Positions 1 through 64,000 of a stretch of DNA of 64,000 nucleotides are shown here, in pieces (position 1 is the first letter of the stretch; each line of letters begins with the position of its first letter). Both the position numbers and the translations under genes were made by a program. The stretch lies in the NCBI GenBank assembly GCA_036873755.1, contig JAVTVY010020362.1:1-64000 (forward strand), in the 5' to 3' direction. The stretch comes from Hanleya hanleyi (lineage: Eukaryota; Mollusca; Polyplacophora; Lepidopleurida; Hanleyidae). The notes under the pieces are model-generated. The model did not search any database, was not told the origin of the DNA, and saw only the letters and a list, made by a program, of their open reading frames with translations.

Positions 1-450
1 CCATAATCCAAAGACCTATTCCATATTCCATATAACAGCATTCTCTACCCGACTCGACCGTATTGCACAGTCGTGCCGGTCTAGCTCTGAGAAATAACTA
101 CAGGCGCTAGTGTTGAAAGCGTGGCCATACTTTAACTTCATCTCTACCTGATTCGACCGTATTGCACAGTCCTGGGGGTACAGCACTAGGGTTAATGGTA
201 TCGATGTAGCCGCTAGGGGATGCTCGTCCGTGTGAAGAGGCTGCAGCTATAATAAATCAATCACAGATCTTACATTAACAATTATCCGTCACACATTTAT
301 ATGCATACAGTCTTCCATAACCCTGTACATACGTTATATAATTCACGGTCAATCAGCTATTAATGCTGTCCCATACAGTAGTAGTAAAAGGGGGAATCCT
401 TGACCAGATGCCCACCTATTGCGGATGACCAAACAGTAGTAGTAACAGAT
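1..450 (+). repeat. LTR/leader sequence of Gypsy-1 (left copy, cut by window edge)
   Basis: This stretch is repeated nearly base for base at about 9190-9660, after the coding part of the same element. Shared blocks include the Tyr-box-like TATAATAAATCAATCACAG (about 250-268), the run around TATGCATACAGTCTTCCATA (300-319) and ATGCCCACCTATTGCGGATG (409-428). That is the arrangement expected of 5' and 3' LTRs, with the start of the 5' LTR beyond the left edge. The exact 3' end is unclear because similarity runs into a short tandem repeat of about 58 bp. Two copies of a roughly 45-nt stem-loop motif (45-92 and 145-185) lie here. Confidence 0.6.
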
Positions 451-459
451 ACAGACTCC

Positions 460-1865
460 TTGTGGGCTACGTGGCACGGGACGGGAAGAGGCGTAGTTTC
501 CGGGCGATCCACTACAGTTACTCTGGCTTCTGAAAATCTTCCTGACTTGTCCACGATGGAACTGGAATCGGTGCTGTTGGCACCATCGGCCGAAATGACG
601 CCACGACCTTCTGCGGAGACGGCTACCGAAGATCGATGGAGGGGCCGTGAGTCAGTAGTTGAGCAGCCCGACGCTGACCTGAGACGAGAGGTAGAAGACC
701 GGCGTAATGTCCCAAACGCATTATGCACAGCGGTGACCGCCATGATGGGACAGATGTCCACGATACTGAGAAATCAAAGTTCCAGTGTCGAGATGACTCA
801 ACTGAATAGTGAATATGGCAGCTATTCTGGTTCGGTCGGACTGGAAGAAGGGCTCCGAGCCAGTGAGACGCTGCGACCGTATCTGGGACGGCGCCCAGGC
901 ATGACGGGTCGCCGCCAAGAAGAAGTCGAGATGAACCACCTTCCATGACGTGTGATCAACCGCTACAGACGTCGACACCAAGGGCAAAGCTTAGTCAGCC
1001 AAAAACAACGAGGGTGAACGCCGCTACCTATGACGGCACCACGCCGTGGTGAGACTATTTGGCTCATTTCGGGCACTGCGCCGTGATAAATAGGTGCACG
1101 TACCAGCAACAGGGCCAATACCTGGCCGTCGCTTTGCGAGGGACAGCACAGCAAGTACTAACCAGTCTTAAGTCTGCACCGGGCAGTACCGACTACGGCC
1201 GTTTAAAGGAAGCCCTGGAGAATCGCTTTGCCCCACCGAATCAGATGGATCTGTACAAGTCGCAGCTGAAGTCTAGACACCGCGAGAGAGATGAAGATCA
1301 TCCGGGCCTGGCTCAGGCGTTAATCCGCCTGACACAGCTGGCTTATCCTGATGCCGGAGACGACGTTCAAGATACTCTTGCCAAGGATCAGTTCCTGGAC
1401 GCCATCGGTGATGAGCTGAGATATCAAGTCTGGCAGACCAGGCCTAAGACCTTGGATGCGACGGTACATGCGGCCGTGGAACTGGAAGCGTTCAAGACAC
1501 TCCAGCGTAGCAAGAACTGGCCGGCGGCTATATCAACTGCTCCGGAGAGGGATGGCAAGACAGCTGCATCGACAGAGGATGAAACGGAGACTCAACGGTT
1601 GAGAGAACAAATAAATATGTTAATGGAGACGATTCAACGGAACACTGAACCACCGAGACAGCAACGGCCACGACGATACCAGTCGAGATGGGGGCATAGA
1701 CGTGGGCGAGGACAACCATACGGCGGCCATGATCGAACAACAGGTTGCTGGTCATGCGGAAAAGACAGACATTACCTTGCGAATTGTCCAAGAGTTGCGT
1801 GGGCCGGACGATCATCAACCCCCAAGACAACCGAAGCCTCCACCGAAACATCCTACGGTGAATAA
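460..1865 (+). pseudogene. Gypsy-1 gag polyprotein (degenerate)
   Basis: Capsid and nucleocapsid of a Ty3/gypsy retrotransposon. The open part from 1059 to 1865 reads as a retrotransposon Gag domain (residues 1-165), followed by a basic linker and one CCHC zinc knuckle, CWSCGKDRHYLANC, with the CX2CX4HX4C spacing. Upstream codons at 1018-1048 (ATYDGTTPW) belong to the same domain but are cut off by an in-frame TGA, where a related element would have a sense codon. The leader ORF at 400-948 may be the gag N-terminus. The stop at 1863-1865 is followed by the protease in the +1 frame, with about 160 nt of overlap from 1702, compatible with a programmed frameshift or with decay. GC content is higher than in the LINE that interrupts this element. 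Confidence 0.8.
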
Positions 1866-2074
1866 TTCTGGCGAGGCCGGATTGTATCTCCAGGCCAAGA
1901 TGAGATCCGTAGGATTGTGGTGCTGCGTCGACACAGGTGCATCAGCTTCTCTTCTAAACGTGCGGGTGCTCAACCAGCTAAGTCCACGACTTAGGCCGGC
2001 ATTGAGAAGTCCCTCCTTTGCGTCCATTCGTATGGCGAATGGTACAAATATGCTGCTACAAGGTGAAACGCATT
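1866..2074 (+). pseudogene. Gypsy-1 aspartic protease, N-terminal part
   Basis: Retroviral-type aspartic protease that would process the polyprotein. The catalytic triad region reads CVDTGASASLLN (D-T-G-A), about 20 codons after the gag stop. The domain stops abruptly after MANGTNMLLQGET at about 2072, where sequence of a different kind begins. That sequence is the 3' tail of an antisense LINE. The rest of the protease resumes at about 4950, so the gene has been split by insertion. Confidence 0.8.
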
Positions 2075-4950
2075 AGATTAGATTTATTCACCATGTAATT
2101 ACAATATTACATATCAATTTTACATAAATGGAAAATTTAAGCAAGAATGGATTATTAAATAGCATGATCGAGGCGGGAATAAAGTCCAATGGACTTGTTC
2201 TATCCCAGAATAACAGGCATGTATTCATTTCTATTGCTCATGGTAGGTGACCTAGATCTAAATCTGGCCAGGTTGTAATTGCGAAAAAGCGCGAAATCAC
2301 TTACAAATGAAGTAGGTGTAGTTTTAACTTAGATTTAAAAAGTGAACATGAGTTTATGGTCTTTAGGTGCGGGGGTATTTGTTCCATTCTCGGGGTGCCG
2401 CTATCTTGTAAGTATAATAGGAAAGATTGGAGTAATGATAGGGCCGATATAAATTAATATTTCGTGTTCTTGTCTGATACTGATAAACAGCAGCTTGTCT
2501 AGTAAAATAGTTTTGAAAGTTAAATGGAAGCCGATATGAATGGTGAATAAACGTATGGACATGTCGAAGAAGGCAGTACTGGTTAAGCTGAGTAAGGGTT
2601 AATATTTCTAATTTCCGGAACAATGGCTCCGTGTGGTCACGTGTTTTTGAAAAAGTTATAATACGCAAGGCACGTTTCTGAAGGACAGATAGAGGGTACA
2701 AATGAGTTGGATAAGTGTTACCCCACAAGGTAATTCCATATGACAAGTATGGAAAGATCAGCGAGTAGTATAAAATATATAATGATTTTTTATTTATAGA
2801 ATTCTTTATGTGATTAACAATGCCAATATTACGTGACACTTTGCTGCAGATATAATTAATATGAGCGGTCCAGTTTAAAGTGCTGTTAAATATGATATCT
2901 AAAAATTTAAATTGTTGAACCATATCAATCTCAATTCCTGATATGAACAGTGAAGGTAAATTTCCGGAAGGCATTTTCGTGTTGGGTTTTATTAACATAT
3001 ACTTTGTTTTCTTGATATTCAGTGACAACCGATTAGAAGACAGCCAATTATGAATCTCGTCTAGTCCCCTGCTCATAGTATCGAAAACATTAGAGATGTT
3101 CTTATCAGAGTACACAACATTTGAATTATTTGCAAGATTTTGTTTATATTCGTGATGTCGTTAATATATAACAGAAAGAGAAGAGGGCCAAGAATTGATC
3201 CTTGCGGCACACCGCATGTAATTTGTTCCGGTGGCGATAGTGTATTTTCAATTTGTACTATCTGCAGCCTGTTGGAAAGGTAACGTCTATACCATTGGTT
3301 TGAAATACCACGAAATCCATAATGATTCAACTTAGAAAGTAGGATGTTGTGGTTAACGGTATCGAAAGCCTTTGACAAATCTAGAAATGTTACGATACTG
3401 AAATTTTTGGCTTTCTTCGCAGTAACTAGTTTATCATATAGGTCAATGGCTGCCAGTGAAGTGGAATGATTCGCCCTGAAACCATATTGATTGGGTGAAA
3501 TAATATTGTTGGTATCAAGGAATTCAGAGATCATGTTAGTGGCAGTTTTCTCAAGAATTTTACTGAAGCACGGAAGGACTGATATATGTCTGTAGTTCTC
3601 TAGGCAGCTGGTATCGCCGGATTTGTGGACAGGGGTAACTTTGGCAAAATTGAGAGAATTTGGTACAGTGCCATACGAGAAAGACAAATTGATAATATGT
3701 GAAAGTGGGATACAGATAGCATCGGATATTAGTTTAACTACAGACATACGGACACCGTCTGCTCCTGCCGCTGCTGATTTCATGTTCATGATAGTAGATT
3801 TTACATCGCTGGGCTGCACATTCGAAAACCTGAAATTGTCTTGTATTGGGGAACCCAGATAGTCGGAAAATTTTCCAGTTGTGTTAGGGATAAGTGAATC
3901 TAATTTCGATGCAATGTTGTTGAAGTATTTGTTGAACTTTAGAGAAATTTCATCTGTGTCACTGGTTTCATTTCCATTTATAACGAATGATTGAGGGAGA
4001 TTTTTAGATTTCTCGCGGTTCATTATTTGAGTCATTATTTTCCATGTCCCTCTAATTTTCTGGTTATTTTCATTAAATTTGGATTCAAAATAGTTTTTTC
4101 GGGCTAGTCGAATGATATGATTTAGCTTGTTTCTGTAATTTCTATAACTAGTGCGTGTGTTCTCACACGGGTATATTAACTGTTTGAGATACAACCGGTT
4201 TTTCTCATGAATTGAATTCAGAATTGCATAAGTAGTCCAAGGTTTAATGAGTTTTTGTTTAGGTGCTTCAAAGCTTACGATAGGGAAACACTCGTTGTAT
4301 ATTGGATTGAACTTCTCCATGAAGGTGGTTAAGGCTTTATCGGCGTCATTTTCTTCGTTGCTGATTTCACTCCAGTCAGTGTTCCGGATTCTGTCTATGA
4401 AACATTCTTTTTGAGATGGAGTGATTTTACGATGGGAAAATGTTATAGCAGATCTTGTGTTCTTAGAGAAGGTTTGCAGTATGTGGAAGATGGGAAAGTG
4501 GTCAGTTATATCAGTCAGGAATATGCCTGAAAGTGAATTATTTTCATGAAAATTGATGAAGATATTATCAATCAGAGTAGCAGTTCCAAATCGGACACGG
4601 GTGGGTTTGGGTTTTGTGGGAACAAATAATGGGATTTCATCAGTTCCAAGAAAACTTTTGAAGGGCCGTGATACTCTGTCTTGAACAGATCAATGTTGTA
4701 GTCTCCCATGAGCACACATTTTTTTTCTCTTTATGTATTTATTTGTAGTATGAGAAGTAGACAATCATTGAAATGAGAAACGTTCTTGTTTGGAGGGCGG
4801 CAGAGTAGTCCTACAAGGTATTTGTTACAGCAATGCTCCAGTTCTACAAAGAGAGATTCGTATGCTCCAGTTTCATCAATGTATGTAAGGTCGTCTCTAA
4901 TTTTACAACTTTCAGAGAAACCCAAGATGGAGAATTTATGATTAAGGTTG
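2073..4950 (-). mobile_element. 5'-truncated LINE (Jockey/CR1-like) inserted in Gypsy-1 protease
   Basis: Minus-strand non-LTR retrotransposon. The far right end (4731-4945) is the end of an EEP endonuclease (HKFSILGFSESC, GLLCRPPNKN). The body at 3120-4320 is a reverse transcriptase with KSGDTSCLENYRHISVLPCF, NQYGFRANHST, FLDLSKAFDTVNHN and GVPQGSILGPLLFLLYIND. The thumb and C-terminal region (2363-3115, WLSSNRLSLNIKKTKYM) is in a different frame. At the frame change near 3115 the catalytic FADDT-type box reads LANNS, so both metal-binding aspartates are asparagines. With the frameshift and missing 5' end this copy cannot be active. The 3' end is the A/T-rich tail at about 2073-2110. Confidence 0.85.
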
Positions 4951-5838
4951 TGTAGAACAGACTTTAAGATAACTATAGATGGGACTACCAGGACTCAGAA
5001 GATGATTGTTGGAACACTGACAGTGGATGCCCTCCTTGGTTACGATTTCCTGAGTACCAACTGTACTGCGATTGATACGGAGAAGCACCGGGTCAAGTAT
5101 GGCGGCCGATATGTACAGTGTGAGGTCATCATCGAATGCCATCGGGTGTCTGTAACGGAGACTTTTACTATTCCAGCTGGAGCTGAGGTCGTAGTGACGG
5201 GGACAGTCCGAGGTGCCCTACTGGGAGAGGTCGGAATGGTGGAAAATATTACTGAGTTCACGCCGAAGACTAGAACCATGGTGACCAGAGCCATGGCCGA
5301 AGTTGACCGTGACCATGAAGTTACCCTGCGGTTCCTTAGCTTGTCCACTGACCCTGCCATAGTACAGGCAGGCACCCTGTGTGGTAGTCTGACTGAAGTG
5401 GAGGTAGTGGATAATTCAGCTCCACCTACTGCAGATCCTCTGAACCAGAATAATCCAGCCTCTGCTGAAGCAACGGTGCCGACCCCAAGATATCCACAGC
5501 ATTTACGGGCCTTAGTACAACAGTCCAGTGAGGGATTAGAAGTCGAACGAGCTTTGGATGTAGGAGACCTTGTTACTCGCTTCGCCCATTTGTTCGTCAG
5601 TGATTTAGGGCGAACAACGATGGTGCAACATCACATCAATATAGGGAATGCGCCACCGATCCGGATTCCTCCACGACGCCCACCTCTTCATGCTCGTGAA
5701 ATAATAGACAACCACGTCGAAGATATGCTGAAGTGGAGAGTCATCGAGCCACCCAATGGGCCCTGGTCTGCACCAGTTGTCCTAGTACGGAAGAAGGATG
5801 GAAAGATGCGTTTCTGTGTCGACTACCGGCCCCTTAGG
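4951..5838 (+). pseudogene. Gypsy-1 protease C-terminal part and start of reverse transcriptase
   Basis: The reading frame after the LINE resumes in the protease (TLTVDALLGYDFLSTN, which fits the flap/C-terminal substrate pocket). It continues through a linker into the fingers of the reverse transcriptase: HHINIGNAPPIRIPPRRPP, WSAPVVLVRKKDGKMRFCVD and YRPL. At about 5838 homology stops inside the conserved VDYRxLN box, where an unrelated stretch of about 540 bp has been inserted. The frame is otherwise open for about 300 codons, so this part decayed less than the gag. Confidence 0.8.
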
Positions 5839-6382
5839 TGGCTCTCTACTTGTTTTCTTAATAGCTTATATCTATAATACCATCATATTCAGCATTATCA
5901 ACGCTGCAGAAGAGCACGTACAGATCGATGGCTGGCTTCGTCTTCACGCTGAACGGGATCATGAAGCAAATTTTGTCCTGCCTCAGTTACGCCCCTTGGG
6001 TGTGCCTAAAATTCAGGACTCTTTTACGGGGAAAAAATCTAACGAAAAACTGGAAGGTTGACCTGTTTTTTTTGCCTTTTTCAGTTGAAACCGGACCAGG
6101 GAAGGTGAGGAAGAAGTTTAATTGAAATCGCTCTTACAGGTTTTTCTAGAAATTGAAGCGAATTAATTTTTTTTGACATTTTAAGGGGTTTTCTAGAAAA
6201 AATGAAGCAAGCTTGGAGGAAAATGTTCGAGATCCATTTTTCTATAACATAGCAGAGCTAGGTCTTAAAATAATAGTTTAATCATGTTCTTCCTGAAAAT
6301 ATATACATATAAGTGATTTGGGTTGAAGATTTCACGACAATTGGTGGCCGAAAAACGCACCCATAATCTATTCCAGGCCGAA
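5839..6382. other. Unidentified insertion in Gypsy-1 reverse transcriptase
   Basis: About 540 bp separate two adjacent pieces of the same reverse transcriptase motif (VDYRPL before it, LNKVTEKDAYPLPRI after it). The stretch has no recognisable coding content. It includes T-rich tracts and two similar segments ending in TTTTTCTAGAAAA-type palindromes (about 6137-6205). I could not find clear terminal repeats or a target duplication. Confidence 0.5.
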
Positions 6383-7258
6383 TGGAAGAATCCCTGGAGT
6401 GCACCCTTAACAAAGTGACGGAGAAAGATGCCTACCCCTTGCCGAGAATCGAGATTTTCTGTCTGGTGCCTGCTGTTGGAGTACGCTCGATCTGATGTCC
6501 GGGTACTGGTAAGTCGAAGTGGCCCCGAAAGACAGATGTAAAACTGCCACTCGCCGGAGCCTGTACCAATTCCGGGCCATTCCATTCGGGCTTTGTAACG
6601 CCCCAGGAAACTTTGAGCGATTAATGGAGGCTGTTTTGGCAGGCCTCAATTACGAGACGTGCTTGGTGTATCTCGACGACGTCGACGACATAATAGTTTT
6701 CGGACGTACCTTCGAGGAAATGATCCAACGGCTGGAGGAAGTTTTTCGGAGGCTGCAACTACACGGTCTTAAACTGATATGCCCTCAAAATATGTCATGG
6801 GGAAAGGACAAGTCCTCTACCTAGGTCATGTGGTGACACAAGATGGGATTGGTACCGATCCGGAGAAGACTCGGGCTGTACGAGATTGGCCAACTCCTGT
6901 CTCACAGACTGAGGTCAGAAGTTTTCTCGGCATGTGTGGGTACTATCGGTGTTTTATACGAGACTTTGCGACTGTAGCAGCTCCTCTACGTCGACTGACG
7001 GAGAAAAAGGCGGTATTTCTGTGGGATGATACAGCCCAGACGGCATTTGAACACCTAAGACAGAAGCTGGCGACCGCACCTATATTGATGATGCCGGATT
7101 CTGACAACCCTTTATCCTAGACACAGATGCCAGCAATTTCGGCATTGGGGCCGTGTTGTCCCAGGAGATCAACGGAGAAGAAAAGGTCGTAGCCTATGCT
7201 AGCAGGGTGTTGTCCAAAACCGAACGTGCCTACTGTGTGACTAGACGAGAACTACACC
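6383..7258 (+). pseudogene. Gypsy-1 reverse transcriptase palm/thumb and start of RNase H
   Basis: The polymerase core resumes with KVTEKDAYPLPRI. It changes frame near 6500 and continues as YQFRAIPFGLCNAPGNFERL and LVYLDDVDDIIVFGRTFEE. The last holds the YLDD catalytic box with an extra VDD triplet that normal family members lack. After a second frame change near 6780 come LYLGHVVTQDGIGTDPEK, RSFLGMCGYYRCFIRDFA and the RNase H start DTDASNFGIGAVLSQ (7118-7162). At about 7255, after CVTRREL, homology jumps to the C-terminal part of integrase, so most of RNase H is missing. Confidence 0.85.
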
Positions 7259-7818
7259 CTATCACCCCCAGTGGAACGGCATGATTGAAAGGTTTAACCG
7301 GACCTTTGCCCAGATGTTGCATGCCAGCATTGACCGTCACCCAGATGACTGGGGTCTTCACATCCCGTTGGTGTTGATGTCGTACCGTGCGACCGTTCAT
7401 GGGACAACGGGATATTGCCCAGACATGGTGTTTGGGCGGGAAATCGCCTTGTCGTCGCACTTGAATTTGGGTGCACCTACGAAGCAGCAGGTGGAGCCGA
7501 CACGGTGGGTCGAAGACCTCCGGGATAAGATGGCCGAGATATACGAGTTTGCGCGGGAGACTACGGAGAAAAGCTCGAGGCGGCAGAAACGTATCTACAA
7601 TACGAGAGCTTTTCCTCAGAAATACAAGCCTGATGATCAGGTTTACCTGTATATTTCCGCCACAAAACGTGGGGAGATACGAAAACTACGAGACGGGGTG
7701 TGGAGGGCCTTTTATTGTGAAAGAAGCCCTGACTGATGTGACCTATCGCATCGCCGACGAGGCTGGTGGCCTTCGTGTAGTCCATCATGATCTGCAAAAG
7801 CCCTTCTATCCCTAAGAG
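7255..7818 (+). pseudogene. Gypsy-1 integrase, C-terminal remnant
   Basis: Only the end of the integrase is present. It begins in the box around the third catalytic residue (GMIERFNRTFAQML, the Glu of the DDE triad), followed by HPDDWGLHIPLVLMSYRATVH and TTGYCPDMVFGREI. After a frame change near 7690 it ends with a GPF/Y-type module (GPFIVKEALTDVTYRI, VVHHDLQKPFYP) and a TAA. The zinc finger and the first two catalytic aspartates are absent, lost in the same deletion that removed RNase H. A basic tail in another frame (7840-8090, APRQTRSGRRTRPCRL) resembles the usual C-terminal extension. Confidence 0.85.
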
Positions 7819-8508
7819 ACGTCGGATAGGGAGTCCACTGTGTCTGCGAAGAATGGTGGTGATGTCGAGTCTGAGAATGACTCGGAGCCCGCGACGGTCT
7901 TTCCATATCCGGTAGAGCACCCAGCCGCAGTGAGATCTCCAGCACCTCGGCAGACGAGAAGTGGACGGAGAACGCGTCCTTGCAGATTGGCGGATTACGA
8001 GGTGGATTACCGTCTCATCCCCCTGTTGAAGTGGAGTAGACTCTTCTGGAAGAGCAGATGGCCTTGCCGGGGTCGTGGAGTCCTCCACGGATGACTCGCG
8101 GACGTCGTATCCAGCGACCGGGGCGCTTTAATGACTAGGTTTTAGCCTGCCCGTGGACAGGAGATGCATACCCGTACGGTCGGAGTAATACAGTTGATGC
8201 CCGTGATCGTCAAGGAATGACCTGTGAAGGGCCGACCTGCAATTACTCCTGTGGACGATAAAAACAGGTTGGCCGACCCCAAGGCTTCACTGCCTCAGAG
8301 GCAGGACTTCACCAAGACACAGCTGTGGCCTGCTGTGGACCTGATGTTCATTCTACCTGACGGCGACTTGGCCAAGAAGTCAAGAGGACCGTCGCCCTGT
8401 AATTATTTGTATATACGCTGTATATATGTTCTGTTCTACACACCCGTGCTGCTGGTAGCGTGACGAGAGCCATGACGAGAGCGTCATGTTCTTCGAAGGC
8501 GGGGGTAG
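7819..8508 (+). other. Gypsy-1 pol tail and 3' untranslated region with polypurine tract
   Basis: After the integrase stop come remnants of the pol tail, then about 400 bp with no gene. The stretch ends in a purine-rich run, GAAGGCGGGGGTAG (8495-8508), directly before TGTAACG. This is what a polypurine tract next to a 3' LTR looks like. Confidence 0.5.
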
Positions 8509-9680
8509 TGTAACGAAAGTGCAGAAATGCAAGCGACCCCTTGGTTTCCCCTTTAATAAATCACAGCTTAGTTGAAAGCGAAAGTGACATTGTGTTTACG
8601 TGTACGGTTCACTTACCTGATGGAATTAAACCCTGTAATTTTCCAAGAATGAACTACAATGATCCTGGAGACAGAAAATACCTCGAAATCCCGGTGAAAT
8701 TACCTCAAACTATCAGATGAAACCGCGAAAGGGACGCTGGTGAAGCTCGCTTTCTTCGTTGTTAGTAATGCGGAAGTATTGGAGCGATATGCAAATGTAG
8801 GACAGTGAACTTTGAGGTCGTCGTGTAAATTAACTAGTGAGAGTTGAAGGTTGTGATTTTCCAGTTAATTCCGTTATGAATTATGGTTTGTTCCTCCATA
8901 GCCATATTTTCCCCGCGAAGTCCAGGTAAACTAATCGGGGAGTGTCTAAAAGAGAGCGCCAGCATCGTCGACTTCTGTTTCTACCTTTATCGGCAGAAGA
9001 GCGGTAGGCCTAGATAAGACACGCTCCCGCTTAAACGAGGCAGTCTACCAGAAATCTCGAGGTGAGAAGACGGCAGGAGATAGTGGGGAGAAGAAATATA
9101 AAAGGCCGCCGCCGGGCCGGAGAAGAGCCGTGACCAGGCCGCCGAATTTAATAGCACACATTAACATGTCCGGGCTGCGTTTACTTAATCTCATCTCTAC
9201 CCGACTCGACCGTATTGCACAGTCGTGCGGGTAGAGCACTGGGAATTAAGGTATAGACACTTAGCGTTGACGGTTAATCATATCTCTACCCGATTCGACC
9301 GTATTGCACAGTCGTGCGGGTCTAGCTCTGGGAAATAGCTACAGGCGTTAGTGTTGACAGCGTGGTCATACTTTAACTTCATCTCTACCTGACTCGACCG
9401 TATTGCACAGTCGTGTGTCTCAATGTAGCTGTAGCCGGTAGGGGATGCTCGTCCCTGTGAAGAGGCTGCAGCTATAATAATTCAATCACAGATCCTTATA
9501 CATCACACATTTATATGCATACAGTCTTCCATAACCCTGTACATACGTTATATAATTCACGCCCAATCCTATATTAATACTGTCTCATACAGTAGTAGTA
9601 AAAGGGAGAATCCTTGACCAGATGCCCACCTATTGCGGATGACCATACAGTAGTGGTAAAAGAGGGTTCCTAGACCAGGT
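8509..9680 (+). repeat. Gypsy-1 3' LTR (probable)
   Basis: Starts TGTAACGAAAGTGC after the polypurine run. The second half (9190-9660) repeats the left end of the window (1-450). The first 460 bp (8509-8970) recur in inverted orientation at 10698-11180, and the first 40-50 bp again at about 15338-15380 and 19660-19702 (inverted). It contains three copies of the stem-loop motif (9193-9241, 9283-9331, 9380-9417). At more than 1 kb it is a long LTR. The right end is approximate. Confidence 0.55.
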
Positions 9681-9740
9681 GACCATCTATTGGGGATGTC
9701 CATACAGTAGCGGGAGAAGAGGAGTCCTGTACCAGGTGCC
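9600..9740 (+). repeat. Short tandem repeat of about 58 bp after the LTR
   Basis: Three diverged copies of a unit starting CATACAGTAGTAGTAAAAG (about 9588, 9650, 9708), each followed by a GACCAG(A/G)TG block. The same unit occurs about twice at 371-445, which explains why the LTR boundary is blurred there. Confidence 0.6.
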
Positions 9741-10560
9741 TACTCATCCACCGTGTGTTATCGACGTCCGTATAGCCAGATCCTATGTGGACCGTGTAGC
9801 CATAGACTCTAGCCTTTGTGATTCGTCCTTGAAGAAGGGCCGCGGAGTGAGTCGCCGTGGGCGAGGTCACTGAAGAATGTGGGTTTATTCCTACGAGGGT
9901 TGCCGTCTGCTGCTGTGGTCAGTCGTGCAATTGATAAGTCCTGCGGTGTGACAGAGAGACGGGCCGGTGTCGTAGAAGTCTTTATACTGTGAGAGTACTG
10001 TCGTGCCCAGGTCGTCCGCATCCATTGACAGTTACGATGCAATGCTTGGGAGGGGCCAGGTCATGTAAGACGAGACACGGCGACGACGAGAAGTCCATAC
10101 AGCCCGAGCGTAGAAGAAGACCGGGGGAAGGAAGACAGAAGCCGGACTTAACAACGAAGGGGCCAGGTCGTGTAAGACGAGACACGACGTAAAGTCCATC
10201 CATACGGGAGTGGAAGAAGACCTGGGGAAGGAAGATAGACGCTGGACCCAACTACGAAGACCTGGGGAAGTAAGATAGATGCTGGACCAAACCACGAAGG
10301 AACCGGTCGTGACCAGACCGTGGCTGGGGCCAGGCCTGATCGCGACTTAGATAGGGCTTTCGCGATAGTTTGTATATAGCTTTCTATTTTATTGAACTTC
10401 CGTTAAAGATAACTATAAGAGTACAGGTAAACGTAATTTGTAGTTTAGGGATCTTCTTTTCAGAAAATGTACGCTACCGCAATCTGAATCCTGTATACCT
10501 GCTCATAGAATTATATGTCAGTATTGTATTAATTTGCTTTGGTTGTCATTACAGGTCTTT
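9741..10560. other. Non-coding stretch with small duplications
   Basis: No gene recognised. Around 10035-10290 the block GGGGCCAGGTC(A/G)TGTAAGACG followed by an AAGTCCAT(A/C)C element and GAAGAAGACC(G/T)GGGGAAGGAAG is present twice in diverged form. Short ORFs here are consequences of these repeats. Confidence 0.4.
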
Positions 10561-10567
10561 CTTTCCA

Positions 10568-10667
10568 ACCTCCTCAATCCAGACAAGGTGACAGGTTGAG
10601 TCGAACTCTGATCTTAGCCAAGGAGGGGGTTCGATTCAACCTGTCACCTCGTCTGGATTGAGGAAAC
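10568..10667. repeat. Long hairpin (inverted repeat)
   Basis: CTCAATCCAGACAAGGTGAC starting near 10572 pairs with GTCACCTCGTCTGGATTGAG near 10643-10662. The inner pair is AGGTTGAGTCGAAC with GTTCGATTCAACCT, leaving a loop of about 25 nt. The stem is about 35 bp with few mismatches. Confidence 0.75.
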
Positions 10668-10697
10668 AGAAGTAGACGATACTGGCGCCCTCTTTTA

Positions 10698-11180
10698 TGT
10701 CCTTTTAGAACACTCCCCGATTAGTTTATCGGGACTTCGCGGAGAAAATTTGGCTATGGAGGAACAAACCATAATTCATAATGGAATTAACTGAAAAATC
10801 ACAGCCTCCAACTCTCTCTAGTTAATTTATACGACGGCCTCAAAGTTCACTGTCCTACATTTGCATATCGCTTCAATACTTCCGCATTACTGGCTGACGT
10901 CATCAACAATGAAGCAAGCGAGCTTCAACAGGGTCCCCTTTGCCGTTTCAACTGATCGTTTGAGGTAATTTCACCGGGATTTCGAGGCATTGTCCGTCTC
11001 TAGGATCATTGTAGTTCATTCTAGGAAAATTACAGCGTTGAATTCTATCAGGTAAGTGAACCGCACACGTAAACACAATGTCACTTTCGCTTTCAACTAT
11101 AGTCATGTCATACATCAGCTGTGATTTATTAAAGGAGAACCCAAGGGGTCGCTTGCATTTCGGCACTTTCGTTATAATTG
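10698..11180 (-). repeat. Inverted partial copy of the Gypsy-1 LTR start
   Basis: Reverse complement of 8509-8970 with roughly 10-15% divergence by eye (for example GGTCGCTTGCATTTCGGCAC at 11147-11166 against the complementary block at 8520-8545). The two arms flank 8971-10697, giving a large inverted repeat. The copy ends at TTCGTTATAA and is followed by sequence also found after the LTR-start remnants at about 15380 and 19702. Confidence 0.7.
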
Positions 11181-12260
11181 TATTACACGAGGATCAAGTG
11201 ACAGATGTTGGCCTAAAATACGATCAGCTCGAACTAACGTGAACCTCGAAGTCTAGGATACTAGTCAATGACCTTGACCTTCATTCGGAAGGTCTTGTAA
11301 CGGTTAACCGTTTGTGTAGAGAACAGTTTGAATCTGCAGGGTGATATGAATGGAATGCGGCGAACGACCTTGACACGTATCTTCAGCGACGAGCAAGGCA
11401 GTGTATGGAAATGGATTCCACCGTATTTCTCGCTTACCAGAGCAAGATAGGAGTTGCCGTTTACGTGAAATATTCTCTACGGGTTCTAGATTGGGATGCC
11501 ATTCTAGTTTATGGACTATGAACTGTAATTTCGCTGTGAGAGACGATAATTCATTGCAGGCGAAACGTCTCCGTTCGTGAGAAAACTTCCTGGGGGGACT
11601 TTTCGGGTGCGGAGAGTGCACATACTATATAAACCGGAGCAGACATTCCAACCGACGTCAGACCGAAAAGCCAGCTCTGGAGAAAGCTCGCCAGGTACAG
11701 CCTGAATTGTTGATTTTGGCACACTTTGCGACCTGGTTGCATATGTAATTGTTTTGGCCTGGGAGTCTAAAAGATTGTAAATCCGGTAGCTAGTACAACC
11801 TGTGAAAAACACGCAAAACCAATGCGAATTTGCCGGCTTGCATTTTCAGTGTGGAAACGTGTTTGCGCGGTGTACTATAGTATAGGGAACACGACAGAGT
11901 GGGAAAACCGACTGGCGTGTTTATTGTAGTCTGGGGGTATTCTATAATACTGTAACATGACATGTATTATCGCGTAGCACATTCCGGTAATTAACATGAT
12001 CAGACATCAGTATAGAATAAGGATATAGGTCAATACCAGTAGATTGTATGATATCGGCACTGTTTTACTGAACAACCCGGGCACTGGGACGTGGGCAGTA
12101 TTATTTATGTGTCGGTGTCATCGGTCGTGAAGCGGTATATGACGATAAATAGGGACTCCCTCTACCCTCAGAAAACATATGCAACTGTACTATAAACACG
12201 GGGATAATAGAGCCAAACCCTCCTACCGTTATTCGACGACATATCGGGCAGCCCGCTAGT
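11181..12260. other. No gene seen
   Basis: About 1.1 kb with stops in all frames at normal spacing and only short ORFs. I see no protein family, RNA gene or clear repeat. Confidence 0.4.
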
Positions 12261-12650
12261 TCTGCGACCGGGTCGCGGACGGTTGTATAGACGCTGTACG
12301 GGGGTGAAAAAGACCACAGATTTTACAGCCAAGACAAGATACAGTACAGGCGGGCTTCGTTCTACGAGAAACGTCGATAAACCGTGGAATCGGGGAGTTC
12401 GGCGACCGGTGTAAAAGAGATCACAAAGATTACAGACTGTACAGTAAAGACAAGACACAGATTACAGACAGTAAAGAAAAGACGAGGCAAAAGACAAGAC
12501 ACAGATTACAGACAGTACAGAAAAGACAAGGCACAGCACAGACAGACTTCTTCTCCCGAGAAACGTCGATAAACCGTGAAATCTACAGACCTGCGACCGG
12601 GTCGCAAAAGGTCGCAGACGGATTGCGACCGGGTCGCAATCGACAGTTTA
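12261..12650. repeat. Dispersed palindromic GCGACCGGGTCGC motifs and short direct repeats
   Basis: The motif GCGACCGGGTCGC recurs at about 12265, 12592 and 12626. Between them ACAAGACACAGATTACAGAC is present twice (about 12451, 12494) and CGAGAAACGTCGATAAACCGT twice (about 12364, 12557). No coding sequence is evident. Confidence 0.6.
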
Positions 12651-12889
12651 CAGACAGTAATGATGCTACATCGGTCCCAGATGAAATAATAACACATTAT
12701 ATACCCAAGTAGTTGTCCTGACGGCCACGGAGGGCGAGCTGTACGTGGTTCTTACCTAAGGGGTCGTCGTGAGGTTGTGCAGCCACGGGTCGTGTCTATA
12801 GACGGGTCGCAGCAGCCGGGAGGGTTGAGACGCCGTGCTATACTTACCTGTTCGGGAAGCAGACTGGTGAGCTGACAAGTTAGGGTCAG

Positions 12890-13170
12890 GCTCCGACGAC
12901 TTGGGGGTGAAGAAGACGACGGGCTGCCACATCCGTGGAGAGGCTCCAACGACTGGGGGTATATATTGAGAGAGCGTTACAGCCGTAACGTTCCGACGAC
13001 TTGGGGTGAAGAAGACGACGACGGGCTGCCACATCCGTGGAGAGGCTCCAACGACTGGGGGCCATATATTGAGAGAGCGTTACATCCGTAACGTTCCAAC
13101 GACGGAAGAGAAGGGCCAGCAGCCAGGCCGCCCTTATACCCAGAAGAGAAGGGCCAGCAACCAGGCCGCC
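12890..13170. repeat. Tandem duplication of about 100-105 bp plus a 36-bp duplication
   Basis: Blocks beginning TCCGACGACTTGGGG and containing GGGCTGCCACATCCGTGGAG, a TATATTGAGAGAGCGTTAC segment and a CGTAACGTTCC end occur at about 12893 and 12994. Just downstream AGAAGAGAAGGGCCAGCA(G/A) with CCAGGCCGCCCTTAT is present twice (13104-13175). Confidence 0.7.
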
Positions 13171-13214
13171 CTTATCGCGTCCCCATGCCAATTTAAAGCA
13201 CTACAAATAACTGT

Positions 13215-13400
13215 AAAATTATATGCATACACCGATATTATTTATATATAATATTAAGCTTATATGCACACACTCTGATATTATTCATATATAATATTAA
13301 GCTTATATGCACACACTCTGATATTATTGGTATATAACATCAAGCTTATATGCACACGCTTCCTTATATTACGTGCATATAACATCAAGTCTATTTGCAT
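13215..13400. repeat. AT-rich tandem repeat, about 54-bp unit
   Basis: Three to four diverged copies of a unit with ATATTAAGCTTATATGCACA and a TGATATTATT segment, ending near 13390. Confidence 0.7.
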
Positions 13401-13448
13401 ACACTCTCCTAGTGTCTGTACATATATGTAAATATCATTCCCCTGCAT

Positions 13449-13532
13449 AACGTTACATCTCCTTAGACATTCTGTCTAAGCCACGCGGTATAACGTTACA
13501 TCTCCTTAGACATTCTGTCTAAGCCACGCGGT
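13449..13532. repeat. Direct repeat of about 43 bp, two copies
   Basis: TAACGTTACATCTCCTTAGA plus CATTCTGTCTAAGCCACGCGG occurs at about 13448 and 13490. Each copy carries the small inverted repeat TTAGACATTCTGTCTAA. Confidence 0.8.
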
Positions 13533-14170
13533 TCTACGCTATTATCTGTAATCGCGTATACTATTTGTGCAGAATATACCATAATAGACCTTTACATTAG
13601 CGTCAGTGATCCTTGTAGGGTTGTGATCATCTCTTCGATCCCCGGATCTTTACTAGTGAAGGGGCTAACTACGGTGACGGCCAGAATGCCAGTCGGCAAT
13701 CCCGGTTATTGATTCGTTTTCTCGTAAACACCACGACTGGTCCTGCTCGTACACGTTACAGTCTTTTAATTCATCATCGGTGTGAGTATCGACTCGGAGA
13801 ACATGTCTTTAATATATCTATGAGTTAGAGCGAGTGAATATGATTTAAGGTCGCTTTCAACACTATTTCAGTCATATCACGATGTTTGGTTCCTATTCCT
13901 TTTCACACCCGGAAAACCACACTTACCAAATACACAGTTGCCTCAAGAAATTCCAGCTACAATGGACTGTCGCCATATATTTTACATACAATCATCTGCT
14001 GCCTCATTTTAGCATTGCTGCAATTATCTGGCTGAAAGCAGACGTCATCCCGCCTAGATGACTGTAACATGACAAATGTACAGCTGCTTTAACCTATTAT
14101 CATCTGTGTCGATTCAGTTTGCCTACTGTGGTGAACCTCGTAGTCTTGGCAATGACCCTGAACTTTACTG
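13533..14170. other. No gene seen
   Basis: About 640 bp without recognisable coding sequence, RNA gene or repeat beyond what is listed. Confidence 0.4.
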
Positions 14171-14640
14171 CTCATCCGAAACGTCTCGGATTCTGATAGG
14201 AGTATAGGAGGCCATCGGCGTAAAGGAGATGGGATAACATAACCTTGTTCAGGTTAACGGAAGCACAATTACTATCAAATTTATCAAGAATGTCGTCAAT
14301 CAAAACGTTAAACAGTGCAGGTGGCAAGCTAACCCTGTTTAACACCCGTACAAGAGGGGAATTGTGAAGAAGTTACCGCACGTCATTAATTTTGATCAAG
14401 AATCACAAGTCACTAAAAAGTGAAGCTAGAAGTTGAAGAACTTGTCCCTTGATGCCTTTTGTTTTCGACCAGGGATCATAAAATAAATTGTACTGTCCCT
14501 GCTTCGGCTTATAAATTAAAATTTGTCTATCAACAGTGTCGAACGCTTTGCGTAAGTCGAGAAAGCAGAAATATATGGGCGATTTGCGATGTTTCTTGGC
14601 CCGCTTCAGAATGAAACAAGGCTGTTTGTTGAGTTTTGTT
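14171..14640 (-). pseudogene. LINE reverse transcriptase fragment (minus strand)
   Basis: The reverse complement of about 14215-14345 reads LPPALFNVLIDDILDKFD and, further on, LSHLLYADGL, the palm region of a LINE reverse transcriptase with the YADD box altered to YADG. The piece nearer 14640 carries FCFLDLRKAFDTVD. It resembles the LINE at 39421-41560 (LSPTLFNIFIDDIGKFF, HLLFADDLVIF). The part from 14353 on is duplicated in the second 1.8-kb copy. Confidence 0.7.
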
Positions 14641-16157
14641 TCACTCAGTCAAAGACTGTCAAAAAACGTCGTATCACCCGCTGAATTTACCTCTTGAGAT
14701 GTCCCCTTGCATACACCACCGCTAAATACAAGTACATCTTTTTTTGGCTTGTCAGAACGTGTGTCATTCATGCATTATCTGTACATGTTTTTTACAACAT
14801 GTGGCTACAACAATCTGTCTTAGATATGGGTAATTTTCACAGAACATTTGCTAGGCGAATAGTTGATGAGCAGATACAGGACTGAAATAACTTGATGTTC
14901 AGTCCATCTAATCATAAATTGGATACTTATATGCTACACTCAAAAAGGAGTATCGTTCAGAAAAGAACCCGACATATAATCTGCCTTATCCGGAACGGGT
15001 GCTTATTACAAAACTTTGAATAAGCAACCACACATTAGAAATCAAATCTGCTAGATACCAAAATCAACTATTCCAAGAGAATTGCGTATACTTGCCACTA
15101 CTCTGTGGGCTCTGTTGGGGATGAAATCCATTTTGTAATGTCTGCTCCAACAATGCAGATCTCAGACATTAACTATTCCGGGATTTATCCATCGATGTTC
15201 CAAACTCTATGTAGGTGGGGGAAGTTACTCTATGTATCATATTCAAAAGGTATCCACTAAACTTCTACTGTGTAACACATTTACATGCAAGACCACAAAA
15301 CTCTTTGATAAATTTATCTGTGAGAGTTTTAACAGGTTAAAGGAGAACCCAAGGGGTCGCTTGCATTTCGGCACTTTCGTTACAATTGTATTGCACGAGG
15401 ATCAAGTGACAGATGTAATAGCACTGGCTGTGAGTATCTTGTTACTCATGTTTTCACTTTGTATTACTATTTTCTTGTAGTACACGGAACAATTGTGTGC
15501 TTGATATGGTTTCTCGGCAATAACAAATGTGAATTGTGTTACTGCCAATAAAGAAATTATTTTCATTCATATCCGCATCAACAACACTGCCATGGCAAAT
15601 GATGCATTTATGCCCGACAAAGAAAGTTGGATTGTTGCAAATAGCATTCTTCAGTCTCTACTGCCTAGAAGTCAAGTGTTAAGCGAAAGTTATGGATCAC
15701 GGCAAAAGTCAGAGCTATCAAATTGAAGTATCTCCAATTATATTTTTTTACATTAAAGGAAGATCAACTCAGAAACTTAAAGAATACCAGTGATGCCATT
15801 TTCAGTCAGGATTCTTAAACTTATTATTTCCACAAAATATATCTCAATCAAGTTAGCTATTTAAAAACGTTTTACATGGAGGTACAAGTCATATACTAGT
15901 CATAATAGTGAATACTCATTTAATAATTCCATACCAATAGCCTGTTATGCATTATTCTATTTATTGTATGTACAATAAAATTGAATTGAATTGAATTGTC
16001 ATGTGTGGTAATGTACCTGTGTCTGTCCATTCACATGCCCCATTTACCTGATAAAACAGACATAGAATTGCCAAACTTGGAGCTTTTAATACTGCTGGGG
16101 ATGGGGAGATTCACATGTTAGATCTTCCTCATGTTTCATCACTGTTGTTTTCATTTC
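14353..16157. repeat. 1.8-kb tandem duplication, copy A (uninterrupted)
   Basis: Begins at GGGGAATTGTGAAGAAG and ends where the same bases recur at 16158. It is nearly identical to copy B over the stretch 14694-16157 against 19022-20526, with a constant offset of about 4322. Inside are a small LTR-start remnant (about 15338-15380) and an AATAAAATTGAATTGAATTG run (15973-16000) like the tail of the LINE at 39421. The short ORFs here (for example 15232-15480) resemble no protein I know. Confidence 0.85.
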
Positions 16158-16314
16158 AGGGGAATTGTGAAGAAGTGAAGCAAAAGTCAGAGCTATCAAA
16201 TTGAAGTATCTCCAATTATATTTTTTTACATTAAAGGAAGATCAACTCAGAAACTTAAAGAATACCAGAAGTTACCGCACGTCATTAATTTTGATCAAGA
16301 ATCACAAGTCACTA

Positions 16315-18279
16315 ACAAGAGCCCAAAGGGCTTCAATATACGCCCGTATATCTGGAATTACATTGGTCCAAATTCCAAGGTTGTTTTAGCCTTGATTCCA
16401 ATTGGTAGCTAGCAATCCAGAGAAAGGTCTACAACTTTGTGCTTCAGAGAATGTAACATATATCACATCTTATATTGAATGATAAACTAAAATGGGCTTA
16501 ACTCTTGCTAACTAGTGGACCTTGAAGCAAGAGCCAAGAGCTCACATTATCCCACACTGAAATCGACAATAGTCAAACACAAGAAAATAGTAGTTTTCCT
16601 GCAAATGGATTCCTTTCAGCCGAAAGAATTTTTCATGAAGGAAGAAGAAAGTGATGAAGTAAAACTTTGTTCGTGAGTTAATAAACAAGTATGAAGTTCA
16701 TGAAGGACCCCTCTCCCCATTGAATTAGTAAATGTTACAACAGTTTAACTAAATGTAGCTGTTTCAAACATGGGAGACAACTCCACAGGACAGATGCCAT
16801 ATACATGTAGGGGAGAGAACTCTGAATATTCCAACTTAACACATATAGTCAGCTAAACTTGATTCAGTTTTGCGGGACTGTGACCTTGACCTTTGACAAA
16901 TTGATCTCAAAATGTATGGCTCCTCTTTGCCATGCGAGTAACGTATACTCAAAGTTTGATACCAATCATACCTTGAAACTAGAGATATCACATGGACAAC
17001 AAGTGTTAATGGATGAATGGACAGAACGCAACATCGCATTACACGACCTCGTCTTCAACAGGCATATGAAAATGTGACTTTTAATGATTTCTTGATTTTG
17101 GGGTCAGTGACCTTGACCGTTGACCCACATTTTGGTACGTAACACATCATGTCCCTCTAATGTATGTAGTGGTAGAAAAAAAGTTATTTTTGATGATTTC
17201 CTGATTTTGGGGTCACAGTGACCTTGACCTTTGACCTGACCTAAATTTTGATACACGACACATCGTCTTCCCTCAATGTATCAATGGACTAAAAAAAATC
17301 ATGATTTTTAACAATTTCATGATTTTGGGGTCACAGTGACCTTGACATTCGGCCTTGACCTACATTTTGGTACGTGACACATGTCCCCCTAATGTATCTA
17401 CTGACACAAAAAACAATTAATTTTTAAAGATTTCTTGATTCTGGGGTCACAGTGACCTTGACTATTGACCTTGACCTAAATTTTGGTACATGACAAACCA
17501 TCTCCCCGTATTGTCTCAATGGACACAAAAAAAATCATGATTTTTAACAATTTCACGATTTTGGGGTCACAGTGACCTTGACCTACATTTTGGTATGTGA
17601 CACATCGTGTCCCCCTAATTTATCTACTGACACAAAAAAAAGTTATTTTTAAAAATTTCCTGATTTTGGGGTCAATGACCTTTGACCTTCGCCCTTGACC
17701 TATTTTTTTTGGTATGCGACACTTCATTTCCCCCTATTGAATCCACTCACAAAAAATTAGAAATTATTAATGATTTCCTGATTTTTCAGTCAAACTGACC
17801 TTTGACCTCTGACCTCGATCTACATTTGGTGCATGCAACACATCGTTCCCCCCTAGAGCATCCACTCACCAAAAATTAGAACTGTAGATAGAAAACTGTC
17901 CTATTTAGATCAATGATTTCCTGATTTTAGGCAACAGTGACCTTTGACCTCTGACCTCGACCTCAACTTTTGGTACGCGACACATCGTCTCCACCTAGCG
18001 TATCCATTCACAAAAATTGCAACTGTGGATAGAAAACATTCACAGATATAGACCGGACACGAACACTTCAGTGATTTCCTGTTTGTTATGCCAGTGACCT
18101 TTGACCTCTGACCTCGACCTTCATTTTGGTACGCGACACATCGTCTTCCCGTAGGGTATCCACTCACCAAAAATTGGAACTGTAGATAGGAAACTGTCCC
18201 AGATATAGACCGGACACGAGAACCCGACAGACGGACGGAAACCGCCATCACATAATACGTCCGCCTTTTGGCGGGCGTA
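16315..18279 (-). mobile_element. 1965-bp element with AGGTCA-rich internal repeats and TA target duplication
   Basis: The boundaries come from the empty site at 14413-14418 in copy A. CACTA before the element (16310-16314) and TAAAAAGTG after it (18280 on) are contiguous there as CACTAAAAAGTG, leaving a TA duplicated. The left end is ACAAGAGCCCAAAGGGCTTC, itself a small hairpin, and the right end is a hairpin with GGCGG/CCGCC arms. The interior (17090-18240) is about ten diverged units of 100-130 bp, each with TGACCTTGACC/TGACCTTTGACC blocks. A long inverted copy starts at 62605. No transposase is visible, so it is non-autonomous and unclassified. Confidence 0.8.
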
Positions 18280-18281
18280 TA

Positions 18282-18463
18282 AAAAGTGAAGCTAGAAGTT
18301 GAAGAACTTGTCCCTTGATGCCTTTTGTTTTCGACCAGGGACCATAAAATGAATTGTACTGTCCCTGCTTCGGCTTATAAATTAAAATTTGTCTATCAAC
18401 AGTGTCGAACGCTTTGCGTAAGTCGACAAAGCAGAAATATATGGGCGATTTGCGATGTTTCAA
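18282..18463 (-). pseudogene. LINE reverse transcriptase fragment in copy B
   Basis: The reverse complement encodes KSPIYFCFVDLRKAFDTVD, the motif A region of a LINE reverse transcriptase. It is the duplicate of the fragment at about 14425-14600 in copy A, with a few substitutions and a short deletion near 18462. Confidence 0.75.
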
Positions 18464-18511
18464 AGACTGTCAAAAAACGTCGTATCACGCGCTGAATTTA
18501 CCTCTTGAGAT

Positions 18512-19016
18512 CACAGTTGCCTGGCCTGTTGGATATTGGATGGTCGATGTCTACGTATAATTATTTTCAATAAATTATGGAAATTAATAAATATATATAT
18601 ATTTTTTTTAAATCGATTTTATTTTATTTTTTATTATTTTTATTTTTTCTAAGTGTATTTCTCTTTCATCTTTGGCTCAATTAAAGTCATTCCCTATAAT
18701 GTCAAGCCGAGTTACTACAGTTTTTAATTATCTACCATACCCTGCCCTCTATGACATAGAATAAAGAGCTCTTTTATTCTATGTCATAGAGGGCAGGGTA
18801 TGGTAGATAATTAAAAAATGTAGTAACTCGGCTTGACATTATAGGGAATGATTTTAATTGAGCCAAAGATGAAAGAGAAATACACTAAGAAAAAATATAT
18901 AAAAAAAAAATCGATTTACATTTTTTTTTTTTTTAATTTATTAATTTTCATAATTTATTGGAAATAATTATACGTAGACATCGACCATCCAATATCCTAC
19001 AGGCCAGGCAACTGTG
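18512..19016. mobile_element. 505-bp palindromic MITE with 8-bp target duplication
   Basis: Almost the whole element is one inverted repeat. The left end CACAGTTGCCTGGCC mirrors the right end GGCCAGGCAACTGTG, and arms of about 250 bp meet near 18765-18775 (CTCTTTTATTCTATGTCATA). It is flanked by CTTGAGAT (18504-18511) and TTTGAGAT (19017-19024), an 8-bp duplication with one mismatch. Copy A has the empty site CTTGAGATGTCC at about 14691. The 8-bp duplication and CA...TG ends suggest a hAT-derived MITE. Confidence 0.85.
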
Positions 19017-20526
19017 TTTGAGATGTCCCCTTGCATACACCACCGCTAAATATAAGTACATCTTTTTTTGGCTTGTCAGAACGTGTGTCATTCATGCATT
19101 ATCTGTACATGTTTTTTACAACATGTGGCTACAACAATCTGTCTTAGAATGGGTAATTTTCACAGAACATTTGCTAGGCGAATAGTTGATGAGCAGATAC
19201 AGGACTGAATAACTTGATGTTCAGTCCATCTAATCATAAATTGGATACTTATATGCTACACTCAAAAAGGAGTATCGTTCAGAAAAGAACCCGACATATA
19301 ATCTGCCTTATCCGGAACGGGTGCTTATTACAAAACTTTGAATAAGCAACCACACATTAGAAATCAAATCTGCTAGATACCAAAATCAACTATTCCAAGA
19401 GAATTGCGTATACTTGCCACTACTCTGTGGGCTCTGTTGGGGATGAAATCCATTTTGTAATGTCTGCTCCAACAATGCAGATCTCAGACATTAACTATTC
19501 CGGGATTTATCCATCGATGTTCCAAACTCTATGTAGGTGGGGGAAGTTACTCTATGTATCATATTCAAAAGGTATCCACTAAACTTCTACTGTGTAACAC
19601 ATTTACATGCAAGACCACAAAACTCTTTGATAAATTTATCTGTGAGAGTTTTAACAGGTTAAAGGAGAACCCAAGGGGTCGCTTGCATTTCGGCACTTTC
19701 GTTACAATTGTATTGCACGAGGATCAAGTGACAGATGTAATAGTACTGGCTGTGAGTATCTTGTTACTCATGTTTTCACTTTGTATTACTATTTTCTTGT
19801 AGTACACGGAAAAATTGTGTGCTTGATATGGTTTCTCGGCAATAACAAATGTGAATTGTGTTACTGCCAATAAAGAAATTATTTTCATTCATATCCGCAT
19901 CAACAACACTGCCATGGCAAATGATGCATTTATGCCCGACAAAGAAAGTTGGATTGTTGCAAATAGCATTCTTCAGTCTCTACTGCCTAGAAGTCAAGTG
20001 TTAAGCGAAAGTTATGGATCACGGCAAAAGTCAGAGCTATCAAATTGAAGTATCTCCAATTATATTTTTTTACATTAAAGGAAGATCAACTCAGAAACTT
20101 AAAGAATACCAGTGATGCCATTTTCAGTCAGGATTCTTAAACTTATTATTTCCACAAAATATATCTCAATCAAGTTAGCTATTTAAAAACGTTTTACATG
20201 GGGGTACAAGTCATATACTAGTCATAATAGTGAATACTCATTTAATAATTCCATACCAATAGCCTGTTATGCATTATTCTATTTATTGTGTGTTTTGATT
20301 TCAAAGTGTGTACCCTGCTCCATTGTGAGCGTATATGTACAATAAAATTGAATTGAATTGAATTGTCATGTGTGGTAATGTACCTGTGTCTGTCCATTCA
20401 CATGCCCCATTTACCTGATAAAACAGACATAGAATTGCCAAACTTGGGAGCTTTTAATACTGCTGGGGATGGGGAGATTCACATGTTAGATCTTCCTCAT
20501 GTTTCATCACTGTTGTTTTCATTTCT

Positions 20527-20741
20527 GATTCTGGTAAGATTAGCTGAAACCTGAAAATACAAACACGCTGTCCAATTTCCAAAACACACAATTTTGCCCG
20601 ATCTGTGCTGGGTTGATATTCCCAGGTTTCACTGTACCGGTAATACATTGATGGAAATTTGTTCAAGGAAAGGGATGATGACCTTTGTAACACTGATATT
20701 CATGAGATATCATACAACATTTAATAATTGAAATCTGTAAA
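20527..20741 (-). other. DOHH 3' flank
   Basis: Sequence downstream of the DOHH stop codon. On the minus strand ATTAAA (20720-20725), a common poly(A) signal variant, lies 17-22 nt past the stop. A 3'UTR that short would be unusual, so a more distal signal is equally possible. Confidence 0.3.
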
Positions 20742-21070
20742 CTAACTGTTTTCATTATTTTCTGATGAAAGTTTCAATAGACTATCTGCATACTGGAAGT
20801 CTTCACTGTTTTCATATTCACTAATGTCAAGGGCCACCACACAACTTTCCCGGACAACCCGTTCTTTGTCGTGCAGATATGTCTGTAGTACAGCTGTACT
20901 CTCCTGTGTAGCTATGGACCCCAAAGCTTCAGCACACTCATGTCTAACCATTGGGCTCTCCGACACATCCTGTAAATTCTTAGACAACTGATGAACACAG
21001 GCATCACTCTGCATCTGTCCTAACACATAGGCAATCTCATGCCTGAATAGAGCACTGGTACAATGCAACC
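20742..21070 (-). CDS. DOHH: Deoxyhypusine hydroxylase, exon 4 (last coding exon)
   Basis: C-terminal HEAT-like half of DOHH. It contains the third and fourth iron-coordinating His-Glu pairs, [13 protein letters not shown] and [11 protein letters not shown], and ends [25 protein letters not shown] before a TAA. The acceptor is TTTCAG on the minus strand (21071-21076), and the exon begins with two bases that complete a glycine codon started by the G at the end of exon 3 (phase 1 junction). The sequence matches the family through [16 protein letters not shown]. The intron upstream is almost 13.6 kb. Confidence 0.95.
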
Positions 21071-21165
21071 CTGAAATATCAATAGATGTGGTAAATCATT
21101 TGTTAAAATACCATCAACCCCAATAATTAAAATTAAATTTGTCATATTAATGAAGTTAAGACCTG

Positions 21166-24100
21166 GTGCCAACACTGCCTTCTCCCCACCAATGTTATAT
21201 TTCATACCTTCAGCTAGTGCCAACATTGCCTTCTCCCCACCAATGTAATATTTATTACCTTCAGCTAGTGTCGACGCCACCTTCTCCCCACCAAGGTTAT
21301 ATTTCATACCTTCAGCTGGGGTCAACACTGCCTTCTCCCCACCAATGTTATATTTCATACCTTCAGCTGGTGTCAACACTGCCTTCTCCCCAACAATGTA
21401 ATATTTATTACCTTCAGCTAGTGCCAACAATGCCTTCTCCCCACCAATGTAATATTTAACACCTTCAGCTGGTGTCGACACCGCCTTCTCCCCACCAAGG
21501 TTATATTTCATACCATCAGCTAGTGCCAACACGGCCTTCTCCCCAACAATGTAATATTTATAACCTTCAGCTACATGTAGTGCCAACAATGCCTTCTCCC
21601 CACCAATGTAATATTTAATACCTTCAGCTGGTGTCGACACCGCCTTCTCCCCACCAAGGTTATATTTCATACCTTCAGCTGGTGCCAACAATGCCTTCTC
21701 CCCAACAATGTAATATTTATTACCTTCAGCTAGTGCCAACAATGCCTTCTCCCCACCAATGTAATATTTAACACCTTCAGCTGGTGTCGACACCGCCTTC
21801 TCCCCACCAAGGTTATATTTCATACCTTCAGCTAGTGCCAACACGGACTTCTCCCCAACAATGTACTATTTATAACCTTCAGCTATTGCCAACAATGCCT
21901 TCTTCCCACCAATGTAATATTTAATACCTTCAGCTGGTGTCGGCACCGCCTTCTCCCCACCATGGTTATATTTCATACCTTCAGCTGGTGCCAACACTGC
22001 CTTCTCCCCACCAATGTAATATTTAATACCTTCAGCTGGTGTCGACTCCGCCTTCTCCCCACCAATGTTATATTTCATACCTTCAGCTGGTGCCAACAAT
22101 GCCTTCTCCCCACCAATGTAATACTTCATACCTTCAGCTTGTGCCAACACTACCTTTCCCCACCAATGTAATATTTAATATCTTCAGCTAGCACCAACAC
22201 TGCATTCTTCACACCAATATTATTTCATACCTTCAGCTGGTGTCGACACTGCCTTTTCCCCACCAATGTTATATTTCATACCTTCAGCTATAGTGCCAAC
22301 ACTGCCTTTTCCCCACCAATGTAATATTTCATACCTTCAGCTAGTGCCAACACCGCCTTCTCCCCACCAATGTAATATTTCATACCTTCAGCTGGTGCCA
22401 ACAATGCCTTCTCCCCACCAATGTAATATTTATTACCTTCAGCTAGTGCCAACAATGCCTTCTCCCCACCAATGTTATATTTCATACCTTCAGCTAGTGC
22501 CAACACTGCCTTCTCCACACCAATGTTATATTTCATACCTTCAGCTTGTGCCAACAATGCCTTCTCCCCACCAATGTAATATTTCATACCTTCAGCTAGT
22601 GCCAACACTGCCTTCTCCCACCAATGCAATATTTCATACCTTCAGCTAGTGCCAACACTGCCTTTTCCCCACCAGTGTTATATTTCATACCTTCAGCTAT
22701 AGTGCCAACAACGCCTTCTCCCCACCAATGTAATATTTCATACCTTCAGCTAGCGCCAACACTGCCTTTTCCCCACCAATGTTATATTTCACACCTTCAG
22801 CTGGTGCCAACAATGCCTTCTCCCCACCAATGTTATATTTCATACCATCAGCTGGTGCCAACAATGCCTTCTCCCCATCAATGTTATATTTCATACCTTC
22901 AGCTTGTGCCAACAATGCCTTTTCCCACCAATGTAATATTTCATACCTTCAGCTAGTGTCAACACTGCCTTCCAATGTTATATTTCATACCTTCAGCTAG
23001 TTATACTTCATAACTAGTAACCATCAATGTTATATTTCATACCTTCAGCTTGTGCCAACAATGCCTTTTCCCACCAATGTAATATTTCATACCTTCAGCT
23101 AGTGTCAACACTGCCTTCCAATGTTATACTTCATACCTTCAGCTTGTGCCAACACTATCTTTTCCCCACCAATGTTATATTTCATACCTTCAACACTGCC
23201 TTCTCCCCACTCATGTTATATTTCATACCTTCAGCTGGTGTCATACTGCCTTCTCTCCACCAATGTTATATATTTCAACACTTCAGCTAATGTCAACACT
23301 GCCTTCTCACCACCCATGTTTTATTTCATACCTTCAGCTAGTGTCGACACTGCCTTCTCCCCACCAATGTTATATTTCATATCTTCAGCTGGTGCCAACA
23401 ATGCCTCATCCCGAACAATGTAATATTTAACACCTTCAGCTGGTGTCGACACCGCCTTCTCCCCACCAAGGTTATATTTCATACCATCAGCTAGTGCCAA
23501 CACTGCCTTCTCCCCAACAATGTAATATTTATAACCTTCAGCTACATGTAGTGCCAACAATGCCTTCTCCCCACCAATGTAATATTTAATACCTTCAGCT
23601 GGTGTCGATACCGCCTTCTCCCCACCAAGGTTATATTTCATACCTTCAGCTGGTGCCAACACGGACTTCTCCCCAACAATGTACTATTTATAACCTTCAG
23701 CTAGTGCCAACAATGCCTTCTCCCCACCAATGTAATATTTAATACCTTCAGCTGGTGTCGACACCGCCTTCTCTCCACCAAGGTTATATGTCATACCTTC
23801 AGCTGGTGCCAACACTGCCTTCTCCCCACCAATGTACTATTTAATACCTTCAGCTGGTGTCGACCCCGCCTTCTCCCCGCCAATGTTATATTTCATACCT
23901 TCAGCTGGTGCCAACAATGCCTTCTCCCCACCAATGTAATACTTCATACCTTCAGCTTGTGCCAACACTACCTTTTCCCCACCAATGTAATATTTAATAC
24001 CTTCAGCTAGCACCAACACTGCATTCTTCACACCAATGTTATTTCATACCTTCAGCTGGTGTTGACACTGCCTTTTCCCCCACCAATGTTATATTTCATA

Positions 24101-27100
24101 CCTTCAGCTATAGTGCCAACACTGCCTTTTCCCCACCAATGTAATATTTCATACCTTGAGCTAGTGCCAACACTGCCTTTTCCCCACCAGTGTTATATTT
24201 CATACCTTCAGCTATAGTGCCAACAACGCCTTCTCCCCACCAATGTAATATTTCATACCTTCAGCTAGCGCCAACACTGCCTTTTCCCCACCAATGTTAT
24301 ATTTCACACCTTCAGCTGGTGCCAACAATGCCTTCTCCCCACCAATGTTATATTTCATACCTTCAGCTGGTGCCAACAATGCCTTCTCCCCATCAATGTT
24401 ATATTTCATACCTTCAGCTTGTGCCAACAATGCCTTCTCCCCACCAATGTTATATTTCATACCTTCAGCTAGTGTCAACACTGCCTTTTCCACACCAATG
24501 TTATATTTCATACCTTCAGCTGGTGCCAACAATGCCTTCTCCTCACCAATGTTAAATTTCATACCTTCAGCTTGTGCCAACACAGCCTTTTCCACACCAA
24601 TGTTATATTTCATACCTTCAGCTGGTGCCAACAATACCTTCTCCCCACCAATGTAATACTTCATACCTTCAGCTTGTGCCAACACTATCTTTTCCCCACC
24701 AATGTTATATTTCATACCTTCAACACTGCCTTCTCCCCACTCATGTTATATTTCATACCTTCAGCTGGTGTCACCACTGCCTTCTCTCCACCAATGTTAT
24801 ATATTTCAACACTTCAGCTAGTGTCAACACTGCCTTCTCACCACCCATGTTTTATTTCATACCTTCAGCTAGTGTCGACACTGCCTTCTCCCCACCAATG
24901 TTATATTTCATACCTTCAGCTGGTGCCAACAATGCCTTCTCCCCAACAATGTAATATTTAACACCTTCAGCTGGTGTCGACACCGCCTTCTCCCCACCAA
25001 GGTTATATTACATACCATCAGCTAGTGCCAACACTGCCTTCTCCCCAACAATGTAATATTTATAACCTTCAGCTACATGTAGTGCCAACAATGCCTTCTC
25101 CCCACCAATGTAATATTTAATACCTTCAGCTGGTGTCGACACCGCCTTCTCCCCACCAAGGTTATATTTCATACCCTCAGCTGGTGCCAACAATGCCTTC
25201 TCCCCAACAATGTAATATTTATTACCTTCAGCTAGTGCCAACAATGCCTTCTCCCCACCAATGTAATATTTAACACCTTCAGCTGGTGTCGACACCGCCT
25301 TCTCCCCACCAAGGTTATATTTCATACCTTCAGCTAGTGCCAACACGGACTTCTCCCCACCAATGTAATATTTAACATCTTCAGCTGGTGTCGACACCGC
25401 CTTCTCCCCACCAATGTAATATTTAATACCTTCAGCTGGTGTCGACACCGCCTTCTCCCCACCAAGGTTATATTTCATACCATCAGCTGGTGCCAACACT
25501 GCCTTCTCCCCACCAATGTAATATTTAATACCTTCAGCTGGTGTCGACCCCGCCTTCTCCCCACCAATGTTATATTTCATACCTTCAGCTGGTGCCAACA
25601 ATGCCTTCTCCCCACCAATGTAATATTTAATACCTTCAGATAGCACCAACACTGCATTCTTCACACCAATGTTATTTCATACCTTCAGCTGGTGTCGACA
25701 CTGCCTTTTCCCCACCAATGTTATATTTCATACCTTCAGCTATAGTGCCAACACTGCCTTTTCCCCACCAATGTAATATTTCATACCTTGAGCTAGTGCC
25801 AACACCGCCTTCTCCCCACCAATGTAATATTTCATACCTTCAGCTGGTGCCAACAATGCCTTCTCCCCATCAATGTAATATTTCATACCTTCAGCTGGTG
25901 CCAACAATGCCTTCTCCCCACCAATGTTATATTTCATACCTTCAGCTAGTGCCAACACTGCCTTCTCCTCACCAATGTTATATTTCATACCTTCAGCTTG
26001 TGCCAACAATGCCTTCTCCCCACCAATGTAATATTTCATACCTTCAGCTATTGCCAACACTGCCTTCTCCCACCAATGCAATATTTCATACCTTCAGCTA
26101 GTGCCAACACTGCCTTTTCCCCACCAGTGTTATATTTCATACCTTCAGCTATAGTGCCAACAACGCCTTCTCCCCACCAATGTAATATTTCATACCTTCA
26201 GCTAGTGCCAACACTGCCTTTTCCACACCAATGTTATATTTCATACCTTCAGCTGGTGCCAACAATGCCTTCTCCCCATCAATGTTATATTTCATACCTT
26301 CAGCTTGTGCCAACAATGCCTTCTCCCCACCAATGTAATATTTCATACCTTCAGCTAGTGTCAACACTGCCTTTTCCACACCAATGTTATATTTCATACC
26401 TTCAGCTGGTGCCAACAATGCCTTCTCCCCACCAATGTTAAATTTCATACCTTCAGCTTGTGCCAACACTGCCTTTTCCACACCAATGTTATATTTCATA
26501 CCTTCAGCTGGTGCCAACAATGCCTTCTCCCCACCAATGTAATACTTCATACCTTCAGCTTGTGCCAACACTATCTTTTCCCCACCAATGTTATATTTCA
26601 TACCTTCAACACTGCCTTCTCCCCACTCATGTTATATTTCATACCTTCAGCTGGTGTCACCACTGCCTTCTCTCCACCAATGTTATATATTTCAACACTT
26701 CAGCTAGTGTCAACACTGCCTTCTCACCACCCATGTTTTATTTCATACCGTCAGCTAGTGTCGACACTGCCTTCTCCCCACCAATGTTATATTTCATACC
26801 TTCAGCTAGTGCCAACAATGCCTTCTCCCCACCAATGTTATATTTCACACCTTCAGCTAGTTGGTTGTTTGAACTTTAACGTCGCGCCTAACCTTATTGG
26901 TCACACGGCGACGATGACCCAAACAAACATACCCTAACAAAACCCTAATCCTAACAAAAACCGAACCAATACTACAAAAAACAATTTGAATTTCGAATTT
27001 TGAAAATTAGGCTCTACAGACACTGATCACAATGGATCCTCAGAGAGCTACCTTCAGCTAGTGTCAACATTGCCTTCTCCCCACCCATGTTATATTTCAT

Positions 27101-27640
27101 ACCTTCAGCTGGTGTCAACACTGCCTTCTCCCCATCAATGTTATATATTTCATACCTTCAGCTAATGTCGACACTGCCTTTTGTCCACCAATGTTATATT
27201 TTGTACCTTCAGCTAGTGCCAACACTGCGCCTTCTCCCCACCAATGTAATATTTCATACCTTCAGCTAGTGTCAACACTGCCTTCTCCACACCAATGTAA
27301 TATTTCATATCTTCAGCTAGTGTCATCACTGCCTTCTCCCCACCAATGTAATATTTCATATCTTCAGCTAGTGTCATCACTGCCTTCACTCCACCAATGT
27401 TATATTTCATACCTTCAGCTGGTGCCAACGCTGCCTTTTCCCCACCAATGTTATATTTCATACCTTCAGCTAGTGCCAACACCGCCTTCTCCCCACCAAT
27501 GTAATATTTCATACCTTCAGGTGGTGCCAACACTGCCTTTTCCCCACCAATGTTATATTTCATACCTTCAGCAGATGACAACACTGCCTTCTCCCCACCA
27601 GTGTTATATTTCATACCTTCAGCTGGTGTCGACACTGCCT
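21166..27640 (-). repeat. 51-bp minisatellite derived from the DOHH exon 3 end and its splice donor (left block)
   Basis: Over 120 units (estimated as length/51). On the minus strand each unit reads NIGGEKAVLALAEG|MKY, where the bar marks the position of the real exon 3 donor: CTGAAG followed by GTATGAAAT. The codons before the bar are those of DOHH exon 3, so the array is a tandem copy of an exon-intron junction. Since 51 is divisible by three, long ORFs appear on both strands, but they are products of periodicity. Unit variants (ATAACATTGG/ATATTACATT, GCAGTGTTGG/GCATTGTTGG) are shuffled in higher-order blocks. A 190-bp foreign island lies at about 26868-27055. Confidence 0.9.
26868..27055. 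other. Non-repeat island in the DOHH minisatellite
   Basis: About 190 bp unlike the 51-bp unit, starting TTGGTTGTTTGAACTTTAAC and including GTCGCGCC, CACACGGCGACGATG and an A-rich (ACAAAACCCTAATCCTAACA) part. The start resembles the TTGTTTAACGTCGC sequence common in mollusc repeats, so it may be a truncated SINE-like insertion. The CCCTAA-like run is too short to be telomeric. Confidence 0.4.
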
Positions 27641-27654
27641 TCCCCCCACCATTG

Positions 27655-28194
27655 TGTTATGGTATTGTAGTTTACTATTAGACATTGTAGATGTTTCTGG
27701 AATGATAGAGCTACGTAGGATTGTCCACGTGCTGTTATCTCGGTTAATCACTTCGAGCTTTCTGGAAGCTAATTGTAATTGTATCTGGGTCAGATCATAC
27801 GTCAATGCTGTATGTTGTGGAATGATCTCGAATGCCCCACAGAGTATAAATAGCCTAACATTCAGTGATCGAGGAGGGAATTCAAACTGGCTTTATGTGG
27901 GTGCGTTATACTTACTATGTTACTTTTGCTGCGGATTGTATACTCCTGTGAATTGACTTTGGCTGCTGTGTTATCTACGTGATTGAACTGTCGGAAACTG
28001 GACAACAACTGAGCAGTGTTCAAATGTCAAACTACAGAAACGCAATGGAGAGATTCCTGCACGTCAGTACAGACTGTGAAATATACACCGGTATAGCATT
28101 GAACAGTAGGACTGTATTTCTCATTTATTTGTTGTATTAACCTTGCTTAATTTGTATATGTTACGTTTTTTCTATTATCGTTTATGACGTAACA
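27655..28194 (+). repeat. 5' LTR of Gypsy-2
   Basis: Starts TGTTATGGTATTGTAGTTTA and ends near TATGACGTAACA. It is about 90% or more identical by eye to the 3' LTR at 33045-33658. Right after it comes TCGGGGGCCTGCCCGCGA (28199-28216), which resembles a primer-binding site for tRNA-Pro (pattern TGGGGGCTCGTCC) with changes. The insertion interrupts the 51-bp array. Confidence 0.85.
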
Positions 28195-28289
28195 AAAATC
28201 GGGGGCCTGCCCGCGAGCTTTGTTTACTTTACAGCTGCCAGCTGATCAGCTTTGCAACATAGTTCTAAATTGATACATTGTCTAAATTT

Positions 28290-29480
28290 GTGAGGTCAGG
28301 GAGTGTCATTTGAACCAGCACAGTTTGCTTAAAAGCCTAGTCGGGAGGTATTTGATGAATCACGCAAAGATGATTTGTTCGCGCTGTGTAGATTCCTAGA
28401 AATTAAAGCTAAAACATCTTTGAGAAAGCAAGAAATTAAGAAACTCATTATTAAACATTTTGTTAGCAAACAACTTTGAGATGAAAGTGATTTTGATTTA
28501 ACTGAGGAAACAGCTGATGATTTGGAAATAAAGAAATTAGAATTGCAAAATCAGCGGGAATTAAAGAAATTAGAATTAGAAAAAGAGGAAAGAGAGAAAG
28601 AAAGACAGTTTCAATTAGAGAGAGAAAAGTTAGAAAAAGACAGAGAATTAGAGAGAGAAAGGGAAGAAAGAAACTTTCAGTCAGAAATGAAGCATAAGGA
28701 ATTACAGTCGCAAACAAGTCCTCTTGCACATGCACCTGTACAATCACAATCAAAATTTGATGCGGCTCGTCAAATACGTCTCGAAGAAGTTGATAAATAT
28801 TTTCTGCATTTTGAAAAAATTGCTGAAAATTTAAACTGGCCAAAAGAAAATTGGAGTTTACTTCTTCAAAGTGTTTTGATCGGAAAGGCAAGGGACATTT
28901 ACACTCAATTGCCGGAAGCAAGCATCAAATTATGATATAGTGAAGGGTTTAATCCTTAAAAGTTATGAATTAGTTCCTGAAGCTTCTAGACAAAAGTTTC
29001 GTAGTTGTGAAAAAGGAAACTCGCAGACTCATGTAGAATTTGCTCGTTCAAAAGAACAGTTATTTGATAGGTGGTGTGCTTCGGTTAAAATTGACAACCA
29101 ATTTGAAAGCCTTAGACAGCTTATGCTGGTAGAAGAATTTAAAAGGTGTATCCATGGTGATATTAGAACATTTCTTGATGAAAAGAATGCCAACACTTTA
29201 GACAAAGCAGCACGATTTGCTGATGAATACGCCCTGACACACAAATTATCATTTGTCAATGCTGTTAAGCCAAGTTCATTCCAGTCTAATCTCTCGGGTA
29301 ACAAACCCAGTTCTTTCTCAGGGCCTAAAACTTTTAATACCAGTTACAAAGGTCAAAGGTCAAACACAAAATCTCAGTCACCCACTTTTAACCCTCAAAA
29401 TAAGTCTCCCGTTTGCAGCTATTGTAAGGAGGAGGACATTTAATGGCTCATTGTTTTAAATTGAAAAGAAAACAACATGA
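28290..29480 (+). pseudogene. Gypsy-2 gag (frameshifted)
   Basis: Begins with a helical N-terminal part (DDLFALCRFLEIKAKTS) broken by a TGA at about 28478. A strongly charged coiled coil follows (Glu/Lys/Arg-rich, 28522-28690), then a capsid-like segment (KYFLHFEKIAENLNWPKENW, GKARDIYTQLPEA). A one-base frameshift near 28930 moves on to LKSYELVPEASRQKFRSCEK, a SCAN-like region seen in some metazoan gypsy gags. The zinc knuckle CSYCKEE...MAHC is split by a further frameshift near 29437. Confidence 0.8.
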
Positions 29481-29689
29481 TCAAGCCTTTCAAAAGCCCA
29501 GTGGTGTTCTCACTTCAAGATCTATACCCAAGCAGGTTAGTGACGTTCATAATGTATATGACGTTAAGATGGCCAAGGACACTGTTCCTATTAGTTCTAT
29601 CAAGGACAATGTTGAAAGTTTTTCAAATCCTGTTAGGGAGATTTTTGAATCATTTATCCACAATGGTGGTGTCACTTTCAAGTGATTTT

Positions 29690-30157
29690 TCTAATGCTAC
29701 TCCTGTGAAGATTTTGCGAGACACGGGCGCGTCCCAGTCTCTTTTGTTGATAGATACTTTGCCGTTTTCTGACTCTTCATATGCAGACAGTAATGTCCTG
29801 ATTAAAGGGGTAGATTCTGTAAATTATACACCCGTTCCGCCCCATAACGTTCATCTGTCTTCCGACTTGATTTCTGGAACTGTTACGGTGGGTATTAAAG
29901 GTAGTTTACCATTTGAGGGTGTTCAGTTACTTCTTGGTAATGATCGTGCGGGAGATAAGGTCGGGGTTAACCCGATTGTAACTGACAAGCCTTGTTTGGA
30001 TCAGATCCATGATCCAGTTGAAGACGAAATTCAGGGTTTGTATCCTGCTTGTGCAGTTACTAGAGCCATGAGTAAATTGGCTGAGGAGTCTGAAAAGTCT
30101 CTTAAAGATGACGTCATCGATAACGTTTGTTTAGCTCTGACACTTTCGTGTATTTAA
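29690..30157 (+). pseudogene. Gypsy-2 aspartic protease
   Basis: Contains the active-site box ILRDTGASQSLLL (D-T-G-A-S) and a later LLLGNDRAGDKVG, matching the ILG(N)D element near the C-terminus of gypsy proteases. The frame continues to ACAVTRAMSKL, typical of the linker after the protease, and stops at about 30157. A gap to the next open segment (30306) still shows diverged pol sequence in other frames. Confidence 0.8.
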
Positions 30158-30305
30158 ATGATGAGGCTGATAAGCCATATTTTGATAGCAAATTGGAATG
30201 TTCTAATGACAAAATTTCAAAATCACAGCTGGTTAATGAACAGCATAGTGACAAGGACATTTCCAAGTTGTTTGACAGGGCAGTAGATAGTGTGATGTAA
30301 CTCAA

Positions 30306-31733
30306 GTGCCTGTGTGTTACTTTTGGAAGAATGATGTCCTTATGCTCAAATGGCTACCGCCAGATGTGTCACCTGATGATGAGTGGGCAGTTAAGTATCA
30401 GATTGTAGTATCAAATTCATATCGTTCAGATATCCTCAGACTAGCCCATGAAACACCTCTTTCAGGCCATTTAGATGTAAACAAAACATATTACAAAATT
30501 GTAAATCATTTCTATCAGCCAAATTTAAAGAAAGATGTTACAGAATTTTGTAGGTCATGCCACACATGCCAAATGGTAGGAAAACCAAACCAAACCATAC
30601 CAAAGGTCCCTCTACAACTAATCCCTGCATTTGGGGAAGCCTTTAGTAGGGTGATTATAGATTGTGTTGGTCCATTACCGAAAACAAAGTCAGGCAATCA
30701 ATACATGTTAACAAAGATGTGTGCTTCAACCAGGTTCCCCGAGGCCATTCCTTTACGGAATATTAAGGCAAAAACTATTGTTAAGGCCTTAGTTAAGTTT
30801 TTCACACTTGTCGGCCTACACCAGTCTGTTTAGTCTGATCAGGGATCTAATTTCATGTCAGGAATCTTTCAACAAGTCATGCATGAATTGGGAATAAAGC
30901 AGTACAAATCACCTGCATACCACCCAGAAAGCCAAGGCGCATTAGACAGATTTCACCAAACATTAAAGAACATGATTAGAACTTATTGTTTTGACACTGA
31001 GAAAGACTGGGATAAAGGCATACATTTGTTATTGTTTGCTGTTAGAGAGTCTGTTCAAGAGTCTTTAGGCTTCAGTCCATTTGAATTAGTCTTTGGTCAT
31101 ACAGTTAGAGGACCACTTAAACTGTTAAAGGATAAGTTCCTAGACAGTGATCTTGACTCGTGTAATCTCTTACAATATGTGTCGGACTTTCGCACCAGGC
31201 TGACTAAAGCACGTGATTTGGCCATGTCAAATTAAAAGTCAGCGCAAAAATATATGAAAATAACCTATGATATACATGCCCTTAAACGAAGTTTCAAACC
31301 TGGTGAGAAGGTACTGGCTTTTCTGCCTATTTCTGGTAATCCACTTAAGGCTAGATATTATGGTCCTTATGTCATTGAAAAGAAATTAAGTGACCTTAAT
31401 TATGTAATTCAGACTCCTGACAGGCGTAAAAACAAACAGTTATGTCATGAAAATATGTCAAAGTTATACATAGACAGAGATAGCACTAACAGTACTGTAC
31501 AGCCTGTAAGTGTAGTTAGTTCTGACCCTGATAATAATGAAACTTGTGAAGAGCCCATGACAGCGGCGAAATTACAGAACTCTGACATTCTACTTAATTT
31601 GGATTCCAAGTTGTGTCATCTTGTACCAGCGCGTCAGGAAGAACTTCGAACTCTTCTCAGTCAATATGAACATTTGTTTTCCGATATCTCCACTCGGACT
31701 GATACAATTTCACATCAATCTCGGAGATTCTAA
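30306..31733 (+). pseudogene. Gypsy-2 integrase (located before the reverse transcriptase)
   Basis: An integrase with an HHCC zinc finger (HETPLSGHLDVNKTYYK, CRSCHTCQ), the first catalytic Asp in VIIDCVGPLPKTKSGNQY and the second in SDQGSNFMSG, just after an in-frame TAG at about 30831. The third position sits in YHPESQGALDRFHQ, where family members have Glu before RF. Here it is Asp, so the DDE triad is altered. The C-terminal part (LAFLPISGNPLKARYYGPYVI) is a GPY/F module. The integrase lies upstream of the reverse transcriptase, the reverse of ordinary Ty3/gypsy order and characteristic of the Gmr1-like group. Confidence 0.9.
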
Positions 31734-32408
31734 TCCAGTGAAGCAACATCCATATCGTTTGAATCACATTAAACAATACTACCTGAAAAAAGAGATTCAG
31801 TATTTATTGGACAATGACGTGATTGAACCAAGTAATAGTAACTGGAGTTCACCTTGTATCCTCGTTCCAAAGCCAGATGGCAGTTACAGGATGTGTACTG
31901 ACTACAGAAAGGTGAACACATCGACCAAAACAGACACATTCCACGCAGTGACGATTGCATTGATAAAGTGGGAAGTGCCAAGTTTGTGTCAAAGTTTGAT
32001 CTTCTGAAAGGATTTTGGCAAGTTCCACTGACAGATCGTGCAAAGGAGATATCAGCATTCGTCGCTTAAGAGGGTCTGTTCCAGTACAAAGTCATGCCAT
32101 TTGGAATGAAAAATTATCCAGCCACGTTCCAGCGTCTCATCAACCATGTTACTTCTGGTTTGGAAGGATGTGAGACTTACATTGATGACGTCATTGTCTA
32201 TAGCGATACATGGAAAGATCATCTACAGAGAATTCGCGCACTATTCAATCGGCTGAGTGACGCCAAGCTGACAGTCAACCTTGGAAAAAGTGAATTTAGA
32301 CAAGCACGGGTGACATTCTTGGGTCATGCTGTAGGTCAGGGTCAGGTAAAACCTGTAGATGCTAAGGTTAGTGCTATCTCGCTATACCAATATGTAAGAG
32401 ACAACTGA
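31640..32408 (+). pseudogene. Gypsy-2 reverse transcriptase
   Basis: Fingers and palm: NPVKQHPYRLNHIKQYYLKK, WSSPCILVPKPDGSYRMCTD and YRKVN. A frame change near 31950 is followed by KFVSKFDLLKGFWQVPL and, after a stop at about 32066, by EGLFQYKVMPFGMKNYPATF and CETYIDDVIVYSDTWKDHL, with the YIDD catalytic box intact. The thumb region (VTFLGHAVGQGQVKP) follows. At least two frame breaks and one stop show the copy is dead. Confidence 0.85.
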
Positions 32409-33000
32409 TGCGTTTCTTGGGTATGGCTGGTTTTGTCCAAATTTTTCAGATATTACTGAACCTTTAACTCAATTCTTAAGAAAGAGGGTAACTTTTGTTT
32501 GGACCGATGAATGTGAATCAGCTTTTGAAAACCTGAAAGCCATACTTAAGAGCGCGGCAGTTCTTTCAGCACCAGATTTTGATTCACCTTTTCAACTGGC
32601 TGTAGATGCTAGTGATGTTGCTGCTGGTGCCGTTTTGTTACAAGAAGGTATAGATGGTGTAGATCACCCAATATGTTATTTTTCATGTAAATTTGACAAA
32701 CATCAGAGAAATTATTCTACAATTGAGAAAGAATGTTTGGCAATGATATTGGCTTTACAACATTTTGATGATTGTGTTACTTCTTCATCATTGCCAATTA
32801 CTGTATTCAGTGATCACAATCCACTTGTTTTCATAAGATGAAAAACAAAAATCAAAGATTGTTGAAATGGAGTTTGGTGTTACAAGAATTCAATATTGAA
32901 ATCAGACATATTAAGGACAATTTGATTGCTGATTGTGTCTCGCATGTAATGTACATATGTTTGTCAACATTTTTGCTGTTGTAATATAGATCTTTTTGCA
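32409..33000 (+). pseudogene. Gypsy-2 RNase H
   Basis: After a frame change the thumb/connection continues (ITEPLTQFLRKRVTFVWTDE). RNase H then follows with LAVDASDVAAGAVLLQEG, CYFSCKFDKHQRNYSTIEKE and ITVFSDHNPLVFI, which hold the Asp, Glu and Asp positions expected of the domain. The final part (LLKWSLVLQEFNIEIRHIKD) is in another frame after a stop near 32839. Pol ends here, directly before the 3' polypurine tract, as expected when integrase is upstream. Confidence 0.85.
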
Positions 33001-33044
33001 ATAATAGTTCCAAGTTTGAAACTTTCTTTTTTTAAGAGGAGGCG

Positions 33045-33658
33045 TGTCATGGTATTGTAGTTTACTATTAGACATTGTAGATGTTTCTGGAATGATAGAG
33101 CTACGTAGGCTTGTCCACATACTGTTATGTGGGTTAATCACTTCGAGCTTTCTGGAAGCTTATTGTAATTGTATCTGGGTCAGATCATACGTCAAAGCTG
33201 TATGTTGTGGAATGATCTTGAATGCCCCGTATAGTATACCCCATTCAGTGATCGAGAAGGGAATTCAAACTGGCTTTATGTGGGTGCATTATACTTACTA
33301 TGTTACTTTTGCTGCGGATTGTATACTCTTGTGAATTGACTTTGGCTGCTGTGTTATCTACGTGATTGAACTGTCGGAAACTGGACAACAACTGAGCAGT
33401 GTTCAAATATCAAACAACAGAAACGCAATTTCTGCACCTCGGCACGGACTGTAGAGAGATTTCTGCACGTCAGTATGGACTGTGAAATATACACCGGTTT
33501 AGCATTGAACAGTAGGACTGTATTTCTCAAGTTATTTGTTGTATTATCCTTGCATAATTTGTATATGATTTTAGTATTGTAAATAAATATTTGATTATTA
33601 ATCCCTGACTTCACAGAAGTTTTCTGTTACGTTTTTTCTATTATCATTCATGACATAA
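33045..33658 (+). repeat. 3' LTR of Gypsy-2
   Basis: Preceded by a purine-rich run TTAAGAGGAGGCG (33032-33044). It begins TGTCATGGTATTGTAG and ends near CATGACATAA, after which the 51-bp array resumes in the same unit (ATGGTATATTTTATACCTTC). Relative to the 5' LTR it has extra copies of a GCAC(G/C)TC(A/G)G block near 33435-33475 and about 50 additional bp near 33565-33620 that include AATAAATATTTG. Confidence 0.85.
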
Positions 33659-33664
33659 ATGGTA

Positions 33665-34745
33665 TATTTTATACCTTCAGCTAGTGCCAACACTGCCTTC
33701 TCCCCACCAATGTAATATTTCATACCTTCAGGTGGTGCCAACACTGACTTTTCCCCACCAATGTTATATTTCATATCTTCAGCTAGTGTCAACACTGCCT
33801 TATACCCACCAATGTTATATTTCATACCTTCAGCTAGTGCCAACACGGCTTTTCCCCACCAATGTTATATTTCATATCTTCAGCTAGTGTCAACACTGCC
33901 TTCTCCCCACCAATGTTAAATTTCATACCTTCAGCTAGTGTCAACACTGCCTTCTCCCCACCAATGTTATATTTAATACCTTCAGCTAGTGCCAACACTG
34001 CCATTTCCCCACCACTATTATATTTCATACCTTCAGCTAATGTCAACACTGCCTTCTCCCCACCAATGTTATATTTCATACCTTCAGCTAGTGCCAACAC
34101 TGCCTTCTCCCCATCAATGTTATATTTCATACCTTCAGCTAGTGCCAACACTGCGCCTTCTCCCCACCAATGTAATATTTCATACCTTCAGCTAGTGCCA
34201 ACACTGCCTTCTCCCCACCAATGTTAAATTTCATACCTTCAGCTAGTGTCAACACTGCCTTCTCCCGACCAATGTTATATTTAATACCTTCAGCTAGTGC
34301 CAACACTGCCATTTCCCCACCACTATTATATTTCATACCTTCAGCTAATGTCAATACTGCCTTCTCCCCACCAATGTTATATTTTATACCTTCAGCTAGT
34401 GTCAACACTGCCTTCTCCCCATCAATGTTATATTTCATACCTTCAGCTAGTGCCAACACTGCGCCTTCTCCCCATCAATGTTATATTTCATACCTTCAGC
34501 TAGTGCCAACACTGCGCCTTCTCCCCACCAATGTAATATTTCATACCTTCAGCTAGTGCCAACACTGCCTTCTCCCCACCAATGTTATATTTCATACCTT
34601 CAGCTGGTGTCAACACTGCCTTTTACCCACCAATGTTATATTTCATACCTTCAGCTAGTGTCAACACTGCCTTTTCCCCACCAATGTTATATTTCATACC
34701 TTCAGCTAGTGCCAACACTGCCTTCTCTCCACCAATGTTTCGCAA
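33665..34745 (-). repeat. 51-bp DOHH splice-donor minisatellite (right block, adjoining exon 3)
   Basis: About 21 units of the same 51-bp repeat, running without interruption into the coding end of exon 3. The last two units on the right read ...GGEKAVLALAEGMKYNIGGEKAVLTLAEGMKYNIGG and then a TAA, created where GGGGAGAAGG became GGGTAAAAGG (about 34624). A larger duplication inside the block is visible: about 33890-34170 resembles 34200-34480. Confidence 0.9.
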
Positions 34746-34940
34746 TGAAAACATTGCTCTGTAACGCTGGAATAATGGTAACTCTTCGTCCAGCAAAATC
34801 CTCTTTAGTGATTCAACATCTTGTTCTCTTGAAGGAGGGGCTGGGTCTATGGAGGAATAATGTCGCCTGTCAAAGCTCTTTTGTTCTTTACCTATCAGCC
34901 AGTGTATTCTGTTAATGGCCAACTGACAGGTCTCTGCAAC
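34700..34940 (-). CDS. DOHH: Deoxyhypusine hydroxylase, exon 3
   Basis: The middle of DOHH (VAETCQLAINRIHWLIGKEQ, IDPAPPSREQDVESLKRILL, PLFQRYRAMFSLRNIGG, EKAVLALAE plus one base). It spans the linker between the two HEAT halves and the start of the second half. The acceptor is TTTTTAAG on the minus strand (34941-34948). The first phase-compatible donor is GAAG|GTATGA (exon end 34700). A second identical donor 51 bp further (exon end 34649) is also in phase and would add 17 residues before joining exon 4. Exon length 241 bp. Confidence 0.93.
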
Positions 34941-34944
34941 CTTA

Positions 34945-35015
34945 AAAATATCACCATATCTATATATATCACCATATCTATATATATCACCATATCTATA
35001 TATCATCATATCTAT
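34945..35015. repeat. 18-bp tandem repeat in DOHH intron 2
   Basis: About four copies of ATCACCATATCTATATAT, just upstream (minus sense) of the exon 3 acceptor. Confidence 0.85.
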
Positions 35016-35067
35016 ATATAGAAACCATATAGTCAACATGGTAAGGAGTCAGGTCCTGTTTGAAAAT

Positions 35068-35165
35068 ATTTTAACTGGTACCAGTATATTAGGCTGAATG
35101 TTTAACTGGTACCAGTATATTAGGCTGAATGTTTAACTGGTACCAGTATATTAGGCTGAATGTTT
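35068..35165. repeat. 31-bp tandem repeat in DOHH intron 2
   Basis: Three perfect copies of a unit with AACTGGTACCAGTATATTAG; AACTGGTACCAGTAT contains the palindrome ACTGGTACCAGT. Confidence 0.9.
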
Positions 35166-35543
35166 CATCCTGTTTATGTCATTTCAGAAGACTCTAAATG
35201 TAAGATAAGATTGGAACTTTATTTAAAGTTTATTGTGAAACAATTTTAAGCTCTTACAAGGGCTAGCAATACAGAGTAAAATACAAAAAAACAAAAGTGG
35301 CATAAATGTATAAAAGATGACAAAAAATGTAAACTAAGTTCCTGAATCATGATACAGCAAACATCAACACTAGGCATTATTTTTTTTTTTTTTCCATTTT
35401 GCTTAAATCATAACACAGGTCCTCAACTATAACTACAGCACTGGTTTTAAAACTCAAGAACGTATAGTACCAACAGTATGGTATATGACAAACTTTAAAT
35501 ACAGTCCTTGTGAATATTATTAGTAATTATAAGTTACGTGTAC

Positions 35544-35620
35544 CTCTATCACTGAGTCATTGGCATATTTTTCCAATACATCCAAACTTTCCTTTGATCC
35601 TATAGCTCCCAGAGCTTCAC
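35544..35620 (-). CDS. DOHH: Deoxyhypusine hydroxylase, exon 2
   Basis: A 77-bp exon encoding (G)EALGAIGSKESLDVLEKYANDSVIE. It fits between the second His-Glu pair of exon 1 and the VAETCQLA start of exon 3, as in other DOHH proteins. The acceptor is GAATTGTAG (35621 on) and the donor GAG|GTACAC (35542-35543). Phases 1 and 0 match the neighbours. Confidence 0.93.
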
Positions 35621-36399
35621 CTACAATTCAATAACATATATATATATATATATACTGGTATCAATTTAAGTGTTCAGTTCAGGTATAAAGTTTGTTAAAC
35701 CAGCACTGTCTGTCCTCACTGAACCTTCCTATGAGATTCAATATTATTATACTTGTTAGATAACATGCTTACCTATTTTCATGTTTGCTCATTTTTTTGT
35801 ACAAAATATGTCCATTTCTGACTGTCCCAAAAGTAAAGGCATATGGATTCTACCCACATTTGTTACACAAGTTTCAACCCAGAGAATTCTCTGTCTACAA
35901 TTGGCCTACATAAAAGTGCACGAGAACAAAATCTGCCTATAGTGGTAAAATACTACATATATAAAATATCAAGCTATCAATGCTGTACCGTATCCCTTTG
36001 AGCAGTGACAGTCTGAGTTAGTTGACATTCCCCTACTCTGTTTGTGAACATAACAGAGAGACACATTATGATGATTTGCCTCTTGCTTACCACAGAGAAG
36101 GATGAAATGGTGGAAACCATTGTGCTGGCATAAGCTTATGTGAAGCATCTCACACCATGTTTTGAGAAAATGCTGGATTTAGCCACTTTATTCGATCTCT
36201 GTCACTTCTGCGACAAAACTCAGAGCAGTAATGTATGCAGTTCACCTTCTTTAATTTAATTGAGTCCCCTCCCCCCTCACAACTGGGGCCAGAAACTTTT
36301 AACAGTACCAGTACAAAGGTGTCAGTGTTCAGCAAAATGAACTGTGTGAAATTCTACTGATGTGGACATCCAGCTGTGCACGAGAGCGTTTAACATAGA
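35621..36399. other. DOHH intron 1, no gene seen
   Basis: AT-rich intron sequence with a TA dinucleotide run near 35635-35655. No coding or repeat family recognised. Confidence 0.4.
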
Positions 36400-37070
36400 T
36401 AAGATGGTTTATTGCTCGTTTCTGCCCGAAGGCTAAAGGCACCACATAAAAACGTACATACAAGACATATAAAAAGTACAAGCAATACATAAAAACAATA
36501 CGATCAAAGACTATTCACTGATACATGTGTGCAGTTGATTAGGCCCAGATCTGTGGGCGCCTACTAACTGTGGCAGGGGAGACTACTCTATTTTGCAGTT
36601 AACATACATAGTGTCATTTAGGTTTCATCTACTGTAACCTTGCAGAACAGGTATAGGCATATTTTGCTATAGCATCTATCACCGATTGATCAACTGAGGA
36701 CATAAGAGTACCCAGTATATGCGGACCGAGTCTCGGTATAGCCGTGGGCATGAATGGGTCAATAGTATTGAATAGAATCTCTCTCTCTTTTTCAAATCTG
36801 GAACATTCTAATAGAAAGTGGTTCTCATTTTCTACCACCTTGCAGACACTACATAAACGATCTTTTACATGTGTATTATGGTATCGTCCTCTTTCAATTT
36901 GAAGCCGATGTGCGCTAATCCGAAACTGAAACAGAGAAATGCGATTTTTTTGTTCGTTACAGACAGGACTGTATCTTCAGCTGACAATTCAGTTTTGAAG
37001 GTACAGTAAGTTTCCATTTTGCTGAATTTTGGGATCTTTTCCTTCCACATATTACAAATTTTTTTCAATA
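36400..37070 (-). pseudogene. LINE 3' end remnant (minus strand)
   Basis: Minus-strand ORF pieces at 36865-37068 (KFSKMETYCTFKTELSAED) and 36629-36838 (ENENHFLLECSRFEKEREIL) have the composition of a LINE C-terminal region with the ...HFLLEC... zinc-knuckle-like end. The 3' UTR follows toward 36400 (GCTCGTTTCTGCCCGAAGGC). The same 3' UTR appears inverted at 37740-37915. Confidence 0.65.
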
Positions 37071-37089
37071 GTATTGTTTTAATGAACTT

Positions 37090-37915
37090 CAGAGTTGGTT
37101 TGGGAAAGGACCTTGTATCTTTAGATGGGTAAATGGCCCCAGGTCAGGTGCAGTGCAGAGGTACCAAAATAAAATACTTCACTACAAGAAATTGTTCAAT
37201 TGGCCTAGTGTACAATATTATATCGAATACTCAGAAAAATTTCAAGGCACTGAGTCTCATCATTCTCGAGTAATGCGGTCATAAAGCAGTGCATTTGTGG
37301 AAAATAGTTGATTCTGAGGTGAAAACAATTCCTATTGTTGTTTGTGAACACATGAAGATAAACGATAACCAGAACCAGATTCAGTATACGACTACGTATT
37401 GGAACAGAGAGTATGCCGTATCAAGCTGGTTCTGGTTATCGTTTATCTTCATATGTGTATAGATACAAATATGAAGTATTTTCGCCTCAAAATTTACGAT
37501 TTTGCACAAATGCACTATTTCACGGCCCTATTATTCGAGGATGATGAGACTCAGTGCCTTGAAACTTTTCTGAGTATAAAATATAATATTGTATATCATG
37601 CCAATCGCACAATTGCTTGTATATGTAATATTTTATTTTTGGCACTTCTACTGCACCTGTTCAGGGGCCATTTATTCATCTAAACATACATGGTCCTTTA
37701 CATGTTTGATTTTCCCAAAGGTGATAGCAGTTTAACATATAAAATATAGCTTTTGATCGTATTGTTTTTATGTATTGCTTGTACTTTTTATATGTCCTGT
37801 GTGTATTGTTTTCTATGTATTGCTTGTATATTTTATATGTCCTGTATGTTCGCTTTTATGTGGTGCCTTTAGCCTTCGGGCCAAAACGAGCAATAAACTA
37901 TCTATCTATCATATA
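37090..37915. repeat. Large palindrome centred near 37405 with an inverted LINE tail
   Basis: Arms of about 260-300 bp: 37090-37385 mirrors 37425-37710, for example CTTCATATG-type ends and GATAAACGATAACCAGAACC at 37354-37373 against GGTTCTGGTTATCGTTTATC at 37427-37446. Beyond the right arm, 37740-37915 is a plus-oriented copy of the LINE 3' UTR at 36400-36500, ending GAGCAATAAACTATCTATCT. The right side lacks the LINE coding remnant present on the left. Confidence 0.75.
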
Positions 37916-38099
37916 ATCATGATCATCAGCTTCGTTTGATTCACTGCTATGGTATGGAATGGTGACTGGATAGTCTGGTCCTTACAAATTTACGTTGTAC
38001 TCGTATTACTTGCTATTATTGCCACCCACGATAAAACAATGGTCATAATCATCATCATTATTATGATTAATTTCAATTATGTTTTAGGCCTACGCGCAC

Positions 38100-38382
38100 C
38101 TGCTTCGTGGCGAACCATAGCTTCCTGGGATTTGTCTTCTAATACTCTAGTCAGTGTAGGTATAGCATAGACGTCCTGCATTTGACCCAAACAATATGCC
38201 AGTTCATGTTTTAGCAGTGCAGATGAGTCGTCAAAACAATGACAGATCGAGTCGATAGCCGTCTTTCCACCAAGGTTCCGAAGAGTAAACAGAGCCCGAA
38301 AACGATCTTTCAGGGGCTTGGATTTGTCCGCCAAGAGTTCACCTATTGACTCCACAGATTCTTCGTTGACAACAGCTGCCAT
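38100..38382 (-). CDS. DOHH: Deoxyhypusine hydroxylase, exon 1 (start)
   Basis: DOHH hydroxylates the deoxyhypusine residue of translation factor eIF5A, completing hypusine. It is a di-iron HEAT-repeat enzyme of the cytosol. This exon encodes [20 protein letters not shown], then [13 protein letters not shown], and the first two iron-binding pairs: H59-E60 in [13 protein letters not shown] and H92-E93 in MVRHEAG. The start was chosen because [17 protein letters not shown] aligns with the usual N-terminus; an upstream in-frame ATG would add an atypical 26-residue lead. The donor is GCAG|GTGCGC. The four exons (283+77+241+329 bp) join in phase to 309 residues, close to the roughly 300 normal for the family, with no lost catalytic residue. 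Confidence 0.95.
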
Positions 38383-38454
38383 ATCAATATGATATTCGAA
38401 AACTGTTAATAACATAGGACGCACACCGACCACTCCAACTCTGTAACCACGTGT

Positions 38455-38500
38455 CGACATTTACTTCCGGGTGTGATACCGGAAACGAAAAACGGAGGAA
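38455..38500 (-). promoter_or_regulatory. Probable DOHH promoter with two ETS-type motifs
   Basis: About 80-100 bp upstream of the start codon, ACTTCCGG (38463-38470) and CCGGAA (38479-38484) form a convergent pair of ETS-family core motifs, common in TATA-less housekeeping promoters. No TATA box is apparent. Function is inferred from motif and position only. Confidence 0.4.
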
Positions 38501-39169
38501 GGCAACCACAATCGATAAATAGGTCTACTGTTTGCGTGATAAAATAATGTGAATCGACATTTTAATGTGAACTTAACTTTTAAATGATTTCAATCGAATG
38601 TATTGATTTTGAATCGAGTTTGAATGAAACATTGAAATATAAGAGATAGTAATCTGGACAATGTTTTTTTCGATTATACTTGTCTGCAATCACTGACAGT
38701 CCACGTGATTGACATCATTGTACGAAACCTTTTGGTTTTCTGTCTTGTTAGGAAGTTACGGTTCGTTGAACGTTTACAATGCGAATAGTTGTTGATTCTT
38801 GTTGTTGCTGATGAGGTATACGAGGTTATTATACTCCACTTGTTGTTGTTGTTCCACTGTCTGTCATCAAATATCTGTACGATAATATACCGACTGAACT
38901 GAAAATCTAACCACAAATTATAAACAGCAGCAGCAACAACAACAACAGACATGGGAGGGGGCAACACAAATGAGATTAGGCTATATATGCAATCGTGCTT
39001 GGTGATGAAGATAAAACTAAATACTAAAACTAATTGGGCATCCTAAAGACTCCAACATAGCGCAGGAAATTACAAACTTGTATGGAAAGAAAACGTTCTC
39101 ATTGTCCTTCGTAACTATAGGCCTAGGCCAATTGTGTTTCTCACCAAATTATTGAGAACGTTTTGTTCG
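38501..39169. other. Intergenic, no gene seen
   Basis: No coding sequence recognised. CAACAACAACAACAACAG-type triplet runs occur near 38835-38850 and 38927-38950, which together form a loose inverted pair (TTGTTGTTGTT with AACAACAACAA). Confidence 0.4.
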
Positions 39170-39330
39170 ATTTTTTGAGAATTGAAAATTGTTGTATTCT
39201 GAAACTTATGTCACTGGTGCAATGCAAATATTATAGTACTCAATCAAAATATATATCAAACAACAATCAGTAGAACTATCTGTTTGAAACATTTTCTGTT
39301 TTGTGGTCAATCTCTGGGTTGAATTTTGAA
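39170..39330. repeat. Left arm of inverted repeat flanking a LINE
   Basis: Contains TATCTGTTTGAAACATTTTC and TTCTGAAACTTATGTCACTG, which reappear as reverse complements at about 41578-41605 and 41650-41672. Together with 41555-41690 it brackets the LINE. Confidence 0.7.
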
Positions 39331-39420
39331 GTCGGCAAGGCTGAAAGGGACTGGTCCAAATGTACAAAAGAGTGGGAGGTTGTTATTTACTATTGTGACG
39401 TCAAGATCAACGCTATTTTT

Positions 39421-41550
39421 CAATTCAATTCAATTCAATTCTTTATTGCATACACCCATACAAGGCAGTGCAAAGATATAACATATATATATAACATATA
39501 AATAATAGACAGATTCAGTTGGATATGTACAATGTTTTAAGTTCGTAACTGCATGCAATGATAAACATAACCACAGAGAGTTCCGCATAAAGACGGAAAA
39601 TTATTTGTCATTATTGTATGGTATTTTTCATCAGATAACATAGTTTCAAAATGTGGAAAATTTCTTTTGATATCGGTAAAAAAGCTTTTGACGCAATTCG
39701 GCATAGTGTGGGCAATGCAAGAGGAAATGGATTTCATTTTCAACAGCATCTGTAGAACAATGAGTACAAATTCTTTGTTCATGGGGTATTTTTGGCTTGC
39801 AATGTCTACACGCAGCTTATGGTTACTTAGTCTTAAGCGACAGAAGCTTTCCCTGTATTTCTTGTTAGTCATGTTAGTAGTATGAATTAAATAAGGTTCT
39901 ATGGCATATTTGGTTTTTATTTGGAGATAGCTTTTTAACTTACTGGAGGATTTATTTTCTTCGCTGGTGACAAACAAACTAATCAAATGGGCTGTTACGT
40001 TGGCTTTGACGTTTTCAATAACAATACTTCTACTCTGATTGACTTCAATGAGATGCCAGACATTGATTTCTGATGTTAAGGATTGAACTTTCATGAACCA
40101 GTTTGGCTTGTTTTTCAAGACAAGTGCCATACTGGATTCAAAAGCATGAAACAATAAACGAGTTTTTGGTATATTTTTCAACCGATAGGTAAAATTAATA
40201 AGATTCAGCATGATATCATAAATAAGGGGATGGCTACCCAATTCAGCACGTACAGCCCAGTTAGATGCATATTTACCTGCACCTAAAACATACTTGCAAA
40301 ACTTTATATGTACTGATTCAACATGTCATTTATCACAGTTGCTAATACAGGAGAGGTCAGCCCCCCAGATTTCACTACCATACAGTAAGATCGGTTTCAC
40401 AACAGCATTGAATAGTTTCATGCAAGTAGTTACACTTGGATCGTGTTTGAAAACAGATTGATATAAACTATGCACAGCCTTCATTCCCTTGCTCTTGAGG
40501 TCAGCAACACCCTCATCAAATCTGCCCCTGTCATTTATAATCACTCCTAAATATTTGTAGCTGCGAACAATTTTAAGTTGCTTTGAACCAAGGAGGAATT
40601 TTATCGCATGGAGGCGTTTCTGAATGCGTTTATTGAAAATCAGTATATTTGACTTCTCTATGTTAACTGGCAACTTATTTGATGCAGAAAAATGATCAAC
40701 TGCATTGAGACTATTCTGTAATCCTTCAGGGGTTTCTGAAAAAATGACCAGATCATCAGCAAATAGTAAATGAGAGAGGGGTTCTTCATGTAGGGATGGT
40801 GACTGACAAGCTGGGCTAAAGAACTTTCCTATGTCATCAATAAAAATATTGAACAGGGTTGGTGATAAGTTGCACCCTTGACGAACACCACGCGATGAAA
40901 AATATTTCGGGGAGAGTCCAGATGAAGTTTGCACTTGATATGTGGACTTCAGATATAAAGAATGAACAATACCTAACAGGTTACCAGTAATGCCTACCTT
41001 TACCATTTTCTCAAGAAGCATGGTTCTGTCAACCATATCAAAAGCTTTTTTGAAATCGATGAAAGCTGTAAATAGGGGTTTATTCTGTGTGATATAAGAG
41101 TCTATAAGAGATTTTAATATGAAAATATTATCAACGGTTCTATGATCTGCCCTGAAGCCGCCTTGATGTGGGCTAATGAGATTTTTGCTTTCAATGTGCT
41201 GTATAATGCGAGAATTAAGTATCCTTGTAAATAACTTGCCTAAACAACTACTAAGTGCTATTCCTCTATAATTATTCGGGTCCGACTTGCTGCCTTTCTT
41301 ATGAATTGGTACAACTGTCGATACCGCCCAAATCTCAGGGAAGTCAGCACTACTCAAAATGAGGTTAACGCTATGACGTTGCTGTTGTGGTGAGTATTGA
41401 TACAGGGTATTTGTAACGTCATATTGTGACATCAAGACAGTGCTGTTGAATTGCAACATTATGAAACTGTTGCAATTCCATGAATGGAATAGAAAGCCTA
41501 TCAAACCTACGAGTATTGGACTGTTCCAAATCAACAATGGCTGACATCAA
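39421..41550 (-). mobile_element. LINE (minus strand) with intact YADD-type box, 5' truncated
   Basis: The reverse transcriptase ORF at 40326-41537 is open for about 400 codons: VVPIHKKGSKSDPNNYRGIA, HQGGFRADHRTVDNIFILK, AFIDFKKAFDMVDRTML, SSRGVRQGCNLSPTLFNIFI, HLLFADDLVIFSETPEG and SYKYLGVIINDRGRF. A C-terminal part in another frame (39537-40241, RLRLSNHKLRVD) completes ORF2. The 3' end is an AATAAAG signal and a (GAATT)n tail at 39421-39445. The endonuclease is missing. One frameshift near 40300 separates the two ORFs, so the copy is inactive although relatively young. Confidence 0.88.
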
Positions 41551-41554
41551 CATT

Positions 41555-41690
41555 TAACCCAGAGATCGACCAGGTCCCCAAAACAGTAAATGTTTCAAAC
41601 AGATATTTCAAACTGGGTATTATTCGATAATATTTGGACTGCATTGTACCAGTGACATAAGTTTCAGAACACAACAATGTTTATTTCTCA
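41555..41690. repeat. Right arm of inverted repeat flanking a LINE
   Basis: Reverse complement of 39170-39330 with scattered differences. It adjoins the 5' truncation point of the LINE. Confidence 0.7.
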
Positions 41691-42300
41691 AAACATTGAA
41701 CAAACATTCTCAGTAGATTTGGTGGGACACAAAATACGTCTGCTTCTATATTTATCCACTATTTTGTGAAAGAAGAGTCATATCTGACACAGCATGCACA
41801 GTGACATACTGTAGTCCATCATTATACACAGCATATCTGAACTAAAATACCGTACACCAGATAAGAAGTTTCCATATGGGGAGGAACTAAATGTTGAAGA
41901 TTGATGGGCCAGGGTAGGACACCAATAAGTGACCCGAGATATTTGATGATGAGGTTAACACTATGTTATGTTATTTTGTCATTGAACAAGAAATTCTGAG
42001 CTTCATAATTCAATTTGGTTTCTGTCTTCATTTTAATTGTAGGCCGACTCCGGACATGAGTGAGAGCCTACTGTCCTGATTATTATCCTAGTCCAGTATT
42101 CTTCAATTGTTGTTAGATAACCGTGGTGATCATTGGGATCTGAGAAGAACTGTCCTTGCTGGAATATCCTGCACTACAGACATCAGCTGATAAATGTCCA
42201 GCAGTATTAAAGATCTGGAGAATATGTGAAGATGTGAAGAATATTTTACATGGAGTGCAGGGTTAATCATTGTTAATCATTCAGAATTCCACCCTCTCCC
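41691..42300. other. Intergenic, no gene seen
   Basis: About 600 bp without a recognised gene. A polypyrimidine stretch ending CCACCCTCTCCCAG (42289-42302) could be a splice acceptor for the small ORF that follows. Confidence 0.35.
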
Positions 42301-42332
42301 AGGCTGTATAGTGAGACAGACAAACGGTGTTG

Positions 42333-42617
42333 ATGTTCAGCTATGAGAATTTACCAGTGCGTGCTGACTGGGCCTCTCAGATCATTAACAGGGAAGGTTT
42401 GGTGTTGTTGTTTGTGAACTATGCCTTCTTCTCAGTCATCATGCTGGGCTTCATTCTATTCTTATTGTGTCTGACTCACACTGCAGCACCGGCCATAGAC
42501 ATGATCACATCCATGACTATTCTAGCTGTCTGCTTCATCATGGTCAATATGGTGGTGGCTAATTACCTCGTACATACCATGCACCTTAACAAGGAGATGA
42601 GACGGGTTATCTTCTGA
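42333..42617 (+). CDS. Small membrane protein or receptor fragment, 94 aa, unassigned
   Basis: MFSYENLPVRADWASQIINR, then two hydrophobic segments (about residues 27-47, FVNYAFFSVIMLGFILFLLC, and 57-80, MTSMTILAVCFIMVNMVVAN), ending LNKEMRRVIF before TGA. The first ATG is used; an in-frame TGA at 42312 lies upstream. I do not recognise a family with certainty. The second segment and the following HTMHLNKEMRRVIF weakly resemble the M3 helix and M3-M4 loop of Cys-loop ligand-gated channels (pattern ...VxVLxxHHR...MPxWxRxIF), so it could be a receptor exon or relic. The compositional bias toward a real membrane protein supports coding. Confidence 0.5.
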   Translation: MFSYENLPVRADWASQIINREGLVLLFVNYAFFSVIMLGFILFLLCLTHTAAPAIDMITSMTILAVCFIMVNMVVANYLVHTMHLNKEMRRVIF

Positions 42618-42620
42618 TGC

Positions 42621-43124
42621 GAGTACAGTCTTATACTCGGCACAATACAGTAAGAACTAGATCCTCAACAGAATACAGTCTTATACTCGGCACAATACAG
42701 TAAGAACTAGATCCTCAACAGAATACAGTCTTATACTCGGCACAATACAGTAAGAACTAGATCCTCAACAGAGTACAGTCTTATACTCGGCACAATACAG
42801 TAAGAACTAGATCCTCAACAGAATACAGTCTTATACTCGGCACAATACAGTAAGAACTAGATCCTCAACAGAGTACAGTCTTATACTCGGCACAATACAG
42901 TAAGAACTAGATCCTCAACAGAATACAGTCTTATACTCGGCACAATACAGTAAGAACTAGATCCTCAACAGAGTACAGTCTTATACTCGGCACAATACAG
43001 TAAGAACTAGATCCTCAACAGAATACAGTCTTATACTCGGCACAATACAGTAAGAACTAGATCCTCAACAGAGTACAGTCTTATACTCGGCACAATACAG
43101 TAAGAACTAGATCCTCAACAGAAT
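42621..43124 (+). repeat. 50-bp minisatellite upstream of C9orf72
   Basis: Ten nearly perfect copies of a 50-bp unit, GA(G/A)TACAGTCTTATACTCGG followed by CACAATACAGTAAGAACTAG and ATCCTCAACA. From 42721 on the third base alternates A/G, giving a 100-bp higher-order period. The array starts four bases after the stop codon of the small ORF and ends 43 bp before the C9orf72 start codon. Confidence 0.97.
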
Positions 43125-43166
43125 CATCTCACATACATGTGCATGTAGGTGAGGATTACTGTAAAC

Positions 43167-43766
43167 ATGATGGAGAGAGAACCAGATTCTCTTACATTGT
43201 CTGGTTCAAAGCGGATTGGTGAAGTGCATGTCCAATCGAATGGTCATGCTGGGGTTGTCCGGGTGACTGGGTTACAGACTCCGTCCAGTCAAACTGAGGC
43301 ATTCCCGTCAGACACAGTCATGGCCAATATGATTTCAACACCTCTAAGTCCCAGTTCCAGCTTTTCGACATCAATGTTGGTTAGTGGACAGAGTTTAATC
43401 TCTGCAGTGGCCTTCTCATATTGGGACAATATTCTGGGGCCTCGTATCCAGCATACGTGGTACACGATGAATCAGTCTCCGCCGCCCAACAGTACACTGC
43501 TCCATGTGTGCAGTCAAACGCTCAACGGAGAGATTTGTCGTGATGTCTATGACAGTCATGTGGATTTCAAATTCTACACGATGCCAGAAAAAGGAATCCT
43601 TGTGGCTGCTTTTATCTTCAGTGCTAAAAACATTTACGGATTGGGAGTTCACTCCCTTGCTTTGATCATTCCAGAACGAGAGCAGTGTCATTATTTGGAG
43701 AAGCATGAACTCGTTCAAAGATGGATGTTCAGATTGACTGGCAAGTTGAAAGTTCTCCTTAATAAG
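43167..43766 (+). CDS. C9orf72: C9orf72 orthologue, coding exon 1
   Basis: C9orf72 is a DENN-family protein that acts with SMCR8 and WDR41 in autophagy and endosome-lysosome traffic, as a regulator of small GTPases. This exon encodes a divergent 70-residue N-terminus and then the conserved uDENN start: ISAVAFSYWDNILGPRIQHTW, HVCSQTLNGEICRD, VDFKFYTMPEKGILVAAFIF, YGLGVHSLALIIPE. The match to the vertebrate protein is unmistakable in AYWDNILGPR and TLNGEI. The first ATG is 43167, with no earlier in-frame ATG after a possible acceptor at 43148; a second ATG follows immediately. The donor is AATAAG|GTACAT, phase 0. The exon is 600 bp. Confidence 0.93.
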
Positions 43767-43993
43767 GTACATATATATATATTCATTTGCCATCATAGAA
43801 GTCATGTGACTTAGGAAACTGACTTCAATCAAATACAGTATAGTGCACCATATAGGCCTATAAATAACAACTCGCACTGTAAGAGCTATGTTACTTAGAT
43901 TAGCGCACCAGAATGGCATGTTTGTTAAGCCTTAATGTAGAGCAGACATTTTGTTTTAAAATTAACATACAGCTCTCTCATACATGTATTATT

Positions 43994-46900
43994 TGTACAT
44001 GGCACATCTGTACCCATGTCCATCAGGATCATTTGTACATGGCACATCTGTACCCATGTCCATCAGGATCATTTGTACATGGCACATCTGTACCCATGTC
44101 CATCAGGATCATTTGTACATGGCACATCTGTACCCACGTCCATCAGGATCATTTGTACATGGCACATCTGTACCCATGTCCATCAGGATCATTTGTACAT
44201 GGCACATCTGTACCCATGTCCATCAGGATCATTTGTACATGGCACATCTGTACCCATGTCCATCAGGATCATTTGTACATGGCACATCTGTACCCATGTC
44301 CATCAGGATCATTTGTACATGGCACATCTGTACCCACGTCCATCAGGATCATTTGTACATGGCACATCTGTACCCATGTCCATCAAGATCATTTGTACAT
44401 GGCACATCTGTACCCACGTCCATCAGGATCATTTGTACATGGCACATCTGTACCCACGTCCATCAGGATCATTTGTACATGGCACATCTGTACCCATGTC
44501 CATCAGGATCATTTGTACATGGCACATCTGTACCCACGTCCATCAGGATCATTTGTACATGGCACATCTGTACCCACGTCCATCAGGATCAGTTGTACAT
44601 GGCATATCTGTACCCATGTCCATCAGGATCATTTGTACATGGCACATCTGTACCCATGTCCATCAGGATCATTTGTTCATGGCACATCTGTACCCATGTC
44701 CATCAGGATCATTTGTACATGGCACATCTGTACCCACGTCCATCAGGATCATTTGTACATGGCACATCTGTACCCACGTCCATCAGGATCATTTGTACAT
44801 GGCACATCTGTACCCATGTCCATCAGGATCATTTGTACATGGCACATCTGTACCCACGTCCATCAGGATCATTTGTACATGGCACATCTGTACCAACGTC
44901 CATCAGGATCATTCGTACATGGCACATCTGTACCCATGTCCATCAGGATCATTTGTACATGGCACATCTGTACCCATGTCCATCAGGATCATTTGTACAT
45001 GGCACATCTGTACCCATGTCCATCAGGATCATTTGTACATGGCACCTCTGTACCGATGTCCATCAGGATCATTTGTACATGGCACCTCTGTACCCATGTC
45101 CATCAGGATCATTTGTACATGGCACATCTGTACCCATGTCCATCAGGATCATTTGTACATGGCACATCTTTACCCATGTCCATCAGGATCATTTGTACAT
45201 GGCACATCTTTACCCATGTCCATCAGGATCATTTGTACATGGCACATCTGTACCCATGTCCATCAGGATCATTTGTACATGGCACATCTGTACCCATGTC
45301 CATCAGGATCATTTGTACAAGGCACATCTGTACCCATGTCTATCAGGATCATTTGTACATGGCACATCTGTACCCATGTCCATCAGGATCATTTGTACAT
45401 GGCACATCTGTCCATCAGGATCATTTGTACATGGCACATCTGTCCATCAGGATCATTTGTACATGGCACATCTGTACCCATGTCCATCAGGATCATTTGT
45501 ACAAGGCACATCTGTACCCATGTCCATCGGGATCATTTGTACATGGCACATCTGTACCCATGTCCATCAGGATCATTTGTACAAGGCACATCTGTACCCA
45601 TGTCCATCAGGATCATTTGTACATGGCACATCTGTACCCATGTCCATCAGGATCGTTTGTATAAGGCACATCTGTACCTATGTACATCAGGATCATTTGT
45701 ACAAGGCATATCTGTATCCATGTCCATCAGGATCAGCATTTTGTACGTGAAGCACATCTGTACCCATGTCCATCAGGATCATTTGTACAAGGCACATCTC
45801 TGTACCCATGTCCATCCAGGATGTTTGTACATATGGCACATCTCTGTGCCCCATCCATCAGGATCATTTATACATGGCACATCTGTACCATGTCCATCAG
45901 TTCATTTGTGCACATGACCTTACATCTCACATCTGTACCCATGTCCATCAGGATCATTTGTACATGGCCACATCTGTACCCATGTCCATCAGGATCATTT
46001 GTACATGGCCGCACATCTGTACCCATGTCCATCAGGATCATTTGTACATGGCACATCTGTACCCATGTCCATCAGGATCATTTGTACATGGCCGCACATC
46101 TGTACCCATGTCCATCAGGATCATTTGTACATGGCACATCTGTACCCATGTCCATCAGGATCATTTGTACATGGCACATCTGTACCCATGTCCATCAGGA
46201 TCATTTGTACAAGGCACGTCTGTACCCATGTCCATCAGGATAATTTGTACATGGCATATCTGTACCCATGTCCATCAGGATCATTTGTACATGGCACATC
46301 TGTACCCATGCCCATCAGGATCATTTGTACAAGGCACATCTGTACCCATGTCCATCAGGATCATTTGTACATGGCCGCACATCTGTACCCATGTCCATCA
46401 GGATCATTTGTACAAGGCACATCTGTACCCATGTCCATCAGGATCATTTGTACATGGCACATCTGTACCCACGTCCATCAGGATCATTCGTACATGGCAC
46501 ATCTGTACCCATGTCCATCAGGATCATTTGTACATGGCATATCTGTACCCATGTCCATCAGGATCATTTGTACATGGCACATCTGTACCCATGTCCATCA
46601 GGATCAGTGTACAAGGCACATCTGTACCCATGTCCATCAGGATCATTTGTACATGGCACATCTGTACCCATGTCCATCAGGATCATTTGTACATGGCACA
46701 TCTGTACCCATGTCCATCAGGATCATTTGTACATGGCACATCTGTACCCATGTCCATCAGGATCATTTGTACATGGCACATCTGTACCCACGTCCATCAG
46801 GATTATTTGTACATGGCACATCTATACCCATGTCCATCAGGATCATTTGTACATGGCACATCTGTACCCATGTCCATCAGGATCATTTGTACATGGCACA

Positions 46901-49900
46901 TCTGTACCCATGTCCATCAGGATCATTTGTACATGGCACATCTGTACCCACGTCCATCAGGATCATTTGTACATGGCACATCTGTACCCATGTCCATCAG
47001 GATCATTTGTACATGGCACATCTGTACCCATGTCCATCAGGATCATTTGTACATGGCACATCCTGTACCCACGTCCATCCCATGTGGATCATTTGTACAT
47101 GGCACATCTGTACCCATGTCCATCAGATCATTTGTACATGGCACACTGTACCACGTCCATCAGGATCATTTGTACATGGCACATCTGTACCCATGTCCAT
47201 CAGGATCATTTGTACATGGCACATCTGTACCCACGTCCATCAGGATCATTTGTACATGGCACATCTGCACCCACGTCCATCAGGATCATTTGTACATGGC
47301 ACATCTGTACCCATGTCCATCAGGGTCATTTGTACATGGCACATCTGTACCCATGTCCATCAGGATCATTTGTACATGGCACATCTGTACCCACGTCCAT
47401 CAGGATCATTTGTACATGGCACATCTGTACCCACGTCCATCAGGATCATTGTACATGGCATATCTGTACCCATGTCCATCAGGATCATTTGTACATGGCA
47501 CATCTGTACCCATGTCCATCAGGATCATTTGTTCATGGCACATCTGTACCCATGTCCATCAGGATCATTTGTACATGGCACATCTGTACCCACGTCCATC
47601 AGGATCATTTGTACATGGCACATCTGTACCCACGTCCATCAGGATCATTTGTACATGGCACATCTGTACCCACGTCCATCAGGATCATTTGTACATGGCA
47701 CATCTGTACCCATGTCCATCAGGATCATTTGTACATGGCACATCTGTACCCACGTCCATCAGGATCATTTGTACATGGCACATCTGTACCCACGTCCATC
47801 AGGATCATTTGTACATGGCACATCTGTACCCATGTCCATCAGGATCATTTGTAGATGGCACATCTGTACCCATGTCCATCAGGATCATTTGTACATGGCA
47901 CATCTGTACCCATGTCCATCAGAATCATTTGTACATGGCACATCTGTACCCATGTCCATCAGGATCATGTGTACATGGAACATCTGTACCCATGTCCATC
48001 AGGATCATGTGTACATGGCACATCTGTACCCATGTCCATCAGGATCATTTGTACATGGCACATCTGTACCCATGCCCATCAGGATCATTTGTACATGGCA
48101 CATCTGTACCCATGTCCATCAGGATCATTTGTACATGGCACATCTGTACCCATGTCCTTCAGGATCATTTGTACATGGCCGCACATCCGTACCCATGTCC
48201 ATCAGGATCATTTGTACATGGCACATCTGTACCCATGTCCATCAGGATCATTTGTACATGGCACATCTGTACCCATGTCCATCAGGATCATTTGTACATG
48301 GCACCTCTGTACCGATGTCCATCAGGATCATTTGTACATGGCACCTCTGTACCCATGTCCATCAGGATCATTTGTACATGGCACATCTGTACCCATGTCC
48401 ATCAGGATCATTTGTACATGGCACATCTTTACCCATGTCCATCAGGATCATTTGTACATGGCACATCTTTACCCATGTCCATCAGGATCATTTGTACATG
48501 GCACATCTGTACCCATGTCCATCAGGATCATTTGTACATGGCACATCTGTACCCATGTCCATCAGGATCATTTGTACAAGGCACATCTGTACCCATGTCT
48601 ATCAGGATCATTTGTACATGGCACATCTGTACCCATGTCCATCAGGATCATTTGTACATGGCACATCTGTCCATCAGGATCATTTGTACATGGCACATCT
48701 GTCCATCAGGATCATTTGTACATGGCACATCTGTACCCATGTCCATCAGGATCATTTGTACAAGGCACATCTGTACCCATGTCCATCGGGATCATTTGTA
48801 CATGGCACATCTGTACCCATGTCCATCAGGATCATTTGTACAAGGCACATCTGTACCCATGTCCATCAGGATCATTTGTACATGGCACATCTGTACCCAT
48901 GTCCATCAGGATCGTTTGTATAAGGCACATCTGTACCTATGTACATCAGGATCATTTGTACAAGGCATATCTGTATCCATGTCCATCAGGATCATTTGTA
49001 CATGGCACATCTGTACCCATGTCCATCAGGGTCATTTGTACAAGGCACATCTGTACCCATGTCCATCAGGATCATTTGTACCAGGCACATTTGTACCCAT
49101 GTCCATCAGGATCATTTGTACAAGGCACATCTGTACCCATGTCCATCAGGATCATTTGTACATGGCACATCTGTACCCATGTCCATCAGGATCATTTGTA
49201 CAAGGCACATCTGTATCCATGTCCATCAGGATCATTTGTACATGGCACATCTGTACCCATGTCCATCAGGATCATTTGTAAATGGCACATCTGTACCCAT
49301 GCCCATCAGGATCATTTGTACATGGCACATCTGTACCCATGTCCATCAGGATCATTTGTACGTGGCACATCTGTACCCATGTCCATCAGGATCATTTGTA
49401 CGTGGCACATCTGTACCCACGTCCATCAGGATCATTTGTACATGGCACATCTGTACCCATGTCCATCAGGATCATTTATACATGGCACATCTGTACCCAT
49501 GTCCATCAGGATCATTTGTACATGGCCGCACATCTGTTCCCATGTCCATCAGGATCATTTGTACATGGCCGCACATCTGTACCCATGTCCATCAGGATCA
49601 TTTGTACATGGCCGCACATCTGTACCCATGTCCATCAGGATCATTTGTACATGGCACATCTGTACCCATGTCCATCAGGATCATTTGTACATGGCCGCAC
49701 ATCTGTACCCATGTCCATCAGGATCATTTGTACATGGCACATCTGTACCCATGTCCATCAGGATCATTTGTACATGGCACATCTGTACCCATGTCCATCA
49801 GGATCATTTGTACAAGGCACATCTGTACCCATGTCCATCAGGATAATTTGTACATGGCATATCTGTACCCATGTCCATCAGGATCATTTGTACATGGCAC

Positions 49901-52703
49901 ATCTGTACCCATGTCCATCAGGATCATTTGTACAAGGCACATCTGTACCCATGTCCATCAGGATCATTTGTACATGGCCGCACATCTGTACCCATGTCCA
50001 TCAGGATCATTTGTACCAGGCACATCTGTACCCATGTCCATCAGGATCATTTGTACAAGGCACATCTGTACCCATGTCCATCAGGATCATTTGTACATGG
50101 CACATCTGTACCCATGTCCATCAGGATCATTTGTACAAGGCACATCTGTACCCATGTCCATCAGGATCATTTGTACATGGCACATCTGTACCCATGTCCA
50201 TCAGGATCATTTGTAAATGGCACATCTGTACCCATGCCCATCAGGATCATTTGTACATGGCACATCTGTACCCATGGCCATCAGGATCATTTGTACGTGG
50301 CACATCTGTACCCATGTCCATCAGGATCATTTGTACGTGGCACATCTGTACCCATGTCCATCAGGATCATTTGTACATGGCACATCTGTACCCATGTCCA
50401 TCAGGATCATTTATACATGGCACATCTGTACCCATGTCCATCAGGATCATTTGTACATGGCCGCACATCTGTTCCCATGTCCATCAGGATCATTTGTACA
50501 TGGCCGCACATCTGTACCCATGTCCATCAGGATCATTTGTACATGGCCGCACATCTGTACCCATGTCCATCAGGATCATTTGTACATGGCACATCTGTAC
50601 CCATGTCCATCAGAATCATTTGTACATGGCCGCACATCTGTACCCATGTCCATCAGGATCATTTGTACATCGCACATCTGTACCCATGTCCATCAGGATC
50701 ATTTGTACATGGCACATCTGTACCCATGTCCATCAGGATCATTTGTACAAGGCACATCTGTACCCATGTCCATCAGGATAATTTGTACATGGCATATCTG
50801 TACCCATGTCCATCAGGATCATTTGTACATGGCACATCTGTACCCATGTCCATCAGGATCATTTGTACAAGGCACATCTGTACCCATGTCCATCAGGATC
50901 ATTTGTACATGGCCGCACATCTGTACCCATGTCCATCAGGATCATTTGTACATGGCACATCTGTACCCATGTCCATCAGGATCATTTGTACATGGCACAT
51001 CTGTACCCATGTCCATCAGGATCATTTGTACATGGCATATCTGTACCCATGTCCATCAGGATCATTTGTACAAGGCACATCTGTACCCATGTCCATCAGG
51101 ATCATTTGTAAAAGGCACATCTGTACCCATGTCCATCAGGATCATTTGTACAAGGCACATCTGTACCCATGTCCATCAGGATCATTTGTACAAGGCACAT
51201 CTGTACCCATGTCCATCAGGATCATTTGTACAAGGCACATCTGTACCCATGTCCATCAGGATAATTTGTACATGGCATATCTGTGCCCATGTCCATCAGG
51301 ATCATTTACACAAGGCACATCTGTACCCATGTCCATCAGGATCATTTGTACATGGCATATCTGTACCCATGTCCATCAGGATCATTTGTACGAGGCACAT
51401 CTGTACCCATCTCCATCAGGATCATTTGTACAAGGCACATCTGTACCCATGCCCATCAGGATCATTTGTACAAGGCACATCTGTACCCATGTCCATCAGG
51501 ATCATTTGTACAAGGCACATCTGTACCCATGTCCATCAGGATCATTTGTACATGGCATATCTGTACCCATGTCCATCAGGATCACTTGTACAAGGCACAT
51601 CTGTACCCATGTCCATCAGGATCATTCGTACATGGCATATCTGTACCCATGTCCATCAGGATCATTTGTACAAGGCACATCTGTACCCATGTCCATCAGG
51701 ATCATTTGTACATGGCATATCTGTACCCATCAGGATCATTTGTACAAGGCACATCTGTACCCATGTCCATCAGGATCATTTGTACAAGGCACATCTGTAC
51801 CCATGTCCATCAGGATCATTTGTACAAGGCACATCTGTACCCATGTCCATCAGGATCATTTGTACAAGGCACATCTGTACCCATGTCCATCAGGATAATT
51901 TGTACATGGCATATCTGTGCCCATGTCCATCAGGATCATTTACACAAGGCACATCTGTACCCATGTCCATCAGGATCATTTGTACATGGCATATCTGTAC
52001 CCATGTCCATCAGGATCATTTGTACAAGGCACATCTGTACCCATGTCCATCAGGATCATTTGTACAAGGCACATCTGTACCCATGCCCATCAGGATCATT
52101 TGTGCAAGGCACATCTGTACCCATGTCCATCAGGATCATTTGTACAAGGCACATCTGTACCCATGACCATCAGGATCATTTGTACATGGCATATCTGTAC
52201 CCATGTCCATCAGGATCACTTGTACAAGGCACATCTGTACCCATGTCCATCAGGATCATTTGTACATGGCATATCTGTATCCATGTCCATCAGGATCATT
52301 TGTACATGGCATATCTGTACCCATGTCCATCAGGATCATTTGTACATGGCACATCTGTACCCATGTCCATCAAGATAATTTGTACATGGCACATCTGTAC
52401 CCATGTCCATCAGGATCATTGTACAAGGCACATCTGTACCCATGTCCATCAGGATCATTTGTACATGGCATATCTGTACCCATGTCCATCAGGATCATTT
52501 GTACATGGCATATAATCTGTACCCATGTCCATCAGGATCATTTGTACAAGGCACATCTGTACCCATGTCCATCAGGATCATTTGTACAAGGCACATCTTT
52601 ACCCATGTCCATCAGGATCATTTGTACATGGCACATCTGTACCCATGTCCATCAGGATCATTTGTACATGGCACATCTGTACCCATGTCCATCAGGATCA
52701 GTT
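43994..52703 (+). repeat. 40-bp minisatellite, about 217 copies, in C9orf72 coding intron 1
   Basis: The unit is CATCAGGATCATTTGTACAT plus GGCACATCTGTACCCATGTC. It fills 8.7 kb of the 9-kb intron between coding exons 1 and 2. Frequent variants are GTACAAGGC, CCCACGTCC and a GGCCGCACATC form with extra bases; a short 28-bp unit (GGCACATCTGTCCATCAG) occurs at 45410-45450 and 48661-48710. The unit contains no stop trinucleotide in the sense direction, so all three frames stay open for hundreds of codons. No spacers, flanking inverted repeats or transposon ends are visible. Confidence 0.97.
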
Positions 52704-52759
52704 TTCTCAAGTCACATGACTCGTCAGATGAAATTAATGATTTTTTGCTTTACAAACAG

Positions 52760-52861
52760 GATGAAGTGTTGAATGCCTTGGCCAGTTTTCGAGTTCATCT
52801 CTCGGACTTCATGTTAATGCTCACCTCACTACAAGAAATAGGACTTCCAAAGGTCATAGAT
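52760..52861 (+). CDS. C9orf72: C9orf72, coding exon 2
   Basis: 102 bp, 34 codons, phase 0 at both ends: DEVLNALASFRVHLSDFMLM and LTSLQEIGLPKVID. It corresponds to the segment of the protein ending ...LLSSMKSHSVPEEID in vertebrates. The acceptor is TTTACAAACAG and the donor GAT|GTGAGT. Confidence 0.85.
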
Positions 52862-53450
52862 GTGAGTAAAACACTTCAAAATGTTCATTATGCTTTGTTG
52901 AAAAGGCTACATTATGTCTATTGAGTAATTGTCTGTAAATTACCAACTCAGCTATGTGAATATTGAAACTTTGCATATTTTTTAAATACCCCGGAATGCT
53001 AAATGTACACATGTATGTGTCTGCTGGAACAAACCATGTAAACGGATTCTTCACAAAATATCCACCATCCATAGACACCTCTGCAGTGGAAGGGAGACTA
53101 TTCTTGTATTAGTTAGCATGACAAAGTTGCTCCCCCTGTTTTGCCAGCTACAATAACCTTAACTTTGGTGACTGAACTTTCATGTAAACGTGTTTCATTC
53201 AGGTGTAATGTGTTTATGTTACTATAAAGCCTCATATCTATCCAGACAGGCTAATCTTCTCCTGAACCTTACAAGAAAGAGAATCAGTATAATAAATACA
53301 TTGGTATAGTATCACATGGTCTGCTTGTTGTCTTGTATAAGATACAGGACTTTACCATTGTAAATGTTCTGATATTAGGCTCGCCATACATGCCATAGGT
53401 GCACATATCTCTGATATATGTATATTATATATTCTGTTGTGTAATTTCAG
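52862..53450 (+). other. C9orf72 intron 2, no other feature seen
   Basis: Ordinary AT-rich intron of about 590 bp ending in a TTGTGTAATTTCAG acceptor. Confidence 0.6.
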
Positions 53451-53579
53451 CTCAAAGAGACAGCGTTTTCTCCCTCACACACCATAGAGAGTGACTTCAT
53501 ACAGAGAGCTCTAGCCTCACATCTGATGACACTGGGCAGGAGTGTGGTCGTCGGGAAAACTTCAGACAGAATTAATTTA
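53451..53579 (+). CDS. C9orf72: C9orf72, coding exon 3
   Basis: 129 bp, 43 codons, phase 0: LKETAFSPSHTIESDFIQRA then LASHLMTLGRSVVVGKTSDR and INL. It matches the vertebrate AISSHLQTCGCSVVVG element in the cDENN region. The donor is TTA|GTGAGT. Confidence 0.9.
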
Positions 53580-55438
53580 GTGAGTACAGCAAATATAGGA
53601 TGATGCCAGGCCACTTTCAAGTATTGACTAAACTGTTTTAATAGTTACTGTACTGACACAATATCATCATAATTGTATAGATTAGTGTATACCTATTTCC
53701 ATATCGGCCCAGGTACAAATGTATCAGTCCGACACGGTAACACCCCCCCTCCATATCAACCAGGACGCCAAAGGTCTGATGGCTGATATTGTGGTCCAGG
53801 GCTGAAACAATTAGTGAACTAGTGTTGGTAATAAGTTTATCAACCATACTAAATACAACAACAATACAGGTAGTTAGCCAAGATCTATTGAATTTATCTC
53901 AAATACTTAAATAATTATAAGTTGTTTTGACATAAATCTACTAATAAACATTGATATGAACATATGAACAACGTTGTCGACAACTCAAATTGCTTCATTT
54001 CACAGTTGTTCAGTTCACCATTTTGAAGCACGTTTTTATGCACAGTTATTAATCAGTAGCAGGGTTTCGGTGGCAAAATTGAAAAAAATTCATACGGTAA
54101 AAAACTAGTTTATATGTTTACTTAGGAAAATATCCAATTTCTGAACTGAAAACTTAATTCTGGTAAAAGCTAAAACACGTAATTCAAGCAAAATTCAAGG
54201 TTTCCAAAATAGGCTAAAAATCAGCCTTCGGTCATTTCCGTTGTCGACTTCACGTTCTTCAGCAAATCGATTCTGAAATATTCCTTGGAATGCCTGCGCT
54301 GCGATGTGAGAGCCGTCAAAAGTCTGTACAATGTACTGTGATAACTTAACGGTGATAGTCCAAGGAATATATCGGCCCGAAAATAGTGCTCATCCGATGT
54401 CGATCTCCACTCGGACAGTGCAGATTTGCCATGTTTTCCATGTGAAAGTGATATCTAGAGGTTTGCCAAGAGGTAATCACAGATCTTTACTGAGATATAT
54501 TGCCAACATTATGGGCAAACTGTCACTTCAGGAAATCATAAATGGAATATATCAAATCCAAGAGAATAACTTAGAACAGTCACTGGAGGAAACCACATTG
54601 GTTTATTCAACTCAAAGCTTTCATTCATAATTTTAGTGAATATCACAAGGTTAATTCTCAGGGAAATTATTTATACTGGTAACTGGTTGCAAATGGTGGC
54701 CTGTATAATAATATGATGACAGTGGTGAGATATTTGTCAGCAAGTCTTGGATATTGTAAATTTTTGTATACATGTAGACTGGTAATTTTTTGTATTTGTG
54801 TATTAAATGTCGCACTGTGACAACTTTGTTTTGTTGGTATCCACAATGTGACATAATGTGCTGAAAATAGATGGTAAAACTTTGATCAACCAAGAATCAA
54901 AAATTGAACATGTTAAATTATCTGTTTGTTGCTTTATTTTCATAATTCAAATACATAGTGGTATTGACAGGCTCCATTGATGACCACATGGAAATTAATT
55001 TGTTTATACATTCCTTATTATGGTTGCAATATAAAAAATAAACTCAATAGAAGTCTGTCGGACGGTGACAAAAATGTAAAAATACTCAATTCAGGTGAAG
55101 AAATACTGAATTTTCAGTAAGCTTATCTGGGGGCAAAAATTTGGACTTATATGAAATCCTGAGTAGATAATTTATTACTATTACACAGAGATTATAGCTG
55201 TGCAGTTCAGCACGGTCATTTGATGGAAACAGTTAGTGGTGACTGGCCAGGAATTCAAATCGTGACACAGTTGTCTGACACAAAAAGCTGTAAACACAAA
55301 TTGTTCACTAGAAGATCGCTATTTTGTATAATTGTGATTACTTTGCTGGAAGATGATTATTTGATATAATTGTGATTACAGTCTCCATATTTTGGAGACA
55401 AATTAGGTGATTGCTGATTACGTTAGACAGGTGGCCAT
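53580..55438 (+). other. C9orf72 intron 3, left part, no gene seen
   Basis: About 1.9 kb of AT-rich intron. The segment near 54230-54400 (CGGTCATTTCCGTTGTCGAC, AGCAAATCGATTCTGAAATA) has the look of a dispersed repeat, but I cannot assign it. Short ORFs on both strands resemble nothing. Confidence 0.4.
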
Positions 55439-55442
55439 TTAA

Positions 55443-56093
55443 AGTGATCGTAAACCCTCAAGTAAAGTTTACGTAAAATGAAAGACCAATGTTGCGAACA
55501 GTATGGGAAAATATTTATTTTAATTTTTTACGATTTTATTACACAGAATAAACTGCAATTAAAGCATGGTATTCTATGGTGGTCTGTTGCAATCATATTT
55601 AGGTCCAGTGACGTCACACTGCCTTAATACTTATATTTCAAACTGTGTATGGACTTTCCAATGCGTGATTCAAGCTTAAGGTGTGTACATTTTGAGTTTC
55701 AACACAGACCCACTGTTCCAATGTGCATGTTTCACCAAAATCTGGGAGATGGTGACTCATGAGTGTCAAGTCAATTTAAATCTTGCATTTACTTTCCCAG
55801 ATTTTGGAACATGCACATTGGAACAGTGAGCCTGTGTTGAAACTCAAAATGTACACACCTTAAGCTTGAATTAAACATTGGAAAGTGCATACAAAGTTTG
55901 AAACATATGTATTAACGCAGTGTGACGTCACTGGACCTAAATATGATCGCAACAGACCACCATAGAATACCATGCTTTAATTGCAGTTTACTCTGTGTAA
56001 TAAAATCGTAAAAAATTAGAATAAATATTTTCCCACACTGTTCGCAATGATCTTTCATTTGAGGGAAACTTTACTTGAGGGTTTACGATCACT
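55443..56093. mobile_element. 651-bp palindromic MITE flanked by TTAA, in C9orf72 intron 3
   Basis: Ends AGTGATCGTAAACCCTCAAG and CTTGAGGGTTTACGATCACT, with arms of about 300 bp mirrored across a spacer at about 55745-55795. It is flanked on both sides by TTAA (55439-55442 and 56094-56097). TTAA duplication is the hallmark of piggyBac-type insertion. The arms differ by scattered substitutions, suggesting some age. No coding capacity. Confidence 0.8.
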
Positions 56094-56304
56094 TTAAGTA
56101 ATAAAGGTAATTTATTATGGAATATCAATCGGGGGTAGTTTTAGGTGGTTACTAAAGGCTGTTTATAAAAGAGGGTCGCTGAAGACAGGTTTGACTAGTT
56201 TGCTAGAAGAAGGCAGTTTGGTATAATTGTGATTAATTAGTTAGAAGATGTCTATTTGTTATAATTTGGATCAATTTCATTCTGACTGTATTTTATTTTA
56301 CCAG

Positions 56305-56421
56305 ATTATATCCACCTTAGCCTTCTTCAACAGTCCGACAGAGAGAGTTTGTTCTCGTCACGTACAGAGTCAATCCTCTTACCCCTATCACCAGGACTTG
56401 TGGGTACAGGGAATACTGCTT
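56305..56421 (+). CDS. C9orf72: C9orf72, coding exon 4
   Basis: 117 bp, 39 codons, phase 0: IISTLAFFNSPTERVCSRHV and QSQSSYPYHQDLWVQGILL. It corresponds to the vertebrate LCLFLTPAERKCSR...SGLFVQGLL segment. The acceptor is TTTTACCAG and the donor CTT|GTAAGT. The reading frame continues past this donor without a stop for about 290 codons, through the tandem repeat that follows. Confidence 0.92.
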
Positions 56422-56461
56422 GTAAGTAAACTAGTCCCTCAGTCTGTAAATACATGTAATC

Positions 56462-57246
56462 TACTCTCAGTCAGTAGTCTACTCTGTCAATCTGTCAGTA
56501 ATCTACTCTGTCAATCTGACAGTAATCTACTCTGTCAATCTGACAGAAGTCTACCATGTCTACTCTGTCAATCTGTCAGTAATCTACTCTGTCAATCTGA
56601 CAGTAATCTACTCTGTCAATCTGACAGAAGTCTACCATGTCTACTCTGTCAATCTGTCAGTAATCTACTCTGTCAATCTGACAGTAATCTACTCTGTCAA
56701 TCTGACAGAAGTCTACCATGTCTACTCTGTCAATCTGTCAGTAATCTACTCTGTCAATCTGACAGTAATCTACTCTGTCAATCTGACAGAAGTCTACCAT
56801 GTCTACTCTGTCAATCTGTCAGTAATCTACTCTGTCAATCTGACAGTAATCTACTCTGTCAATCTGACAGAAGTCTACCATGTCTACTCTGTCAATCTGT
56901 CAGTAATCTACTCTGTCAATCTGACAGAAGTCTACCATGTCTACTCTGTCAATCTGACAGTAATCTACTCTGTCAATCTGACAGAAGTCTACCATGTCTA
57001 CTCTGTCAATCTGTCAGTAATCTACTCGTCAATCTGACAGAAGTCTACCATGTCTACTCTGTCAATCTGTCAGTAATCTACTCTGTCAATCTGACAGAAG
57101 TCTACCATGTCTACTCTGTCAATCTGACAGTAATCTACTCTGTCAATCTGACAGAAGTCTACCATGTCTACTCTGTCAATCTGACAGAAGTCTACCATGT
57201 CTACTCTGTCAATCTGACAGAAGTCTACCATGTCTACTCTGTCAAT
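56462..57246 (+). repeat. 24/33-bp compound minisatellite in C9orf72 intron 4
   Basis: Units of 24 bp (AGTAATCTACTCTGTCAATC + TGTC/TGAC) and 33 bp (AGAAGTCTACCATGTCTACT + CTGTCAATCTGAC) alternate in an 81-bp higher-order pattern (24+24+33), becoming 33+24 and then pure 33 toward the right end. It begins about 40 bp after the exon 4 donor. All unit lengths are multiples of three, and the exon 4 frame stays open through it. Confidence 0.95.
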
Positions 57247-57615
57247 CACAGAGTCGGGAATGAGATATACATGTATGATATGAGAGAGAATTGAAGCAAT
57301 TTTTGCGAGAATGAAATTCTTTCCCATAATTCTTGCACATTATAGAATGAAGCTTGTTATTCATTCTATAATCAGCTTCATGTTGAGCTGGACCATCTAT
57401 ATGCATACAACTGTTCGAATTCACAATCATATAAATGGGCACTTTAAATGTAATCCTCTGAGAAAGTAACATGGAATTAAACGGAACCACTTTAGATTCA
57501 TGGTAGTAATTTCATAATCTGAAGTTAGCAAATCTTCGCAAGTGGATTGGCATTATTTTTTATTATTGGTGAATTATAGAATATTCATAGTAGCTTTGTC
57601 TGTGACGGTCTCATA
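57247..57615. other. C9orf72 intron 4, between arrays
   Basis: About 370 bp without a gene. A small hairpin, ATTATAGAATGAA with TTCATTCTATAAT, lies at about 57340-57373. Confidence 0.5.
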
Positions 57616-59374
57616 TTTCTTCCAGGGTTCGGCCGGTGTAGTAGACATTCCAACCATGTCTGTATAATAATTGTCTCATATTCCTTTCAGGGCTCAGCTG
57701 GTGTATTAGACATTGCGGCCATGTCTGTATAATGACTGTCTTCTGTATTCCTTCCAGGGTTCGGGTGGTGTATTAGACATTCCAGCCATGTCTGTATAAT
57801 AATTGTCTCATATTCCTTTCAGGGCTCAGCTGGTGTATTAGACATTGCGGCCATGTCTGTATAATGACTGTCTCCTGTATTCCTTCCAGGGTTCGGGTGG
57901 TGTATTAGACATTCCAGCCATGTCTGTATAATAATTGTCTCCTATTCCTTCCAGGGCTCGGGTGGTGTATTAGACATTCCAGCCATGTCTGTATAATAAT
58001 TGTCTCATATTCCTTTCAGGGCTCAGCTGGTGTATTAGACATTCCGGCCATGTCTGTATAATGACTGTCTTCTGTATTCCTTCCAGGGTTCAGGTGGTGT
58101 ATTAGACATTCCAGCCATGTCTGTATAATAATTGTCTCCTATTCCTTCCAGGGCTCGGGTGGTGTATTAGACATTCCAGCCATGTCTGTATAATAATTGT
58201 CTCATATTCCTTTCAGGGCTCAGCTGGTGTATTAGACATTCCGGCCATGTCTGTATAATGACTGTCTTCTGTATTCCTTCCAGGGTTCAGGTGGTGTATT
58301 AGACATTCCAGCCATGTCTGTATAATAATTGTCTCCTATTCCTTCCAGGGCTCGGGTGGTGTATTAGACATTCCAGCCATGTCTGTATAATAATGTCTCC
58401 TGTATTCCTTCCAGGGCTCAGGTGGTGTATTAGACATTCCAGCCATGTCTGTATAATGGCTGTCTCCTATTCCTTCCAGGGCTCAGACTTTCCAGCCATA
58501 TCTGTATAATAATGTCTCATATTCCTTCCAGGGTTCGACTGGTGTATTAGACATTCCAGCCATGTCTGTATAATGGCTGTCTCCTGTATTCCTTCCAGGG
58601 CTCGGGTGGTGTATTAGACATTCCAGCCATGTCTGTATAATGACTGTCTCCTATTCCTTCCAGGGCTCGGGTGGTGTATTAGACATTCCAGCCATGCCTG
58701 TATAATGGCTGTCTCCTGTATTCCTTCCAGGGCTCCGGTGGTGTATTAGACATTCCAGCCATGTCTGTATAATGGCTGTCTCCTGTATTCCTTCCAGGGC
58801 TCGGGTGGTGTATTAGACATTCCAGCCATGCCTGTATAATGGCTGTCTTCTGTATTCCTTCCAGGGCTTGGGTGGTGAATCAGATTTCCAGCCATATCTG
58901 TATAATGACTGTCTCCTGTATTCCTTCCAGGGTTCGACTGGTGCATTAGACATTCCAGCCATGTCTGTATAATGGCTGTCTCCAGTGTTCCTTCCAGGGC
59001 TTGGGTGGTGAATCAGACTTTCCAGCCGTATCTGTATAATGACTGTCTCCTGTATTCCTTCCAGGGTTCGGCTGGTGTATTAGACTTTCAAGCCATATCT
59101 GTATAATGACTGCCTCCTGTATTCCTTCCAGGGTTCGGCTGGTGTATTGGACTTTCAAGCCATATCTGTATAATGACTGTCTCCTGTATTCCTTCCAGGG
59201 TTTGGCTGGTGTATCAGACTTTCCAGCCATATCTCCTTTCAGAGTTAGGCTGGTGTACTAGACATTCCAGCCATATCTGTATAATGACTGTCTCCTGTAT
59301 TCCTTCCAGGGTTCAGGTGGTATATTAGACATTCCAGCCATATCTATATAATGACTGTCTCCTATTCCTTCCAG

Positions 59375-59586
59375 GTAGCCGAGTGGTCTAAGGCGCTTCG
59401 CTGGTGACCGCTAGCCTCACACCGCTGAATCGGCACGGGTTCGAGCCCAGCTGGTCCATGTGTGAAAGTTTGTCAGTTACTTGCCGAAGGGTGGTGCTCC
59501 GGCTTCCTCCACCAACGAAAATGACTGTCACCATATGAGTGAAACAAACTTGAGTGTGACATTAAGCCAAATTCCCTCCCTCCCTC
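59375..59586 (+). mobile_element. tRNA-derived SINE inserted in the acceptor array
   Basis: The tRNA-like head GTAGCCGAGTGGTCTAAGGC has an A box (TAGCCGAGTGG, 59376-59386) and a B box (GGTTCGAGCC, 59438-59447), as in Leu/Ser-type tRNAs. A conserved central part follows (GGCTTCCTCCACCAACGAAA, GAGTGAAACAAACTTGAGTG), widespread in mollusc SINEs, with a CCCTCCCTCC tail. The 8-bp target duplication CCTTCCAG lies at 59367-59374 and 59587-59594. The tRNA part is not a functional tRNA gene because its body is extended and imperfect. Confidence 0.88.
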
Positions 59587-59696
59587 CCTTCCAGGGCTCG
59601 GGTGGTGTATTAGACATTCCAGCCATGTCTGTATAATTACTGTCTCCTGTATTCCTTCCAGGGTTCTGGTGGTGTATTAGACATTCCAGCCATATC

Positions 59697-60012
59697 GCGG
59701 GTGGTTGGGTGGGTTCAGGTTCCTGTTGCTTCAATGCATTTTGCTGAGAAGCAACAGGAACTTGACAATGTGATGTCTAGCACTGTAATATCACTTGTCT
59801 TTATTGCACCATGTAAGCGTCTTGTCTGTGTCTTGTGTGCTGTCCTTAGTGTTTTATAGGGTGGATGGAGGGTGTCTGGTTCCATGCTGCTTCAAAGATT
59901 TCTTCTTTGAAGTAGCAGGAACACAACTGGGCTGGGTGGTGCTTAGTTGGTTCGTCGTGATATAGCTGAAATATTGTTGAAAGCGACGTTAAATTCTATT
60001 CACTCACTCACT
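59697..60012 (+). mobile_element. Second retroposon (SINE-like, CACT tail) in the acceptor array
   Basis: 316 bp flanked by an 11-bp target duplication CCAGCCATATC (59686-59696 and 60013-60023). It ends GAAATATTGTTGAAAGCGAC, GTTAAATTC and CACTCACTCACT, the tail type frequent in gastropod repeats. Internal inverted segments GTTGCTTC...GAAGCAAC and GCTGCTTCAAAG...CTTTGAAGTAGC are present. No coding sequence. Confidence 0.8.
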
Positions 60013-60711
60013 CCAGCCATATCTGTATAATGACTGTCGCCTGTATTCCTTCCAGGGTTCGGGTGGTGTATTGGACTTTCAAGCCATATCTGTATAATTA
60101 CTGTCTCCTGTATTCCTTCCAGGGTTCGGCTGGTGTATTGGACTTTCAAGCCATATCTGTATAATGACTGTCTCCTGTATTCCTTCCAGGGTTTGGCTGG
60201 TGTATCAGACTTTACAGCCATATCTCCTTCCAGAGTTAGGCTGGTGTACTAGACATTCCAGCCATATCTGTATAATGACTGTCTCCTGTATTCCTTCCAG
60301 GGTTCAGGTGGTGTATTAGACATTCCAGCCATATCTATATAATGACTGTCTCCTGTATTCCTTCCAGGGTTCGGGTGGTGTATTAGACATTCCAGCCATA
60401 TCTATATAATGACTGTCGCCTGTATTCCTTCCAAGGTTCGGGTGGTGTATTAGACATTCCAGTCATATCTATATAATGACTGTCGCCTGTATTCCTTCCA
60501 GGGTTCGGGTGGTGTATTAGACGTTCCAGCCATATCTGTATAATGACTGTCGCCTGTATTCCTTCCAGGGTTCAGGTGGTGTATTAGACATTCCAGCCAT
60601 ATCTATATAATGACTGTCGCCTGTATTAATTCCAGGGTTCGGGTGGTGTATTAGACATTCTAGCCATATCTGTCATGTCTGTATAATGACTGTCTCCTGT
60701 ATTCCTTCCAG

Positions 60712-60911
60712 GGTTCGGGTGGTGTATTAGACATTCCAGCCAAAGAAATTCTCTGCAGCAAGTTCCCCACAACAATAATCAACATATCAAACCGTCAGAT
60801 TCAACAATCTCCGCCATGTAATATCCACGTACTCCGACATTACGAGACACTGAAAGATGAATTAGTCTGTCTACACTATAACCAGGGGGAGGAGCTCGTC
60901 TTCCCCAAGAG
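60712..60911 (+). CDS. C9orf72: C9orf72, coding exon 5
   Basis: 200 bp (66 codons plus two bases): GSGGVLDIPAKEILCSKFPT, TIINISNRQIQQSPPCNIHV, LRHYETLKDELVCLHYNQGE and ELVFPK. It matches the vertebrate PYPTTHIDVDVNTVKQMPPC and RRYMRSEL segments. The acceptor ATTCCTTCCAG is the last of the tandem series. The donor is AAGAG|GTACTG, and its two leftover bases AG join the C of exon 6 to give Ser. Confidence 0.93.
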
Positions 60912-61754
60912 GTACTGAGTTTATTACATTGTGCTTGTAGTCCCATTTTATTAACTCTCTCCCTCCAGGCCTGCGGGTGTGGGCTATTTTGACCCCCCGA
61001 AATATTTTCCTTTAGCAAGGGGGCTGAAACTTAACACAATATATATCCTTGGGACAAGCTCTACCAGAAAATGAAAAAACAAATCCAAGATGGCCACTTT
61101 GATGACATCACAGTGACATCATCTTCAAAACAGGCATGTTCTGGTAGATGTTTTCTTTGCAAAAACTACATGATAAATTATTATATAATAGTCTTTTGTT
61201 AAATAAAATAGATTTTGCCCAATTTTCATCAAAGAAAAGCAGGAATTTTGAAGGAAAATGACAAAAACATCATTTTTCTGGTACCCCACATGGCCGCCAT
61301 TTTGAATTTATCCATGATCCTTGTTTGGGGGTGGGGGCCTCCATCCCGGGCCAGGTAGGGTTAAGTAATTGCAAGACTTCATTCTCCTCAAATTTTATGA
61401 GAATCGAAACAAGTCCTCACAATCTTACTATACTGGAATCCACAGCAATCCTAAGCTATCATTCAATACAGAATACTAAATATAGGAATCTGGTGGATTC
61501 CCATGAATTATGATGGGATTATCATTCATATTTCTGTGAAAAAGCAAGCTCTGGAATTGAGAGGCAATGTTAAGTGAAACATTGGATTAAATTGTTCTGT
61601 TCAGAATTGTGAAAACAATCAAACTGTGCAAGAGATCTAAAACTGTAATAACTCATTTAATATTTCTATTCCAAAAACAGCTTAGCTTAGTTTTATTTAA
61701 GATTAGTTTGATTCAGGGACTAGAAGGTTTGATATTGTTTGTTATTTGTTCCAG
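60912..61754 (+). other. C9orf72 intron 5, no gene seen
   Basis: About 840 bp, partly resembling a dispersed repeat (GGCCGCCATTTTGAATTTAT, GACATCACAGTGACATCATC). No coding sequence recognised. Confidence 0.5.
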
Positions 61755-61809
61755 CATGTTCCATCCCGCTGATTATCCGGAGACCTATGTACAGACCTTG
61801 ATCAAGGAG
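61755..61809 (+). CDS. C9orf72: C9orf72, coding exon 6 (last in window)
   Basis: 55 bp: (S)MFHPADYPETYVQTLIKE, corresponding to the vertebrate FTPDLNIFQDVLHRDTLVK segment. The acceptor is TTTGTTCCAG and the first donor GAG|GTAAGA. The remaining C-terminal part of the protein (in vertebrates about 120 residues) must lie beyond 64000. Confidence 0.85.
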
Positions 61810-62392
61810 GTAAGACAAGATAACTAGAGACCTATGTTCAGACCTTGATCAAGGCGGTATAAAGACAAGATAACTAGAGACCTATATACAAACCTTGATC
61901 AAGAAGGTAAGACAAGATAACTAGAGACCTATGTACAAACCTTAATCGAGGAGGTAAGAGAAGATAACTAGAGACCTATGTACATGTACAATCCTTAATC
62001 AAGGAGGTAAGACAAGATAACTAGAGACCTATATACAAACCGTGATCAAGAAGGTAAGACAAGGTAACTAGAGACCGATGTACAAACCTTAATCAAGGAG
62101 GTAAGAGAAGATAACTAGAGAACTGTGTCCAAACCTCAATCAAGGAGGTAAGAGAAGATAACTAGAGACCTATGTACAAATCTTAAGGAGGTAAGACATG
62201 ATAACTAGAGACCAATGTTCAAACCTTAATCAAGGAGGTAAGAGAAGATAACTAGAGACCTATGTACAAACATTAATCAATGAGGTAAGAGAAGATAACT
62301 AGCGATCTATGTACAAACCGTAATCAAGGAGGTAAGACAAGATAACTAGAGACCTTCATGTGTATGAACAGACCTTGATCAAGGCGGTAAAA
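61782..62392 (+). repeat. 47-bp minisatellite copying the C9orf72 exon 6 end and splice donor
   Basis: About 13 units, each GAGACCTATGTACAAACCTT + AATCAAGGAG|GTAAGA(C/G)AAGATAACTA. The bar marks the exon 6 donor. The first unit is the real exon end, and the others are diverged copies (GACCGATG, AACTGTGTCC). Reading through the first donor gives VRQDN then TAG, so use of any later donor would truncate the protein. Confidence 0.93.
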
Positions 62393-62602
62393 TGGGCTGA
62401 TATTGTCAGGAATAAATTGATCTTGAATAGGAAAAATGCCTGGACAAATTCAAAAAACAAAACTATCTGTCATGACTAGACTGTGACTTTTGTTGGAGCA
62501 GATGTTACCCTCTCTGTGGTATTAATTGTCTCTCAGCACATATAATTCACAATTTAATTTAAAAAAAAATTTAAATCTGCATAATTGGTATGTTACTTTT
62601 TT
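62393..62602. other. C9orf72 intron 6, no feature seen
   Basis: Short AT-rich stretch between the 47-bp array and the AGGTCA-rich element. Confidence 0.5.
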
Positions 62603-62604
62603 TA

Positions 62605-64000
62605 TACGCCCGCCAAAAGGCGGACGTATTATGTGATGGCGGTTTCCGTCCGTTTGTCCATCCGTCGTGTCTGGTCTATATCTGGGACAGTTTTCTGTCT
62701 ACAGTTCTAATTTTTGGTGAGTGGATACCCTATGGGGAGACGATGTGTCACGTACCAAAATGAAGGTCAAGGTCAGAGGTCAAAGGTCACTGGCCTAAAA
62801 AACAGGAAATCACTGAAGTGTTCGTGTCCGGTCTATATCTGTGAACGTTTTCTATACACAGTTGGAATTTTTTGTGAGTGGATATGCTAGTTGGAGACGA
62901 TGTGTCGCGTACCAAAATTGAGGTCGAGGCCAGAGGTCAAAGGTCACTGTTGCCTAAAATCAGGAAATCATTGACCGTTGACAGTTTTCTATCTACAGTT
63001 CTAATTTTTGGTGAGTGGATGCCCCAGGGGGGAACGATGTGTTGCATACCAAATGTAGGTCGAGGTCAAAGGTCAGTGTGACTGAAAAATCAGGAAATCA
63101 TTAACAATTTCGAATTTTTTGTGAGTGGATTCAATAGGGGGAAATGAAGTGTCGCATACCAAAATATAGGTCAAGGTCGAAGGTCAAAGGTCATTGTGTC
63201 CCCAAAATCAGAAAATTATTAAAAATAACATTTCTTTGTGTCAGTAGATACATTAGGGGGACACGATGTGGCAAATATCAAAATGTAGGTCAAGGTCAAA
63301 GGTCAAGGTCACTGTGACCCCAAAATCATGAAATGGTTAAAAATCATGATTTTTTTCAGTTCATTGAGAAATTACGGGTAGCCGTTTTATCATGTACCAA
63401 AATTTAGATCCAGGTCAATAGTCAAGATCACTGTGGCCCCAGAATCAAGGTCAAAGGTCAGGGTGACCTAAAAATGAGGAAATCTTAGAAAATTACTAAT
63501 TTTTTGTGAGAGGATTCAATAGGGGGAAATGAAGTGTCACATACCAAAAAATAGGTCAAGGTTAAAGGTCACTGTGACCCCAAAATCAGGAAATTATTAA
63601 AAGTAACATTTTTTTTGTGTCAGTAGATACATTAGGGGGACACGATGTGTCACGTACCAAAATGTAGGTCAAGGTCAAAGGTCAAGGTCACTGACCCCAC
63701 AATCGTGAAATTATTAAAAATCTTGATTTTTTGTGTCCATTGAGAAATTACAGGGAGATGGTTTATCATGTACCAAAATTTAGGTCACGGTCAATAGTCA
63801 AGGTCACTGTGACTCCAGAATCAAGAAATCTTTGAAATTTTTTCCAAGGTCACAGTCCCCCAAAACTGAATCAAGTTTGGCTGACTATATTTGTTAGGTT
63901 GGAATATTAAGAGTTCTCTCCCCTACATGTATATGGCATTTGTCCTGTGGAGTTGTCTCCCGTGTTTGAAACAGCTACATTTAGTTAAACTGTTGTGAAA
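62605..64000 (+). mobile_element. AGGTCA-rich element, second copy (inverted relative to 16315-18279)
   Basis: Starts TACGCCCGCCAAAAGGCGGA after TA (62603-62604), the same terminus as the right end of the element at 16315-18279 in reverse. It follows that element to the window edge (GAGAACTCTCCCCTACATGT-like end shared with about 16800-16830). It consists of about ten diverged units of 100-130 bp with AGGTCAAGGTCA, AGGTCAAAGGTCA and GGTCACTGTGACC motifs. It extends past 64000. Confidence 0.85.

What the first reader, a model, noticed from the sequence alone, without database searches (positions are those of the whole stretch)
20742..62392. Three independent minisatellites in two adjacent genes are tandem copies of exon-intron junctions
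The 51-bp array (DOHH exon 3 donor), the 63-67-bp array (C9orf72 exon 5 acceptor) and the 47-bp array (C9orf72 exon 6 donor) each have a unit made of some codons from the exon edge, the splice site and a little intron. The sequences, unit lengths, strands and splice-site types differ, so they did not arise from one another. Ordinary intronic minisatellites have no reason to include the coding edge. Seeing it three times in 40 kb suggests either a local tendency to amplify splice junctions (for example repair at transcription-associated breaks or R-loop ends) or selection for decoy sites. I know of no described class of this kind.
Basis: partly seen in the sequence, partly recalled or inferred. 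Interest (0 to 1): 0.9.

Follow-up and report, generated by a model that had tools for sequence, protein, structure and literature searches.

The report
Repeated splice junctions ("mirages") in mollusc
In this animal, probably a mollusc, short repeated blocks of DNA at gene edges are copies of the place where an exon meets an intron; such blocks were already known from amphioxus as "mirages", and here they turn up in several unrelated genes, nearly always on the downstream edge of the exon.

Summary
Three arrays in DOHH and C9orf72 have units made of the exon edge, the splice site and some intron. A fourth, at the C9orf72 exon 7 donor, lies just past the window.

[quoted passage not shown] passages).

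The tendency is not local. Among 140 kinesin and myosin exons of the same 2.48-Gb genome, strong arrays span a donor in 6 and an acceptor in none. Five lie elsewhere in 135 kb of unique non-exonic sequence. Random placement predicts 0.56 at donors (P 6e-6).

One mirage lies on two contigs with what looks like the same exon, in 8 and 12 matching copies, as for an unstable minisatellite. Selection for decoy sites is not supported.

Best reading: tandem duplications seeded across exon edges, tolerated because splicing still uses the exon-proximal site, over-represented at donors for an unknown reason.

The parts
33658..34739 (-). DOHH exon-3 donor array, proximal part (51-bp unit, 21 copies); genuine donor between 34700 and 34699
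   Evidence: TRF; gene model; unit reading
21166..27655 (-). DOHH exon-3 donor array, distal part (51-bp unit, about 127 copies), ends inside a copy about 100 bp before exon 4
   Evidence: TRF; unit reading
27656..33657 (+). about 6-kb insert inside the DOHH array with retroelement integrase pieces
   Evidence: Pfam Integrase_H2C2 and Integrase_p58_C; edges read
34700..34940 (-). DOHH exon 3, whose 3' edge is the source of the 51-bp unit
20742..21070 (-). DOHH exon 4 (last exon)
57608..60742 (+). C9orf72 exon-5 acceptor array (65-67-bp unit, about 40 copies), interrupted by two insertions (about 59375-59590 and 59700-60011)
   Evidence: TRF; sequence; unit reading
60712..60911 (+). C9orf72 exon 5; its acceptor is the last copy of the array
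   Evidence: reading frame
61780..62390 (+). C9orf72 exon-6 donor array (47-bp unit, 13 copies); first copy is the genuine donor at 61809/61810
   Evidence: TRF; unit reading; frame
61755..61809 (+). C9orf72 exon 6

Best explanation
These are mirages: minisatellites whose founding unit happened to straddle an exon-intron junction. A tandem duplication copied the exon edge plus the start (or end) of the intron; slippage or unequal exchange then multiplied it into the intron. Splicing continues to use the copy attached to the exon, so the extra copies are intronic passengers that evolve as non-coding DNA. In this genome such arrays are found in several unrelated genes and are over-represented at donors. 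Shown here: the anatomy, the open frames through the genuine copies, non-coding evolution of the copies, presence at six of 140 sampled donors, different copy numbers on a pair of contigs. Inferred: use of the exon-proximal site in mRNA, and slippage or exchange as the growth process. The lack of acceptor arrays is best explained, by inference, by tolerance: extra donors downstream of a complete exon are harmless, while extra acceptors upstream compete for the branch point.
For: Units read base by base. Frames of DOHH and C9orf72 run through the exon-proximal copies, and nearly all other copies would break them. Exon halves of copies are not clearly better conserved than intron halves (0.900 v 0.938; 0.908 v 0.898; 0.911 v 0.931); third codon positions are not freer in DOHH and only slightly in exon 6. 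Six further donor mirages in kinesin and myosin genes. Of ten unit lengths (51, 67, 47, 36, 65, 50, 39-40, 64-67, 107, 33) three or four are multiples of three, as chance would give. 8 v 12 matching copies on contigs C48281 and C37783. Same anatomy and haplotype length variation reported for amphioxus BflGb6.
Against: No RNA data, so use of the proximal site is unproven. Tolerance explains a lack of acceptor arrays but not an excess at donors over introns, so something else must raise the donor rate. The C9orf72 exon 5 array, with about 40 acceptor copies, is not easily tolerated under simple scanning. Growth away from the exon is only weakly marked: identity to the genuine copy falls, not steadily, in exon 6 (0.96 to 0.83), shows no clean slope in DOHH beyond the first eighth, and none in exon 5. 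A genome-wide pattern test gave no excess: three spaced copies of AGGTAAGT were found in 1923 places against 2596 for the reversed word, although that counts places, not arrays, and the pattern-chosen arrays inspected looked non-coding.
Confidence: 0.75

Rival explanations
1. Donor junctions are true hot spots of duplication (for example at R-loops, paused polymerase or transcription-associated breaks), so arrays are born there more often.
For: 6 donor-spanning strong arrays against 1 lying wholly within 160 bp downstream of the same 140 donors and 0.56 expected. Copies are similar (85-98% matches), so the arrays look young, which favours birth over long survival.
Against: Exon part of the unit varies from 9 to 89 bp, so breakpoints are not tied to the splice site. 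No mechanism was tested; the sample is small.
Confidence: 0.3
2. Selection keeps the copies as decoy or spare splice sites.
For: Splice dinucleotides are among the better-kept positions in all three window arrays (7 of 51, 7 of 67, 8 of 47 positions, themselves included, as good or better).
Against: That is not clearly special; two of the four units on this contig would shift the frame, and almost all copies, if used, would bring stops or a frame shift; the genes are unrelated.
Confidence: 0.07
3. The excess at exon edges is an artefact: the exon search prefers exons with repeated copies, and the reader picked a window with arrays.
For: The first look of the search keeps only the best candidates (65 of 227 myosin, 122 of 197 kinesin candidates scored); repeated exon pieces could raise a candidate. 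Cut-offs were set after seeing the data.
Against: The six cases rank 10, 19, 20 and 34 of 72 myosin rows and 29 and 48 of 124 kinesin rows, not at the margin. Tripling the junctions, flanks and background arrays still gives P 4e-4 for donors and 0.013 for any junction. Such a bias would favour acceptor arrays too, and none was found.
Confidence: 0.25
4. The arrays are assembly errors.
For: Reads were not available.
Against: Copies differ from one another; the DOHH array holds a retroelement; one array is present, with different copy numbers, in two contigs.
Confidence: 0.03

Closest known systems
Amphioxus 'mirages' (Adh3, globins BflGb6 and BflGb9, PGBD5, troponin C)
   Same: Minisatellite-like arrays whose unit spans an intron/exon boundary, at donors or acceptors, imperfect copies, unit lengths 10-160 bp, haplotype length differences, several genes per genome (PMC3087553 passages; PMC3902484 passage).
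   Different: Different phylum; here one array has about 148 copies over 7.6 kb; a sample of exons suggests a donor bias and an excess over background, which the passages read do not report. The amphioxus reports have RT-PCR data, this one has none.
Variable internal tandem repeats at exon-intron boundaries of human genes in segmental duplications
   Same: Minisatellite units (average 30 bp) at exon-intron boundaries (PMC2812944, passages).
   Different: Those were found as differences between paralogs and change exon or intron structure; here the exon stays intact.
Intron gain by tandem duplication (Rogers model; potato RdRp)
   Same: A tandem duplication that crosses an exon-intron boundary (PMC4974935, abstract and outline).
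   Different: No sign of a new intron here; the arrays lie in introns between ordinary exons.
Ordinary intronic minisatellites of molluscs (abalone TSSK1-like intron 3, 27-bp unit)
   Same: Long, length-variable intronic arrays (PMC6905558, passages).
   Different: The passages read place the unit in intron 3 and mention no coding edge in it.

Membership tests
Mirages | Tandem minisatellite-like array | tested here: met
   TRF (three arrays; six more)
Mirages | Unit spans an exon-intron boundary and carries the splice dinucleotide | tested here: met
   the exon 7 array includes only a few exon bases
Mirages | Either boundary can be duplicated | tested here: met
   one acceptor array (C9orf72 exon 5) and nine donor arrays in all; acceptors 0 of 140 in the sample
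Mirages | Copy number differs between haplotypes | tested here: inconclusive
   8 v 12 matching copies on contigs C48281 and C37783; that these are haplotypes rather than recent paralogs is inferred from matching exon rows
Mirages | Regular splicing is not disturbed | not testable with these tools
   no RNA; only the open reading frames
Mirages | Somatic length instability | not testable with these tools
   no reads
Intron gain by tandem duplication | A new intron arises inside former exon | not tested
   intron positions were not compared with relatives' genes
Coding tandem repeat | Array translated in frame | tested here: not met
   stops end the open frame after the first added copy in DOHH and at once in exons 5 and 6; no clear codon-position pattern

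The most novel reading that the evidence does not exclude
In this genome the exon side of 5' splice sites is a genome-wide birthplace of minisatellites: about 4% of donors (6 of 140 sampled) carry a junction-spanning array, about ten times the intron background, and acceptors carry almost none. That would make thousands of genes carry unstable spare donors, and would point to a process that amplifies or retains exon-end DNA in one direction only.
Probability: 0.4. Interest if true: 0.75.

Novelty: new member of a known kind. Interest (0 to 1): 0.55.

Why it matters
Mirages were named in amphioxus (reported earlier for Adh3, per PMC3087553), and the only mirage reports I found are from lancelets. 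Finding them in several unrelated genes of a probable mollusc shows that they are not a lancelet oddity, gives a density estimate with a background, and suggests a donor/acceptor asymmetry. They are natural experiments on how the spliceosome chooses among dozens of similar sites, and candidate raw material for new exons and introns. They are also a practical trap for gene predictors.

Tried and rejected
Decoy selection: rejected on the conservation profile. Coding repeat: rejected. One ancestral array copied to three places: rejected, since the units share no sequence by eye and a 31-mer of the DOHH unit was found in 87 places, all listed ones on this contig. Genome-wide donor word test: one search gave no excess; its control listing was asked for ten times and never answered. 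Arrays chosen by that word and inspected on four contigs looked non-coding; for a fifth TRF showed no array with the word. Copy counts for two other arrays were asked for and not answered. A third exon family (PF00118) was asked for twice and not answered. In some searches minus-strand loci were taken as flipped; one search showed that they are not, and L059 was then corrected from acceptor to donor. Plakobranchus DOHH P0001 (425 aa) carries a repeat of the last exon's protein, not of this unit. L157, L133 and L057 have weak arrays near an edge and were not counted as mirages; L133 may be a degenerate donor array.

Sample bookkeeping: 89 of 124 kinesin rows and 51 of 72 myosin rows were examined. 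Three pairs among the 140 exons are near-identical; none of the six mirages is in a pair. One search used 154,008 non-exonic bases, in which stretches shared by neighbouring exons were counted more than once; one search recounted 135,453 unique bases and gives the figures used here (they are slightly weaker than one search's). The score cut-off of 200, the period range and the donor/acceptor split were chosen after seeing the data. With score >= 80 the donor count is 6 against 1.07 expected (P 5e-4), the unit length of the 22 unique other arrays being set at 35 bp. Against arrays near the edges only, P is 0.016.

Full report
What is there. The window carries DOHH on the minus strand and C9orf72 on the plus strand. 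DOHH exons join in frame into 309 aa, and the last exon matches a solved deoxyhypusine hydroxylase. C9orf72 exons 1-7 join in frame into 437 aa with AG/GT at every internal border and score with Pfam C9orf72-like at 2e-40. DOHH homologues place the animal among molluscs: the best named hits, at 66-72% identity, are molluscs (class of Plakobranchus looked up, the others recalled). The species is unknown. The genome has 2.48 Gb in 52,793 contigs, and the window's contig is 70,838 bp long.

The arrays. The DOHH exon 3 donor array has a 51-bp unit of 40 nt exon and 11 nt intron. It covers about 7.6 kb in two parts around a retroelement insert. The C9orf72 exon 5 acceptor array has a 65-67-bp unit and about 40 copies; the genuine acceptor is the last one. 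The exon 6 donor array has a 47-bp unit and 13 copies; the genuine donor is the first one. A fourth array, 36-bp unit, begins at the exon 7 donor outside the window and includes only a few exon bases. So four of the 19 splice junctions in the two gene models carry an array. This figure is biased, because the window was chosen for its arrays.

Which copy can be used. Of 39 recognised exon 5 acceptor copies only the last gives an open exon in the right frame; of 13 exon 6 donor copies only the first does; of 114 recognised DOHH donor copies the first two do, the second adding 17 residues. So a working protein needs the exon-proximal copy, or in DOHH possibly the next one.

How the copies evolve. 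In 146, 39 and 12 non-genuine copies the exon half is not clearly better kept than the intron half, and codon positions do not differ as in coding sequence. The splice dinucleotide survives in 137, 38 and 12 of them, which is good but matched or beaten by 6, 6 and 7 other dinucleotide positions. In the exon 6 array identity to the genuine copy falls, not steadily, from 0.96 to 0.83 with distance; the other two arrays show no clean slope. No sign of selection for function was found.

Is it local or general? I took exons without looking at repeats: hits of the myosin motor and kinesin motor families, with 250 or 1500 bp on each side, 140 exons in all (89 of 124 and 51 of 72 rows). Tandem Repeats Finder at score 200 or more and period 20-140 found 11 arrays. 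Six span a donor (L093, L107, L153, L049, L058, L059), none an acceptor, five lie elsewhere in 135,453 unique non-exonic bases. I read the six base by base: for example the kinesin exon ending in ...LGGNCQTVMIAAV is repeated with its GTGAGT donor at period 50, and two different myosin genes have unrelated arrays at the same SNPI(L/M)E junction. Random placement of the 11 arrays predicts 0.56 at donors (P 6e-6) and 1.1 at any junction (P 3e-4). Tripling the junctions, flanks and background arrays, as if mirage exons were always found and others one time in three, leaves P 4e-4 and 0.013. Against arrays close to the edges only, P is 0.016. Donor against acceptor is 6:0 (P 0.03), or 9:1 with this contig (P 0.02). 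The sample is small and the cut-offs are post hoc, but the direction held in each of these tests. A cruder genome-wide word count showed no excess and is reported as such.

Instability. The unit of the L093 array was searched in the whole genome: 8 matches on C48281 and 12 on C37783, each running on from a matching kinesin exon (exon rows on both contigs). They are probably two haplotypes; the contigs themselves were not compared. This is the length variation expected of a minisatellite, and it shows the array in two separate contigs.

What is known. [quoted passage not shown] PMC3902484 passage). The original Adh paper was not found in the library under the identifier I tried and is known here only through these two. 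Variable minisatellites at human exon-intron borders (PMC2812944 passages) and intron gain by a border-crossing duplication in potato (PMC4974935 abstract) are related. Ten searches listed no title that is a mollusc report of this kind; the library is open-access only and some listings were cut (15 of 44 papers, 20 of 3,242).

Mechanism. Shown: anatomy, frames, non-coding evolution, recurrence, copy-number difference. Inferred: a founding tandem duplication across the junction, growth by slippage or unequal exchange, and use of the exon-proximal site. The unit's exon part varies from 9 to 89 bp and unit lengths are multiples of three no more often than chance, so neither the splice signal nor the reading frame sets the unit. 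The lack of acceptor arrays fits tolerance: extra donors beyond a complete exon are harmless, extra acceptors ahead of it are not. Tolerance alone does not explain why donors exceed introns. That excess is the open question, and an annotation-based scan would settle it.

Noticed in passing
contig G000:C17805:66551-66690 (L039, just past the window): Fourth junction array of the pair of genes: 36-bp unit x about 4 starting at the C9orf72 exon 7 donor.
   Followed up: yes
43991-52700: 40-bp minisatellite with 217 copies (8.7 kb) fills most of C9orf72 intron 1; it ends 59 bp before exon 2 and touches no exon.
   Followed up: partly
42624-43124: Ten near-identical 50-bp copies start just after the stop codon of a small ORF (42315-42617, membrane-protein-like by eye, no Pfam match) and end about 40 bp before the C9orf72 start codon used here.
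   Followed up: no
34948-35020: 18-bp array ends 7 bp before the DOHH exon 3 acceptor without including exon, so exon 3 has arrays on both sides.
   Followed up: no
L049 and L153: Two different myosin genes carry unrelated mirages (64-67 and 39-40 bp) at the same conserved exon border (SNPI(L/M)E).
   Followed up: partly
17075-18219 and 63057-63829: Dispersed 113-119-bp tandem family with AGGTCAAAGGTCA-like motifs, in opposite orientation at the two places.
   Followed up: no
59375-59590 and 59700-60011: Two insertions in the exon 5 array, the first with a tRNA-like head by eye (SINE-like).
   Followed up: no
18560-18990 and 55540-56030: Long inverted repeats, foldback or MITE-like, seen by eye.
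   Followed up: no
3076-4689 (-) and 40329-41546 (-): Reverse transcriptase ORFs (Pfam RVT_1).
   Followed up: no
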